Positions 1 through 64,000 of a DNA stretch of 64,000 bases are shown piece after piece. The number at the start of each line of letters is the position of its first letter. The first letter of the stretch is position 1. Position numbers and translations under genes: made by a program. This DNA is from Exophiala sp. HKRS030 (lineage: Eukaryota > Ascomycota > Eurotiomycetes > Chaetothyriales > Herpotrichiellaceae), in contig JAHWDD010000008.1 of the NCBI GenBank assembly GCA_023897205.1, positions 744,001 through 808,000 of the forward strand, written 5' to 3'. The notes under the pieces were generated by a model. That model had not been told where the DNA came from. It searched no databases and saw only the letters and a list, made by a program, of their open reading frames with translations.

Positions 1-1
1 G

Positions 2-1173
2 TTTCCTCTTGACCCTCCTCCACCTCAGGAACATCCTCACAAAAGGCTTTCGCTCGGTAGCCCTCGCTCGTGGGAAGAGGAATTCTTCGCCAATTCCCCG
101 GGCATCCCAGACTGGATTTGGGCGTCGGATGTCGACAGAGAGCCTCTGCGGTTCCATGAGACTCTGTTGGAACTAGTTCGCCCGTTTAACCATCCTGTGC
201 CAGACGCGCCTGCGCAAGTATGGCTTGCACGAGGAGAAACCGGGTTCTATGCTGTAAAATTGGTTGGTACCCCTTGTCCTTCATTCCAGAAAGCACCTTG
301 GCTGAATATGCTATAGTTTAAGCCATACGCGGATGACGATGCAAAAGCACAAGCAGCACGCCTTTCCGATCCCAAGCCGAGCCTACAGAAAGTACGACAT
401 GATTTCAGTCCCTTCGCCCTAGAAACGAGGGCTTATGAGCGGATCCGAAAATTCTGCCCTGCATCTCAACAATCTTTCTTCCGGCGATATCATGGAACCA
501 TCGAAATCCCCGCCTCTCCTCTCGGACGCTCCTCAGTCCGGACTTCGCGTCGCCAAGGCATCGTGTTCGATGTCCTGACGATTGGACTTGAAGGTCGGCG
601 TCTTCATTCAGCGGGTGTCGTCGATGACTCTGCACCGCATGCTGAAGCATTACGCACTGAGCTCGCGAAACTGGATGTATCTCCGTTTGAGAAGAAGTGG
701 TATTCAAGTGTACTGAATGATCGTCTGAGAATGGCAATGTCCGCCCATGCGCTTGGCGTACTTCATGGCGACATCAAGCCCGATTGTTTTGGTCTGCCAA
801 ACTCGCCGCACGACATCGCTCTACACGACTTCAGTCGAGCCTACACTTTCACTCGAGAACGACCCTACGCGATGAACGGCATACTCCGGTTACGAACGTT
901 CAAACATGCCGTGGAGGTTGAACGTCGCAACATTCGAAGTTGTGTTCTTGAAATGTAAGAAGGATTCTGGTGCGATATCTCAATCTTTGATACTGACAAC
1001 CTTCAAGGGCAAAATCCGCTCATCTATTCAATCATTTCAGACGACTGCTAGGGTTGACGGAGGAGGACACCCGTACTGTGCTGTCTTCTGCCATTCCTCG
1101 TAGTCTATTGGCGACCGAGCTTCCGCTCATTGTTCTGTCTGTGGGGATGACAGATGATGGTTTGTTCTCTTGA
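2..1173 (+). CDS. Kinase-like fungal protein, 5'-truncated by window edge
   Basis: The frame is open from the left edge; the start lies outside the window. Proposed exons are 2-262, 317-954 and 1041-1173. Intron 1 (54 bp) has a weak GTTGGT donor but a CTGAA branch and TAG acceptor. Intron 2 (86 bp) has GTAAGA and TTTCAG and removes an apparent stop at 956-958. The protein has a GETGFYAVKL strand like the kinase VAIK region, then a catalytic-loop-like HGDIKPDCF and an ALHDFSRAYTF segment in the place of DFG. The Asn expected after HGDIKP is Cys, and Gly of DFG is Ser, so catalysis is doubtful. It resembles the small protein-kinase-like proteins that are expanded in filamentous fungi. The function is unknown. 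It could be a pseudokinase or a decaying paralogue. Confidence 0.6.
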
Positions 1174-1699
1174 TATTGTTCTCTAGGTCTATTGGCTAAT
1201 GCTCTGCAGGGCCATTCTTCCCTTCGCTTTCCTCAGTACTACCATTTTTAGAACCAGCATCATCCGGACGGCCAGCCGCATGGACAACAACCGTAGCGAA
1301 TCATCTCGAACACTTTGTCTCAGCATCTTGTTCCGAAGTGAAAGACAGCGGTGTTGCGTCAATGGGCAGTAAGATGGTGTCTCTTGTCGCTTTCACGGGT
1401 ACTGTTATCGAGCAACTTAGCCTTCTTTGCCCCAGACAGCTGACGACACACCCGGCCGCAACGTCTACCCTCGCACTTTTGCCGAGTGCTTGGCTTGAAA
1501 ACTTGGACACTCGAATTTTTTCCTGGGCCCTTTTCTGCTGTTCCTCGCTCTCAGGGGATGCGAGGCAGGTGAGAGTGATGGATAGGGAACAACTCTATGC
1601 TGAAATGAAACGATGTCATTAATCGGTGGTGTTCTCAATACCGACTTTGTTAGCTCCTTCGAATCGCCGGCTGCATTGGAAGTTCCCATTATCCAACGC
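1174..1699. other. Intergenic stretch, no gene seen
   Basis: Between the kinase-like gene (plus strand) and the convergent PD-(D/E)XK-like gene (minus strand). It should hold both 3' ends. Short open frames exist on both strands, but none shows a recognisable motif. Confidence 0.5.
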
Positions 1700-2704
1700 T
1701 CACGGCTTCTTCAACTTCCCCCCAGACGATTTCTCATGGCTATCGTCTGGCCTCTTCCGTTTCTCCTTGCCCTGAACTTTCACATCGATATCGAATGACT
1801 CATAGTGATGGGACAGTTCTCGGCTTTCACTTGCCAGCCGAATTATAAAGTAAAGAGCGATGTTAATAGTCTCCTCCGAGCTTCCATGATCCCACGGGAC
1901 TATCTTCACCTCTAATGCAGCCACATCCTCATCTTGTGGCTTTGGTCGGAATGACATCGCGCTAAATGAGTCCGAAACGTCCGACACGTTGGTACTGGTG
2001 GACGTGTCCGACCGCACTCGTCGATGGCTTTCCGGCATGGTCTGCCTCGGTGGCCTGGAGGCCCTTTGTTTGGACGCCGGGGGTGAAAGTTTCACCCGGA
2101 CAAGGACAACAAACTCGTCTGTCAGGATGAATCCATATCGCGTGCCGTATACGGTACAATAGTGCTGGATTTGTTCAAAGGGTCGGACCAAGTGAGCATC
2201 GGGCTGTTCCTCGTAGTCGCCATCACCTACCAAGCGCATCGCACGTCCAACGTCCCAGCCCACCTTGGTGTCCCCGCAGACGAGTGCTTGACAGATGCGA
2301 CTTGGAGAGGTGTAATGGATGTTGGACTCCCCAGCACCCCAATCGGGTCGAACACCAGGATATGCGATGATTCGCGATCCGGCAGAGAGAAACAATGACC
2401 CAGGAAGAGCGCGAGATACCATGTTGATATTTGTGCTCCCAAGGAGCATGGTCAGTGCTGTTTCGTCGTGAATAACGCCATGGGCAGCTTCCTCGGCGGC
2501 CTCCACAGTGCTGGTCAGCCTTGTGTCTGCGTCTAGAGACTGGCGATATCGCTTGGTGAGGCTCGCGTGGTCAAAGTCCTCCCATCGTTTGATTGCCTCG
2601 ACTGGGGCCCATCCTTCATTCTGAGTATATGTAGGCGATGCTGAAATATGGACCACCAATTGTGCGTTAGGCTGGGTCAGGTAATCGAAAAGAGTCTGGA
2701 CCAT
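1700..2704 (-). CDS. Uncharacterised fungal protein, PD-(D/E)XK nuclease-like
   Basis: The single exon encodes about 334 residues from the ATG at 2704. The frame is open a little further upstream but without an ATG, so a short 5' exon is possible. The central part holds VRPDWGAG followed by VCGDTKVGW, which gives the PD...(D)xK spacing of the PD-(D/E)XK nuclease fold. It is followed by EQIQHYC and YGTRYGFILTDEFVVLVRV, a block I recognise from hypothetical proteins of filamentous ascomycetes. The C-terminal third is Ser/Lys rich with a basic tail, and a nuclear location is possible. Nuclease activity is inference only. The gene converges on the kinase-like gene to its left. Confidence 0.65.
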   Translation of the reverse strand: MVQTLFDYLTQPNAQLVVHISASPTYTQNEGWAPVEAIKRWEDFDHASLTKRYRQSLDADTRLTSTVEAAEEAAHGVIHDETALTMLLGSTNINMVSRALPGSLFLSAGSRIIAYPGVRPDWGAGESNIHYTSPSRICQALVCGDTKVGWDVGRAMRLVGDGDYEEQPDAHLVRPFEQIQHYCTVYGTRYGFILTDEFVVLVRVKLSPPASKQRASRPPRQTMPESHRRVRSDTSTSTNVSDVSDSFSAMSFRPKPQDEDVAALEVKIVPWDHGSSEETINIALYFIIRLASESRELSHHYESFDIDVKVQGKEKRKRPDDSHEKSSGGKLKKP

Positions 2705-3424
2705 CTTCCACTGTAGACCATGAAAGCATTTGGCAATAAGAGGCCGGGTCACGGTTTTGAGCGATTGTATCTACAGATTACTTGTAGTTTTGTGTGCGAC
2801 GATCTCCCATGTCGAGAGTAGGGACGCATCACTCGCACCGAGTTCAACATTACACACATTTTGGTGAGGTTGTCGGCCTCGAATGGATACTGGCTACTAC
2901 ATTGTCCCCGGGGGGGGGTAAAGGAGGGGGGAAGGGTGGGAGATCCATCGTCGACTCGCTTCAAGTCGTTTGCTGCAGTTTTCCGCCCTTTCTTTGTGCC
3001 CAATTGGGGAAGAATGTCAATCCTGCCCCCCCCTCCTCTCGTCTCGAATTCCTTTGGGTGTAAGTTGATCAAGAGGGAAGTCGTCAATTGACGTGAGCAG
3101 TCGCATTGTATATTATACGACATTTTGGGCGCTTGTCGAGTCAGTCCGGGCATACAACCATCACTGGGCTTTGAGAATTAGGCTCCGAGGTCGAAAAGGT
3201 CAGAGGAAAAAGGTGTACACGATACCACACAAAAGAGAAGGCGACTTCAGATTGCGAACGTTGATAAGTTTGAGAAGAAGATCCGTGTCACTCCGACCGA
3301 CAAGTATGCTCTTAGTACTCTGTATCTCTTAGATAGACAAGGCATTCCTCGCACTACTATACAGAGGAAACTGAAAGAGAATAATGCCGGACAGCTATGA
3401 CAAAACCCAACAGGGTCTGGGATC
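2705..3424. other. Upstream intergenic region with G-rich run
   Basis: Probable promoter side of the minus-strand gene that starts at 2704. Apart from the G-run at 2908-2940, I see no gene or clear regulatory motif. Confidence 0.45.
2908..2940 (+). other. Potential G-quadruplex motif
   Basis: Four G-runs (8-9, 6, 3 and 3 G) are separated by loops of 7 bases or fewer on the plus strand. This fits the G3+N1-7 rule. It lies about 200 bp upstream of the minus-strand start at 2704. Function is inference. Confidence 0.5.
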
Positions 3425-3468
3425 AAGTTTCCACCCAGCCCGGCTTCTCCGAGGGAGTGAAAGGTTGA

Positions 3469-3471
<3 letters not shown>

Positions 3472-3502
<31 letters not shown>
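3472..3502 (+). repeat. (GA)n microsatellite
   Basis: About 15 uninterrupted GA units at the left end of the modular array. Confidence 0.95.
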
Positions 3503-3504
<2 letters not shown>

Positions 3505-5580
3505 TCACGCGGAACCGCTATGGCAAGAAACTGCAGCATAAGACTTGCTCGTAATGAAAGCTGATGGAGCCCGTGCAGGATAGTTCTTGACAACCACAAA
3601 TGGGACGAGATGAGTTGATCCAGTACGGCTTCTCCGAGGTGGGAAGCCATACGGAACCGCTATGACAAGGAAACATAGGGTTGAGATGATGCCACAACTG
3701 TGGGACTTACTTGTTGAGGAAGCTGAGAGAGTTGTAGGAAGGGATGGCCGTACGGAACCGCTATGAACAGGACAAGACAGGTATGATCCTACTCAATACG
3801 GCTTCTCCAGGGGGGAAACCCAAGCGGAACCGCTGTGGCAATGACTTTGAACTGCAAGACTTCCTTGTCGAGGAAGCTGAGATAGTCGTGCAGGACAAGA
3901 ATCAAAGACTGTGTGACGCTTCGCTGTAAGAGTTGCCAATAGAGGAAGCTGAGACAGTCGTGCAGGAGACAGTCAAAGTTGCTACAGTGAGTCTACTCAG
4001 TGACGGCTTCTCAGAGGAGAGAAAGGCTGAGATGAGAGGGACATCGACAAGTAAGCCTTACCCGTAGAGGAAGCTGGGAGAGTCGTGACAGGACAAGGAC
4101 GAACGAACTTTGTACCTTCGTGCCCGTAGAGGAAACCGACATGAACAGTGGCCAGGCGGAACCGCTTTGACAAGGATAAGAGAGCTGTCGGCATACTCCG
4201 TAATCACTTGCCTACAGAGTAAGCTGCTACACCTACCTGTAAAGGAAGCTGGTAGAATCGTGCAAGGTGTACGTGACAGAATGAAAGAGGTGGAGGTTTC
4301 TCCTCTGTCATCCTGACCCGCAGAGGAAGTTGAGATCCGAGCCATGCGGGACCGCTGCGACACAAACGTTCTGCGCCGGATGACTCACTCGTAAAGGAAC
4401 CTGAGAGGTCTTGCTTGGAGAGGAGACCAAGATGAGAGAGCTGAATGATTTTGCGCCGTAGTCTCTTACTCGTAAGGGAAACTGAAAGAGCCGTGCAGGG
4501 CATGCGTGCAGGATGATGGCCCTAGGATCGTCTGCTCCGCAAGACTTGCTTGTGGAGGGAACCGAGAATGAGCGAGCGACAGCGGGACGGTGATGACAGA
4601 CACCAATGGCTGGATGAATCTGCTTCTCCTTGGAGGAAAGCTTGGAATGAGGGAAGCATGCGAGGCCATCATGACGAACAAGGACAAGATCCCTGGATGA
4701 CTGCAGCCCTTGCAGCAGGTGACCAGCGGCTGCTGATTCAGATGATTCTGCTTCTGCGACGGGGGAAGCTGAGAGCCTGAGAGAGGCATGCGGAACCGCT
4801 GTGACAAGCAAAGAAGGAAGGGCTGAGTGATCCCACCCCTATCCCTTGCAGCGAGCGTACGGGGACACTGATGGCAGGGTTGCCTGGTTGGTTTGACATC
4901 CTCGCAGCAACTGCTGTTTCGTGCGAGAAAAATTCCGATGAGATAGCCATACAGGATGACCATGACAAGGATCAGAGCATCGCAGCTGGTTGCTTCCACT
5001 CCATAACCATCCGTCCTGTAGGTTGGCGTACTGTGACAATGATGTAGCGCTGCATGTTCGTTTCACTCCTCCCATATGCGGCTTCTCCGAAGAGAAAAGC
5101 TGGGATGAGAGGGCCATGCGGAACCGCTGCGGCGCGAGACCAAACGGCTACATCATTCTACCACCAACCTTTGCGGCGAGCGTACGGCGACACTGATGTA
5201 GGGATGCCTGGCTGCTTCATCTCTCCTGCATGCGGCTTCTCCGTGATGGAAAGCTGCCACGAAAAAGTCTAGAGTCTCGTCGCAGATACGTCGCAAGGGG
5301 GAAGAGAGCTGGATTATTCTCTCCCCACAAGACTTGCTCGTATGTGACGACAAGACCGAAAAAAAGAGCTGCTGGTGATCCTTCTCCGTACGGCTTCTCC
5401 GTCTGGTAGAAGAACTGACAGAGGAGCAAACATTGGATGACGTGGTACCTAGACGTACCGTGACAGGGACGAGAGTGGCGCATGACTCTTGTCGATGAAG
5501 CTTGCTCGTACAGGGAAACTGACATGAGAGACATGCAGGTCGTATCCGTAGGTGACGATGATGTAGGGCTGCCTGATTCA

Positions 5581-5625
5581 TTCTCCTCCTCCTCCTCCTC
5601 CTCCTCCTCCTCTTCTTCTTCTTCT
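5581..5625 (+). repeat. (TCC)n/(TTC)n microsatellite
   Basis: About ten TCC units pass directly into four or five TTC units, near the right end of the modular array. Open frames through it are poly-Ser or poly-Gly artefacts. Confidence 0.95.
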
Positions 5626-5700
5626 GGTCACTCGCTTCTCCTTGGAGGAAAGTTGAGACGAGACTTCCGGCCTGGTTCTCAAAGAGGGCGCGTACCGTAA

Positions 5701-6942
5701 AGAATGATGGGAGGAGCTGGATTTACTCCGTGGTTGCATCCTTTGCATGCATCTCGGCGCGCAGTTTGACAGGTCCATTTCCACCTCTCACAGTCTGTAC
5801 CATTGTTTTCCAGTAAGCACTACTCGAAGTGCGAATTGCGACCAGCTGAATTGTGCCGTCCGGAGCCCCTGAAAGCCTCCCACAGAGATTTACCCTAGTC
5901 CGAGATTGCTGCATCCTTTGTGAAATTCGACTTGACTCTTTCAGAAGGTATTTACAAAAACACACCTTGTAATTTTTGCGTCAACCTTGCCGCAGCATCT
6001 CAGCTTTGCGTAGCTTGTTTTTGCCGCGGCGCGCAATCCAGTGTCAATGCAACGCAGTACATATCGACTTCTTGAAGGTATTAGGACTGTTCAACAATGA
6101 ACAGCAAACAGTGCAGGGTAGATCAATCTGCGTCTTGAATGTGGGAAATGCACGGAGTAAATAGTTTTGGCAACCAGCGATCCAGCAATTTGGGGAGTAC
6201 AATTTCATCAGTTGTGCACGCTACTACAAGTGTAGTGTCCGTACAAGTAAAATCGTTTCCTGACTGTAGAATCCCTGCTATCTGGACACTGGGTCGTGGA
6301 TGTGTGTTGTGTCATGTGCTGGTAGAATGCACTACTTGCCCAAAGCAGTCAATTTCAGTTTTTCGTCGACCAACATTTCGGAAGAAAGATCCGAAGTTCT
6401 CCTTACTCCGTCCGAGCACTGACTGTCCTCTGCTTCTTCCTCCTCCTCTTCTTCATCTTCCTCCTCCTCGTCTTCCTCCCACTGGCCTTCTTCGGATCTT
6501 TACACACCATCGGTGTCTGTGCTCTCCCGCTCTGAAGTTACCAGATCTCAACCGTTTTCTCCCATGGGACCAGTACAGCCTGATCTTCACAATACCAAAC
6601 ATTACCGACCCTCATTACAAGTGCCCACCGAGGTGTTTTCCGGTCTTTTTGTCTGGCCCCGACATGTGAGAACGCCACTGTCTCATGTTCTTTCACAGAC
6701 TCTGTATGCACTGGCACTTATTTTTTGTCAATTCTTTCCCTCCTTCTTTTTGAGTCCGGGGTCCCTGTTACCTCCCAATCTAGTATATGTCCCCCGTGTT
6801 CCTCCTCCCTTCCTGCGAATTTCTTCCCATATAGAGTAGTCTTCTCTCATGCGCCTTGGGCACAACACACCAGCGTCTCCTCACCAGGTTTTTCTTCTTT
6901 ATTTCCTTCCCACAGAAGAATTTTCATTGTTTACTTTCTATC
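5701..6942. other. Upstream region of the Zn2Cys6-like gene
   Basis: No gene is supported. A pyrimidine tract (about 6425-6480, CTTCTTCCTCCTCC-like) and further T/C-rich stretches to 6930 precede the ATG at 6943. This is usual for promoters and 5' leaders of filamentous fungi. Confidence 0.45.
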
Positions 6943-8481
6943 ATGGCGTCCGAAAGACCGATCGCTCCAAGACTCCCTCATTTGTGGATACCACCAGCTG
7001 CACTCGAGAAACTCCCCCCCCGTCCCACTCCGCTTCCACGTCGCCTGGCGCTCGCCGAAGCTCTAGAGAGTCTCGATCTTCCCCGCGCGATCATTCCTTG
7101 TGCCCCATGCGAAAAGAATGGCAACGCGTGTTACTTTTGCCCGGAACGGACCACCAAATGTACCAGTTGCATCCGCGCAGAACGGCAATGCATCGGCCGG
7201 TTCGACATGGAAAGGTTCAGGTGCATTCTGGGTCAAAAACGATGCCTCCAGGACAGATCTCATGAACTACTCACAGTCCTCAATCGTTTCCGTGATGCCG
7301 CCATCAAGGCCCAGGCGGAGCTGTTAAAGGCCGAGATGGCATCGAACGAGCACCCCTCCAAGGGCTCAAGGCGGCTCACTCTCTGCCGTGGCGTGGCCAT
7401 CAATGCCCAGAGAGACTTGTCGAGGGCCGAGGCGGATTACAACAGCATCCAAATGGGCATGTCAGCGCTGGATGACACCAGCCGCACGATGCTCTTAAGA
7501 GACATGCAAAGCCTGGGTGTTCTTTACGGCGAGCCGCCTCTCAACGCCGGCACCCCCGATCAGAATTTCGCTTGGATGTTTGTCCCAGGTCAGGAGTCCT
7601 TTTGCCCTGTGACAAACCCCCTCGCGCCGGCCGCTGTTGTTGGGGGAGCAGCAGTGCCATTGTTGTACCAGTCCTCAAATCCAGCGGGGGGGTTTCCTCC
7701 GGCTTTAGATACCACGGCCGTTCCTGGTGCAGCCCCTGCAGGCGGGTCACCGGCAGGGCCAGGGGGTGAGGTCCCAGGTGGTCAATTGCCATCTGACCTC
7801 ACACACACCGGTCTTGCCGGAGAGGCAGCAGGACCGTCAAAAGGCTCGACATCGCCGGCTATTTACTACACCCCTACAAGCTCTGCCGGGAAGCAGAGTC
7901 TCTTGTCGTCGTCCCCAGCTGCCGACATTACGCCTGATGGTCTTGTCGGAAACCAGCAAGCTCCTCCATCGCCGCCGGCTGTGTCGTACCCCACGCCCCA
8001 ATGCTTTGCCGACCATCAACACCTCTTCTCGTTGCCGGCTCCGGACTCATCATCGTGGGCTGCCAATACCACGCCGGAAATTTCTGCCGAACAGCAACGT
8101 CTTTCGTTGTCATCGTGGCGCACCAGCCTCATACACGAGGGCTTTGTCCAGCAGCAAAGTCTCTCGTCGTCATCGGCTGCCAATCTCACGCACAATGCTT
8201 CGGTCGAAGAGCAGGCAAGCCCCTTGCCGCCATCGCCGATTGTGTCGTACCCAACACCGCAAAGCTTTGCCGACCATCAACTCCTCTTCTCGTTGCCGGC
8301 TCCAGACCGCAGGACCAGTACTCCTGCCAAACGGCGGAAGGCCAATAAGTCAGCTTTGCAGACCCAAACCCCGATGTCTGGTGCTTCCGCAAATTGGCGC
8401 CACGCCCAATCTTCTGGAACGGGCTCCCGGCCGCAGAGTTCACGACCAGAACAAAAACGACGACAAAAAGAGGTCCGATGA
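6943..8481 (+). CDS. Zn2Cys6-like Cys-cluster protein with repetitive C-terminus
   Basis: A 512-residue single-exon frame. The ATG at 6943 is chosen over upstream non-ATG extension and follows a T/C-rich leader. Residues about 54-84 carry CAPC..C then CTSC..C in the arrangement C-x2-C-x6-C-x9-C-x2-C-x6-C, which is the Zn2Cys6 binuclear-cluster spacing, with an extra Cys in the linker. The basic residues usual between the second and third Cys are weak, and the cluster is not at the extreme N-terminus. A helical, charged segment follows (about 100-200). The C-terminal half is Ser/Pro/Gln rich and built of imperfect repeats. There is no fungal transcription-factor middle-homology domain. DNA binding is plausible but unproven. 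The next gene converges on it. Confidence 0.6.
   Translation: MASERPIAPRLPHLWIPPAALEKLPPRPTPLPRRLALAEALESLDLPRAIIPCAPCEKNGNACYFCPERTTKCTSCIRAERQCIGRFDMERFRCILGQKRCLQDRSHELLTVLNRFRDAAIKAQAELLKAEMASNEHPSKGSRRLTLCRGVAINAQRDLSRAEADYNSIQMGMSALDDTSRTMLLRDMQSLGVLYGEPPLNAGTPDQNFAWMFVPGQESFCPVTNPLAPAAVVGGAAVPLLYQSSNPAGGFPPALDTTAVPGAAPAGGSPAGPGGEVPGGQLPSDLTHTGLAGEAAGPSKGSTSPAIYYTPTSSAGKQSLLSSSPAADITPDGLVGNQQAPPSPPAVSYPTPQCFADHQHLFSLPAPDSSSWAANTTPEISAEQQRLSLSSWRTSLIHEGFVQQQSLSSSSAANLTHNASVEEQASPLPPSPIVSYPTPQSFADHQLLFSLPAPDRRTSTPAKRRKANKSALQTQTPMSGASANWRHAQSSGTGSRPQSSRPEQKRRQKEVR
7969..8306 (+). repeat. In-frame internal duplication in the Zn2Cys6-like gene
   Basis: The segment encoding PPAVSYPTPQ, FADHQ and LFSLPAPD near 7969-8044 recurs near 8230-8306. 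Shorter QQ-S/L-S-S-S units lie between (about 7885, 8090, 8150). The copies stay in frame. Confidence 0.8.
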
Positions 8482-9371
8482 GTCGGCAAGAGGTATGAAA
8501 CTGGGTGTACATTAGGAACTTAGATATGTATCATAATTAATCAAGTAATCCTTTTAAAAGTAATCAATCAGTATGAAACTGTCACATAACAGCCTACCTG
8601 GTAGGCAGTTATTCGTAACAAACGTGCGGACTGCACAATTTCCTCAACGGGGGCTCGATCGGGGTTTCGCGACGTCGGTGCGAGGCTGTCGATTGATCCC
8701 GATTGAGCGAGGGTGGATGCGGAGGTATGCTGGGATCCTGACAGAGAGATGCTTTGGCTGCAACAAAAGAATAAGTAGACCTGCTGACTTCCCAAAGTTC
8801 TGAACTACAGTAAAGTTGATGCTGTTCTACCGATGCTGCTCTGGCCTAGTCAAATAATGGTGAGAGATAATAACTGGCTGTTGCGCTATTTAGTAATACC
8901 GAGAGAGTTACTAGACGACTGACTACCGTTCTGCTGCCAAGGGGTAAATGACTGACTGGCTGGCTGACTGCTGGTACAAACCACTGGTATGTAACCGTAG
9001 TTTACTGCTGACACCAACCAGTTCCTCTAAAAACGAACATGCTGGTACGGACGGTGATTGTTACGAGTTGGTGACTTGTTTCGTAGGTTGCAACCTCAGG
9101 TTGTTTTGGGCCCGGCTGCGCAACAAATCAAAATTGTAAACACGAAAAACGAGTGTGAATGAAGATCATGGTTCACCAATAAAACGCTGAGAGTGACAGG
9201 AAGCTAGTACCCCCCCAATACATTTTGGAGTTTTGCTGCAGCAAAAAAGTGGGATTTGACCATCATAGGAGGGAAACTAATGACCACAACGGTAGACTGG
9301 TGGCCTATTACGATCTCGCAACAATACGAATCTCGTCGACGGAAATCACCAACACGAGGACCTATTGTTGG
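8482..9371. other. Convergent intergenic region
   Basis: Between two genes that converge. It contains ACTGACTGGCTGGCTGACTG-like CTGACTGG iterations near 8925-8975. I see no gene. Confidence 0.45.
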
Positions 9372-10911
9372 TCAAGGTGGTCCTCCAGCGCAGGTGTCTC
9401 GTCCGACTTTGAGAAGAGCTTGCTTGATGACCGCGATGAGCGTGTCCAAGGTGGGAGAGTAATTTTTCGAGCGTCCATACGCCTGATCTATGCGATCTGT
9501 CAAAGCCAGCATCGCCTGCCCGACCGAAGACGAGTCCAGCTTGCCCGAAGGTCTGGCGATGTGAAGGATGAGTAGGACGGTAAGTTGTCTGACACATTGT
9601 AAGTATGGAACGACGGAACGCGTCGCTGGGAAGCTGCACTCACGTTGACATCCAACTGTACGTGTCGATGCACGAGAATAGATTGAGGTTGTCGAGGACG
9701 GTCGAGTAGCGGTAGGCCGCGTCGGCGCAAGTACCGGAACCGTACAGGTACTCGGTGGCGGCGTCGGGATTGTGTTGGGCGTACTGCAGAGCGGGTAGCC
9801 ACACCAGAAATCGCGTCTCGTAGAACAAGGCTCTCAACGAGGCCTTTTCGGGAGACAAGACCTGCCCCGAACCCTCGGTGTCTTCCCAGCTGTCCCCCCT
9901 TAGCATGAGCCTGGTGCCGACGAGCTCGGCTTCCAATCTCGCCATCTCATCCCAGTCAGGGACGTGATGGACATCTGGATTCAAAGGGTAACTCGTGGAC
10001 AAGACCTTCATTTGTTGTCGTCTGAGCCGAATTCGATGGTTGAAATGCCGACAGACTTCCTTGGCGGCTTCCGGGGCGATTCCGATCGAGGTGTCCCCGG
10101 GCAACTCGGGACGCTCCCAGGTCCAAAATCCGACGTTGCACAGAGGGAAAAACTCCCCCACGATCTGTGAGTGGATGACCCTGTGAAGGTCCAGGCAGGT
10201 CCAGTACGCAAAAAGTCTGAGGTTCTTTTCCTCCTCGTCGACCTCCGGCCGGTGCGTCATTGAAATTTCAAGTGCGAGGCACGCACTCTCCAAGCATCTT
10301 ATGCCAGAGTTTATCTCCAACACGTGGCACATGTAAATGGTGGCCAGCAGTTTTGCTTGGACGGAGAAGATGGAACAGCCGCCGGGCTCCCTCGCGAGGA
10401 TCCGTAGTGCCTTGTCGACGGACTCCCTCCCCGGCGTCGACAGTGAACCTGGCGAGAGACCGTGCTCGTGTAGCTGGCCGAGAGCGATGACGAGAAGCGC
10501 GAGTGCGTAATGGAGATTGTATTGTGGGCGGTTGTGTGCTGTTTTTGCAAAGAACGCGAAGGAGTTGCAGGCCAGACGGAGCTTTTCGAAGTTCAGGAAT
10601 GGGTAAACCGGGAATGTTCTCTGCCGATATACCTCGACGTAATGCGAGATGTCTCTGGTACTCAGGGGAGGGGTCTCCGACGGTTCCTTTTTGTCCGATG
10701 ATCCCTCCACTTCCGTGATCATGACCAACTCGTCGTCTCTGTTACCAAGAGGTTGGTCCGCTTGTGATATTGCTCCAAAGGCGGGCCAGCGTAACACTTG
10801 ATCGACGAGGGTCATTTTCTGATGACGACGTTGCTCACCCTCTGTCGCCGTCATGGCTGGTTTTTCATGTGAAGGTGTGCTTCCCTCTTCGACCGTTGCA
10901 AGTCCGGACAT
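9372..10911 (-). CDS. Fungal-specific transcription factor domain protein lacking a zinc cluster
   Basis: Two exons, 9644-10911 and 9372-9588, are joined over a 55-bp intron (GTGAGT donor, GTCAG acceptor). The join gives a 494-residue protein ending ...GRDTCAGGPP. The region with HYVEVYRQRTFPVYPFL, SVQAKLLATIYMCHVL and LRLFAYWTCLDLHRVI is typical of the middle-homology region (Fungal_trans type) of Zn2Cys6 regulators. No Cys6 cluster precedes it: the frame is closed just upstream of the ATG at 10911, and I found no Cys-cluster exon in the next 200 bp. It may act as a co-regulator or be an N-terminally lost factor. An undetected distant 5' exon is the main alternative. Confidence 0.7.
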
Positions 10912-12312
10912 GTCGAAGGGCAATCCAGAAGGAGGGGGTTTGCAAGTTCAAGCAGACTCAAAGGGGTGGCGAATATCTGGATCGTGCAAGAGGGTCGTCG
11001 AATCAAAGGGGGCCAGAAAGGTTCACAGCGCAATGTATCGGCAACCCTTTACTGATCGAAGACAATCCGGAGTGATGGGTGGCATAGATGCATACTCGGG
11101 GGAGAACCAGGTAGAGTAGTGCGACTTGTAACAAAGATCGAGAAAATATGGAGCCAACACCTTTTATAGCTGGGAATCATCTGGGTCGGCTAGATTCGAC
11201 GAACTTTTCTCCTTCCCAGGGATGGTTTCTGTCGCACGGGCCTCGTCCAAGTCGCCACTCGCAATCGGGCTCGAATGGTCGAGGGAATGAGGTACCTGTG
11301 TTGTGCGTAGCATAGCGCCTCGAGGCGTTTGAAACCGATCCAATCAGGATTGCCATGCTATTGGGCTCAATGTTCTTGACAGGCCAAGACTAGTGAGTGT
11401 TCGGAGTTGCAAAGGGACTTCTCCTGCAGCCTGACTGTCAAAGAGTTACGAGCTCGTTCGTCCTGGACTGCAACGTAGAAGGGTTGACCCTATGGTGAGA
11501 CCGGGACAAGGGCTGGCCCTGCAAGGAGTGGGACAAGGGCCGATCCTACGAACAAGGGATGATCGGCCGGTGCGCCACGGGCTCGCAACGGCACTGCCCT
11601 TGCAAGTCTCCGAGGTTCCACTCTATCATATCAGGATCCTGGTCATGTGACTAATGCGGCCTCCTTGTTGCACTAGTCCTCTCCGGGAAGTGCCTCGCCC
11701 TGCGCACGTGCAATACTGTGCTGCGGCCTCAACAACACCTAGTTTAGACCTCCTACGTGCCAAATTCTGTCATTTCAAACGCATAGTTCGTGACATATCA
11801 GTTCTAGGAGCCATCAAGGTGATATCCTTTACGGACTACAAGTGCAGGGTGAAGCTCCTCTCGGCACGACCTCTACGACGCCTTCTATCCTTTCTGTTTC
11901 CATCCGTTGAAACTCATCAATCAACTGACTGCCCATCTTGTTTCTATGATTTGGTGAGATTCTGCTCGCCTCTTTTCTACTACATGTGAGGTTTCTAACC
12001 ACCTCAGGCAGTTTCTACTAATCACAAGCTAAGGCTTCGAAGAAAGAAGGATAGAATCAGATGCTTGTTTGAATCAATTGGACATTAATTTGAGTCCCTC
12101 AAGTTGCTTAAGCAACACATGTCCTTTCCTCTCGTCTCGACCGTCAATCCGACTTTTCTCCCAAGCCGCATATCTGCTCATTGGTCAAGATTATCTACTC
12201 GTATGGACAATGTTTCATTGGAAACAGAACGCCTGGATAGGTCACATGGACGTGTCGTTGTCGTAGCACCTTCGTCGAGAAGTCATTCCACAGATGATGA
12301 ATCACCCATGAG
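10912..12312. other. Intergenic region, no gene seen
   Basis: Promoter side of the minus-strand factor. A short direct repeat, GGGACAAGGGC, occurs at 11503 and 11530, with a related ACAAGGG near 11552. Open frames around 11654-11989 and 12069-12316 show no recognisable domain. Confidence 0.45.
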
Positions 12313-13537
12313 CTAGTCTTGCTTGTTGACCTTTCTCGCACGCGCCTTGATAGGGGACCGATATGGTTCGCCCGGGCGCATTCTTCTGGCCGGCTTGTAT
12401 TCATCCTCAGGCATAGACTCTTGTTGTTGCTCTTCGTCGTCACTCGGCCCACTGGAAACCGAATTGGCTGGCGACGAAGGGCACTCGGCGTCTTTGGGGC
12501 GAACTCCAAAGCGATTCTTTCCGACGCTGTTGTGGTAGGCCTCTGCGCGCTTGATGACTTTGCATATTTCTTCGGACGTGATGATTATGATCTCGTTTCG
12601 TAGTGAGTCGTGCAACAACTCAGGAGGCGCCATTTCTGCCATTGGGATTCCCAGTTGCGCACCGGGGACAGGCTCGGCGTTCGTGTCTCGTATGACCTGG
12701 GGCACCGACGTCAGTGTCTCTTTCGGCACGCTGTGGACAGAGGTGCGCCTGTTACGTACCTGATCAACCCGTTCGGGTGTTAGAGAACCGTCGATGACAC
12801 GGGGCCTCCACACCGTCAGGTCCACCCGTGAGCCTCTGTGGAATTTTACGGTCACGACCTGACGGATCTCTCCTTTCCCCGCCATGACGAGACGACGTGC
12901 CTTCCTCTCGAGGTCCTCGGCCGTTTGTGAATTTCCCACCTCCACGACCAGGGCCGGCTGTTCCGCGTCGAGGCACATGATCTGCTCATCCGGCATGAGC
13001 ACGTCGCCCTGGTCAGACTTGATGTCCGACGCTTTCAGCTGTTCAAATGGGCACTCCACTTGGCATTTGGCGTAGAGCTGTTCGATTCTTTCCTGGATGA
13101 GACGGCCGACCCGTGAACCGACAACCTCGTGCTTGCGGTGCGGCATATGGAGGATCACTTCCTGGGTGTCTGGGAAGTAATCGTATCTGTGTGTGTGTAT
13201 ATAAAATGTCAGTTTTTGGGCGGACGGGCCATCCGGAAAAGGACTCGAATTCTCCGTACCGCACACTTTCCTGCCAATGCAGCTTCTGCTCGTACTCTCC
13301 GGTGAGTCTGGCAAAATCTTCTGAACTCAGACGATATCGTGAACGATCGACCTTTTTGTGTGCAAGCCGGCGCTCAAGCTGGTGGACAAGTACCTGCAAT
13401 TCGGAAGTCGTTGTGTTCAAGTTAAGAGGGTCTTGAGGGCGAGAGTCTGAGCAGTCACTGTTGGCAGCGGCCACCCTAAGCGGGTCCGTATCTCCTCTGA
13501 GGGTCGTCATCGTGAGGTCTTGCGAGATCTTCTCCAT
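12313..13537 (-). CDS. Uncharacterised fungal protein with PD-(D/E)XK (Uma2-like) core
   Basis: Exons 13260-13537 and 12313-13186 are joined over a 73-bp intron (GTACGG to CACAG), giving SVR|YDYFPDTQEV in frame and about 383 residues. The core has SDQGDVLMPDEQ followed by PALVVEVGNSQTAEDLERKA. This Asp then ExG-S arrangement fits PD-(D/E)XK enzymes of the Uma2/DUF820 type, and related sequences occur as hypothetical proteins in filamentous fungi. The usual catalytic Lys is not obvious: E-V-G is followed by N-S-Q. The tail is acidic and then strongly basic (RRMRPGEPY...KARARKVNK), suggesting nucleic-acid or nuclear association. The activity is inferred from pattern only. Confidence 0.7.
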
Positions 13538-14608
13538 ACTGGCTCATTGATGATGGCAAGGGCGAGAGAAAAAGAACACGTTCTGAGTTTGAGGAAAGTT
13601 GTGAATTGTGCATCACAACAAAGGGTTTTAAAACTACAGGGAAAACTACAGGGAAAACTAGGGCTATACCTCGGCATCTACCATGAACCATTCATATCCT
13701 AAAGGATTATTGTGGTAGGTATGGCGAGGAAGTGATTCATTGAGTCGCACTGACAAGCTCAATCAAAGGGGCAAGAGCAGTAACAGCTCTAAGACATTCA
13801 TTCACTTGTTTGGGAGATCCGAAGGCAGTGAGGTCAAACACCGCGCTGCCTGAACGTGTACGCAACAAACATATTCAAAATAACTTGATCATCATTGAAT
13901 AGCTACCTGACTCGTATCTTTGCTTTCGCGCATCTCAATTTGCGCCAGTGACAAGTGTGCAACGGAAATGAGGTACTCCCCTTCTGGAGCTACGCTACTG
14001 CTCCTCCTCCTCCGCGGCCCAGTTTCTCGCTTGCCCACATCATCAACCTACGACCAAGCATCACAAGACCATCACGCGAGCGTAGTGAGATATGCATCGG
14101 CAGTATCGAAGGCCTGCTGAGGTAGCGCACTCGCTGGGTAGTTGCCACACGAGACAATCTCGTTCATATTCAAAGTAATAGGCCGTTTATTCACAACACC
14201 CAAGTCCCATCTTCATTTTGACCCACGGCTCCGATTCTCTCACATGAAGTTATCATTCTGAGAAACCGAAGACAAATTTTGACAACTCTCAGCTGCTACA
14301 ATTCCAATCTACACTATTGAATCATCTGTGGAGAATTGGTTAGAGATGCACACAATCTGAACGAAATTGTCCAGCTAATAGACTGTCGTCAGTGGCTTGC
14401 AACCTACAACATGGAGGAAGAACAGAAAATCAAACAAGACTTAGCCAAAGCTTTATCGGACCAGAAAACCACACAACAGCTGTCTTCTTCCGGTGACACG
14501 GCCAAAGCGAAAAGAGCCCAGAATAAGAGAGAGAGAGAAGAAAGCGAGAGAATAGGTTGAAGAGGAGAAGGCCAAGCAGGATCACAAGTAGGCTATAGAA
14601 TGATAATC
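13538..14608. other. Intergenic region, no secure gene
   Basis: Promoter side of the gene starting at 13537. A duplicated CTACAGGGAAAA unit lies at about 13634-13660. A 74-residue Lys/Glu-rich frame at 14336-14560 lacks family features and is not called. A short GAGAGAGAGAGA run lies near 14528. Confidence 0.4.
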
Positions 14609-16232
14609 TCAGTTCTCTAAGCTGTTATCTTCTTCAAAAGCTTGCCGTAATCGTACGTCGTATTCGAGCTTATCCTTGATCCTTGTTCGGACGATGTCCT
14701 CAGCATCCGGGTGCCAGTAACGAGCCGCAGCTCTCGTAATATCGGATGCAAACATCGGCTCAATATGATTCAAAAAGACCCCATACAGTCCCGTTAAAGA
14801 ATCCAAGGCTCGGAAATACCAGATGCGACCTGTTGCCCAGTTCTCGCGAAAAGTGTTGGCCACCGAGATTGAGCAAGGATGCAATGATTGCTTCTCCTCC
14901 TCTTCTAATATGAAGAAAAACTTGTCCAGCGCGATTTTGAGATCTGTCAACTTTTCATTAACCAAACAGTCAATTGCCTGACCGGTCAACCATAGAGGGG
15001 GCCTGAGCATTCCAATCGGTCTGGAGCAGACCCATTCTAGATCAATGATTGATTTGATATGCCAGTCGTCATCGACGAAGATATTGCTTTGATGAAGGTC
15101 CGTGAGGGTTACATAAAACGGTCCAGAACGTGAGTCGGGGGTGACAAAATCAGGCAAGCAGGCGCGCATCAAAGTTAGGGCCTCCATTTGGTCAACAGCA
15201 TCATCTCTCGAGATGACAGAATTGGGCTGATGTCGAATTCGGTTGTCGTGATATTTGAAGAGATCCAGAATATATGGCTCGACCGTACCGTAAGTGTAAT
15301 TACGGTTCACAACGGGTGGGCAACTGTCGTTTTCTGCTTCGGGAATGATGATAGATAATGGTCGGTTAGCAAGACTGACGACGCCATCATTGTCTATTGT
15401 CAACGAGCCTATATGAGATAATGGCCTTCTGGTCAAAGACAACAAAATCCGGGATAAATCTCGAAAGAAATTCGTCATTCGCTTCGAATCACTAGAAAGT
15501 GTGTCCCATGTTGTTGAAAGCATACGGCCTTCCTCATCTTCAATGAAATCCATCAGTAGGTAGCCAACAGTGAGTGGAAGATCCGGTCGTTTACGACGGA
15601 TGTAGGGAGAGCAGACCGGTTGTCGAAATAACCGTCGTAGGGTGTTCTGTATGACCGAGAGGCATCGCAGATACCATGGAGTGTTCTTACGCGCCGTGAA
15701 CTGAACCTCCACCGTTAGCCACATTACGGAGACCATACTGAAAGACTGCGCGCACATGTAAGTGATTACCGATTCCGAAGCCCCATAAGTACGGGATCGG
15801 TATTTCAGGGCAATTCTGTTGCATCCAGATATATGTGGCTGCTTCGGATCGCACCTTCTCATCCATGTTTCCAGGATTTGATGATTCTCCCAATTTGTAT
15901 GGGAGTGGGAATCGGATCATGACCCGATTCTTTGGACGTCTATTCCAGTTACAAATATACACCGGGATGCAGACATTGAAAGTCCCATGCCTCCATTCCG
16001 AAAAGTCGCCTAATCGACAGGATTGATCAGACTTTAGTCCAAGGTGACAAGCGACAATTTCTTTTATTTCGTCTCGTTTCTGGAATAGTTGGAGGAAAAA
16101 GTCGATTCGCTTGGACGGATAGGACAGTTGTAAGAGAATATTGCTTTCATCTTCGCGGGCCGATTCGTAAGAAATCGATCTTTGAAGGAGATTCTTTTTC
16201 CGAGTGATTCGAGAGTTGAGGCGAGATGCCAT
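14609..16232 (-). CDS. Aminoglycoside phosphotransferase (APH)-fold fungal protein
   Basis: Exons 15756-16232 and 14609-15700 flank a 55-bp intron (GTGCGC donor, GCTAAC branch, TTCAG acceptor). The join reads ...WGFGIGNHLH|FTARKNTPWYLR and gives 522 residues. The N-lobe has WRHGTFNVCIPVYI and KNRVMIRFPLP, like the nucleotide-binding strands of APH proteins. The catalytic region is LTDLHQSNIFVDDDWHIK followed by IIDLEW (about residues 355-380), equivalent to the Brenner-loop Asp and metal-binding Asp of the family. Such proteins are very common in filamentous fungi, with unknown substrates; they may phosphorylate small molecules in the cytosol. All key motifs appear intact. Three CACGTG sites lie upstream. 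Confidence 0.8.
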
Positions 16233-16851
16233 GCCCGTGAAGTGTAGCTAAGAATCGTTTGAACAGAGTTGAAACTTGAGTCTCATCCAAGAAAAAAGAA
16301 AACGAGAAACGATGTGGAATAATTTTTTGGAAGCAAGGAATTAACAATAGCGACGGAGGAAAATGAGACCATTAATTGAAAGACAGGGATGAGACAGCTG
16401 TAGCAGCACTTGGCCCACGTGACCTCACGTGACCCTGGACTAGCCAGGAACACTTTGGTTGCCCCTGACTCTACGCAGCCTGTCTCGTGATATCACGTGA
16501 ACCACCGTATTCCAGAAATGGGGTCGACTCGATGCTCTCCTGGTAAACGCTGGAATAGTCGAGAGTATCTTTCGCCAGGCAAGAGTACCGTCGATTCCCG
16601 GCAGTCTTCAAACCCACAAATAACTACTTTGTAAAAGGAGTTGACAAACTTCCTCAGACACTACTGTGGAGCGACGGAATGCAATGAGTTATTTAGTAAT
16701 TGTTCTGGTCACTCAACACCGCGGAAACCTATCTGCATCCGACTTTTATCGTTTTGTAATATTGTCCCTTGGCCCTGTCTAGATACAGGCCATCTCGCTC
16801 TCCAACCCACCAAGTCTTTTATGCCATGGATTTCTATTGATCATGGCACTA
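16233..16851. other. Intergenic region with putative APH-like promoter
   Basis: Separates the APH-like gene (left, transcribed leftward) from the 3' end of the Hsp31-like gene. No gene is seen apart from the CACGTG cluster. Confidence 0.5.
16416..16499. promoter_or_regulatory. Cluster of three CACGTG boxes
   Basis: CACGTG occurs at 16416-16421, 16426-16431 and 16494-16499, each followed by A or AC. This palindrome is the core site of bHLH regulators. The cluster lies 184-267 bp upstream of the APH-like start. It could equally be by chance. Confidence 0.4.
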
Positions 16852-17635
16852 TTACTTCCGGTGCGTCATGATACTGGCATAAAGCTCGTGCGCCAATTTG
16901 GTGGCACTGAACGGGTTCTGACCCGTGATCAGTCGGCCGTCTTTGGCCACGACCACCTTCTCGCCCCAGTCCTGCTCCGCCTTGACGAAGCGACCACCGC
17001 TCTTCTTGTTCAGCTCGTCTTCCAGCATGAATGGCATGAACTTGGAATAATCAATACTATCCTCTTCGGCGTTCGAAAAGCCGGTGACTTCGGCCCCGTC
17101 GATCAGCCATCCGCCGTCGGAGAGCTTGACGTTCACCAACGCAGCTGGACCGTGGCAGACTGCGCTGACGATCCGACCGGACTCATAGAACTCAGCGACG
17201 AGAGCCTGACTATCCTTGTTGGTGGCCAGATCCAGCATCGGACCGTGACCGCCCACGAAGTAAATGGCGTCGAAATCTTTGGCGTGGCCCAGGAAAGAGG
17301 ACAATTTGACAGTGTTTTCCCAGAGAGTAGACTGGTTGGCGAGAAAGTCTTGGGCGATCTGATCGCCGGCAAACATGCCCACCGAGTTGGGATCCACGGG
17401 GACCTTGCCGCCGTTGGTCGACGCGATCGTCAAGTCGACCTTCTCATGAAGAACATGCCACGGGTGGGCAAACTCTGGCTGCATACGAGTCAGTGTTATG
17501 CCTGTTGAATAATTCGGAAGTTTCGAACTCCAACGAACCCCAACATACCAGATACCAGCCAGTCTTCTTCTCATTATTTGGCAAGTCGACCGCCGAGGAG
17601 AGCACAACGAGGACTTTGGGCTTTTGGTCAGACAT
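16852..17635 (-). CDS. Hsp31-like DJ-1/PfpI family glyoxalase III
   Basis: Exons 17549-17635 and 16852-17478 flank a 70-bp intron (GTATGT to TGCAG). The product is 237 residues, the usual length of fungal Hsp31-type proteins. The catalytic set is visible: Glu31 in WYLPEFAHPW, nucleophile Cys137 and His138 in VSAVCHGPAA, and acidic residues 167-168 in FSNAEEDS. Members convert methylglyoxal to D-lactate without glutathione and act as stress chaperones in the cytosol. FDAIYFVGGHGPMLDL is the typical loop before the nucleophile elbow. The Met at 17635 is chosen because the upstream extension is not family-like. No defects are seen. Confidence 0.93.
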
Positions 17636-18699
17636 TGTATCGGCAAGTTGGCGAAGTCTTTTTCCTTGGTAGTGTCGAGTCCGAAGCAGATTGTGTAGTT
17701 GGTATTTTGCTTTCCCAAGGTGGAATCTCCCTGAAGTGAACTGCTTTGCCAATGTTTTGATACTCTTCTCATGGATGAGAATTTCAGCTCCTATTTGTAT
17801 CCATTCGATTGCCCCTTGATACTTCGATGTGGCGAAGTCTTAGCCACCATTGTATCACACGATGACCAGTTTATCTCCATTTCCCAGCGTTGTCGCACCA
17901 CATGTCAAAAGTGGACTGCCTCATCGACGAGGGTTCTAACGTTTCCCGAGACCTACAGGATGCGGTATAGTTTCCACGCTGTTTGGGCCTTTTTGCAAAT
18001 TGTGATTACAAAGAACGCTCGCAGGGCTGAAATGGAAAGGTAGACTTCCACGCTAAGTCAAGTCTTTACTCGATGCTCGCACCGACTGGGACTTCGAGGA
18101 GTCTAAGCAAGGAGAAAAGGACTTCAACGGGGTAGTGAGAGATAACCAACAACACAGTAGACAGCATGTCTGGAGCTCGCTTGCGTCGCTAAGGCCGTCT
18201 AGAAGAGTAGCCTACTGTGGAGGGGGGGGGTGGGTGGGGTGTCTGCGGACTATGGCCGCGGGCCATGACCGCATTGGCCAACCTCTATCACAAGTACGTC
18301 ATGATAAAGCCCAGTCGTAAAGCAGCAGTTGCAAAGTTCCGCAGGCGCGCAAAGGCGGCAAGGGGCTAACATTGCCAACCGGCGTTTCTATGATCTGTAG
18401 CCCAACATGAACACCACTTTACTCGGTGGCGAGTCTTGAAACCTTGGCCTACAGTCCTCAAATCAGTTGTGATCTACTGGAGCATGATGGTGCTTCAGCG
18501 GCAGTCCCCATCGTTCTTGAAAGATTTCTCATACGATAATAGGATGAGAAATTTGGCAACTCTCCAGCAGCCCTTGACCACGCTGAATGTACTCCACGTG
18601 GGTTTCATTCTGTCGTCTCTCCCCGCCTCTTGTCTAGTCTTCACAAGCATGAAACCTGGCGATGGGTAGTGTTCATTAATCCAAACCACTGAAGTACGT
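17636..18699. other. Intergenic region, no gene seen
   Basis: Upstream of the Hsp31-like gene. The only structure noted is a G-rich run at about 18219-18240 (GGAGGGGGGGGGTGGGTGGGG), a possible G-quadruplex. Open frames show no family signal. Confidence 0.45.
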
Positions 18700-19061
18700 G
18701 TCGAACTCTACAACAAAACGCATTTTTCCTACCTCGTGGGCTATAACGCTTCGAGCTGTCCCCTTCCATCAGCCATAGACTTTGCCTCTCTACTGCAACC
18801 TTCGAAGGCGATAGTTTCAAGGATATTATCCGGCGCTAGGGATCATGTCATGTTGGTGCAACTGACATCGGCGTGGACGATATTTCTATTGTGCATATGC
18901 TGATATCCTTCTGCGGCATGCTTCAGCCAAGGGAGTTTAGTCTGAAGCGGGATACGATTCGCTTCAGGGTGCTGACATATCGACCGAAGTATGCCAGCTG
19001 CGGTCGATCTGTGCCACCAAGTCGCGTAGTCGCTAAGCATTGAGTGCTGAATAAATACCAT
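18700..19061 (-). pseudogene. Protein-kinase-like remnant
   Basis: The minus-strand frame from 19061 contains LPWLKHAAEGYQHMHNRN followed by IVHADVSCTNM. This matches helix E and the catalytic loop (H-x-D-x4-N) of fungal kinase-like proteins. A TGA follows at 18843-18845, and past it the frame is interrupted again. No intact N-lobe is found upstream to 19400. It is read as a decayed fragment of the type of gene seen intact at the left edge. A multi-exon gene with unusual introns is not excluded. Confidence 0.5.
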
Positions 19062-19688
19062 AGTCGAGATTCTCTAGCAATTGTGCGAGCGACAGTACTG
19101 TGATGTGCAGAACCGGCGTCACCCTAATGTACACATAAATACTGAAAAGATAGGTTGGTCTACGCAACAATTTAGGAGCAATCGTGGAAATAACCGCTTA
19201 CATTGGATTTATGAAGTACATCGTGAATTGGATCCTTTTGTGTAAATAAATACCAATTTGGCATTGGACGAAATCATACAGCGCCAAATGGACCGCGTCG
19301 ACAGCGTGATCGTGGCTTTTCACATAATGTGGATTTTCGCTAGGAAACTGCACCCTTTGAAATCTTTGACGTGGAGAGTTGCCACGGACATGCTTGCTGG
19401 GGGCCACTAGTAGCGTGAGTATTTTATCAATTTCACTCGGGATCCCCTAGCTAACAGTAGGTACAGATGATGATGACGCCGCGAAGGGGAAACGCCGGAT
19501 CGAGGAGGGCGTCAGGCATCTAATGTCGGATGGGTCGGCCTATGGTCAATTGTTACATGTCCTCTGACGAACGCCATGCTCTTTCCTCATCCTGGCCTGA
19601 ATTTGCTGTTCAGCGCAACATACTGCATGATTGGGAAATTCGAGAGGAAAGAAGACAGCGCATGGCTATGCATCAACCCAAGATCTAA
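19062..19688. other. Intergenic region, no gene seen
   Basis: Between the kinase remnant and the charged 373-residue protein gene. Short frames only. Confidence 0.4.
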
Positions 19689-20863
19689 TCAAGATGCGTC
19701 CACATCGTCAAGCTCAGCGACATCTGTCTCGTCGTCTTCACCCTCCCACCTCGAGATGACCAACCAACGAACCTTCATGGCCGTCTTGGCCTCTTTCTTC
19801 TCGATTTTGTCGTGCTCTTTATATGCATCGCGCATCTCCTTTGCTACCTCTTTGTCCCTTTCAAACGTTTCCTTTTCAATGCTCCGGTCCCGCTTGCGGC
19901 TATCCTTTTCAAACTCGAGCACGATCTCGTCGCGCTTTCGCGGGTCGCGCACTTTATCCAGCTTGCGCTCCATTTTGACACGCTCCTTCTCCACCTTCTG
20001 AATGCGCTTCTCGATCTTCTTGTCGGCTTCACACCGCTTCTTGTCGGCTTCGCGGCTTTTTTCGTCGTATTTCTTGTCGGCTTCGCGGCGCGCTTTGGCG
20101 ATCTTTTTGCTTTGGGAGCGCGCTAATCTCTCGGATTGTGCGGCGCTCATTTTCCGGAGGAAATTGTCGGGCATAACGGGAGGGGGGACATCGAGGTCAA
20201 GAGGCATGACATAGCCTTCTAGAGCGCGGACCCGTCGCATGCGAGGGTCGTCAGCACAAATATTGAACGGCTGTGTCGTCGGTTCGTCGAGTGCGCTGGC
20301 AGCCGCAGAGCTGTCAATGTCGGCAAGAGTGTCCATGGGTGGGAGCTGCAGACCGTCGTGGGGATACTTGACCTTCTCCATCATGTTCTTGGTCGACATG
20401 ACGCTGACATGAAGCCCGCTTGGGTGGAAGAGTTGTCCATTCTGGATTTTGATGTACGATCGAGTTCGAACATATGAAGTTGCAGCACTCGTCAATCCCG
20501 AGGTAAGCTGCAGTCCCATGCCGGCCCACTGCACCGGAGGTATACCGTGGGCAAAAGTCATGACCATGCCGGACATGCCAAGACCTTGGAAAATAGGATG
20601 GGCGATGAACGCTTCGTTGAGGCCATCGACAAAGGCCAGGAATGCTTCCTGTTCGATGCCATGACTGGCAAGCTCCGCGACGTAAGCTCTCACAAATGGC
20701 GAAAAGAAGGCGCCCCGGAAAGACTTTGAAGTTTCTATGCACAATATAAGATTTTATTTCGGCTCCAGGGATGAGAAAGACACTTACGAGGGATCACACA
20801 AGGCAGTGGTAGTTGCAGGCGATCCTCGGATTGCCGAGGAGGTGCTGACTTCTTCTGCGCCAT
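19689..20863 (-). CDS. Uncharacterised fungal protein with long charged coiled coil
   Basis: Exons 20788-20863 and 19689-20734 flank a 53-bp intron (GTAAGT to CATAG), joining PCVIP|QTSKSFRGAFFSPFVRAY in frame; 373 residues. The N-terminal half has GIEQEAFLAFVDGLNEAFIAH-like sequence (cut here at EAF) and a Gly/Met-rich stretch (FQGLGMSGMVMTFAHGIPP, QLTSGLTSAATSY) that could sit on or in a membrane. I recognise this block from hypothetical proteins of many filamentous ascomycetes. Residues about 215-345 are a Lys/Glu/Arg-rich coiled coil with repeated EADKK units, and the end is very acidic. The function is unknown. Confidence 0.8.
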
Positions 20864-23009
20864 GGCAAGATTGCTCGTTGACTAATTCTCGGCTGCGGCC
20901 CTATCGATAGGTTGTTCATGTCATTTAATTGAATAAGTAAGGGACGACAGGGCTAAGCTTGAGCGTGACTTGGATGTCGTCCCCGCCCCGTCGCGTCACT
21001 CCAGACACCGCCATAATGTCATGGAGGACCCATAACATAGTGACGCAGGTCGAAGATTACATCCAAAAGCGGGTCAGGCGCTCCATATTCGCCACCACAA
21101 AGGCTAACCGTAGCCAGACTGTCCAGGTGTACTCCAGGGTTCGTGGAATTCACCCTGTCCAGTTTAGCACCCTAAGCGTGAGCCGCCCGAGGACGTATTC
21201 ATACTCATGCTTATCATACTGGCTTATCATACTAGCGCATGCCTCGAAACTCTACTTATCTCCATGGTCTTCCCTACCAATACGATTCTCTTTTGAGCGC
21301 TAGCGGCTACATAGTAAAGCTTAAAACATTACAGCGAGGATAAGATAGTAATGCTTATGTTAATGTATATATATAAGTGAAGATATCACAAATTACTCGC
21401 GCTAACTATAGTAAATCACTAACTATACTTTTTAAATTATTATCATATGAGAAATAAGAGTTTCTTTTTTTAAGGACTTCCATATCTTTAGCGATTAAAG
21501 TATCTAAGAAATATTAAATTAAAGTATAGCGAATAATAATATAATCTTAAATAACCAAAAATTTAATTTAATGGTTAATAATAGTAATTAATAATGAAAT
21601 TATTTTGGTGAATATCGTATCTGAGAATTTTTATCTGGTCGGTGTGGTACTACTTTGTTGGGTATTCTTCGGTGACGAAGTGCTAAAGTATGGTCTACAT
21701 ACTCATCGGAAGCTATTGAAAGCCACCTACCAAAAATGATCCTGTGTCGGTGAGTTAGGAAGGCTTGAAATGCAAGGGCTTTGGACGCCAGCCTTTCTCT
21801 AAGGCTGGCCACTGCTCGAATCGATCTGCACTGGCCTTTCTGCGTGCGTGGTGACTTGGATTCTCGACTCTTTGTTGAATGGCTCCTGATTCGGTCGATC
21901 CTGAAGACCCATGCAGCACGATTGGAGTATGAATCAACAGGAGAGGCGATGATCAACCGCTCGCTAGATACTCCAAGGCCGGATGGTGGAGATCAGCCAC
22001 GGGAAAGCCTCAACTCACCGCAAAATAACAAAGCTTCAACGCTGAAAGGTTCCAGTTTAGGCTGACTGGCGACAGCCACATCCCGCAGTACCCTTGCCGA
22101 GCTGAAGTCCCTAGCCGAGGCTCATCATTTGCAGTTCCGCCAGCCGCGAAAACTCAATACAAGGAGGTGAAGCTCCACACCACACATTACATCCGCAGTC
22201 GAAGTGAAAGTGATCCTATACGCTTGGTAACTGGTCTAGGCAGTCCAAACCATCTACTAGTCAGTCCAATCGTCCCTTTCAAATGTTCGGTTATTGGATC
22301 TCTTTGTCTTATTGCAGTCCAAATGTGAAAGTACGACGCGTCGTTAGCGTTGTATTTACGTAGATACTGCGGGGGGCGCTCCGCAAGATTGCCATGATCA
22401 ACTTGTTATCGTGATTCGTGATCTTCAATCACGATATCGTAGGCGATCTGGATTATTCCGGTCAGGAGCTGGGTAATCACGATTGTTGAGCCTGTCTACT
22501 TACCATTTGCCTAAAGAGTGTGTGTGGAAGTATCAGTTCGAGGTAAATTGCTACTTTTCATGTGTTCATAGCAATGCGGCTGAATGATCCGCGCGGCATA
22601 TTGCTTCCGCGGTAACTCGTATGCGGAGTGACAGCCAGTTGTCACTCCGTCGACGCTCACGTGACCCGGCGGTTCTTCGCGGGAAACTATCTCCGTAATG
22701 CTTACCAGGCGGCGTCGATACCAAAGGGAAAGGGAGAGAAAGCCAAGGGGCCCAGGTTCTGGTGTCACTGCTCCAGAGGACCAAGGGCGAAGGATACATG
22801 GCTTGCACACGCGCATGACTTGACGGTGCCTACTCCTTTGCAAGCATACTTTCAAGGATAAGAGATTTAGGCACTTCCTCAGAGTAGGCTTGCATAGGTG
22901 CGTATCCGTTCCTATTGTTGGGGCATAACGGTGAGAGTCGGCGGCAAACACTGATCGGGGAAACGTTCCGCCACATGCACAAAGTTCTCAAATACGGGCA
23001 ATCTATGCT
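20864..23009. other. Gene-poor region with AT-rich tract
   Basis: No gene is supported. 21310-21600 is strongly AT-rich (TTAA/TATA words), like the RIP-mutated tracts further right, and probably marks a dead repeat. 22330-22450 contains a GATCTTCAATCACGATATCG-like inverted word. Frames at 21600-22065 and 22511-22951 show no domain. Confidence 0.45.
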
Positions 23010-23615
23010 TTATAGGTTGCATCGCGTCCCAAAGGCTTGGGCTAATATCGCAAGCCTATGAATCAACTCCAATGTCTCAAGGTCATCTTCCCCTAATACT
23101 CTCTTGCGTATTCCCACGACCCTTTGCATGAGCGAATACGCCTCGCTGTATCGTCTGTTCTCGTTGTATTCGATTGCTAGCTCATACATCGACTCGATGG
23201 TCTCCGAATCATACTCTCCTAGCTCTTTTCTTCGGGCTTTCACTACCTCTTCCATTAATTGTAGGCCCCTAATGCGTTGCCCACTCCTACTGTAGAGCAT
23301 CGCCAGTTCGTGCATGGACTCTAGTGTCTTAGGATGACTACGCCCAAGGATCCCCTTGCGCTGTCTCACAACATACTCCATGAGATATAGTGCCTCCTCA
23401 CATTGCCCGGCACCGTTATAGTCAACCGCTAACTCATGCGTCGACATCAATGTGATGGGATAATTATATCCAAGTTTCATTTGGTGCGCTTTCAACAATA
23501 TTTCCATCAACCTAACTGCTTCTGTATATCGACCGACATCGTTGTACTCAATTGCCAATTCGTGTATCGATCTCAATATATCGGGATGGTGGAGGATGGG
23601 CTTCGTTTCCGCCAT
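23010..23615 (-). CDS. Tetratricopeptide-repeat protein (kinesin-light-chain type TPRs), possibly a fragment
   Basis: About 201 residues from the ATG at 23615. Four to five repeats of 42 residues carry the pattern SIHELAIEYND.GRY.EAV.LME (for example MSTHELAVDYNGAGQCEEAL, ESMHELAMLYSRSGQ, ESMYELAIEYNENRRYSEA). This is the TPR_10/TPR_12 form usually found as the C-terminal part of fungal NB-ARC/NACHT or effector-domain proteins. No NTPase or effector domain lies upstream within 2 kb. It may be a stand-alone TPR protein or the surviving tail of a larger NLR-like gene. The repeats bind protein partners. There are no internal stops. Confidence 0.65.
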   Translation of the reverse strand: MAETKPILHHPDILRSIHELAIEYNDVGRYTEAVRLMEILLKAHQMKLGYNYPITLMSTHELAVDYNGAGQCEEALYLMEYVVRQRKGILGRSHPKTLESMHELAMLYSRSGQRIRGLQLMEEVVKARRKELGEYDSETIESMYELAIEYNENRRYSEAYSLMQRVVGIRKRVLGEDDLETLELIHRLAILAQAFGTRCNL

Positions 23616-26227
23616 CTTCCCGAACCTCACTGAGGATGAGTAAATGCTGAACCTTGCGTCTGGGGAAGTTGTCACATTTAAAGCCGTATATATGGTAACG
23701 ATATTGGAAAGGGCGTCATCCGCATTATGTGTCGAGCTGTGGCCGGCTAGGAATGGTCCTATGAAGGAACTGAGACAGTCTGGGAGAAAGTTTCTTTATA
23801 CAAGTGGACATCCATAGTGCGACGAAAAATACGAAAGGGGCGTGGACGCACAGAAAATCTCTTCGGTACATCAGAGAAACAGTCCCACTTATGTCAAACT
23901 TGCAGCATTAAGTGACTCGGGCGTTAGCAGAAGGCCTTAGATCATCGTCGCGCTACTGGTGACAACTCCTAGACTTTTCCAACTTATCACTAGTCCTGTA
24001 TCTTTGAAGTGGACAAAGGGTAGAGTCTCGTCTAAGAGAGATCGTGACTAGCCTCGAAAGTTGAGTTTATTCCGATTTTTGCGGCTTTAGAATCGATTCT
24101 TTCCTCCTACCCGCCAAATCTGGATTCAGCCGATGACGGTTAGAGAAGCAAACTTTGGTGTGGCTCGGAGGCAGAATAAAATCTGTGCCCCTTCATTAGA
24201 CATTGATTAAATCACAGATCAGTATGTGCGGCTTAAAGTCCATGAAAGGCTTTACCCCAGTCTAGGTGCGAATGTTGGCCTTTATCAGCACCATGTCACT
24301 GGGTTTAGATGTGAGACTAGACTACGCAATACTGGAGGTTTATGATGTAAGCAACGGTGTCCGGTTGAGCATGTCATGCTCCTTGTGGTCATATGTGTGG
24401 CAAAGAGGAGGGTCGGCAAGCTGGGTCGCTAGGGAGCTGCCGTGTAGTTGGGTGAGGGAACCCAGGGGTTCAACAGGAATGTGCTCTTTAAAATGGGCAT
24501 GGTTAACTGGAAGAGCCCTCAGCAAGAAAAGACCAAATCGCCATCAACCGTGATGTATGGAACGAAGCTCAGACGTCACAGTCAATCTGTGCCCTGGTTT
24601 GCACACGTATCATGATCAATTTTACCTAAGCTAAGGGTACCGGCTTTAATACTGACTGCAATTTGAGAGCAGATTCTTGCTCGGCTTCGGTTTACGGACG
24701 ACCTTGAAGAGCGTATAGAGAGGATGCCTTCAGTGGCAGATGAGTGATATGTTTAAGAGTCAAGGCTGTCCCTGGCTCGTCTCTGGCTCCGGCCATTAGA
24801 CTTTGGCTTTGCTGGGTCACTGCTGCATTAGGATACATAGTCTGACAGCGGAAGACGAACTTGACCGGTCGCTGATTCGGGGCTCTCGGCCTCAGCTTCG
24901 GGGAAACTTACATTGCTAATTATGTGCCAGTAGAGCCACCCACATACTCCCGGGCGGGGCGGACTAGTCCGTCACTCCCTCGTCGGTCTAGCGAGCTTTC
25001 GAACCCAACAATGCGTGTTAGTGCTAGTCACCTCTTCATTATCCCGTGTTCAGGATTCACTTCTGCTCAGGCCCTCTTTCTACGGTGCGAAATTTTGTTC
25101 TGTCAATGCTAATTTACAACTCTAACCCATTAATCACAGGTTTTACATGCCCTAACCGGTAAGATACATTGCATATTCGCGAGGTTGAAATACGATCAAT
25201 GACTGATGCCTGCGGATCTTGTACGATTCGGGCTAATTTGTGACAGTTACAGCCTGCCTCACCCTCGTTAATTATAACAGGTATCCCTAACTATCCGAAG
25301 CCCAGTAGCAATATCGGATGGCCAGCAGGCATTGTGCTGACGTGCGCAAACCCTGATGTACTCCCTCTGACACTTCCTTAGGCCTTCCTTGACCTAGTCG
25401 CTTTTTCGCTTTTTCGACCATACCGCAGGTGTGTTATTAAGTATGCTAAGCTGAGACCTTCTTGCCACAAGGCCTTACTCTGTCGCCTCTCACAGACTGC
25501 TCCTCAGGCTTGTGACCATCTCGTGCCACCAGTGTTGTCCCTAAGGTGATCTTTTTTCCCACCTTTGAAAATCCCAGTTTTACGCGTCTATCAATACAAT
25601 GTGTCTGTCTGTGGTCGATGTAGTATGGAAACCATCCCATTCATTAGCTCTTTGCATCAGGCCCGATATTTGGAGGTTACCGGCGTGGTGAGCATGGGGG
25701 TCTTACTCGGTGCAGCTCACGTACTACGTATATTAAATGCAGGGCTCAAGGGGTTTATCCACAATAATGAGGCGGTGTTAAGAGTCTTTCACACTATTAA
25801 CACTGGACGTCTCATCTTTCCACTGTGCATGCAGGAGTTCGATCGTGTCAAGCAATATTTGACGCAACTCCTTTTGGTGCTGCAACAAGTTCTGTGATCA
25901 TATCTATGAGAGCTTAAGTATATCACTGTGTCTGTCTATGACAGGTCGCATTCAAGGATAGCTTCTGGACGTATCAGCATTGATAATCTGCCTCTAGACA
26001 TTAAAAGGTACACTACAAAAGATCCTCTACCCTTGCTGTCATATCAGCTCTCCTCAGACGCCGTCCGCCGCGCAATTTCTGGTGGGTCATCTCAGCAGCG
26101 ACACCGGTCAATTGTCCTGCGGTATCTCAGGTTCGTCGAGGTGACGAGTGAGGGACTTCCCAGCTGACTACAATGAACGTATATGAATCTTCACATTTGC
26201 CACGTGAGCAACATCCATAAAAAGAAG
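23616..26227. other. Gene-poor region, no secure gene
   Basis: About 2.6 kb with only short frames. A 110-residue plus-strand frame at 25565-25897 is open but has no recognisable family, so it is not called. Base composition is mixed, without a clear repeat. Confidence 0.4.
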
Positions 26228-27474
26228 ATGGAAATAACCAGCTTCCGTCCATGGGAGATAACCCATCCTCATAACCTCCCCAAACCCACCCAAGCATCAC
26301 CTTCTATAGTGTCTTTGATCCCAAAGCTACCCGCCCAATCCATCGATGGACGTTTGTCAGACCTTTCAATCCTGCCACCACAAGGCGTCTCTAGCAGTTG
26401 GATGACTCCGGGAACACGTTAGCCCTCTTTCCGCGACTAGAGTTGTTGTTGAGCTAATATCTTTCAGATCTTTCCGTAAACTCTGTTAATTCTGCGAACT
26501 CGATGCCTTCTCTGAACTCTACACATTCTCCTACCGGTCCTTCACTACAGAAACCGCAGAACACCACGGCCCTACCAGTACCATTTAGTTCGAGTCTGTC
26601 GTGTCAGCCAAACGGGCTTACGGCGCTTTCAGCTAACCTGAACCGGCATCACTGTGTTGAATCTAGGCGTGGCAGCGTCACTAATAACGTCCACCATGGT
26701 ACGGATAATTTAGGGTTAGTTCCAACGTCGCCTTGTACCAGCTCCAATGCTTCTGACCCTTCCCCGGTCGCTAATATTTATAGAGAACGAAGGATACAAC
26801 AGCACGGCCACAATAGTAGCCGCTATTCAACCCTAAACACTTCAGCTGCTCTCTCTACGTCCAGTCGCTGTGGACAGAGCGAGTTTGTCGGACGACGTGT
26901 AGCGCCCCCAACCCTAGAAAATCCAAAGCAGGAAGCTCGACTGCCTCTTGGACAGCACGGTAAATGCACCGCTCTCCTTGTCAATTCGGTGACACTAATT
27001 CACATTTATTTTAGAACTACCAGAATTCTATCACTACTCCCTTCAAAATACACAAGCCTGCAGCCTACGGGGAGACACTGATTCTCCCAACAGAAGCATT
27101 CCATACAGCCGGACTTCAGAACTTCGACTAACACAAAATCTTGCCGAGCGAAAGCGAAGAGACAAGATAAAAAATTATTTTGAGTAACTCAGAGCTCGTT
27201 TACCAGATACCCAGAACAACAAGACAAGCAACTGGGAGACATTGTCACGTGGTCAGTATCGTGACGCTAAAGCTCTTTTGACAATCTCGCTGATCATTTG
27301 CTAGCAATCCATTACATCAGACAATTAGAAACCCAGAGCACGCAGGCACGAGTTAATTATGAATCACGAAGACTGAAGCTTGCTGAGCTGGAGGCGAAGA
27401 TACACAAGATGAGCGAGCAAATGCGAGGAGTTTCGCCACCACAGAGATCGTTTCCTTCTCCACCGAACGCGTAA
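26228..27474 (+). pseudogene. bHLH transcription factor gene with one in-frame stop
   Basis: Four exons read as one frame: 26228-26417, 26468-26959, 27015-27251 and 27305-27474, with introns of 50, 55 and 53 bp (CTAAT/CTGAT branches, CAG or TAG acceptors); 362 codons. The N-terminal 240 residues are Ser/Thr/Pro rich. The basic region and helix 1 read NLAERKRRDKIKNYFE, then TAA at 27185-27187 (codon 285), then LRARLPD. The loop and helix 2 are TSNWETLSR|AIHYIRQLE, followed by a leucine-rich coiled coil and the natural stop. The stop replaces an exposed helix-1 position, and CAA to TAA is the RIP-type CpA change. Everything else appears intact, so the loss is recent or a base-call error. Confidence 0.8.
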
Positions 27475-29404
27475 TACGAGTCTACTCGGTTACGGCTCAA
27501 GTTTCGACTCGGCAAACCCAACCGAATATAACTGCCAAGTACAATTATAGAATCAAAATAAGATATACAAGATTCTAAAGAGCGATACTGAAGCTAAGCA
27601 TTGCGGTCTCATCCTGGCCACGATGCTTCGGATTGTACTGCGTGGCTGTCATTCTGGCCATGTCTCAGTTGCGAAAGCACACTATGTTAGATGAAGATGT
27701 GCTAGTTAGGAACAAGCTCTTAATATTTTGCGATGTCGTCCTACGAATGCTTCAAAATTCGATATGGCTTCTTGGGATATTGTAATCTTGAATAAGCTTC
27801 TGACACATACCAGATTGCGCGTTTCAGTGCAAGAGAGAGATATTTTGTCCGCATCTCATGACGAGGGAGGAGTATCATCGATGACAAAAGATAATTCATC
27901 TGCAAAACTAATTAATTCAGAAGACCGCGGAGTAGTAACACATATGAGGGTGAGGGAGAGGGATTAATCTAGCCTAAACGTGAAACAATATCGACTCTTC
28001 ATGATGATGGTCTAGGATAGAGAATTCAAAAGCTTAGGCGAATTGACAAGGTTTCTTTACCCATGGTCGCGGGTGGTAATCATGACTACCACCTCAAAAC
28101 AACCTCGCTCAGCTTGTGACCTCATCCAACATGTTTGGTCAGACAGATTATGTGCCAATGAACTATGCACCCCTTGATCCAGTTGACTTTGCGGCACTCC
28201 CTTACACTCATTTATTTATAAACCTACGAATTTAGATCGGAGGATCAGTACAGGCAGATGGAAGATCGCCACTCATTTCAAATGAACAAAGAAGCACGGA
28301 CACTTCAATCCTCGAACAGTATGAAGTCGGCATGGCCAATCTTATCCCCATACAGTTCAGTTTTCCGATCATGCCAGATCGCTTTACACGTCAAAACGAG
28401 TCGTTTGGACAAAATTTTCATCAGAGGGGTGAGAATGGTTAACTGCCAGTGAGCTCTGGCCCATAAACTGTATCGATGATATCGTTGTTTATCAAGATCT
28501 TTTTTTCTTAAGGAGGTTACCACTCACTAAGTATCTATGCTGATTGAGACGCCCTGGCTCAACTGTGGAAGGCTGTCTGAAGGAGGCTCAGCCTAGAAAG
28601 TCACGCTAGCCATTGGCGTCCTGCGAGGACGCCATGTGGGGCGTCCAATTAGTACCTAGTGGGTGGGAGCTGTTTTCCCTTATCTGGTAGCCCCTTAGTG
28701 ACCTGTCCTCGTTCCCCAGAGATGCCACTAGACTGACTGGCTGGCTTTGTTTCATTGCCATCGCTCATTATGATCGTCCATTGGGCTGCTGCTTAGCCCT
28801 GTCACCGCCAAAGCCCAGCAACAGCAACAGCACCACCAACACTCGTGGCCATCGGCACTGTCCCCTCGTTTTTTCACGCCTAAAACATTGTCTTCCTCTC
28901 CCCGCTCCCACCAACACATAAGGCTTGAAGAGCTGGCACTCTGTGGTCCTTGCACTAGGCCCTCACAGCCCGTGCATATTGCTCTCAGACAAGCACCGAG
29001 CCGAAGCGCCCACGTCGGAACTTTCCATCATTGCCACCGCCCAGCTTGTGTGATCTCTCGATCTATACTCTGCCCAACTCGCTCCAAAGACTTGCTTGTT
29101 CTTCTATCATTCACTGCCTTGTAACCTCAGTAACACAACCGCCAAAACACCAGAGCAGAGGACATGTAGAGTCTCCCTACAGACACGCAAATATCTCCTT
29201 CTGCACCAGAAGACCCTGTGGTCTTGTTCATGAGCGCGACTGCCGGAATCTCATGAACCGGCGCAACCTGGCAAAGGAAGAGATTTAAATCTGCAAGGAA
29301 ATCGACATTACGACTCTTTTTGGAGGGCAAGAAAACATATTGACAAGTTGGCGTCATGGTGACTTTGGACTTAGGTCTTAGGCAAGGGTGTGTTCACCCA
29401 TGAC
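27475..29404. other. Intergenic region, probable GATA-factor promoter
   Basis: No gene is supported. From about 28800 the plus strand becomes pyrimidine- and CA-rich (CAACAGCAACAGCACCACCA, 28817-28836) toward the GATA-type gene, as in long leaders of fungal developmental regulators. Confidence 0.4.
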
Positions 29405-30874
29405 ATGTGTATGTGGTTTAAGGACTCTACTTATGGACTGGACAGGGACATCTTGCTTCCAATTAGTTATCCAGATTTGGATGTCATCAAGCCTAATGGC
29501 AGTGCTTGTTCTCGGTTTGGCATGGCGAATGGCCTCAGCATCTTGACCGCTCCGGTGAGCAGCCTAACGACTTCCATGTGCTCAAGGCCTACTTCTCCGT
29601 GTTCTTGCGCACCCTCATCAGCGGCATCCGCTTCAGAATTGTCGGGCTACAGCCTTCCTCCAGAGTCCATTACTCGACGCTCGACGTGGGATAAGAGAGA
29701 AGCTTCTGGCCTGCGCAAATCACTCCCGTCCATACATGAGGCACTAGGAGACATACCGATGTCACTATCTAATTCTCTGTCTCTCACCTCCCAGCAGCTC
29801 TCACTTTCGACCCCTACCACCGCCGCGAGCCAGAGCTTTCCCGAAGGTGCAGAATTACCTGACAATACCATTCCACAACATCCAGGTCCAGAGCCCGGTC
29901 TTCGAAATGTCTTTTTAGCGCCTCCGAAGAACGACTCGATGCTTGTTTACAAGCCTTCAATGCGCTCTACTAAACCTATGTCTCAGCGTTTTGATCACCG
30001 TGAATTTCCACCACCCCAGCCGCCACCTCCTGCCATTCGTTCCTCGTCACTAGCTTTTAGGTCGCTCAGCAGCCATAATGATCACCCAGCGACATCCCCT
30101 CAATCCTTTGATGCTCCAAAACCGCCGCTCCCTTTGCCGCTAGTCGGTGCTAAGCCTACTTCAAATGGACTACTTCCACATGTCCCTGTCCCGTTTTGCA
30201 CCGACGCTAAGGCTGACCTTCAGCAGCCGGCATATCCCAGAGTAGAAGATGTTCACTTCGGCGACAGCTTAAGCCGACACCCGGATGTATTTAACGCCGA
30301 ACTGGGATTTAACAAAGTGAAATCTTGCCTTGTCTCTCACACCGGATGCAATGCTAATTAGATGCAGATTAGCGAAGCCTCTGCCGCGACGCTTGATTCC
30401 GCGAGAGCCTGGGCCTCGCGCTTTCACCACGGAACCAACTCGGGCTATTTATACGAAGCGCTCCCAAGTTTGAGTGAGGTTGATAAAGTTATTCGACAAT
30501 CCAACCAAATCTTTGAGAATTTGACTCATCTACGTGATCTGGTGGTTACCCAGCAGATTTCAATTTTGGAAAAACAGGCACGACAGGCTACAGAGCACCA
30601 TGGCCTGTCTAAAGGGTACGGAGCTCCAAGTCTTACCGACAGAGAAGGAAGGCATACCAAAAAAAATCAACGCGAAGTGAGTCTCTAATCTTTGGCTGTG
30701 AGGAGGTCAAAGCTAACATCTGGTCAGCGAAAGGCTTCGCCACGGGGACGCTGCCATAGCTGCAATCGTGGCAAAACCCCTGAGTGGCGAAGAGGCCCTG
30801 ATGGAGCTCGCACGCTATGCAATGCCTGTGGTCTACAATACGCGAAATTAATGCGAAAGATGAATGTCAACTAG
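29405..30874 (+). CDS. GATA-type zinc-finger regulator, NsdD/SUB-1-like
   Basis: Proposed exons are 29405-30316, 30368-30676 and 30728-30874 (about 455 residues). The last intron (51 bp) has GTGAGT, GCTAAC and GTCAG. The first (51 bp, GTGAAA to GCAG with a GCTAAT branch) removes a TAG at 30359-30361; an acceptor at that TAG (45 bp) is also possible. The protein is Pro/Ser rich with SLPSIHEALGD, then a helical region (LPSLSEVDKVIRQSN, LRDLVVTQQISIL), and ends in a class-IVb finger CHSC...CNAC (C-x2-C-x18-C-x2-C) plus a basic tail. This architecture is that of Aspergillus NsdD and Neurospora SUB-1, nuclear regulators of sexual development. The start is uncertain: 29522 is an alternative ATG. 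Confidence 0.82.
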
Positions 30875-32811
30875 GTAGCGGCCCTGACGGCTATTTAGAA
30901 CAAACACTGCATTGATATAGGCCCAGCATTTTCAACGAGGAATATATTTCACGGTACATACCTGATTCTTTTCAGAGATGACAATGATAATTGCACAGCT
31001 TCAAGGTGCTACGGGGTCATAATTACTTATTATTTCCTTTGTTAGTTTTAAAGTTCCGGGAATCAAAGCCCATTTCGACATTTGCGATATAATTGACGGA
31101 ACGACGGTTGGGGCTGTGATTGTACAGATGGGTCTCAGGAAAGAATATGTTAAAAGCGATGGTGGGTAAAGGAACGGCGTATATTTGGACAAGCGTAAGG
31201 GTAGAGGTACTCGGGAGTATGAGCGATCATTTGATGTCGCTAGAAAGCGTCTGTGTTAACCCAATACCAATGCCTTCAACATGTCATACATGTCTACTGC
31301 TATTGTTGTAACCTAACGCTAGAAGGGGTTGAAGTGAGCGGGGCGGGAGGTCGTTGTAAGGGGATACTGCGGGGCATAGAGTCAAAAGCGGATGGGTTTC
31401 TAGGATTGCTTTTCGCTGGGGCTGTCAAGTCAACGCTGGTGACGGTGACAGCAGAACGCATCCTGGGTGAGCCTGCATCCTACAAATACACCAAGTCCAC
31501 TCAGTATGGAGACTACATACAGGATGCACAGTGCGTGCTCTCGGTCGGGATGTGGGGTAGCTGAGCAGCCGTTACGGAGCGCTAATCATTAGGAAATGCA
31601 GGAGGTCGTTCACGCGAATCCGCCAGTTACTGGCTTTACATCGGAGGCTATTGTTTGTCCTGATGTGAAGGAGCGAGATTTCCGATATACAGCGATTCTT
31701 ATCTATCCCAGGTTAGTGGTCTTGTCGAGAGACGCTGCGGGAAGAATAATAGGAAACAGGGAGCACCACCCAGGCATTCGTATTGACAAGCGCTATACCC
31801 GGTTGTACGGAGTACCAGCTCACTCAAAAACTCACTTAGGCATCCAGACAGGCATTTACCAAGGTGGCACCTTCGACGTGTAATACTTTGAATTGCAGTA
31901 GTTCAAAACGGGCTAGCTACGGGCTATCCATTTCTCGCCTGGAGCTTGACTCCATCTGCTTCGCTCGCTTGTATTCTCGCGTGAAAACGCTGGAGGCTGG
32001 CACGTCTCTTGATGTACTATGATCAACAACGCCGTGAAGCTCCGTCACCCTAAGTGACCCAACGTTCGACTTCAATAGTTAAGAGGCATAGAGTCAATCG
32101 GTCAAGGCATTTATTGTCCCCGCAACAAGTGCCTTAAACCTTTGTGAAGGTAAAATTCGGGCGTCTACATTCTATCTCTAGTATTCATCTGGCAATAGTA
32201 CTGTGCTTGCAGTCTCCCAAATCGAGATCAGTCAGACATAAATGAGCTGTAAAACGACCATATTGCTGGGCAACCGAGAAATTGAACTAGTTGATGAAAC
32301 TCACGTCAAGGAGTGGGTAAGCATCTGTGGGAAGGAGATTTGAGTCCTAGTATGGAGTACCAAGCTCGGCTACACATTTCTGGTGGCGGCAGGGCATTCC
32401 CAACACCCGTGCGATGAGCATCTTCAACGTGGAGACCGATGCTTTGCGAAATTCGAACAGACGAACCCAGTATTGTTCAACATCGTTCGGTCTGACAAGT
32501 AGCTAAGAGTCAGAGTCATTGAGCGAGCAGAGCGCAAGTACGGTTAACCGTATGGCTCGAGCTATAGGTTTTCGCAATAGCTATCGCACGGTCGAAATGA
32601 CGTTGATACTAACAAGAGATCTGCGGACGGGAAGTTTCTCCTTCGGCCTCGGGCGATCCCCATGTAACAGGAAGCCTCTCGCACGAGCTCGTACAAAACT
32701 CTAAATATGGATCTACTAGAACCTAATGTGCAGTAGTTCAACGCTAGAATGGTACTTAAGAACACAGAATACCAGTTCTTACGTGTGCGGTCTGGGATAA
32801 TCCTGCAGTGG
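30875..32811. other. Intergenic region left of the retroelement
   Basis: No secure gene. Open plus-strand frames at 31253-31564 and 31596-31883 have no recognisable domain and no clear splice link. Confidence 0.4.
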
Positions 32812-32816
32812 TGCGG
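32812..32816 (+). other. Left flank TGCGG, orphan half of a target-site duplication
   Basis: The five bases before the element. Their duplicate is not at 40407 but at 57448-57452 on the minus strand. Confidence 0.85.
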
Positions 32817-33242
32817 TGTTACGTTTCGCTCCACACAGGGTGTCACAAGACGTATGGTCTCGATAGGCGGGAAGTATAAGAGGCGAGGTCACTGAGAGCG
32901 CGGTACTTAAGCGAGTATAAGAGCGAAGTGATCACAACTAAAACGTATGGGTATGATCATGAACAAAGTTAACTACGTGGTAAAGCTATATAATGACTGT
33001 GTATATATAATCGTTTAACCTTTTTGGGCTCTCTCCGGCTTTAAGGGCTCTATAGTGAGAGCCAGGAGAGTTAACAGAGCCCGCAGCCCCCTGGGCTCTA
33101 TGGCCTCATTTCTTAGGGTTCTAAGAGTCACTTTTACTATGTGACCACACCCTTAGGCTTTCATATGTTTTAGACGTATTAACGCCAACTAACTATTATC
33201 ACAGCTTTATCTATGACCTCATAAGAGGCCTAATTTATAACA
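32817..33242 (-). repeat. 3' LTR of the Gypsy-type element
   Basis: 426 bp, TGTTAC...TAACA. Its left half (to about 33000) is nearly identical to the little-mutated solo LTR at 57.5 kb. Its right half is heavily C-to-T/G-to-A changed. Confidence 0.95.
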
Positions 33243-33256
33243 CTTTTCCTCTCCTT
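33243..33256 (-). other. Polypurine tract
   Basis: On the minus strand AAGGAGAGGAAAAG sits directly before the 3' LTR. This is the expected position of the plus-strand primer and confirms the element's orientation. Confidence 0.75.
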
Positions 33257-33499
33257 AAACTTATTTATTGTTTATAACGTATATAAGGTAAGTTAGTCCC
33301 TATTAATCGCGTGGTTCCTTCTCGCGCTTCTAACCATGGCTTATAATGTTATAGTACTATCTGTAAAAATGTCCTAACTTCTTTACCCTTTATCGTTTAA
33401 ATACCGCGAAATAAATTAAATTCCTTAGGGTTAAGTATCTAGACATAAGTTATTATTCTCATTATTATGAGTAGAACCTTATTTACTATATAATTAAGG

Positions 33500-33920
33500 G
33501 TTATATAAAGTGTAATAACTACACTGCGTTAAATGTGAAATATTGTGATAGTTATTTTTCGGATGCTGAGTTTAACAGTTTAAAGCGCCAGAAAGAGGCG
33601 CTAAAGAAATCTGTGAAGAATTAGCGGGCTAAGGTCGCTTGTCTAGCTGCTACAGTAGTATTAGTGTTTATGGCACTAGCTTTAGCTTAGGAGAAAGAAG
33701 TTAAGCTAAATAAGTGGTTAAATAAGTTAATTACTAGGTAGTTAGAGATATTAATTTAGGAAGTAAAGGCTCTAGACACTTTAGATAAGATAAAGGGGTT
33801 TACCGCTTTAGAGTCTTAAGTAGTTTTCTCCTTATCTAAGCCCTTTATATAGAATAACTTAATGGTGAATTTTAATTTTACTGGCTTTAGTGAAACTACT
33901 AAACTACACTATGTGCCTAG
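33500..33920 (+). pseudogene. Antisense Cys-motif/coiled-coil reading frame in the retroelement
   Basis: On the strand opposite gag-pol one frame reads through a decayed C-x2-(Y)-x7-C-x2-(Y) motif at 33511-33555. There follows a Lys/Arg/Leu-rich helix (FNSLKRQKEALKKSVKN, then EKEVKLNKWLNKLITR and EVKALDTLDKIKGF). The interrupting codons are nearly all TAG or TAA that could come from CAG/CAA. The two Tyr codons sit exactly where Cys would complete a C-x2-C-x7-C-x2-C cluster. A second, antisense gene carried by the element is the simplest reading. Its function is unknown. Confidence 0.5.
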
Positions 33921-33929
33921 ATAAGATAT

Positions 33930-36900
33930 TCTTCTAGTTTCTATATGTTTTCTAAATTATTATATCCTAATTACTTAGTTAGGTAAAATCGTTATTCTCT
34001 CTTAACTTTAAGGTCTAAGATATATTTCATATCCTATATTAGCTATTAGATTTCTTTATAAATTAGTATTAGTCCTAATTTAGCGTTTAATAATGCCTTT
34101 TTAAGAAGTGATTTATAAAATATTAGGTAAATATTTATTTCCTTAGATAGTTCTAATTCGAATATCACTAGTCTAAGTTTTTTCTTAATTTTATAGGGTC
34201 TAATCTTAGTATAATCTAGCTTATTAAATAGTCTTTATGTTTTAATGTTTTTTCTAAGAAGGTAGACTACCTTCCCTTCTTTAAAGTTTAGTTCCTTAGA
34301 TCTTTATTTATTTATGTTTTTAACTGTTTTTTATGATATTTTTTTAAGTTCTTATTTTAAGAGTTTATATAAAGATCATAACTTCTTAACTAAGATTGCC
34401 ACTTTTTCTGTAATCAGTTTAATATCTCTTATGTCTTTCTTAATTCTTAGGTAATATCTATAGTTCGCATAAAATGGTAAAACTCTTATGACTAAGGTAC
34501 TATTATTATAAGTGAACTATATAATAGGTAGTAGTGATACTTAGTTATTCTATTAAAAATTGATATAACATTATAAATATTGTTTTAGTGTTTAGTTTAT
34601 TCTCTTTATTTACTTATTACTTTATAGATAGAACGCTATTAATAGTTTTTAATGGACTCCTATAAAATCCATTAAAGATTACTAAAACTATGATATAAAT
34701 AGTTTATCTCGATCTAAGCGTATTTCTAATAGTATTCTATATTAACTAATAATGTTTTTATAAAGAGTGTAAACCAATTTTTCTACTATTAATAATTCTT
34801 TATATAAGATAAAATGTGCGTATTTTATTAGGATATTATTTATTATAAGTATACTATTAAAGTTTATACCTATAAGGGGCTCTTTAGACTTAGGTAACTT
34901 AGTGATAAAGTCTAGCGTAATTACGTGCCATACTTCTCCTAGTATTACTAGTGTCTAGAGTAATCTATATAGTTTATATTAAGTATACTTTACTTTGTGA
35001 TATATATCGTAATTCTTAACATAGTTTATTATGTCTTTTCTGACTCTCTTCTAGGTAAAGTCCCTCGTAACTAACTTAAGTGTTTTCTTAATACCTAGGT
35101 ATCCTACTAACTTATTATTATGTCGTTCTTTAATGATTTCTTTCTTTTATTCTTCTATTAGCTTAACTTCTATAGATATTAGTACCTAGATTTTTAGTGT
35201 TATATATATTAAGGCGCTATTTCTTTCCTTAAGTATTACCATGAGTTCTAGTTTAATGTCTTTTATATAGTCTGGTCATTAGCTAAGTATATTTACTATA
35301 GCGTTTTCTTTTCCTTAAATATAATATATCTAGAAGTTATATAGTGTAAGTATTTCTACCTATTAAACTTATTTTCTATTAAGCTCTTTTATTATTATTT
35401 AGTATAGTAAGTTCTTATAGTTAGTGTAGATCTAAATTTAATACTTAGTACCTTTAAGATATACTCTCTATTTCTTAAGATATTTAACTATAGTAAGTAG
35501 TTTCTTATTATAAATATTATAGTTTAATTCCGGCCCTATTATTTTTCTTAAGTAGTATATAATAGTATAAGTCTTACTATTTAATCTCTTTTATATGAGG
35601 TAGGCTCTAATTACTTTATTTAATGTATCTATCTTCACCTAGTATTCTAGCTTAAAGTTATATATCATAAGTACTAGCGCCATTATAATGGCTTTCTTAA
35701 GGCGATTAAATACTTCTTTACATTTTTATTTAAACTTAAATAAGATATCCTTCCTAATAAGGTTTATTAATGGCGCTATAATCTTTAAAAATCCCTTAAT
35801 AAATCTTTAGTAGTAATTAAGTAATCTTATAAAGACTTATATCTCTATAATATTCTTAAGTTCTAGCTAATCCTAAATTAGCGCTATCTTATTAGGGTTC
35901 ACTTTAATACTCTTATTAAATATAATATAACCTAAAAAGTAAATGCATTATTTATAAAATTTATATTTACTTAGTTTTATAGGTAAATCCTTTTTCTTTA
36001 GTTTATAAAGAACCTTTTAAATATATTTTATATATTCTTTATATATCTTTAAGAATATAAGTATATTATTTAAATATACTATTATAAAATTATTAAGATA
36101 TTCTTAGAGTGTATTATTAATTAATTCCTAAAAAGATACTAGCGTATTAGTTAATCTAAACAGTATAACATAATATTTATATAGTCTAAAACGGGTTTTA
36201 AAGGTAGTTATTTATTTGTGGTCTTTCTTTATCCGTACTTAGTAGTAGGTGTCCTATATATTAATTGCGATAAAGTATTTTGCTTTAAGGAGTCTATTCT
36301 ATAGTTCCTTAATTAAGGGTAATAAATACTAGTTCTTTTTTATGATTATATTAAGTAGTTAAAAATTAATATATAGTTAAAGAGATTTATCCTTTTTTAG
36401 GGCGAATAGCACTCTATATGCTATAAATAACTTAGATAGTTTAATGAAGTCTTTCTTTAAGTGAGTCTTAATGTACTCCTTAAGGAAATCTTCTTCCTTC
36501 TTAGATAGTTACTTAAGCCACTCATTATGCTTAGATACTTTTCTATCTTTAAGCGTAATTTCGTGGTTCTATGGTTAATATTCTAATAGTACTACTAACC
36601 CTTTTCTTTCTCTAAAGAGGTCTTTAAAATCCTTATATTCCTTAGATAGACTTACCTTTTTTATACTGTTTAAGGCCTTTCTTCTAGGTTATATCTATAC
36701 TACTCTCTATAAAGATACTTTAAAAGTTAATCGTTTCTTTCGCTTCCTTCTTTTATAACTATAATTTAGAAAGGACAAGATTTATTTTTTCTAGCTTATC
36801 TCTAGATTATGTTCCTAAAGTCATTTTATCTTTAGAACTATATTATACTTAGTTAGTATCATATTAATGTCAACCTTTTCATGGTGATCACTAATCTTTA

Positions 36901-39900
36901 ACTAAGTGTCCCAGATTTCTTTCTATATCCATTTATTATTGTACTCTGCTGGTGTCCTATTTACTATAAGTAATGAATATAATTATTTTTTCCTGTGTAT
37001 TTTAAATCGTACTACTACCTTTAATAATATGTAGTCTCAGTTAGCTCTATAGTTAATCATTACCTATATAGACTTATTAGCTAGTTTAGCGCTAAAGACT
37101 AATGGCGTTAAACGCTAAGTCTATATTATGTTAAATTGTCTAGCCTAAGGCTTCTTTTATTAAGGGGTCTTCTACCTTAAGAGAACTTCTCTCTATCGTT
37201 TTTTAGTATATTATTTATATCCGTATTTTCCTTTCTATAAATTCGCTAGAGAACTTCTAACGATATTTTAATGTTTATCTTTTTCGTGCTTCTCTCTTTA
37301 TACGCATATAATGCTAGCGTAAATGGGCACTATATATCTCTATATAGATTAATCTATATTATGCGTAATGTTCTTAGCCTTACTTCCAAATTAAATATAG
37401 TATAGTAGTGCTATATATTATATAGATAGTGTGGTCACTAGCATAGAATTAGCTTTCAGTATAGCGTTATAATAACATAATATGTTTTAGTTATACTTCG
37501 CATAATAAACTTAACTAGGTTATCTTCCTTATCTAGGAAATTAACCATTATAAACTCTTCTTCTTCATTTAAGTCATTATTAAGTGAATAGTGTATCTCA
37601 CTCCTATACACTTTATATATATACATTCCTTTATGCGGATATAGCTTATCTTAATATATATTAAGAGCCATTATCTTTTACCTTTAATTAGGGTTACTAT
37701 AAGGTGTGAATTATATATTTCTAGTTAGTATAGTTAACTAGTAGTGCATACTAATTATTATTACTCCTAGTGTCTTTTCCTTTTTATAGTAATGCTCTAT
37801 AATGTCTTAATTAATCTCTTATGGTGTGAGGTTTTCCTTTTCCTTAAACGGAAAGAAGTATAGTAACTTTGTGCTAGTTTAATGTGTGTGGGGTTTAAGG
37901 CCTTTACACTTAAAATATCACTATATAGGAACTTTTTATGCTTCTTTCTATTTCGTGATATGATCTAGGTAGTAGCTATTAGTTATTAACCTAGTTCCTA
38001 GTATCTATTCCTTATAATAGACCTAATTAGTGATCTTAATAACTATATAATAATAGTCATGAAATAACATAGTGTTATATAGTGAGTCAGAGTTCTTAGA
38101 GCCCTAGTCTAGTTTATTCTTTCCTTTAAACGAAAACTCGTAACGGTCTTCCCTTAGTATATTATGTGTATATACTAGTGTGGTATATATTAAGCTTTCA
38201 CACGCTATAATGAGAACTAGGTCCTCCCTAATCTTAGGGTCTCCCTATAGGTTAATTCTTCTATATACTATTATGTAATTAGTATAATAGTATTATATAC
38301 ATAGTATATTTATTTAGTACTTTGTTATTAATACTATAATATCGTTATAGTTTAATATGACTTAATATTTATTAGTGTGTAGTAATGTTATTTATTACTC
38401 TATAGTAGCTATAATTTCTAATTTCATAAGAATGAATTCTTTGTCTTCGTTATTAGGTGCCCTAGTATCTATAATCTATAGTGAAGACTCTTCGGCTTTC
38501 ATTATAGCTAATTCCTTAGGGTCTTTCTAGTTAGTGCTCTCTATCTTTTGTGCCTTATCATGATGGTTTCTACGCTTTCTTTCGTGAGGAAACTATCCTA
38601 ATCTCTCTTTATTAGAAAGGTAAATAAGGTAGTGATTATTATAGTAAGTAGTCTAGGATAAAAGTGTGTGTATAGCCTTATTATTAGCCCTATTATTAGC
38701 TTCTTTATTCTGTTCCTTTAGATTAGGAAAGGTTCTCATGGTTATAGTAATCTCTTTATCATGTTCTGATAATAGTAGTGAAGTTACTCTCTCTACCTAG
38801 GTCCCTTTAGGTATTCCCTTCTATGCTTTCTTAGTGCGGCTAGCCTTTTTAATGGTGTTCTCCTTATTTAAGGAGTTATGAAGAGTCTAATAGTATCGCT
38901 ACCTCTTATTATATAAATAGCGTACTTTATTAATACCTTTCGCGAATGTTTTCAATTGGCGCTTAAGTTTTAATACTTTTATTAGAGTGTCAACCTTTTA
39001 TTCTCTAATACTAACTATTTCTTCTATTATGTGTAGTTCTATAGGCTTTATACTGTATTCTCTAGCCCTATGTTCGGATTTTCTATAATTATAGCACAGG
39101 TTTTCTTTCTTTCGTTATTCTCACTCTTTATTGAATGGCCCCTTACGCTAAAAGCGGCCCTTTAATTATGAGAACTAGCCTTATTCCATAACATTAAGGT
39201 TTATTAAGTCACTATAAAACTAGTAGCTTAGGTAGCTACTTTTATAGTATATGCCATTAGTCTTTCCGCGGTAATCTTTACGTTTTAAGTTTAGTTTATA
39301 GAGCTAATTATTAATTTTAATGGCTTAGTTAATTAGTCCTTTATAGTTTATAGGTTTATTTAGTCCTATTTCTTTTTTTATAGCGTCTTTTAATCTAGTG
39401 TAGAAGGCTATAGTGAACGCGTTATCTTCTTAGTCTAACTTAGCCTAAAGTCACTTAAATAGCGCATAATATTAAGCTGCCGAGCCTATCTATTTAAGCT
39501 AATAGATTTATTAAGACGTGACTTATTCTTCTCTAGGGATCCTAAAGATCTATTTAATGCGATCCATAAAAATAGCGAAGTTCTTAAAGATTGTAATAAT
39601 CTTTAGGTTCTTTTATGCCTAAGGTGAGATTAAGTGGTTCATTATAATGGGTTCAAATTAATAGAAGGCTAAGCCCTTTATGTGAAGTCCTATAAATAAG
39701 ACCCTATTCTTCTAAGTAGTATACTTAGTTTAATTTAACCTAAAGGTCGCGATAAGCTAAGTAATAAATAACCTAAGCTTAGTATGGTCCTTATAGAACG
39801 AATTAACCTTGTTATTATTCTTGTTATTATTATAGCCCCCTTAAGTGATAGTGCTATAGAATGATGGGCCTAGGGTCAGGGCGCTAGAGCGGACCGACCT

Positions 39901-39945
39901 AGTTAGAGATAGTGAATAAACTGATTTAGGGTTTAAGGCGGACAT
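33930..39945 (-). pseudogene. Gag-pol remnant (RIP-mutated)
   Basis: Minus-strand reading starts at an ATG at 39945 (MSALNPKSVYSLS) into a capsid-like gag (for example YKDHTKLRLFIT). A knuckle remnant CYNYRKSEHRARE lies at 39061-39102. RT lies around 35680-36090 with KVLYKLKKKDLPIKLSKYKF, YFLGYIIFNKSIKVNPNKI and LLNYY.RFIKGF, the standard RT thumb and connection order. Stops are overwhelmingly TAA/TAG. Integrase should lie at about 34.2-35.3 kb but is too decayed to mark by eye. Left boundary approximate. Confidence 0.8.
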
Positions 39946-39980
39946 TGTGTTAAATATTTCTAATTAAGAGATAGTTAAAG

Positions 39981-40406
39981 TGTTACGTTTCGCTTTATAT
40001 AGAGTGTCATAAGATGTATGGTCTTAATAGGCAGGAAGTATAAGAGGTAAGGTCACTAAGAGCGCGGTACTTAAGTAAGTATAAGAGCGAAGTGATTATA
40101 ACTAAAACGTATAGGTATAATTATAAACGAAGTTAACTACGTGGTAAAGCTATGTAATGACCGTGTATATATAACTATTTAACCTTTTTAGGCTCTCTCT
40201 GGCTCTAAGGGCTCTGTAGTGAGAGCCAGGAGAGCTGACAGAGCCCGTAGCTCCCTGGGCTCTATGGCCTCGTTTCTCAGGGTTCTAAGAGTCACTCCTA
40301 TCACGTGACCACGCCCTTAGGCTTTCACGTGTTTCGGACGTATTAACGCCGACCGGCTATCGTTATAGCTTTATCTGCGGCCTCATAAGAGGCCTGATTC
40401 GTAACA
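39981..40406 (-). repeat. 5' LTR of the Gypsy-type element
   Basis: 426 bp, equal in length to the partner LTR. Its left half is RIP-changed (TATATAG where the partner has CACACAG). Its right half (from about 40165) keeps C/G, as in CACGTGACCACGCCC. Confidence 0.95.
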
Positions 40407-40411
40407 TTAGC
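40407..40411 (+). other. Right flank TTAGC, orphan half of a target-site duplication
   Basis: The five bases after the element. Their duplicate is at 57879-57883 on the minus strand, beside the solo LTR. Confidence 0.85.
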
Positions 40412-40491
40412 CTTACGTAGTGTGATTAGCCTTACATAGGTTAACTAGTTAATACTTATAGCTTATGATAGAATAGTTAATATAGTTAATA
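40407..40491 (+). repeat. Family-B repeat, 3' part
   Basis: TTAGCCTTACGTAGTGTGAT and what follows match the last 85 bases of the complete copy ending at 47081, slightly more mutated. It begins abruptly at the LTR, inside the repeat. Confidence 0.85.
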
Positions 40492-40926
40492 ATATCTAGG
40501 TGCTATTAGATAGGCATCCTTAGGTTGTTAATATCGTGAATTGTTTTAATGCTAAATAGAGGATAGAACGCTTCTAGGGTAAGTGCCGTCATGAGGAAAA
40601 ATGTCATAGGACAGAGTGCTAACACTGGACGCTTAAGGACAATAGTGATACTAGAATCATCATATCAATAAGTAATCATCATTAATATTACGTACACTTA
40701 CGGCGTTCCTGCTCTCTTTTTATATGGTAGGCCCGCTTCGGCAAATCGATGCGGTGAAGCTTAATCGGGGTCATCTTGTCTTGGCAAAGAATAACTCTAC
40801 AATGCTAACATTAAAGGAAGCGCTTCGCTGTGAGGCACTCTTCTGACACAGTCCCAATGAAAATCGCGGGCCTTTAACCTGATCCTCCCTTGAATAGTAC
40901 ATACGCATGGAATGAGATCTTGCAGA

Positions 40927-41150
40927 TCACAAAGACTGGAAGTGGCTCTTGAGTTTTACCCAGAGCTTGTTAAGCAGATCCCGGAAGTCTGCTAGAGTTA
41001 TAGCGTCCGTTTGGCTAGGTGCATCATCCCGTAAATTAAACTTAACGTATCTGGTAGCCCCCTTTTTTAGTTCCTGGGCATCGGTTAACGATATTCCTAC
41101 CTCAGGGATCAAAAGGACTGCACCTTCATCAAGGTGTCCACGATGTCCGG
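40927..41150 (-). pseudogene. Short coding-like remnant, family unknown
   Basis: The minus-strand frame reads HRGHLDEGAVLLIPEVGISL and continues LTDAQELKKGATRYVKFNLR to a stop at 40927. Composition and lack of bias make it look like real protein, but the frame closes upstream and I cannot place the family. It could be the last exon of a lost gene beside the inversion breakpoint. Confidence 0.3.
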
Positions 41151-43051
41151 GTTGAGGTCAGACCCGAAATGTTGGATATAAAGCTTGGCGGGGAATGGAC
41201 TCTACCACGCGAGGTTTTAGTCTACCTTTGTTTAGACTTTTTCCTCTCTGTCTGAGATGATACTTGATGTAGGCGGCACAATTTTGAAGCGTCACCCCAG
41301 CTCTACGGATAATAGTATACCAGTACCTTGCAAGTAAACCTAATGGACACAAGGAAGTAGACAGGGGTGTACCGGCACCATGATATTCATTCGCGCCTGT
41401 CGCGAGCGATAGTCTCATCACTGGCTTGCGACACTTTCCACGCCCTTCAGTTAGCATGAGAACTGTCTTCGTCGTCATAAAGTTGGTGCCACTCTTTCAC
41501 ACTCTGAGCTCACGTCGGTCTCCTCAGACGTTTCTAGACCTGAAGAGGTAGAGAATTCACGAACAATTGACCTAGAACTTAACATTCCGAAACAGAGGCA
41601 CAAGGCAGTCTATTGTAACAAGAAGAGGGCGAGAGGAAATGAGAGATGGGAAAACTTGAGGCATTGACCAGATTTAATCAGGGATAGGGTTAATAACTTG
41701 TGTTCCATCCTGTTTGAAGAGGCAGGCCTGGTACCTTGAAGTCGGAAGATGAGTCTTCTTGTAAAATATCTTTGCCCCCGGCGTATCGATACATATATTT
41801 ACTATATCTGACACGGCCGTACCTCTCCATCGCACCAACCAAATCCTTATCCCTGAAAATCAAACTCAAGGACGCAATCACTGTGAGGGTTCTAGGTAAG
41901 CGCCGGGCCCGAAGACAGAAGAGCGCACTGGTGGACTGTTGACGAGCAGATGGGGTGGGTGGACAGAGCTGTTTTAGAGAAGTGAGGCACAGACAGCAAG
42001 ATTTCTTCAGCTCTCGGCGTAGTTACCATTCGAGGATCTCACGACTCACCTAGGGGGAGGGATGTCAAAACACCGGCGGAAAGCGTGCACACCGTCCAGA
42101 CTGGTCGGACGGGAAGAGCAAAGAACGTGCTTGCAAACTTGAAACATGAGAGAATCTCGCGGTGATGTTGACCTTGTGGTCGCACATGGAGTCTGAGATC
42201 AATCGTCCTTCATCGTCCAGAACTTTAGACCAACACTCCCTTGATCATCGCAGGTCATGAAGCAGTAATCTTTGTCTACGGTCTTCGCATCCACGACATA
42301 ACTAAGGTGTCCTTTCCTTGTCTCAAATTCTATACCAAGCTCAGAAGCCTCATCGCTTGTAAAAGTGCTGTAGTAACCGGCATGGTCGTAGCCGCCGAAT
42401 GTGTTGGCGGAGAAGGCCTGTTTAGTCCAAAGTAAATGGTGGAGCTGATGGTAAGCTCAAGTGGGATGCAAGGCAAGACATTTCTGCGCCCGCCTTCGCT
42501 ACTGCTATGCTTCTATTGACGTTAGCAATGAACCCATTTGGCTGTGGAGCACAGCCGCGCAACAATCCGATTCGGGATGTTGCAAAGCCGGTGCGAGGGC
42601 TCGCTGCAATTTCGCCGATGTTACTGTTCTAAACCCGACCCCAGGTCGAAATAAACCTGATCGGCCAAGGGCCCGTAGTCACACCCAGGTCCCACCATTG
42701 GCCCAAAGATAGGTCCGGCCGACATCGGGGGAAGTCAAGGATGGGGGGACGTTGACTCTAAAACTACAACGCAATGGAGCACAGAGACTTCGAGGTTTGC
42801 GGGACCTTTACGGGCAGTGAGAACCATGTGGTCAGTCCGGATTTCCAGGCCCAAGACCAGTTACGTTGAGTATCACGGTTGTTCTAAGTTGATCAACATT
42901 GACGGGCTTGAAACTAGCCGTCACTCCTATCAACCCGCCATTCTGGCCAATAATGAAATGGTTCTCCGCCGATGGACGAGGAGGGGAACGAAGAGATGTT
43001 TACGCTAGCAACAAGGAGGGACCTGGCTAGCGCCTCTGGCCCTTATTTGAA
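41151..43051. other. Intergenic region, no secure gene
   Basis: Frames at 41158-41478 and 41690-41881 (minus) look weakly coding but join nothing recognisable. 42000-43050 shows no motif. Confidence 0.4.
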
Positions 43052-45041
43052 TCACATCACAACGGCCACATGGTCGTCCATGTACTTGCTGATGTCCCCC
43101 AAGAAGCAAGCCGCGATGATGCTCACAGCCCCGAACGCGATGCTCGTATAGTACACGTACTTGTACGCAGAAGCGTAGGCGACTTGGCCAGCACTCACGA
43201 CGATCGCGTAAGCGGTGTCATTGTTGCCGATACCAGGCAATGTCTTGAGCTCGGTGATCAACGACGAGGCCGTCAGCTCGATGGCTGCACCGATAATTTT
43301 GGGGTCAACAATGCCGAGCTCGAGTTCCATTGCGCCACCTATGTAGTGGGTGGCAGCGGGAACGAATTTATTGAGGAAGACCTAGAGGTGGTGAGGTGTT
43401 GGGTTAGCCAAAGCTGTCAAGGTGTGATCTGAGGGCAAATGAAAGGGGGAACGAGGTGTTAGGCCTACGTTGTAATAAACCGCATAGCCAATCGCGCCAC
43501 CCACGACACGGATGGCAAGCGTTAGGGCGGCGATGGTCGCAATGAGATCATCGGGACAGATAATGGTGGTGATGATGGAGGCCGGGACAACGATGCCGCC
43601 AATACCGAAGCCGGCGATGATCAAAATGATCCAGAGCACGTTGAGGTTGTCGACTCGAGCAACGGCCATGGCCCCCGTCCCTACGAAGCATCAATTAGGG
43701 TTCAGACAATAGATAGGAGCGGTGGATCAGCAAATGTACCGGCAGTCATCATTACACTCGAAATGATCATGAGCAACTTATTCTGACCACGGAAGACGGA
43801 CAAGAGCCACAGGACTACGCAAGCACCGGCAAGGATCGAGAAGCCGATGGGAATACCACGGATGCCGACGCCAATGGGATCATGACCGTAGACGTTGAAT
43901 GCTTGAGTCGGCCAAAAGAGAAGCACGGAGAAGAAGTTGGCCCCGGAAATAAAAGTAATGACCAAAGTCAGAGCCAGAATGCGCGGGTCCTGTCTCAGTC
44001 GAGATGGGAAGATCGGGTGGTTTGTCCCCTTGGTCTCCCAGATCGGGAAGGCGACAAAGAGCAGAAAGCCCCCTAGGATGAGCGGGACGAGAACGTGTGG
44101 CGACGACCACTTGTATTGGTATCCTCCCCACTGCCAGCACGAAAGGTATCAGCGCTGATGGACCCGTATACATTCGAGGGAGATGACGCGGGCTTTCTTA
44201 CCTGCAGACCCATCATGAACAATATCATGCCCGCGATGCTGAGAAGCCCACCAATGTAGTCGATCTGGCCCAAGACCTCACGTCTTGTGAGACCTTGACT
44301 GTTGGGACGAGGGGGAGGAAAGTAAAAGATGGCAGTCATGACCAGTCCAATGAGCGCCCAGACTCCGCAAAACAGGCCAATCCACCGCCAGGAGCTGTGG
44401 GATGCGATCAATTGGCCCCACAGAACAGACGGACAAAATGGAATGATGGTAAAAATCAAAACGGCGACGTATTTACCTCGCTTCGCCGTGGGCGCCATCT
44501 CAGATGTCGCTGCAAGGGCAGTCAGCTCGTTGATACCCGCCCCAATGCCCGAAATGACCATGCCGCCGATGAAGGTGTTCATGGTATGGGCCGTGCTGGC
44601 GACGATCATGCCTAGGACGAGGAAGCTGGCGCCCAGCAGGGCGACATATCTCCTCCCGATGAGATCCGACAGAGATCCGACAAAGGGGCAGACTGCGGCG
44701 AGCGCGAGGAGATTCCCAAGCACGAACCAAGTCCAGCGATCGGTGCCACCGAGGTCACCGTAGATGTAAGGTGGGACGCCGCCGAAAAGGTAGAGAGGGA
44801 TCTGAGAGCCGGTCCAGAGAAAAGCCATGGCTATGAGGGACATGAGGCGCCGCTTGGACATCTTGGGTGCGTGATCATGGTCCAGGCCATCACCGTAAGT
44901 CCGCAGTCCGTTTTTCTCATAGTAATTTGTGTGGCCAGGCACGCGTTCGTTGGTATGGATCGGCTCGACATATTCAAAGGTCTCTTCTGCCTCTGGAGGA
45001 GAGGAGGTCTCGCGAACAGGCTTAGCAGTGTTGATTGCCAT
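43052..45041 (-). CDS. MFS efflux transporter, TRI12-type
   Basis: Four exons: 44202-45041, 43740-44130, 43469-43680 and 43052-43381. The introns of 71, 59 and 87 bp have GTAAGA, GTACAT and GTAGGC donors and keep the frame; 590 residues. A hydrophilic N-terminus of about 85 residues is followed by about 14 hydrophobic segments. VGSLSDLIGRRYVALLGAS is the MFS loop-2/3 signature, and WRWIGLFCGVWALIG, GQIDYIGGLLSIAGM and IFPSRLRQDPRILALTLVI are typical of the TRI12/DHA-type fungal family, which exports mycotoxins or related compounds across the plasma membrane. The substrate cannot be told here: no biosynthetic gene lies nearby. It lies inside the inferred inversion, near its left end. Confidence 0.9.
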
Positions 45042-46380
45042 TTTTGCTGCTTGCAACCTGGAGTGCCTCGCCAGTGGAGAGGAAAAACAGAAGGAACGGG
45101 AGAGAAGACGACGACAATGAGGAAGCAGATGACGAGGATTAGAGCTGACATTTCGTAGTATTAAATAACAATCAACCATTTCCCGGTTTGCCGTTTCCCC
45201 TCATTGTTGATGACCCAGCGTGGGTACCGTGCGGTAGACCCTCTTTATGCTAGATGAATCAACATGAACAGGTGGAGTTTCAATCGGGCCACATAAGACA
45301 GGAGAGAGCAGGACAAGTAGATAACAACGATTCGACCTATAGGTCAATCGAGTGCCACACAGCTAGAATGCTCCACTGAGGAAACTGTGAGATGGATCAA
45401 AACAGTGATTCAGCGTGTACACGAGAACTATTTTGTGATGCGGGATCGGATCGGGGACGTTTTGTTGAATGATAGCTGAAAGATGTTACATTTGATTGTA
45501 CACCAATGGTCCTTGTAAACCAATCGCATCCGTTCCCGCGAGCAAGCGGCCGCGGCTCAGTGGTGGAAGCACCGAGGCATCTTTCTCGGTCGCCACTTCG
45601 GCCTCGGGGGGCTCCGTGGAGTAAAACTGGGGGCGTACTTCTCCCCAGGACATCCTACAGTACTGAGAGAGGAAAACAGTCACGTGTCTGCCATGGCAAG
45701 TCAACTAGCTGCGTTATACAGTATATCATACTGTCTGGCCATTCTCGGATCCACGTCCGCTGGAAGAAATACAATTGGTTGCGGCATGTGAATTCCAAGA
45801 AGTCAACGCCTCTATCATCCACGTGTGCAATGTGGGAGCGCGTGTCCAGGCGCGGGATTGAGCTAAGAAGTGCAGCCTCGAGCCGATCTTGGACTGGCCG
45901 GTGTCGTCGACGGTGGGATCAAGATTGCATGGCATCAAGAAACACACGGACGATGCGTGACAGAAATAGGGCGGCAAGTCTTTATCTTCTGAATGTCCAT
46001 TCTTTCAACGTCGCCGGCTACTGTAGCTCATAAGCGTCAATGCTCGAGCGAAGATTGACTCTCGAGCGGTCAAAGTTTGTTGATCATGGAAGGCTCGGTA
46101 GACTTGGCGCCGGTAAAAGCACAAATGCAAGGTGTATAGCTCAGGCAACATAATTTCTGCGACGAGTGATGACTAGACTATCCCGCTTGTGCAATTTAAG
46201 CGCAGTTCTTGCGATAATTGAAAAATGCGCGTCGGCAGATCGACGCCGTTGTTCTCGCAATCGGGGCCCAGCACTGAGCATATCAGTCCGTGATGGCATC
46301 GATAATCGTCACTTCGGGGTATTCGTATGATCCATTCAACATGGCAGTTAAGGAAGCGAAGAGTCGTAGTCTGAAACTAA
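45042..46380. other. Intergenic region, putative transporter promoter
   Basis: Upstream of the TRI12-type gene. Frames at 45486-46033 overlap on both strands and show no domain. Confidence 0.4.
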
Positions 46381-46732
46381 TAACATTATCTTCCGTCAGT
46401 CCGGGCAGCTAATTACTCAAGTATCTCTTAGGAGAAGAAACATTATCTACCTGAACTAAGATTTTAAACTTTCTCTCGTCGCGATCTTTTAACTATATAC
46501 TATCTGAATAGATAAGAGTGTTAATACGATCTTTAATAAAGTATTAATCTAACGTAGTTCATAAGCGAGTGGTGCACCTAAGCGAGTGATACACCTTAAA
46601 CTAGCCAGATAAATAGGAATCAGGATACATTATTACTTAATCATAACGCATCAGAATAATTATAATTATTAATTATTATCTTCTTTAAACGATAGAAAAA
46701 CTACTTAATATTAAGAGGGCCAGGTTATATCG
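46381..46732. repeat. AT-rich, RIP-like tract
   Basis: TTAA/TAAT-rich sequence running into the family-B copy. It contains a near-duplicate AAGCGAGTGGTGCACC / AAGCGAGTGATACACC pair at about 46563-46598 and may be the decayed front of the same element. Confidence 0.55.
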
Positions 46733-47081
46733 TGATAGAGACTTAGAAGGGTATAGCATAAGTATTAAGATAACTAGGTTATATTGTAATAGGGAAGAGT
46801 ATAGCATAGTAGGCCTTTATTAATGAATGACTAGCTAAGTGATAGCTTAATAAGAACTTAGAGAGCTTAAGGAGTGTTAGCTCATAAAAGGGAGGTAAAG
46901 ACCTCCTTATATAAGCGTAATTTGTAAAGGAGGTCTATATAGAAGGCTTTAGAATAGAATAAACTAGTGATTATAAATTAATAGTCTTATTATACTTAGC
47001 CTTACGCAGTGTGATTAGCCTTACGCAGGTTAACTAGTTAATACTTATAACTTTGTGATAGAATAGCTAACATAGTCAACA
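46733..47081 (+). repeat. Family-B repeat, most complete copy
   Basis: About 350 bp ending ATAGTCAACA. It contains CTTTATTAATGAATGACTAG, GACCTCCTTATATAAG, and the pair TTAGCCTTACGCAGTGTGAT / TTAGCCTTACGCAGG. The CA terminus and AT-mutated state suggest a solo LTR of another element, but the left end is not clear. Confidence 0.7.
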
Positions 47082-48251
47082 TTAACAAGATACTAGTCTA
47101 GTTATTTTGTTATCTTTACGGTTTCTCTTGACCAGAAATCATTCATTTGAAATGGCAACATGGTGAGACTTATTTTCCCTTCGTTTCTGAACCTGAAAGC
47201 AGGGAGTTCGACTGCTGATCCTCTTCGAGAGCGAGTCCGTGGCTTGGTCGATTCTCTTGCAGAAGAGCAAAGGTCAAAGGGAATGAAACAGATGTGATTC
47301 TCCGACCGATTTGCACCATAGACTGGCCACCTCAGGGAGTTCCTGCTTGAGGAAATGGAGTACTTGTGTATCTTTGGTATGTTCATCATTCATCCCTTTC
47401 AGCTGCATCCTTGGGAGACTTTGTAAAGGCAACATAATTCATCCTCTTGGTTATGTAGCTTGGGTTCTCGCGCCGGCGAACAGAAGTGATGTTCAGAGGT
47501 TGTCGAGTGAAGCGTGAAGTGAGACATTGAAGGAAGAATAGGGCAGAGGCAGAAAGGGATGGAGGGAGAGAGGAGAAGTGCACGGGCAGGAAGGCATAGA
47601 AAGGAAGAACAGAAAAGAACAGAAAGAGGCGACAGGATGAAAAGGTGAGTGGAGTGGGGCCTGGCATCCCGCACTGACTACTTTTCGTTCTGCCTCGCCC
47701 TGACTCGTGCTGCAAAGGCCTCTGACGTACGTACTGGACAGTCGTGGGCCCCCTAGGTGCCAGCATTTAACCCTACAAGCCAGCTCCCTCTCGACCTCGC
47801 CTTAATTCGCGCATGCGCCTCTATCATACGTACCTATTACAGAGAGTTCTCCCGCACAGGATTCCTGGTGCCTGCCGGTACATCTCCTCGACGCCTTCTT
47901 CTGAAGCCAACCTGTCGCCACGAGCAAAATCCCGTGCTCCGCTGACTTCCGATGGTAGAAATGGAGAATCATCGAATACTACTACTGCATGATCGGCTCC
48001 TAAATGGCGTAATGATCAGCACCACGGTCTAGGCACCTGTACCCTGTACTTCTGTAGGAAACCCCGCAGCACACCAGCCCACAGACTGGGACCTTCGCCA
48101 TTTCCCGCGCACAGTTTTAGCGTGGATATCCAACTCATTGGACTACCAAACTGCAAGATGGGCGTTGGGTTTCTCCTAGTGTCCTGTTTGTTCTCGACGG
48201 CAACTTTCTACCACTGCCAAGGCTAGGCATCCAGCATTGTTTCTTCAAATT
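47082..48251. other. Intergenic region, putative ABC transporter promoter
   Basis: No gene is supported. Purine-rich (GGAGGGAGAGAGGAG-like) around 47560-47640, then pyrimidine-rich toward the ABC gene. Confidence 0.4.
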
Positions 48252-51200
48252 ATGAAGCAGGACTTCCCACAATTCTCAGTCGGACCGGCACAAGTAACAA
48301 TGTCGCAGCTCTCGAACAGCTCCGACCTCAGCTTTGGGCCGGCGTATGTTGGCCCCGATAGGAAGTTCGATTTCACCTTACTCTTCGAGGATACCATTTT
48401 GACCATAGTCCCATCGACGTTGTTCCTTGCTGCAGCCATAGCACGAGCAGCATGGCTTTTCAACAGTCCAAACAAGGTCGTCACGTCCTTGAGTCGGTCC
48501 GCAAAGCTAGTCAGTGAACCTGGCCCTCCACTTTAAGCTCATTAACAAATACAGGTATTGCTCTCAGCATTTGCTATGATACAGCTGGCCGTTCTACTCA
48601 TCCGTACAACCAACTTGCAGGTGGCCACCAAAGCATCGGTCCCTGCCGCCACCCTTGACTTCGTTGTGGCATGTGTGCTCTTCATCTTATCGTGCTTCGA
48701 CCACTCCCGATCAATTACCCCATCGCCCATCATAGGGCTCTACCTTCTCTTTTCCGTGGCATTTGACGCTGTCCGACTGCGAACCTGGTACCTAATCAGC
48801 GGCCATGCAGCAAAAGGAATCGCCCACTTACTTACACTCTCCCTGATCACCAAACTTGGCGTTTTGGTCACTGAAGCCATCGAGAAGAGGGCAATCCTCC
48901 TCGAACCCTACCGAGATCTTCCTCCAGAGCAGACCAGTGGTATCTACAACAAATCAGTATTCTGGTGGGTGAATCCTCTACTCAAGCTGGGCTTCGATAC
49001 CACACTACGAACCGAGGATCTCTTCACGCTTGATGAGGCGCTGTCTTCTGCGAGACTTCACCGAAGATTCCAGCTGAAATGGTCGGAAAAGCGAGCGTAT
49101 TCCAGCAACAGTCTCATGTACATGTCTGCTAGTGTGTTGAAGTGGGAGCTCTTCTGGTCTGCCATACCACGATTGCTGCTCTCCGCGACAAGATTCTCTC
49201 AGCCGTTTTTGATTCAAACAACCATCCGTTACGTGAGCGACAGAACAGATCAACCAGCATCTTATGGTTGGGGACTAGCAGCCGCATTCTTCTTGTCTTA
49301 CTTCGCGGTGGCCATATTCACTGCAGCATATCAGCACCTAGCCAATCGCTACTGTACCCAGCTACGTGGCGGCCTGCTGACGCTCCTTTACGACAAGACC
49401 ATCAATCTCAGCCTGACTGCGGTCGATCGGGAAGCCGCAATGACTCTGATGTCCGCTGACACCAACCAGATGGTCGATGTCTTGCCGTTGCTTCACGATA
49501 CATGGTGTGGAGTTCTTGATACCGCCGTTGCTATGTTCATCCTGTACTACTACCTTGGCTCCACGTGTTATGCACCGGCAATCGTCTACGTCATCCAGCT
49601 TGGAAGCACAGTCGGACTTGCCCGTGTCATTGCGCCGTTGCAGAAGAAATGGCTTGATGCAGTACAAAAGCGCGTGTCGTTCACATCAGCACTGCTGAAC
49701 TCGATACGAAATGTCAAATTGCTTGGACTTGGGGCAGTGGTTGAGAATCGTACACATGCCTTACGACTGGCTGAGATTGCTATTTGCAGAGCCTATCGCT
49801 TGGCAGACACAGGTAGAATCGTTGTTCAGAACGGAGCAAGCATATACGCTCCCTTTGCTACTTTTCTTGTTTATTACATCAAGTCGCTCCAATCTGGAGC
49901 CTCCCTGGACATTCCTACAGCCTTTGGAGTTCTGACTATTCTTCGAACCATGGAGGGGCCACTTAATCTTGTGATATTTGCGTCAGTCAGGCTTACTTCA
50001 TCGCTATCCTGTTTCCAGCGTATTCAAGAATACCTTCTCTCCGACTCGCGCAATGACAATCGTTTGTCTCTGCAAGATGTTTACGACTCGGAGGAATACT
50101 GGCAGCCACAGAGTTACTCAGATGCCATTTCACTCAGACGCATGAGTGTGTCCCGAAGCCCAGCGGACGATGCCATTGTCTTGAAAAATTGTTCGTTTGG
50201 TTGGGGGAGGGGCAGTGAGCCAGTCGTCAAGGACATCAACCTATCACTAAGCGTTGGATCCTTTACAATGATCATTGGTCCCGTCGGCTGTGGCAAGTCT
50301 ACTCTTGTCAAAGGTATTCTCAGTGAAACACCACTTTCGCGTGGATTCGTCTATGTCAACAACAATGCCATCTCATTTGCAGACCAAGAGGCCTGGATTC
50401 AGAATGGTACAGTTAGAGATAATATTTGCGGAGCAAGCCAATTATCTGCCGACGCGCTCTGGTACGATGAAGTCATTGCTTGCTGCGGACTGACTGAAGA
50501 TATTCAAAACTTCCCACGTGGCGACGGGACTATCGTCGGCTCTAAAGGACTCTCGCTGAGTGGTGGCCAAAAAGCTCGCTTGGCGCTTGCTCGTGCTGTC
50601 TATGCTAAAGCAGAAACTCTTATCCTTGACGATGTCTTTTCAGGCCTCGACAACGAGACCGAGGAGCTAATATTTCGCAGACTTCTTGCTCACAATGGGC
50701 CGCTGAGGCGATTGAAGACAACAGTGATCCTTGCCACACATGCCATCAGGCGTCTACCCTACGCAGATATGATAATTTCGCTGGGCTCTGATGGCCGGGT
50801 GTCCGAAATTGGCAACTACCTCCAGCTCTCAATAAGTGGTGGGTACGTGCATAGTCTTAATGTGAATGTTAAGCAAGAGCAGCAAGCGGATGACGATACC
50901 CAACACACGCCATCTCGGAAGAAAGCTCACAAAGTGGAGGTCGATCTGGTGGCTGGTGATTCACGCGATGACTTGCTCAGACGCACCGGAGACTGGAGTA
51001 CCTGGAAGCACTGGTTTAAATCTTGTGGATATCTCTCCAGTGCTCTCAGCGTAACCTGGGGTTTCATTTGGATCGTCGCTGTTCAGATGCCGGGTATTTT
51101 GGTCAGAGTCTACTCCTCGAACAATACTTTGGTTGCTGGCGCTGCAGCAAGAACATTCATAATCCTTTTCGGTATGATGGTCATCGTCGCTTCGGGTTCG

Positions 51201-52745
51201 GTAATCCTTCTCGTCTGGCAGATTCTTCTGGATATGCAACCACGAAGCTCGACTGCTCTTCATCTTAACCTGTTGCAGACGACTCTTAATGCGCCACTGT
51301 CTTTCTTTACAAAGACAGATATCGGCTCCATTACGAATCGTTTCAGTCAAGATCTCAATCTTGTCGATATGGAGGTTCCCTTCTCTTGGGCGGATTTTGT
51401 ACTCAGTTTCGTTGCGGCCGTGACCGGCATCGGTCTAATGGTCGCTTCTGGCTCTGGATACTTCGCCACGACCGTCCCCGTTCTTCTCGGGGTGATGTAC
51501 ACTATACAAAAATACTACCTTCGCACGAGTCGACAAATGCGTCTCCTGGACATCGAAGAGAAAGCACCCCTATACACTCAGTTTGGCGAGACAGCGTCAG
51601 GCTTGGCAACGATTCGTGCCTTCGGCTGGGCTGACAAGTTCACAGAGAAGAATATCGAGCTCCTCGACCAGAGCCAGCGTCCCTTTTACCTCCTTCTGTG
51701 CATCCAGCGATGGCTCACTCTCGTCCTGGACTTTGTCGTCACCGCTCTCGTCACCACTCTAATGATCGTTGTAGTCGCGACCCGGGACTCAATCGACCCA
51801 GCCATGGTTGGCGTTGGCCTGCTCTCAGCCGTCGGCCTCAGCCAGTCCCTCACCAACGTGATTCGCACCTGGACGATGATGGAGACGTCTATCGGTGCTA
51901 TAGGCAGGATCAGGGAGTACACGAAATCCACCCCATCCGAACACAAAGCCATCGAATGCGACGACCCACGCCCATCATGGCCAGAGAACGGCGCTGTGGC
52001 TTTCAAAGACTTTGGTGCTAGCTACTCCGTCGAGTCCGACTTGGTTCTCAACAATATCGACCTTGCCATCGCGTCCGAAGAGAAGGTCGGCATTTGCGGT
52101 CGCTCGGGTAGCGGCAAGTCTTCTGCCCTGGCATCACTGTTTCACATGCTCGAATACCGTAGTGGCAACATCATGATCGACGACGTGGACATCGCGCATA
52201 TTCCCCGTGAGACGTTGCGTGGGCGTATCAATGTCATACCGCAGGAACCCTGGTGGATTACCACAGAGTCCGTCCGGTTCAATATGGACCCTTGGAGCTC
52301 CATCCCACATACTGCAACAAAAGGCGGGGCCTCGCTACCCTCAGCCGACCGTGACGAAGCCTTTATCTCCGCCCTGGCCCTCTGCAACGTCTGGCCGGCC
52401 ATCCAAGCTAAGGGCGGACTAGACGCAACCATGGCGCCAGACTTCTTGTCTCATGGCCAGCGACAACTGTTCTGCCTGGCACGAGCAATGCTGCGGCAGA
52501 GTAGGATTATAGTGTTGGACGAATGCAGTGCCAGTGTGGATGTGCGAACTGATGAGCTGATGCAGAAGATTATCCGGAGGCATTTTCAGGCGTGTACGAT
52601 CATTGCCGTGGCGCATCGACTCAATACCATCGCGGACTTTGATCGCGTGTGCGTATTGGGGCAGGGGAAGGTGATTGAGTTGGGAAGTCCTGGGGCATTG
52701 AGGAAGGTTCAGCAAGGGAGGTGGCGGGAGTTGTTGGAGTTGTAG
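48252..52745 (+). CDS. ABC-C (MRP-type) full transporter
   Basis: Exons 48252-48509 and 48555-52745 flank a 45-bp intron (GTCAGT to TACAG); about 1482 residues. The order is a hydrophobic TMD0-like N-terminus, TMD1, NBD1, TMD2, NBD2. NBD1 has Walker A GPVGCGKST (about residue 661), signature LSGGQKARLALARA (754) and Walker B LILDDVFSGLD with Asp instead of the catalytic Glu, as is usual in ABC-C NBD1. NBD2 has GRSGSGKSS (1268), LSHGQRQLFCLARA (1384) and VLDECSASVD with Glu present. Members pump conjugates or drugs at the plasma membrane or vacuole. The ATG at 48300 is an alternative start. The gene is intact and has the highest G+C among its neighbours inside the inversion. Confidence 0.94.
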
Positions 52746-53262
52746 GGAACAGGTGGATGGTCATGGCTCGACCGGTACGGATGTGGAAAGTTTCGAAGCC
52801 TGAAATTGATAATGGTGTATGATAGTCAGTGGGTTCCAAAAATTGGGCAGTGCTACTGAAGTTCAGGAAAACTAATTGCTGTGGCGATGATGCTCACAAA
52901 AATTATTCTCATTGTACTTTGACGAGCTTAATATCACTACTTGAATACGTGTTACCCCTGAGTTGCACAGCGGGTATTAAACGACCAAATTCCTATATCA
53001 AGCCTGTTAAAGTTTGAACATCCTAGCCTTTCCTGAAGATGGATTCGATTTCATGGTGGCAATGCATGGCGCCAAACTTAGTTCGCTCCCAACTCCCAGC
53101 TTACGGTGTTCGGGTCCCGTATTTCTTAATTGGTTTCACCAATCTAGGGTAGACTTAGGCACGAACGCATTGCTATTCAGGGAACGATGAAGTCTGGAAA
53201 CCGGAAAATGTGGACAGTTAAAACTCGGCAGTTAGGGAAAGGGGACATCGATTGGGCTTACT
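52746..53262. other. Convergent intergenic region
   Basis: Between the 3' ends of the ABC-C and GH32 genes. No gene is seen. Confidence 0.5.
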
Positions 53263-54952
53263 CTAAGCTTGGTAATCGGTTATATTCCCTGTCACAATCC
53301 CGCTGGCGTCTTCCAATGACGCCCAAGCGCTATTCAAGCCATACACCGCCGCATTCACTCTTACTCCTGGATTTAAACCGCTTGAGGTGATCTCTATGGT
53401 GTCAAGCGCCTGCTCAGGGAAGAATGAGACGGTGGCGGAAGATTCCCCGCCGTTTATAAAAACTTCTAGAATGCTCCGATCGATTACTCCCTCAACACTC
53501 CAGCTGAGTGAAGAGGCCGAAGGGTTATATGGGCAGCTTGTTGAAAATTTGTCAGTGAAGAATGGGTTGTCAAACCCCTTCACATTACCCCTGTCAATGA
53601 AGAAGGCGCTATCTGGGGCAAGAAAGTAACCTGCGCGCAACGATTCGCCTGAGCGGGATGACCGAAAGGTGAAGTTTGCGGTGCCTGTGATGTTGACGAC
53701 AGGTATGTTGGTAATGTTGATTTGGAAGTAGAGGGCACCGGATGAAACAGTAGAATAAGAAACATCGACGGAACCATTGCCCATGCTCTTATCAATGAGT
53801 GCTGTGGCGTCAGTCACAGCCGACAGATCATACGGCGCGGATACCAGATCATAACCCACTCGGGTGATATTCTTCAAATAGTTGACTCGTGGAAGCGACA
53901 TGGATGAACGCCAGCCTTCTAACGGACCAGTGGGGACAACTTGCGAGTACTGCCAGTTGCTCGTCCAGGCAAGTGATATTTGGTTTTGGTCGCCGGGGAT
54001 ACCGTAGAAGAACTGGCCCGCATAATTGTCTTTCCCAAAATCGCTGATTCGAGCTGCGCCATCAACAGGAGTGAAGACAGTTCCATTGAAAGAGCCTGGG
54101 AAATACTGTGTTATGGAGCCACCGATAGGAGCGCCGGGGTTGATGCTAACTGCGAGCACATACATGGGTTCTGTTTGGCCTTCCATTGGTATCTCCACCA
54201 GATTGGGACATTCGTATTGGTCGCCTAGGAGGCCATGATGGGAAAAATTGGAGACGTGTTGCCATTCTTTGAGATTGTCGGATGTGAAGAACCCTATCGT
54301 GAGAGCCTGGGCATATGATACAACCATTACCCACTGCTGGGTAGGTGCATACCAGCTAACTTTGGGATCTCGGAACTGGCTCGAGTTGTCGCTGAGGACC
54401 GGATTTCCGGGATAAGATTGAAAAGTGTACCCCCCGTCGGTGGAGTACGACAAGGCCTGAGTTTGCGAGGTGGGAGTGTTAATGGTGTAGATGGCAACCA
54501 CACCATTGTTCTGGTGCGGGAAGAAACCAGAAGTATTGTTCACGTCGACTATGGCCGAGCCCGAATAAATGTTGGAGTTTTCATTAGGAGGAAATATAGC
54601 AATCGGTTGGTTGATCCAGTGATATAGGTCTTGAGACGTGGCGTGGCCCCAGTGTTGGTTACCCGCGGTCGTGGAAGTCGGATTGTCTATGCCAGTTAGT
54701 CTGCAATTTCTCGTCGAGCACCGACTTACATTGATAGTATAGGTGATAGGTTCCATTTGCATCCACGAACATGCCATTGGGGTCATTCATAAAGTCTTTG
54801 GGAGGAGAGAAATGGACTTGTGGCCGGAGAGCTCCGCTGTAATTCCCAGGGATTGGAACTCCAGTAGGGACAGAAGGCTCTGCATATTTGGACTGCTGAG
54901 ATAGGGCCTGAGGAACAAAGGCAGCGCAGGCGATGATAATAGAGCGGATCAT
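53263..54952 (-). CDS. Secreted GH32 beta-fructofuranosidase (invertase/inulinase family)
   Basis: Exons 54730-54952 and 53263-54686 flank a 43-bp intron (GTAAGT, ACTAAC, CATAG), joining [21 protein letters not shown]; 548 residues. A signal peptide ([18 protein letters not shown]) is followed by the GH32 catalytic set: nucleophile Asp57 in MNDPNG, Asp181 in FRDPK (transition-state stabiliser) and acid/base Glu233 in YECPNL. The C-terminal beta-sandwich ends with [20 protein letters not shown], the usual module. There are many N-x-S/T sites. It should hydrolyse sucrose or fructans outside the cell. I cannot separate invertase from exo-inulinase by eye. It converges on the ABC-C gene. Confidence 0.95.
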
Positions 54953-56400
54953 GATGGATGGTAATAGGAATGAGTCTCGACGATTCTTTCTGAACTCTTG
55001 CGCTCTTCTTCAGAGGGGCTGTAGAATTAAAGTAGATATGATCCTCTTTCTGGCGTTGTAATAGAAGTTTCTTTTTGTTCGGGGTTATCACCGCCCTGGA
55101 GGGAAGACTGTTCTTGCAATAGGGGTGGGTTTTGTATTTGCTTATGGGCAGTTGAAGCATGAAGTGAATTGTTACTCGTGTGGGTAATATTACACCAGAA
55201 ATAGTGCTGTAGGCTGCAAATAGTTAAATACGGCTTAAAAAGCCGCCTGTCCGCACTTAGTTTGGTCGGTTCCGCGAATCACATTCAAAAGTATGACGTA
55301 GTACCTGAGATCCTCCGGTGATACGCATTCTTTTGCTGCCAATACTAAGTCTCTACAAAGGGAGTCGAACCATCCCCTTCTGGAGAGTCTCAAGGCACGC
55401 GGGACAACTTGGTAAATAGCTCGAATCGCGGAGCCTGCTCCGTGTCGTTGCCAACTTCGCCAGGAGAACAAACTTATTTTGCCGAGGTTGCTCTTCTTAA
55501 CTGTTTATGCGACTTTTCGACGAACGAGAAATCGTAATTTGAATTTTGAGCACCACAAAATTCTATTAGCTTTCTCTCCATTATAGGACAATGGGGACCC
55601 CAGTAAAGGGCGTCGATAGAAGCTCTAGCGTCGGCTATCTTGACCAATAGCCGACACCGTAGCTAGGATCAACTTGAGAATGAATCTCTCGGACCCTTAA
55701 GCTCGGCACGGCGTGGAATTTTTAGGCCGACGATTTCACCGAGGTCGTCTCACAATCACGTTTAGTTTTGCTCGAGCAGTGTAGGTAGACCCTAGCTACT
55801 ATTGAAGCCGACGCGGAGATCCTGGTAGGGTGGGGTGGGTAGCGTGGGTTTCCATGCCGAACAATTTGAGCAGCTAATGCTCACGCGCTCTCAGAGTAGG
55901 ATGGTGAGGCTTCTCATGCCAGTGTCTAGTGCACGGTGTGTGAAGCTTCAACGCGCTATAGCGACTCAACTTGTCGGATGTAGAGTGATTGCAAGCTTGC
56001 TTTGTGGATAAGAGCCAATATTTCGCGCCAGTCGTTAGCCTTGGCTGTTACCAGTGGACGAGTAAGTATTAGTATCTCATAGCCTATCCGTCGAAAGGGC
56101 TTTAAGACTTGGTACCGTGTTGCTGACTTGAACTTGCGCAGTCACCATCGGGCTCTTCCTTGCCACAAGCGTTCTCAATTCCGCAAAGGACCGCAACGAT
56201 ACTGGATCTTACTGGATTCCTATTGCCGTCCAGTCTGCGTGGGCTTACGAGCTATTAAGCCTTGCGATTGTGTGAGAGTCAAAGACGAGGCCTTTCTAGT
56301 GGGTCCAGTTATAGATGTCAGTAATGACGGTTACCATCGTCCGGCTTATCTTGTGCGTCTGCTAATCCTTCTTACGTCGCTTATCTATATGTAACATGCG
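54953..56400. other. Intergenic region upstream of the invertase
   Basis: Putative promoter near 54953-55200. A 78-residue minus-strand frame at 55235-55471 (SPEDLRYYVILLNVIRGTDQ) looks protein-like, but its family is unknown to me and it is not called. No other gene is seen. Confidence 0.4.
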
Positions 56401-56887
56401 GTCTACATCATCTAAAAGTTTCTTTATCTTGGTTTAATGGTAAATATTAGGCTTAAGGCCTAAATCTTTACTCTTTTCTTTCTCATTAGCTAGTCTCTTT
56501 AATCTTATATTATACTTATAATTAAAGAATAATAATCTTAATAACTAAATATCTTTTAATTAGTCATAATAGAGCTTCTTCTAATGTTACTTTTTTTTCT
56601 TAATCGCATTTAAACTTGAAAATATTAGTAGACTTTTCTTAGATTATAATATTATTAAAAATTTAATGATTATTAGTGTTATCTTTAGGATCTATATTAG
56701 CCCTAATTAATTAGTTTTTATAAAGAAATCTTCACTTTAGTTTAGGATTTTTTAGTTATAAAGATAATATTTTAAATCTCACTTTAAAAGATAACTTTAT
56801 ATCTAATTAAAGATATTAATATAAAGAGATATATTATTAATGAATAAGAGTATTATTATCTAATATTTATACTTTATATCAAAAGAA
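56401..56887. repeat. AT-rich RIP-like tract
   Basis: Dense TTAA/TAAT words and stops in all frames, merging into the family-B copy at 56888. Confidence 0.6.
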
Positions 56888-57183
56888 CCAGGTCATATCG
56901 TAATAGGGAAGAGTATAGCGTAATAGACCTTTATTAATGAGTGACTAGCTAAGTGATAGCTAAATAAGGACTTAAAGAGCTTAAGGAGTGAAAAGCCCAT
57001 GAAGGGGGGTAAAGACCTCCTTATATAGACATAAAGGAGAGCCTATATAGAAGGCTTTAGAACAGAATAGACTATTGATTATAAATTAATAGTCTTACCA
57101 TACTCAGCCTTGCGCAGTGTGCTCAGCCTTACGCGGGTCAACTGGTTAACACTTTGAACTTAGAATAGTTAATATAGTCAACA
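56888..57183 (+). repeat. Family-B repeat, second copy
   Basis: Matches 46783-47081 along its length (CAGGTCATATCGTAATAGGG ... CAGCCTTGCGCAGTGTG ... ATAGTCAACA). It is less RIP-changed near its end. Confidence 0.8.
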
Positions 57184-57447
57184 CTTTACTAAGTATTCTT
57201 ATGTCCGCTTTTTATTCGAACTTACTATATAACATTAAAAAATGTTTTCTTAACTGATATAAAGAGTCATTAAGACGTTAACATTATGTAAAGCATTCTA
57301 GATGGATCTCGTACGGATAGAACAAAAGTTTCACTAGGTTTAATAAGAGACTACTGTAACAAGTGAGCATTAGCTTATAGCAGAAGAAATGATCTTTACG
57401 CGCGAAGTAGCCCCTGCGTGATATATCACAGACTTAGCTCCCCGCTC

Positions 57448-57452
57448 CCGCA
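57448..57452 (-). other. Swapped target-site duplication half (TGCGG on minus strand)
   Basis: CCGCA on the plus strand, directly before the solo LTR; reverse complement of the bases before 32817. Confidence 0.85.
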
Positions 57453-57878
57453 TGTTACGAATTAGGCCTCTTATGAGGCCGCAGACAAAGCTGTGACGAC
57501 AGCCGGTCGGCGTTAATACGTCCGAAACACGTGAAAGCCTAAGGGCGTGGTCACATGGTAGGAGTGACTCTCAGAACCCTGAGAAATAAGGCCATAGAGC
57601 CTAGGGGGCTACGGGCTCTGTCAGCTCTCCTGGCTCTCACTACAGAGCCCTTAGAGCCGGAGAGAGCCTAAAAAGGTTGAACAGTTATATATATACAGTT
57701 ATTATATAGCTTTACCACGTAGTTAACTTCGTTCACGATCATACCCATACGTTTTAGTTGTGATCACTTCGCTCTTGTACTCGCTTAAGTACCGCGCTCT
57801 CAGTGACCTCGCCTCTTATACTTCCCGCCTATCGAGACCATACGTCTTGTGACACCCTGTGTGGAGCGAAATGTAACA
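57453..57878 (+). repeat. Solo LTR of the Gypsy-type family
   Basis: 426 bp, TGTTACGAATTAGG...ATGTAACA, the same length as both LTRs of the full element and in the opposite orientation. It is the least mutated of the three copies. Its flanks do not match each other (CCGCA left, GCTAA right). Confidence 0.93.
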
Positions 57879-57883
57879 GCTAA
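57879..57883 (-). other. Swapped target-site duplication half (TTAGC on minus strand)
   Basis: GCTAA on the plus strand, directly after the solo LTR; reverse complement of 40407-40411. Confidence 0.85.
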
Positions 57884-58135
57884 GCACGATAAGACTCTTA
57901 ATTTATAATTATTAGTTTATTCTATTCTAAAGCCTTCTATATAGGCCTCTCTTTACGCCTATATAAGGAGGTCATTATTCCCTTTATGAGTTAACACTTC
58001 TTAAGCTCTTTAAGTTCTTATTAAGCTATCACTTAGCTAGTTATTCATTAATAAAGGCCTATTACACTATGCTCTTTCACTATTATAATATAACCTAATT
58101 CTCTTAATACTTATTAACGATATTAACTAAATCTA
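57879..58135 (-). repeat. Family-B repeat, 5' part
   Basis: The reverse complement matches 46775-47003, stopping exactly where the LTR was inserted (the TTAGC before CTTACGC). Its missing end is at 40407-40491. Confidence 0.85.
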
Positions 58136-59639
58136 GTGTGTTTAATAGAGAAAGATCTTTCGTTAATATTTATTAGTTACTTAACTTCCTTACACACTTT
58201 AGAAAGTATGTATTATCTTTTAAGTGATAAAAGTAAGAGATAAGGGGAAAGTAATAGAACTTACTAAAAAGGACTTATTAAGATAACTACCTAGGGTTAA
58301 TAGTGTAAATAAAATGGCCTTGTCTAAAGATAGTAGGTATAAATGTTATTAACTAATCTTTAATCCCTCTTTAAGGGATAGGCTCTTAAAAGTGAACTAC
58401 CTACTTAAATGACACCGGCGGATATAGTTTAAAAATTGTGTCGCGACGCGCATGTGAAACCTGTCCTTAGCGAAAGACAGAGTTTTAACCATTTTGATAG
58501 CGAATGTATTGAAGGTAAGTTATGTGAAATGCTATGTATCTAGTGAATACGTGCCTTGACTTAAAAATATCTGAGGTACTTATGTTACGGAGCGATGAGA
58601 TAGATTGCAGGTTCAAGTTTATTGTCACTGTCGAATAAGTTCGTATATTAAATAGCTATCATCGTGCTGAATGCCTACTTCCGAGTTATAGTTGAGGATC
58701 TGCTGCCAGGCTTGCCGTCTGATTTGCAAGTGAGAACGGCGTACAGAGCAATATAGACAGTCACCTAAAACACAATAAGCCAACGTGCTCGCAAAATCCA
58801 GGGTTTGATTACAGTGGTCGTCTCCCTCGGGAAATAAATACGCCAGGAAGGTTTTGGCCCATCGGTCCCTAGCACATAGACACTCGAGCTGTAACTCGAA
58901 CTGTCGAAGCGTTTGCTAGTGGGAAGAATGCTCTTCTAGTGTACAGAATGTGTAGCGCCTCTGCACTCGGTAACGACATCCCGGTTTAAGTGTATTGTAC
59001 CCAACCAGTGTGCTTGAGTTGTGCAACGCAGGATGTTGTCGTCTTTCACGACTGTCTCTCGGTTCAAAACGCCCGGATCTGCTGAGATTACCCTACGAAA
59101 TCCCGCCACTTGACTGCCGCCACCTGAATTGCAACCATCCGGAAATCCACGTCGGAGATAGCAAATACTGTTACTCAATTACATCCACTTCAATCCTCCA
59201 ACGCCTTTTATTGAACGGCTTCGACGGCAATGCAAAGGAAAATTTTGCCCGATTTGAGGAAGTGGTGCTAACCGTCCAGACTTTGGTGACGCAAACAGAG
59301 AGGCAATCACATAACATAAGATTAGACAATGCTACTAAGCGTTGCCTACGCCACAAGTCCACGCTATTTGAGGAACCGAGTATCCGCGGTTCCATACCCC
59401 ATGGCTTATTTCGAATAGACTGCCACAAGCTTTTTCGTAGGCCATGTCATCAGGTCCCACAGTACGTCACTTCACCAAGAGTTGCTGGTCGCGGAGCCGA
59501 CACTGTTGGCGGCTCGAGGGCGGGGTATGACGGAGAGAGAAAATCAAGCTCTTATATTAGGTTAGGTACAAGATGCTCGTCGACTCTCCCCAAAAGTCTC
59601 ACATGAACAGCTTCTTGAATTGAAGCTTTCCTGATCTGA
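58136..59639. other. AT-rich tract then intergenic DNA
   Basis: AT-rich and stop-dense to about 58430, then normal composition. A 203-codon plus frame at 58995-59606 has no recognisable domain and an uncertain start, so it is not called. 59400-59639 is the likely promoter of the sugar transporter. Confidence 0.4.
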
Positions 59640-61239
59640 ATGCCTTCCATCAGACTTGAAGGCCACGCACTAGGCTTGCTAGTCGGCAGCGTAGGCGCGG
59701 TGGCATTCTTGCTACAGGGCTATGATCAGGCTGTTGTCAATGGCCTTCTAACCTTACCTACGTGGGAGAAGCAATTTCCGTCCATCAACACGTCTGTAGA
59801 CAAGAGCCATAGTCGATCAGTTTTGCAAGGCACGGCGGTTGCAATTTACGAAGTTGGCTGTTCCCTGGGAGCCCTTTCCTGCTTTATTCTGGGCGACATC
59901 TTAGGCAGACGAAAGACCATTTTTCTAGCAGCATGCGTTGTTATCATAGGCGTTATAATTCAGGCAACACCCTTCAGTCTCGGTCAACTTATCCCCGCAA
60001 GAATCATAACCGGCCTGGGTGTTGGTGCCTTCACCGCCACTGTGCCGATGTGGGTTACTGAATGCTCGAAAGCACACAACCGCGGCAGATTGGTAATGAT
60101 GGAGGGTTGCTTTGCGATTGGTGGTGTTTGTTTCGCAACATGGCTCGATTTTGGCTTTTTCTTCGTCAAGAACAATTCTGTCAACTGGAGGTTCCCGATT
60201 GCATTCCAGTCAGTGTTCGCCCTGATTGTACTGTGGTTGATTTTGCTCTTGCCAGGTATGACGAGGCGAAATACATTCCAGGAATCGACTAACAGTCGCA
60301 GAATCGCCACGTTGGCTTGTCAAGAAAGGCGATTATGAGGGTGCCAAGGACTCACTTTCACGACTAGACGCCTTGCCAAGAAACTCCAGACTTATTGTTG
60401 ACGAGATCGATATCATCAAGGCGTCAATTGACGCAGAGCATGTGGGATCTTCTGGCAACCCCTTTGCCATGACGAGAAATCGACATCTCCATCGAACACT
60501 CCTCGCAATGGCCGTCAATATGCTGGCTCAAATGACTGGGGTCAACATCGTCACATTTTACTCGAACGTCATCTTTCAACATATCCTCGGGTACTCCCCG
60601 ACTCTCTCACGAGTCATATCAGGTTGCCTGCAAATCTGGCAGTTCTTCTGCGCCACTCTTGCGGTGTTCCTGGTTGATCGTATCGGCCGACGCAAATTAC
60701 TCTTGATTGGCTCATTCGGCATGATCATAGCCCAGTCTGGCCTTGCAGCGCTAACAAAGTATGCAGCTGGCAGTAAGAGCATCGCCGGAGCCACCTTGCT
60801 CTTCGACTTCATGACTCTCTTCTTCTTTCCCATTGGTCTGTTCCTGATCCCCTTTATGTACTCCGCAGAGATCTCACCTCTCCGCATCCGGGCAAAGGTC
60901 ACGGCGATGTCAACGGCAACGAATTGGATCTTCAATTTCCTCGTGGCCGAGGTCACGCCGCTTGGATTTGATCATCTCGGATGGAAATATTACACCGTCT
61001 ACGTTTGTACAAGCTCATTGGCGTTCACGGTATACTTCTTCTTCTGTCCGGAGACCAAAGGCAGAGCGCTTGAAGACATCGACGAGATTTTCTTGAGGTC
61101 AACCAATGTATTTGAGCCTGTCAAGATTGCGAATAGCCTACCATTAGGTGCAGGCGCGGCGCTAGATGAGGAAGCTGAGAAGGCCGAGCGAGAGGAACTA
61201 GCCTTGCACGGGCGCAGGTATTCAGCGCGAGGATCGTAA
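59640..61239 (+). CDS. MFS sugar transporter
   Basis: Exons 59640-60255 and 60302-61239 flank a 46-bp intron (GTATGA, GACTAAC, CGCAG), joining LLLP|ESPRWLVKKGDYEGA; 517 residues. Family signatures of the sugar-porter branch are present: GYDQAVVNGLL in TM1, GDILGRRKTIF, ESPRWLVKKG after TM6, DRIGRRKLLLIG, and PETKGRALEDIDEIF after TM12. About 12 hydrophobic segments are visible. It should be a plasma-membrane proton symporter or facilitator for hexoses or related sugars or polyols. The substrate is not predictable by eye. No defects are seen. Confidence 0.94.
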
Positions 61240-62199
61240 GCTGCGACGAGGCAGCCCCGTGTCACCTGCACTTGGACGATAGATTGCTTCGTAAGAGTCA
61301 CAACACAACTAGAATCCACAAGGATAGAAAGGGAGAGTGGTAAATGCAGGCCTCAACGCGACACTCAAAGTTACCCAATGTTGGTCGTCAATCCTCTTCC
61401 ATTTTCACTTCTCGACTGACCTACGAAAGAGAAACGTTCTCAAGGCATCAAGAAAGCCCACGAGCAAATTCTCTTCGACGGAACGCCCGTTTGGACCGCT
61501 TGATTGCATTAATGAGAATAAGTAGATTACCAGCCAACATCCGATGCCTGCCAGTCAGCGGTGGAAGAGCTAATGTGGATCGCCAACGTTGTTCCATGAT
61601 GAAATACTGACCCAAAAAAGCCTACGCACCCGCGGTCTACCCTTCCACCATTGAAGCCTCCGAAACGGAAATGGGAAACTGAACAGCAACCAAGCCTGCT
61701 CTCTACAAAACGATGTAGACACCGCCGTCATTTCGACCGAGATACCTGGTCCGGTGCCAATCGTTACTGACATCGGCTTAGGTTGAACAACTCTACCAAT
61801 TTTGATTTGAGGGAAATGCCAACAACAATATTACGCTGAAGAACGAGTGCCAAATGCCGAGCTCCTGTCCAAATAATGCTGTGGGAATCCAGAGATCGAC
61901 GATCCACCCGAGAGTTAATACAATTTGCGTGGAGCTCAAACTCTTCTTGGAAGTGGTGTATCAATTAACTGGCCGCATCGCCTAGGCAAACCAAGCAATA
62001 GATGACGATAGATTGCATCTCCGATAGGTGAGACAAATTGATTCTTTGGCTGCCTCAAGGCCAGACAATCGTCGATCGAGTGGGCCACAGCAGAGCAGTT
62101 GATGCATCCTATCAGTTACTAGCCTCGTGCGAGACCCGCGTGAAGTCTCTTCGACCTCTCGCGCGAAGTATTCGCGCCAGTACCGACAGGGGACTCGAC
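61240..62199. other. Intergenic region left of the FTR1 remnant
   Basis: No gene is seen. The N-terminal half of an FTR1-like gene would be expected here if it had ever been complete, but I cannot find its REGLE-type motifs. Confidence 0.4.
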
Positions 62200-62690
62200 A
62201 GAGATCAGCGCCACTGGCTCGGCCTGAGCACCAGCAAGTTCCATTCCGATTCCAGTGGTCTCTGGCTTTCTCGCCGGTATCCTCACAGGCATGCTATTCT
62301 ACAATGGATGGAAGGATGGTGTCGCTCAAGATGATTCTGACAGCAGGCACCTGTCTGCTATATCACATCGCCGCCGGACTCTTTTCGTCCTCAGTCTGGT
62401 TCTTTGAAGCCGATGATTGGAATCGGCTGACTGGCGGAGACGCTGCTGAAAATGGGTCTGGCCCAGGCTCTAATGACATTCGATGCAGTATGAGGCACGT
62501 GAACTGTTGCAACCCGGATTTGGAGGGAGGCGGTTAGTGGGGAATTTTCAACGCGCTTCTTGGCTGGCAAAACAGTGCCACCTATGGCAGCGTGATAAGC
62601 TACAATCTGTATTGGTATGCGGTCATGTTCAGTCCGCTGTGGACAAAGTTGAAAGACACAGGACTAGCTCTCAAGATATCAGCCCGCTAA
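62200..62690 (+). pseudogene. High-affinity iron permease (FTR1-like) remnant
   Basis: Only the C-terminal half survives. PIPVVSGFLAGILTGMLFYN is followed, after a frame change near 62315-62325, by ILTAGTCLLYHIAAGLFSSS and VWFFEADDWN, GGDAAENGSGPGS, HVNCCNPDLEGGG. An in-frame TAG at 62535-62537 sits inside the conserved Gly run, then [20 protein letters not shown] and [11 protein letters not shown] to a stop at 62688. This order is diagnostic of FTR1, the plasma-membrane Fe permease that works with a multicopper ferroxidase. Frameshift plus stop plus missing N-terminus make it dead. No ferroxidase gene is in the window. Confidence 0.8.
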
Positions 62691-63080
62691 GAACACAACA
62701 CACGGACAATGATCAAGAAAAAGCCAAATGTAACCGGAGAGACATAATGCTTGCTATCCGTCCATGCTCGGGCAACCAAGTGTAGTTCGTTCTCCCGAGG
62801 TGCTCTTCTTCCTACCGGCGTAATATGTCAAGCCAACGCGAACTAAACTCTAAATCTTACCAGGACGTTATCATTTCTATCTCCTAGTTCCACAAGTTAC
62901 TCGCCTGATCATCTGCGCGTGGTTTTCGTCACAGCTAGGCTGGCTTCTTCAAGATCGACATCGACTCAGGGAGGGCATGGCCAAGGCAGAGAAGTAATGC
63001 AGAGAAGTAATGCAGAGAAGTAATGCAGAGAAGTAATGCAGAGAAGTAATGCAGATAATGCGTACGAGGAGAGCATCCCA
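62691..63080. other. Intergenic region with 13-bp minisatellite
   Basis: Between the FTR1 remnant and the 3' end of the last gene. Apart from the tandem repeat nothing is seen. Confidence 0.5.
62987..63051 (+). repeat. 13-bp tandem repeat, 5 units
   Basis: Five perfect copies of CAGAGAAGTAATG followed by a partial unit. It lies just 3' of the last gene's stop, probably in its 3' UTR. Confidence 0.95.
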
Positions 63081-64000
63081 TCAGGGCCACGTGAGATCGG
63101 GTCTTCCGCCGGGTAACATGATGCGGAGAGACCAACCTTCCGACTTGTGGACGTCCGTGGCAATTTCACGGAGCCAAACAGTAGAGGCAACTGGTATCCA
63201 GAATTCGCATATCTCGCTCTTCAAAACCGCTGCCCCGATAAGCCATGAGTGCCTGGCGCCGTGTCTGTCGCCAATGCTTAATTGAGCGTGAGCCATAGAC
63301 AGGTATCCTATGGCGGATGTGAAGCCGCGAGTCGACTTAAGAATGTGCATGCGTTCCACTTCTTGGAGAGCAAACCTCCACCTGAGTACAGCTTCAGCGC
63401 GGTCAGATCCCATGTGTGCTATACGGGCAGCACCAAACAGCGTACGCATGTGCAGCAGCTGGTCGTGAAGGTTGTCCGGCTCAGGAAAGGCGATGTCCTG
63501 TGTCTTTTTAAGAACCCGGTATGCAGCGTCCGATCTACCAAATCCAACGTTGGCCTCCATCAACGCAAGCATAAGTCGTCGGTACAGGCGGCTTGCGCGG
63601 TCGGGCGCAGTGCTACCCTCGAGCTCTGGCTGTAGAATCTCGGTCACCTTCGGATATTCTCGTAGTTCGCAGTATATATCAGCAAGTCTACTGATTATAA
63701 CACGCCGCGTATTCACTGGCGTAGGAGTAGCCCTTTTGAGGGAGAGAAATTGTTCCAGAAAAGCCTTGGCTGCCTCCAAGTCTCCAATAGACTGGAATAA
63801 CCGTGCTGCCGCACTCTGTACCCGAGACGTGATTTCGATGTCTAGAGTCGACATGGGCTGTTCCACTTCCCACTGGTAAATGAACGAGGCGACATCCGGT
63901 TCGTAACACTTGATTTTGTTCTCGATCTGGGAGATATGAAGCCTTCCCTGAAGTGCGTGGTCTCGGCGCGTCTTTGGAGGTATGTCTTGCTTGTAAAAGT
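63081..64000 (-). CDS. Helical-repeat (TPR-like) fungal protein, 5'-truncated by window edge
   Basis: The minus-strand frame is open from the right edge (reading TRRDHALQGRLHISQIENKI before the first visible Met) to a stop at 63081, at least 306 residues. It is rich in paired amphipathic helices typical of TPR-like repeats: AAARLFQSIGDLEAAKAFLE, ISRLADIYCELREYPKVTEI, FGAARIAHMGSDRAEAVLRW and AIGYLSMAHAQLSIGDRHGA. The G/D-x-x-x-A turns fit TPR. No enzymatic domain is visible in the part seen. It may be the C-terminal scaffold of a larger protein whose N-terminus lies beyond the window. The function is unknown. There are no breaks. Confidence 0.65.
   Translation of the reverse strand, partial: FYKQDIPPKTRRDHALQGRLHISQIENKIKCYEPDVASFIYQWEVEQPMSTLDIEITSRVQSAAARLFQSIGDLEAAKAFLEQFLSLKRATPTPVNTRRVIISRLADIYCELREYPKVTEILQPELEGSTAPDRASRLYRRLMLALMEANVGFGRSDAAYRVLKKTQDIAFPEPDNLHDQLLHMRTLFGAARIAHMGSDRAEAVLRWRFALQEVERMHILKSTRGFTSAIGYLSMAHAQLSIGDRHGARHSWLIGAAVLKSEICEFWIPVASTVWLREIATDVHKSEGWSLRIMLPGGRPDLTWP

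Follow-up and report, generated by a model that had tools for sequence, protein, structure and literature searches.

Among the closest described counterparts of the arrangement reported here is the Galileo inversion 2z3 of Drosophila buzzatii, for which exchanged target duplications at the breakpoints and chimeric copies of the element have been reported (PMC2775673). In Mycosphaerella fijiensis, whose genome shows RIP, insertion sequences that differ between the 5' and 3' sides were recorded for 125 LTR elements, beside 515 that were analysed, and the authors infer ectopic recombination; the same report argues that diverged elements are poor targets for such recombination (PMC3562529). Six inversions are among the 19 large rearrangements described in Verticillium dahliae, and eight of the 12 rearrangements that were reconstructed in detail occurred over highly similar transposable elements (PMC4971763). 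Within the literature and terms searched, exact phrases for exchanged or swapped target duplications were found in two papers, both on Drosophila (one of them PMC3355041), which is no proof of absence.

The locus described here lies in a window of 64,000 nucleotides (the whole stretch of DNA that was analysed, C8:744001-808000), which contains a full-length LTR retrotransposon and, some 17 kb further on, a solo LTR in the opposite orientation (Table 1). A sequence-only reading of this window had proposed that the intervening segment was turned round by homologous recombination between inverted LTRs, having noticed that each insertion is flanked by two different 5-mers which are matched at the other insertion. 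Its coordinates and 5-mers proved exact: the full element stands between TGCGG on the left and TTAGC on the right, and on the matching strand the solo LTR is preceded by TTAGC and followed by TGCGG. The proposal itself is supported by the evidence assembled below, and a probability of roughly 0.92 is assigned to the view that positions 40407-57452 were flipped when one of the full element's LTRs and an opposite LTR, which now stands alone, underwent a single homologous crossover.

According to this reading, two LTR insertions in opposite orientation would already have been in place before the flip. A single, reciprocal and intrachromosomal crossover, presumably between the inverted LTR and one of those belonging to the full element, would then have reversed the segment and exchanged the 5-bp target duplications of the two copies, and the present order would be the derived one. 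Restoring the other order mends both duplications, as had been noted earlier, and it also rejoins a dispersed repeat of ~309 bp, an observation that the sequence-only reading had left unused.

Table 1. Features of the locus, in window positions; strands are those of the window as written.
Feature	Position	Strand	Remarks
TGCGG, left half of target duplication X	32812-32816	+	
Full-length LTR retrotransposon, Gypsy-like reverse transcriptase	32817-40406	-	interior heavily RIP-mutated, GC 27.5%
3' LTR (in coding terms)	32817-33242	-	426 bp
Polypurine tract adjoining 3' LTR	33243-33256	-	
RVT_1 reverse transcriptase remnant	35921-36358 (C8:779921-780358)	-	9 in-frame stops; 37.1 bits, cut-off 29.6
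5' LTR (in coding terms)	39981-40406	-	426 bp
TTAGC, half of target duplication Y, at present adjoining full element	40407-40411	+	
One half of ~309-bp repeat holding site Y	40407-40489	+	outer end approximate
Segment probably inverted	40407-57452		17,046 bp; contains MFS, ABC transporter and GH32 invertase-like frames
MFS (TRI12-like efflux) transporter open frame	44073-45200	-	part of gene
Intact copy of dispersed repeat	46758-47095	+	related empty site for Y
ABC transporter open frame	48546-52745	+	1399 aa
Glycoside hydrolase 32 (invertase-like) open frame	53263-54786	-	
Second intact copy of dispersed repeat in window	56877-57183	+	related empty site for Y
TGCGG (written CCGCA), other half of X	57448-57452	-	
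Solo LTR	57453-57878	+	426 bp; inverted relative to LTRs of full element
TTAGC (written GCTAA), other half of Y	57879-57883	-	
Other half of ~309-bp repeat holding site Y	57879-58109	-	outer end approximate
Sugar transporter frames	59640-61239	+	outside inversion, ~4.9 kb from GH32 frame

The flanks of 18 insertions of this LTR group (the two in the window and 16 elsewhere, forming 153 pairs) were compared; six further places lacking two readable ends (C2:1822, C8:3312053, C13:404602, C16:242723, C6:15984 and C10:1490104) were left out of the survey. Fourteen of the 16 insertions outside the window have matching flanks (eight exactly and six with one transition) and two have mismatched flanks; in this tally the end of a diverged LTR was taken to be whichever TAAYA-type end gave the best-matching flanks, so that matches are favoured there. 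For the full elements at C10:1491080-1498972 and C13:6747-14141, the pairing of outer ends was made by eye, and the insertion at C14:439662 has two candidate ends, with one or two transitions. The two window insertions match crosswise only, at all five bases in both directions, and theirs is the sole reciprocal exchange among the 153 pairs.

It might be supposed that the crosswise match arose by chance, or that two ordinary insertions have lost their duplications. Mismatched flanks are also present at C3:7332486 (where TAATG would stand on either side if the LTR had lost its first TG) and at C25:21284, so mismatched flanks alone are not diagnostic. However, matches of both 5-mers are expected with a probability of ~1e-6 for one named pair, or ~1.5e-4 over 153 pairs, in agreement with the earlier judgement that chance is a very unlikely origin; moreover, such an account would leave the split dispersed repeat unexplained and is contradicted by the paralogous empty sites described below, and its probability is close to negligible. 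Redealing the 18 right-hand flanks gave both window matches in 50 of 20,000 rounds, this being a low-power control in which ~1 in 306 is expected for two named flanks. Among the mismatched insertions, the related solo LTR at C25:21284-21491 is flanked by CTATA and GTCCA and possibly represents one side of another rearrangement; no exchange partner for it was found among the 18 whose flanks were compared.

Exchanged duplications and inverted copies would likewise be produced by an aberrant joint integration, in which two cDNAs each join one end at site X (TGCGG) and one at site Y (TTAGC), and the segment is inverted during insertion itself and not by a crossover. A comparable alternative, based on aberrant transposition, has been discussed for Galileo (PMC2775673). 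Nevertheless, the present locus would call for two cross-joined integrations at the same time, each site being cut in staggered fashion, a course of events that is less simple than one crossover and is regarded as extremely improbable.

The case for inversion by crossover rests on the two restored junctions as well as on the exchanged 5-mers. At site Y, a single dispersed repeat of ~309 bp is split between the right flank of the full element and the outer flank of the solo LTR, its two halves now lying 17 kb apart and in opposite orientation. These halves are joined in both intact copies of the repeat within the window, and in the copy at 46758-47095 their overlap consists of the five duplication bases. 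Among the loci fetched, 17 of the 22 other matching sequences (a count that leaves out the window's own two halves) extend through the restored Y junction for 25 bases or more on both sides, with no LTR, and the remaining five are partial pieces, one of which (on C14) crosses the junction by 24 bases. Sixteen of the 17 junction-crossing copies were aligned, and no LTR is present at the junction; the copy at C7:5073076 has ~19 extra bases beside it.

The repeat begins near TTAAGAG and ends near GTTAA, and its variable-length flanking duplications, as judged by eye, suggest that it is a non-autonomous element, SINE-like or of another type. For at least five copies, a match to the LTR group is found within ~1 kb (C7:5073076, C7:2119509, C12:885503, C13:403438 and C14:438403). 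The dispersed repeats were also considered as the cause of the inversion, and were rejected in this role: the restored copy at site Y shares its orientation with both intact copies, and the breakpoints coincide with the ends of the LTRs.

At site X, where a joined TGCGG empty site had been predicted, one paralogue does cross the restored junction, but by 35 bp only and with a gap. This sequence (C7:5097107-5097247) is 85-86% identical to the left flank as far as the restored junction and then, after a gap of 7 bp at the junction itself, continues for 35 bp into the flank that now stands beside the solo LTR. The extension has a score of 34, a value reached by none of 2000 mononucleotide shuffles (the highest of which scored 30) and by four of 8022 tiles; in a finer rerun it was reached, besides the query's own sequence, at the C7 place only. 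When a joined query of 238 bp was used for site X, the match stopped 3 bp beyond the junction. Another sequence, C2:7322491-7322706 (74%), resembles the right flank of X alone, starting ~35 bp beyond the junction and unattached to the left flank. As a single diverged paralogue, the support for site X is clearly weaker than that for site Y. A search with 917 bp of the left flank for a second haplotype in the old order yielded, apart from the query's own locus, just three fragments of repeats.

Taken together, the reciprocal 5-mers and the paralogues that run through the restored junctions (17 for site Y and one for site X) indicate that positions 40407-57452 were most likely flipped by a crossover between inverted LTRs. 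Since sites X and Y are each contiguous in the restored order, the flip would have come after insertion of the LTRs, and the present order is thus most readily taken as derived.

An error of assembly, by which the segment was misoriented between inverted repeats, is considered very improbable. Both sites are indeed inverted repeats, and the right end of C8 has a TTAGGG array with CCCTAA after it, a sign of fold-back resembling a long-read artefact. However, fold-back yields an inverted duplication and not a clean inversion; the repeats at the two sites are just 426 bp long and differ by ~10%; and the genome, of 59.8 Mb, is contained in 50 contigs, with lengths of up to 8.2 Mb among those viewed.

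The full element resembles retrotransposons of the Gypsy type. Its LTR group displays the marks of the Gypsy type (a TG start, a CA end, 5-bp target duplications and a polypurine tract), and a match to RVT_1 stands above the cut-off within the element, whereas none of the 16 RVT_2 (Copia) matches falls inside it. The integrase domain PF00665 has three matches genome-wide, none of them in the full element, whose interior is heavily mutated. As had been stated earlier, the LTRs of the element are inverted relative to the solo LTR; the plus orientation then given to the element, however, describes the strand of the LTR as written, and the coding strand is the minus strand. It is from the position of the RVT_1 remnant and the polypurine tract on that strand that the LTR at 39981-40406 is identified as the 5' LTR, and that at 32817-33242 as the 3' LTR. 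The three LTRs of the window are pairwise 86, 91 and 90% identical over 426 bp, with no gaps, and the solo LTR is 90.6% identical to the 3' LTR and 89.9% identical to the 5' LTR.

Two histories of the same inversion lead to an identical final sequence: the full element might have been inserted at X, with a crossover in its 5' LTR, or at Y, with a crossover in its 3' LTR. In the second history, the solo LTR would have occupied TGCGG and the full element TTAGC, and the interior of the element would have been flipped along with the segment; as a variant, two full elements would have been present at the start, one of them being later reduced to a solo LTR. The history that places the crossover in the 3' LTR is given slightly less than even odds. 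The longest run identical to the solo LTR does measure 94 bp in the 3' LTR, versus 54 bp in the 5' LTR, but run length tracks the density of RIP, the outer third of the 3' LTR having few changes and the inner third of the 5' LTR many. Attempts to map the crossover by the longest identical runs, or by the density of RIP in each third, were rejected on the ground that both measures follow RIP and not ancestry. Because the 12 LTR copies that were compared differ by RIP-type transitions only, the crossover point cannot be mapped and the LTR of the full element that recombined cannot be identified. Chimeric LTRs would be expected from such a crossover, and the copies carry no marker of origin by which they would show.

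These 12 copies (L042-L050 and the three LTRs of the window, forming 66 pairs) show no transversions in any pair, all differences being transitions. Mutated sites amount to 159 of 624 at CpA, 107 of 744 at CpG, 53 of 672 at CpC and 12 of 744 at CpT, and the changes run from C:G to T:A only, on both strands and with a preference for CpA, which is the pattern of RIP. The restriction to transitions and the preference for CpA suggest a recent burst of the LTR group that was followed by RIP. Within the LTRs of the window, RIP-type changes increase from the outer to the inner third (from 3 to 29 in the 3' LTR, and from 9 to 23 in the 5' LTR), and this rise is steeper than in the main family's three other full elements.

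In view of the lack of transversions in 12 copies of 426 bp, the insertions are likely to be young, having had little time for ordinary mutation. The inversion would have to be younger than both insertions, and it may still be polymorphic. A more elaborate scenario, offered tentatively and rated as rather unlikely in its entirety, is that the flip fell in the brief period after the burst of retrotransposition and before RIP had inactivated it, while the LTRs were nearly identical; that RIP later sealed the inversion by driving apart the repeats responsible for it; that the inversion is still segregating among isolates; and that it brought an invertase-like gene next to a sugar transporter.

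Twenty open frames were scanned with Pfam, and none extends across either insertion site. By coordinates, and with the LTR excluded, the distance between the GH32 frame and the sugar transporter would have decreased from ~14.6 kb before the flip to its present value, the two now being divergent. Between the left flank and the sugar transporter, the predicted ancestral order is GH32, ABC, MFS, and the present one MFS, ABC, GH32. In protein searches, the nearest named match of the GH32 frame is Cladophialophora immunda PV07_01434 (85%), the top named match of the sugar transporter is Exophiala oligosperma LTS17_008509 (99%), and that of the MFS frame is Knufia peltigerae H2204_001280 (100% over 75% of the query). 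These top named matches belong to three different genomes and disagree on the genus; the Knufia and Exophiala lineages are both Chaetothyriales, the order to which the proteins point, and the fungus is likely related to the black yeasts. Exophiala oligosperma is absent from the GH32 matches listed (the best 120 of 4459). That a neighbouring GH32 gene and sugar transporter have their best named relatives in different genera is perhaps a matter of gene gain and loss, or perhaps of patchy naming.

What is preserved at this locus, on the reading of an inversion by crossover, is a nearly complete and self-contained record left by ectopic recombination between LTRs in a RIP fungus, consisting of swapped duplications, a split repeat and paralogous empty sites. 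The last of these give the ancestral order with no need of a second species, and the likely youth of the inversion makes the timing of recombination relative to RIP testable by the sampling of isolates.

Exchanged duplications are in themselves a published signature; what sets the present locus apart is how completely the record is kept within a single genome, which makes this a very clean case. As in Galileo 2z3, homologous mobile elements in opposite orientation are found at both breakpoints, the duplications are reciprocally exchanged, and ectopic recombination is the inferred cause; but for 2z3 the single target copies were seen in sequenced non-inverted chromosomes, whereas here paralogues elsewhere in the one genome supply the empty sites (PMC2775673). 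Galileo, furthermore, is a DNA transposon with 7-bp duplications, and both of its copies are reported to be chimeric, while the present locus involves LTRs with 5-bp duplications and a crossover that is hidden by RIP (PMC2775673). The large rearrangements of V. dahliae come from a comparison of strains with long reads, and the words 'target site' do not occur in the available text of that account (PMC4971763). The likeness to M. fijiensis lies in fungal LTR elements whose flanks differ, in a genome with RIP; the account of that genome, as far as its available text extends, presents no reciprocal partner pair, restored junction or empty-site check (PMC3562529).
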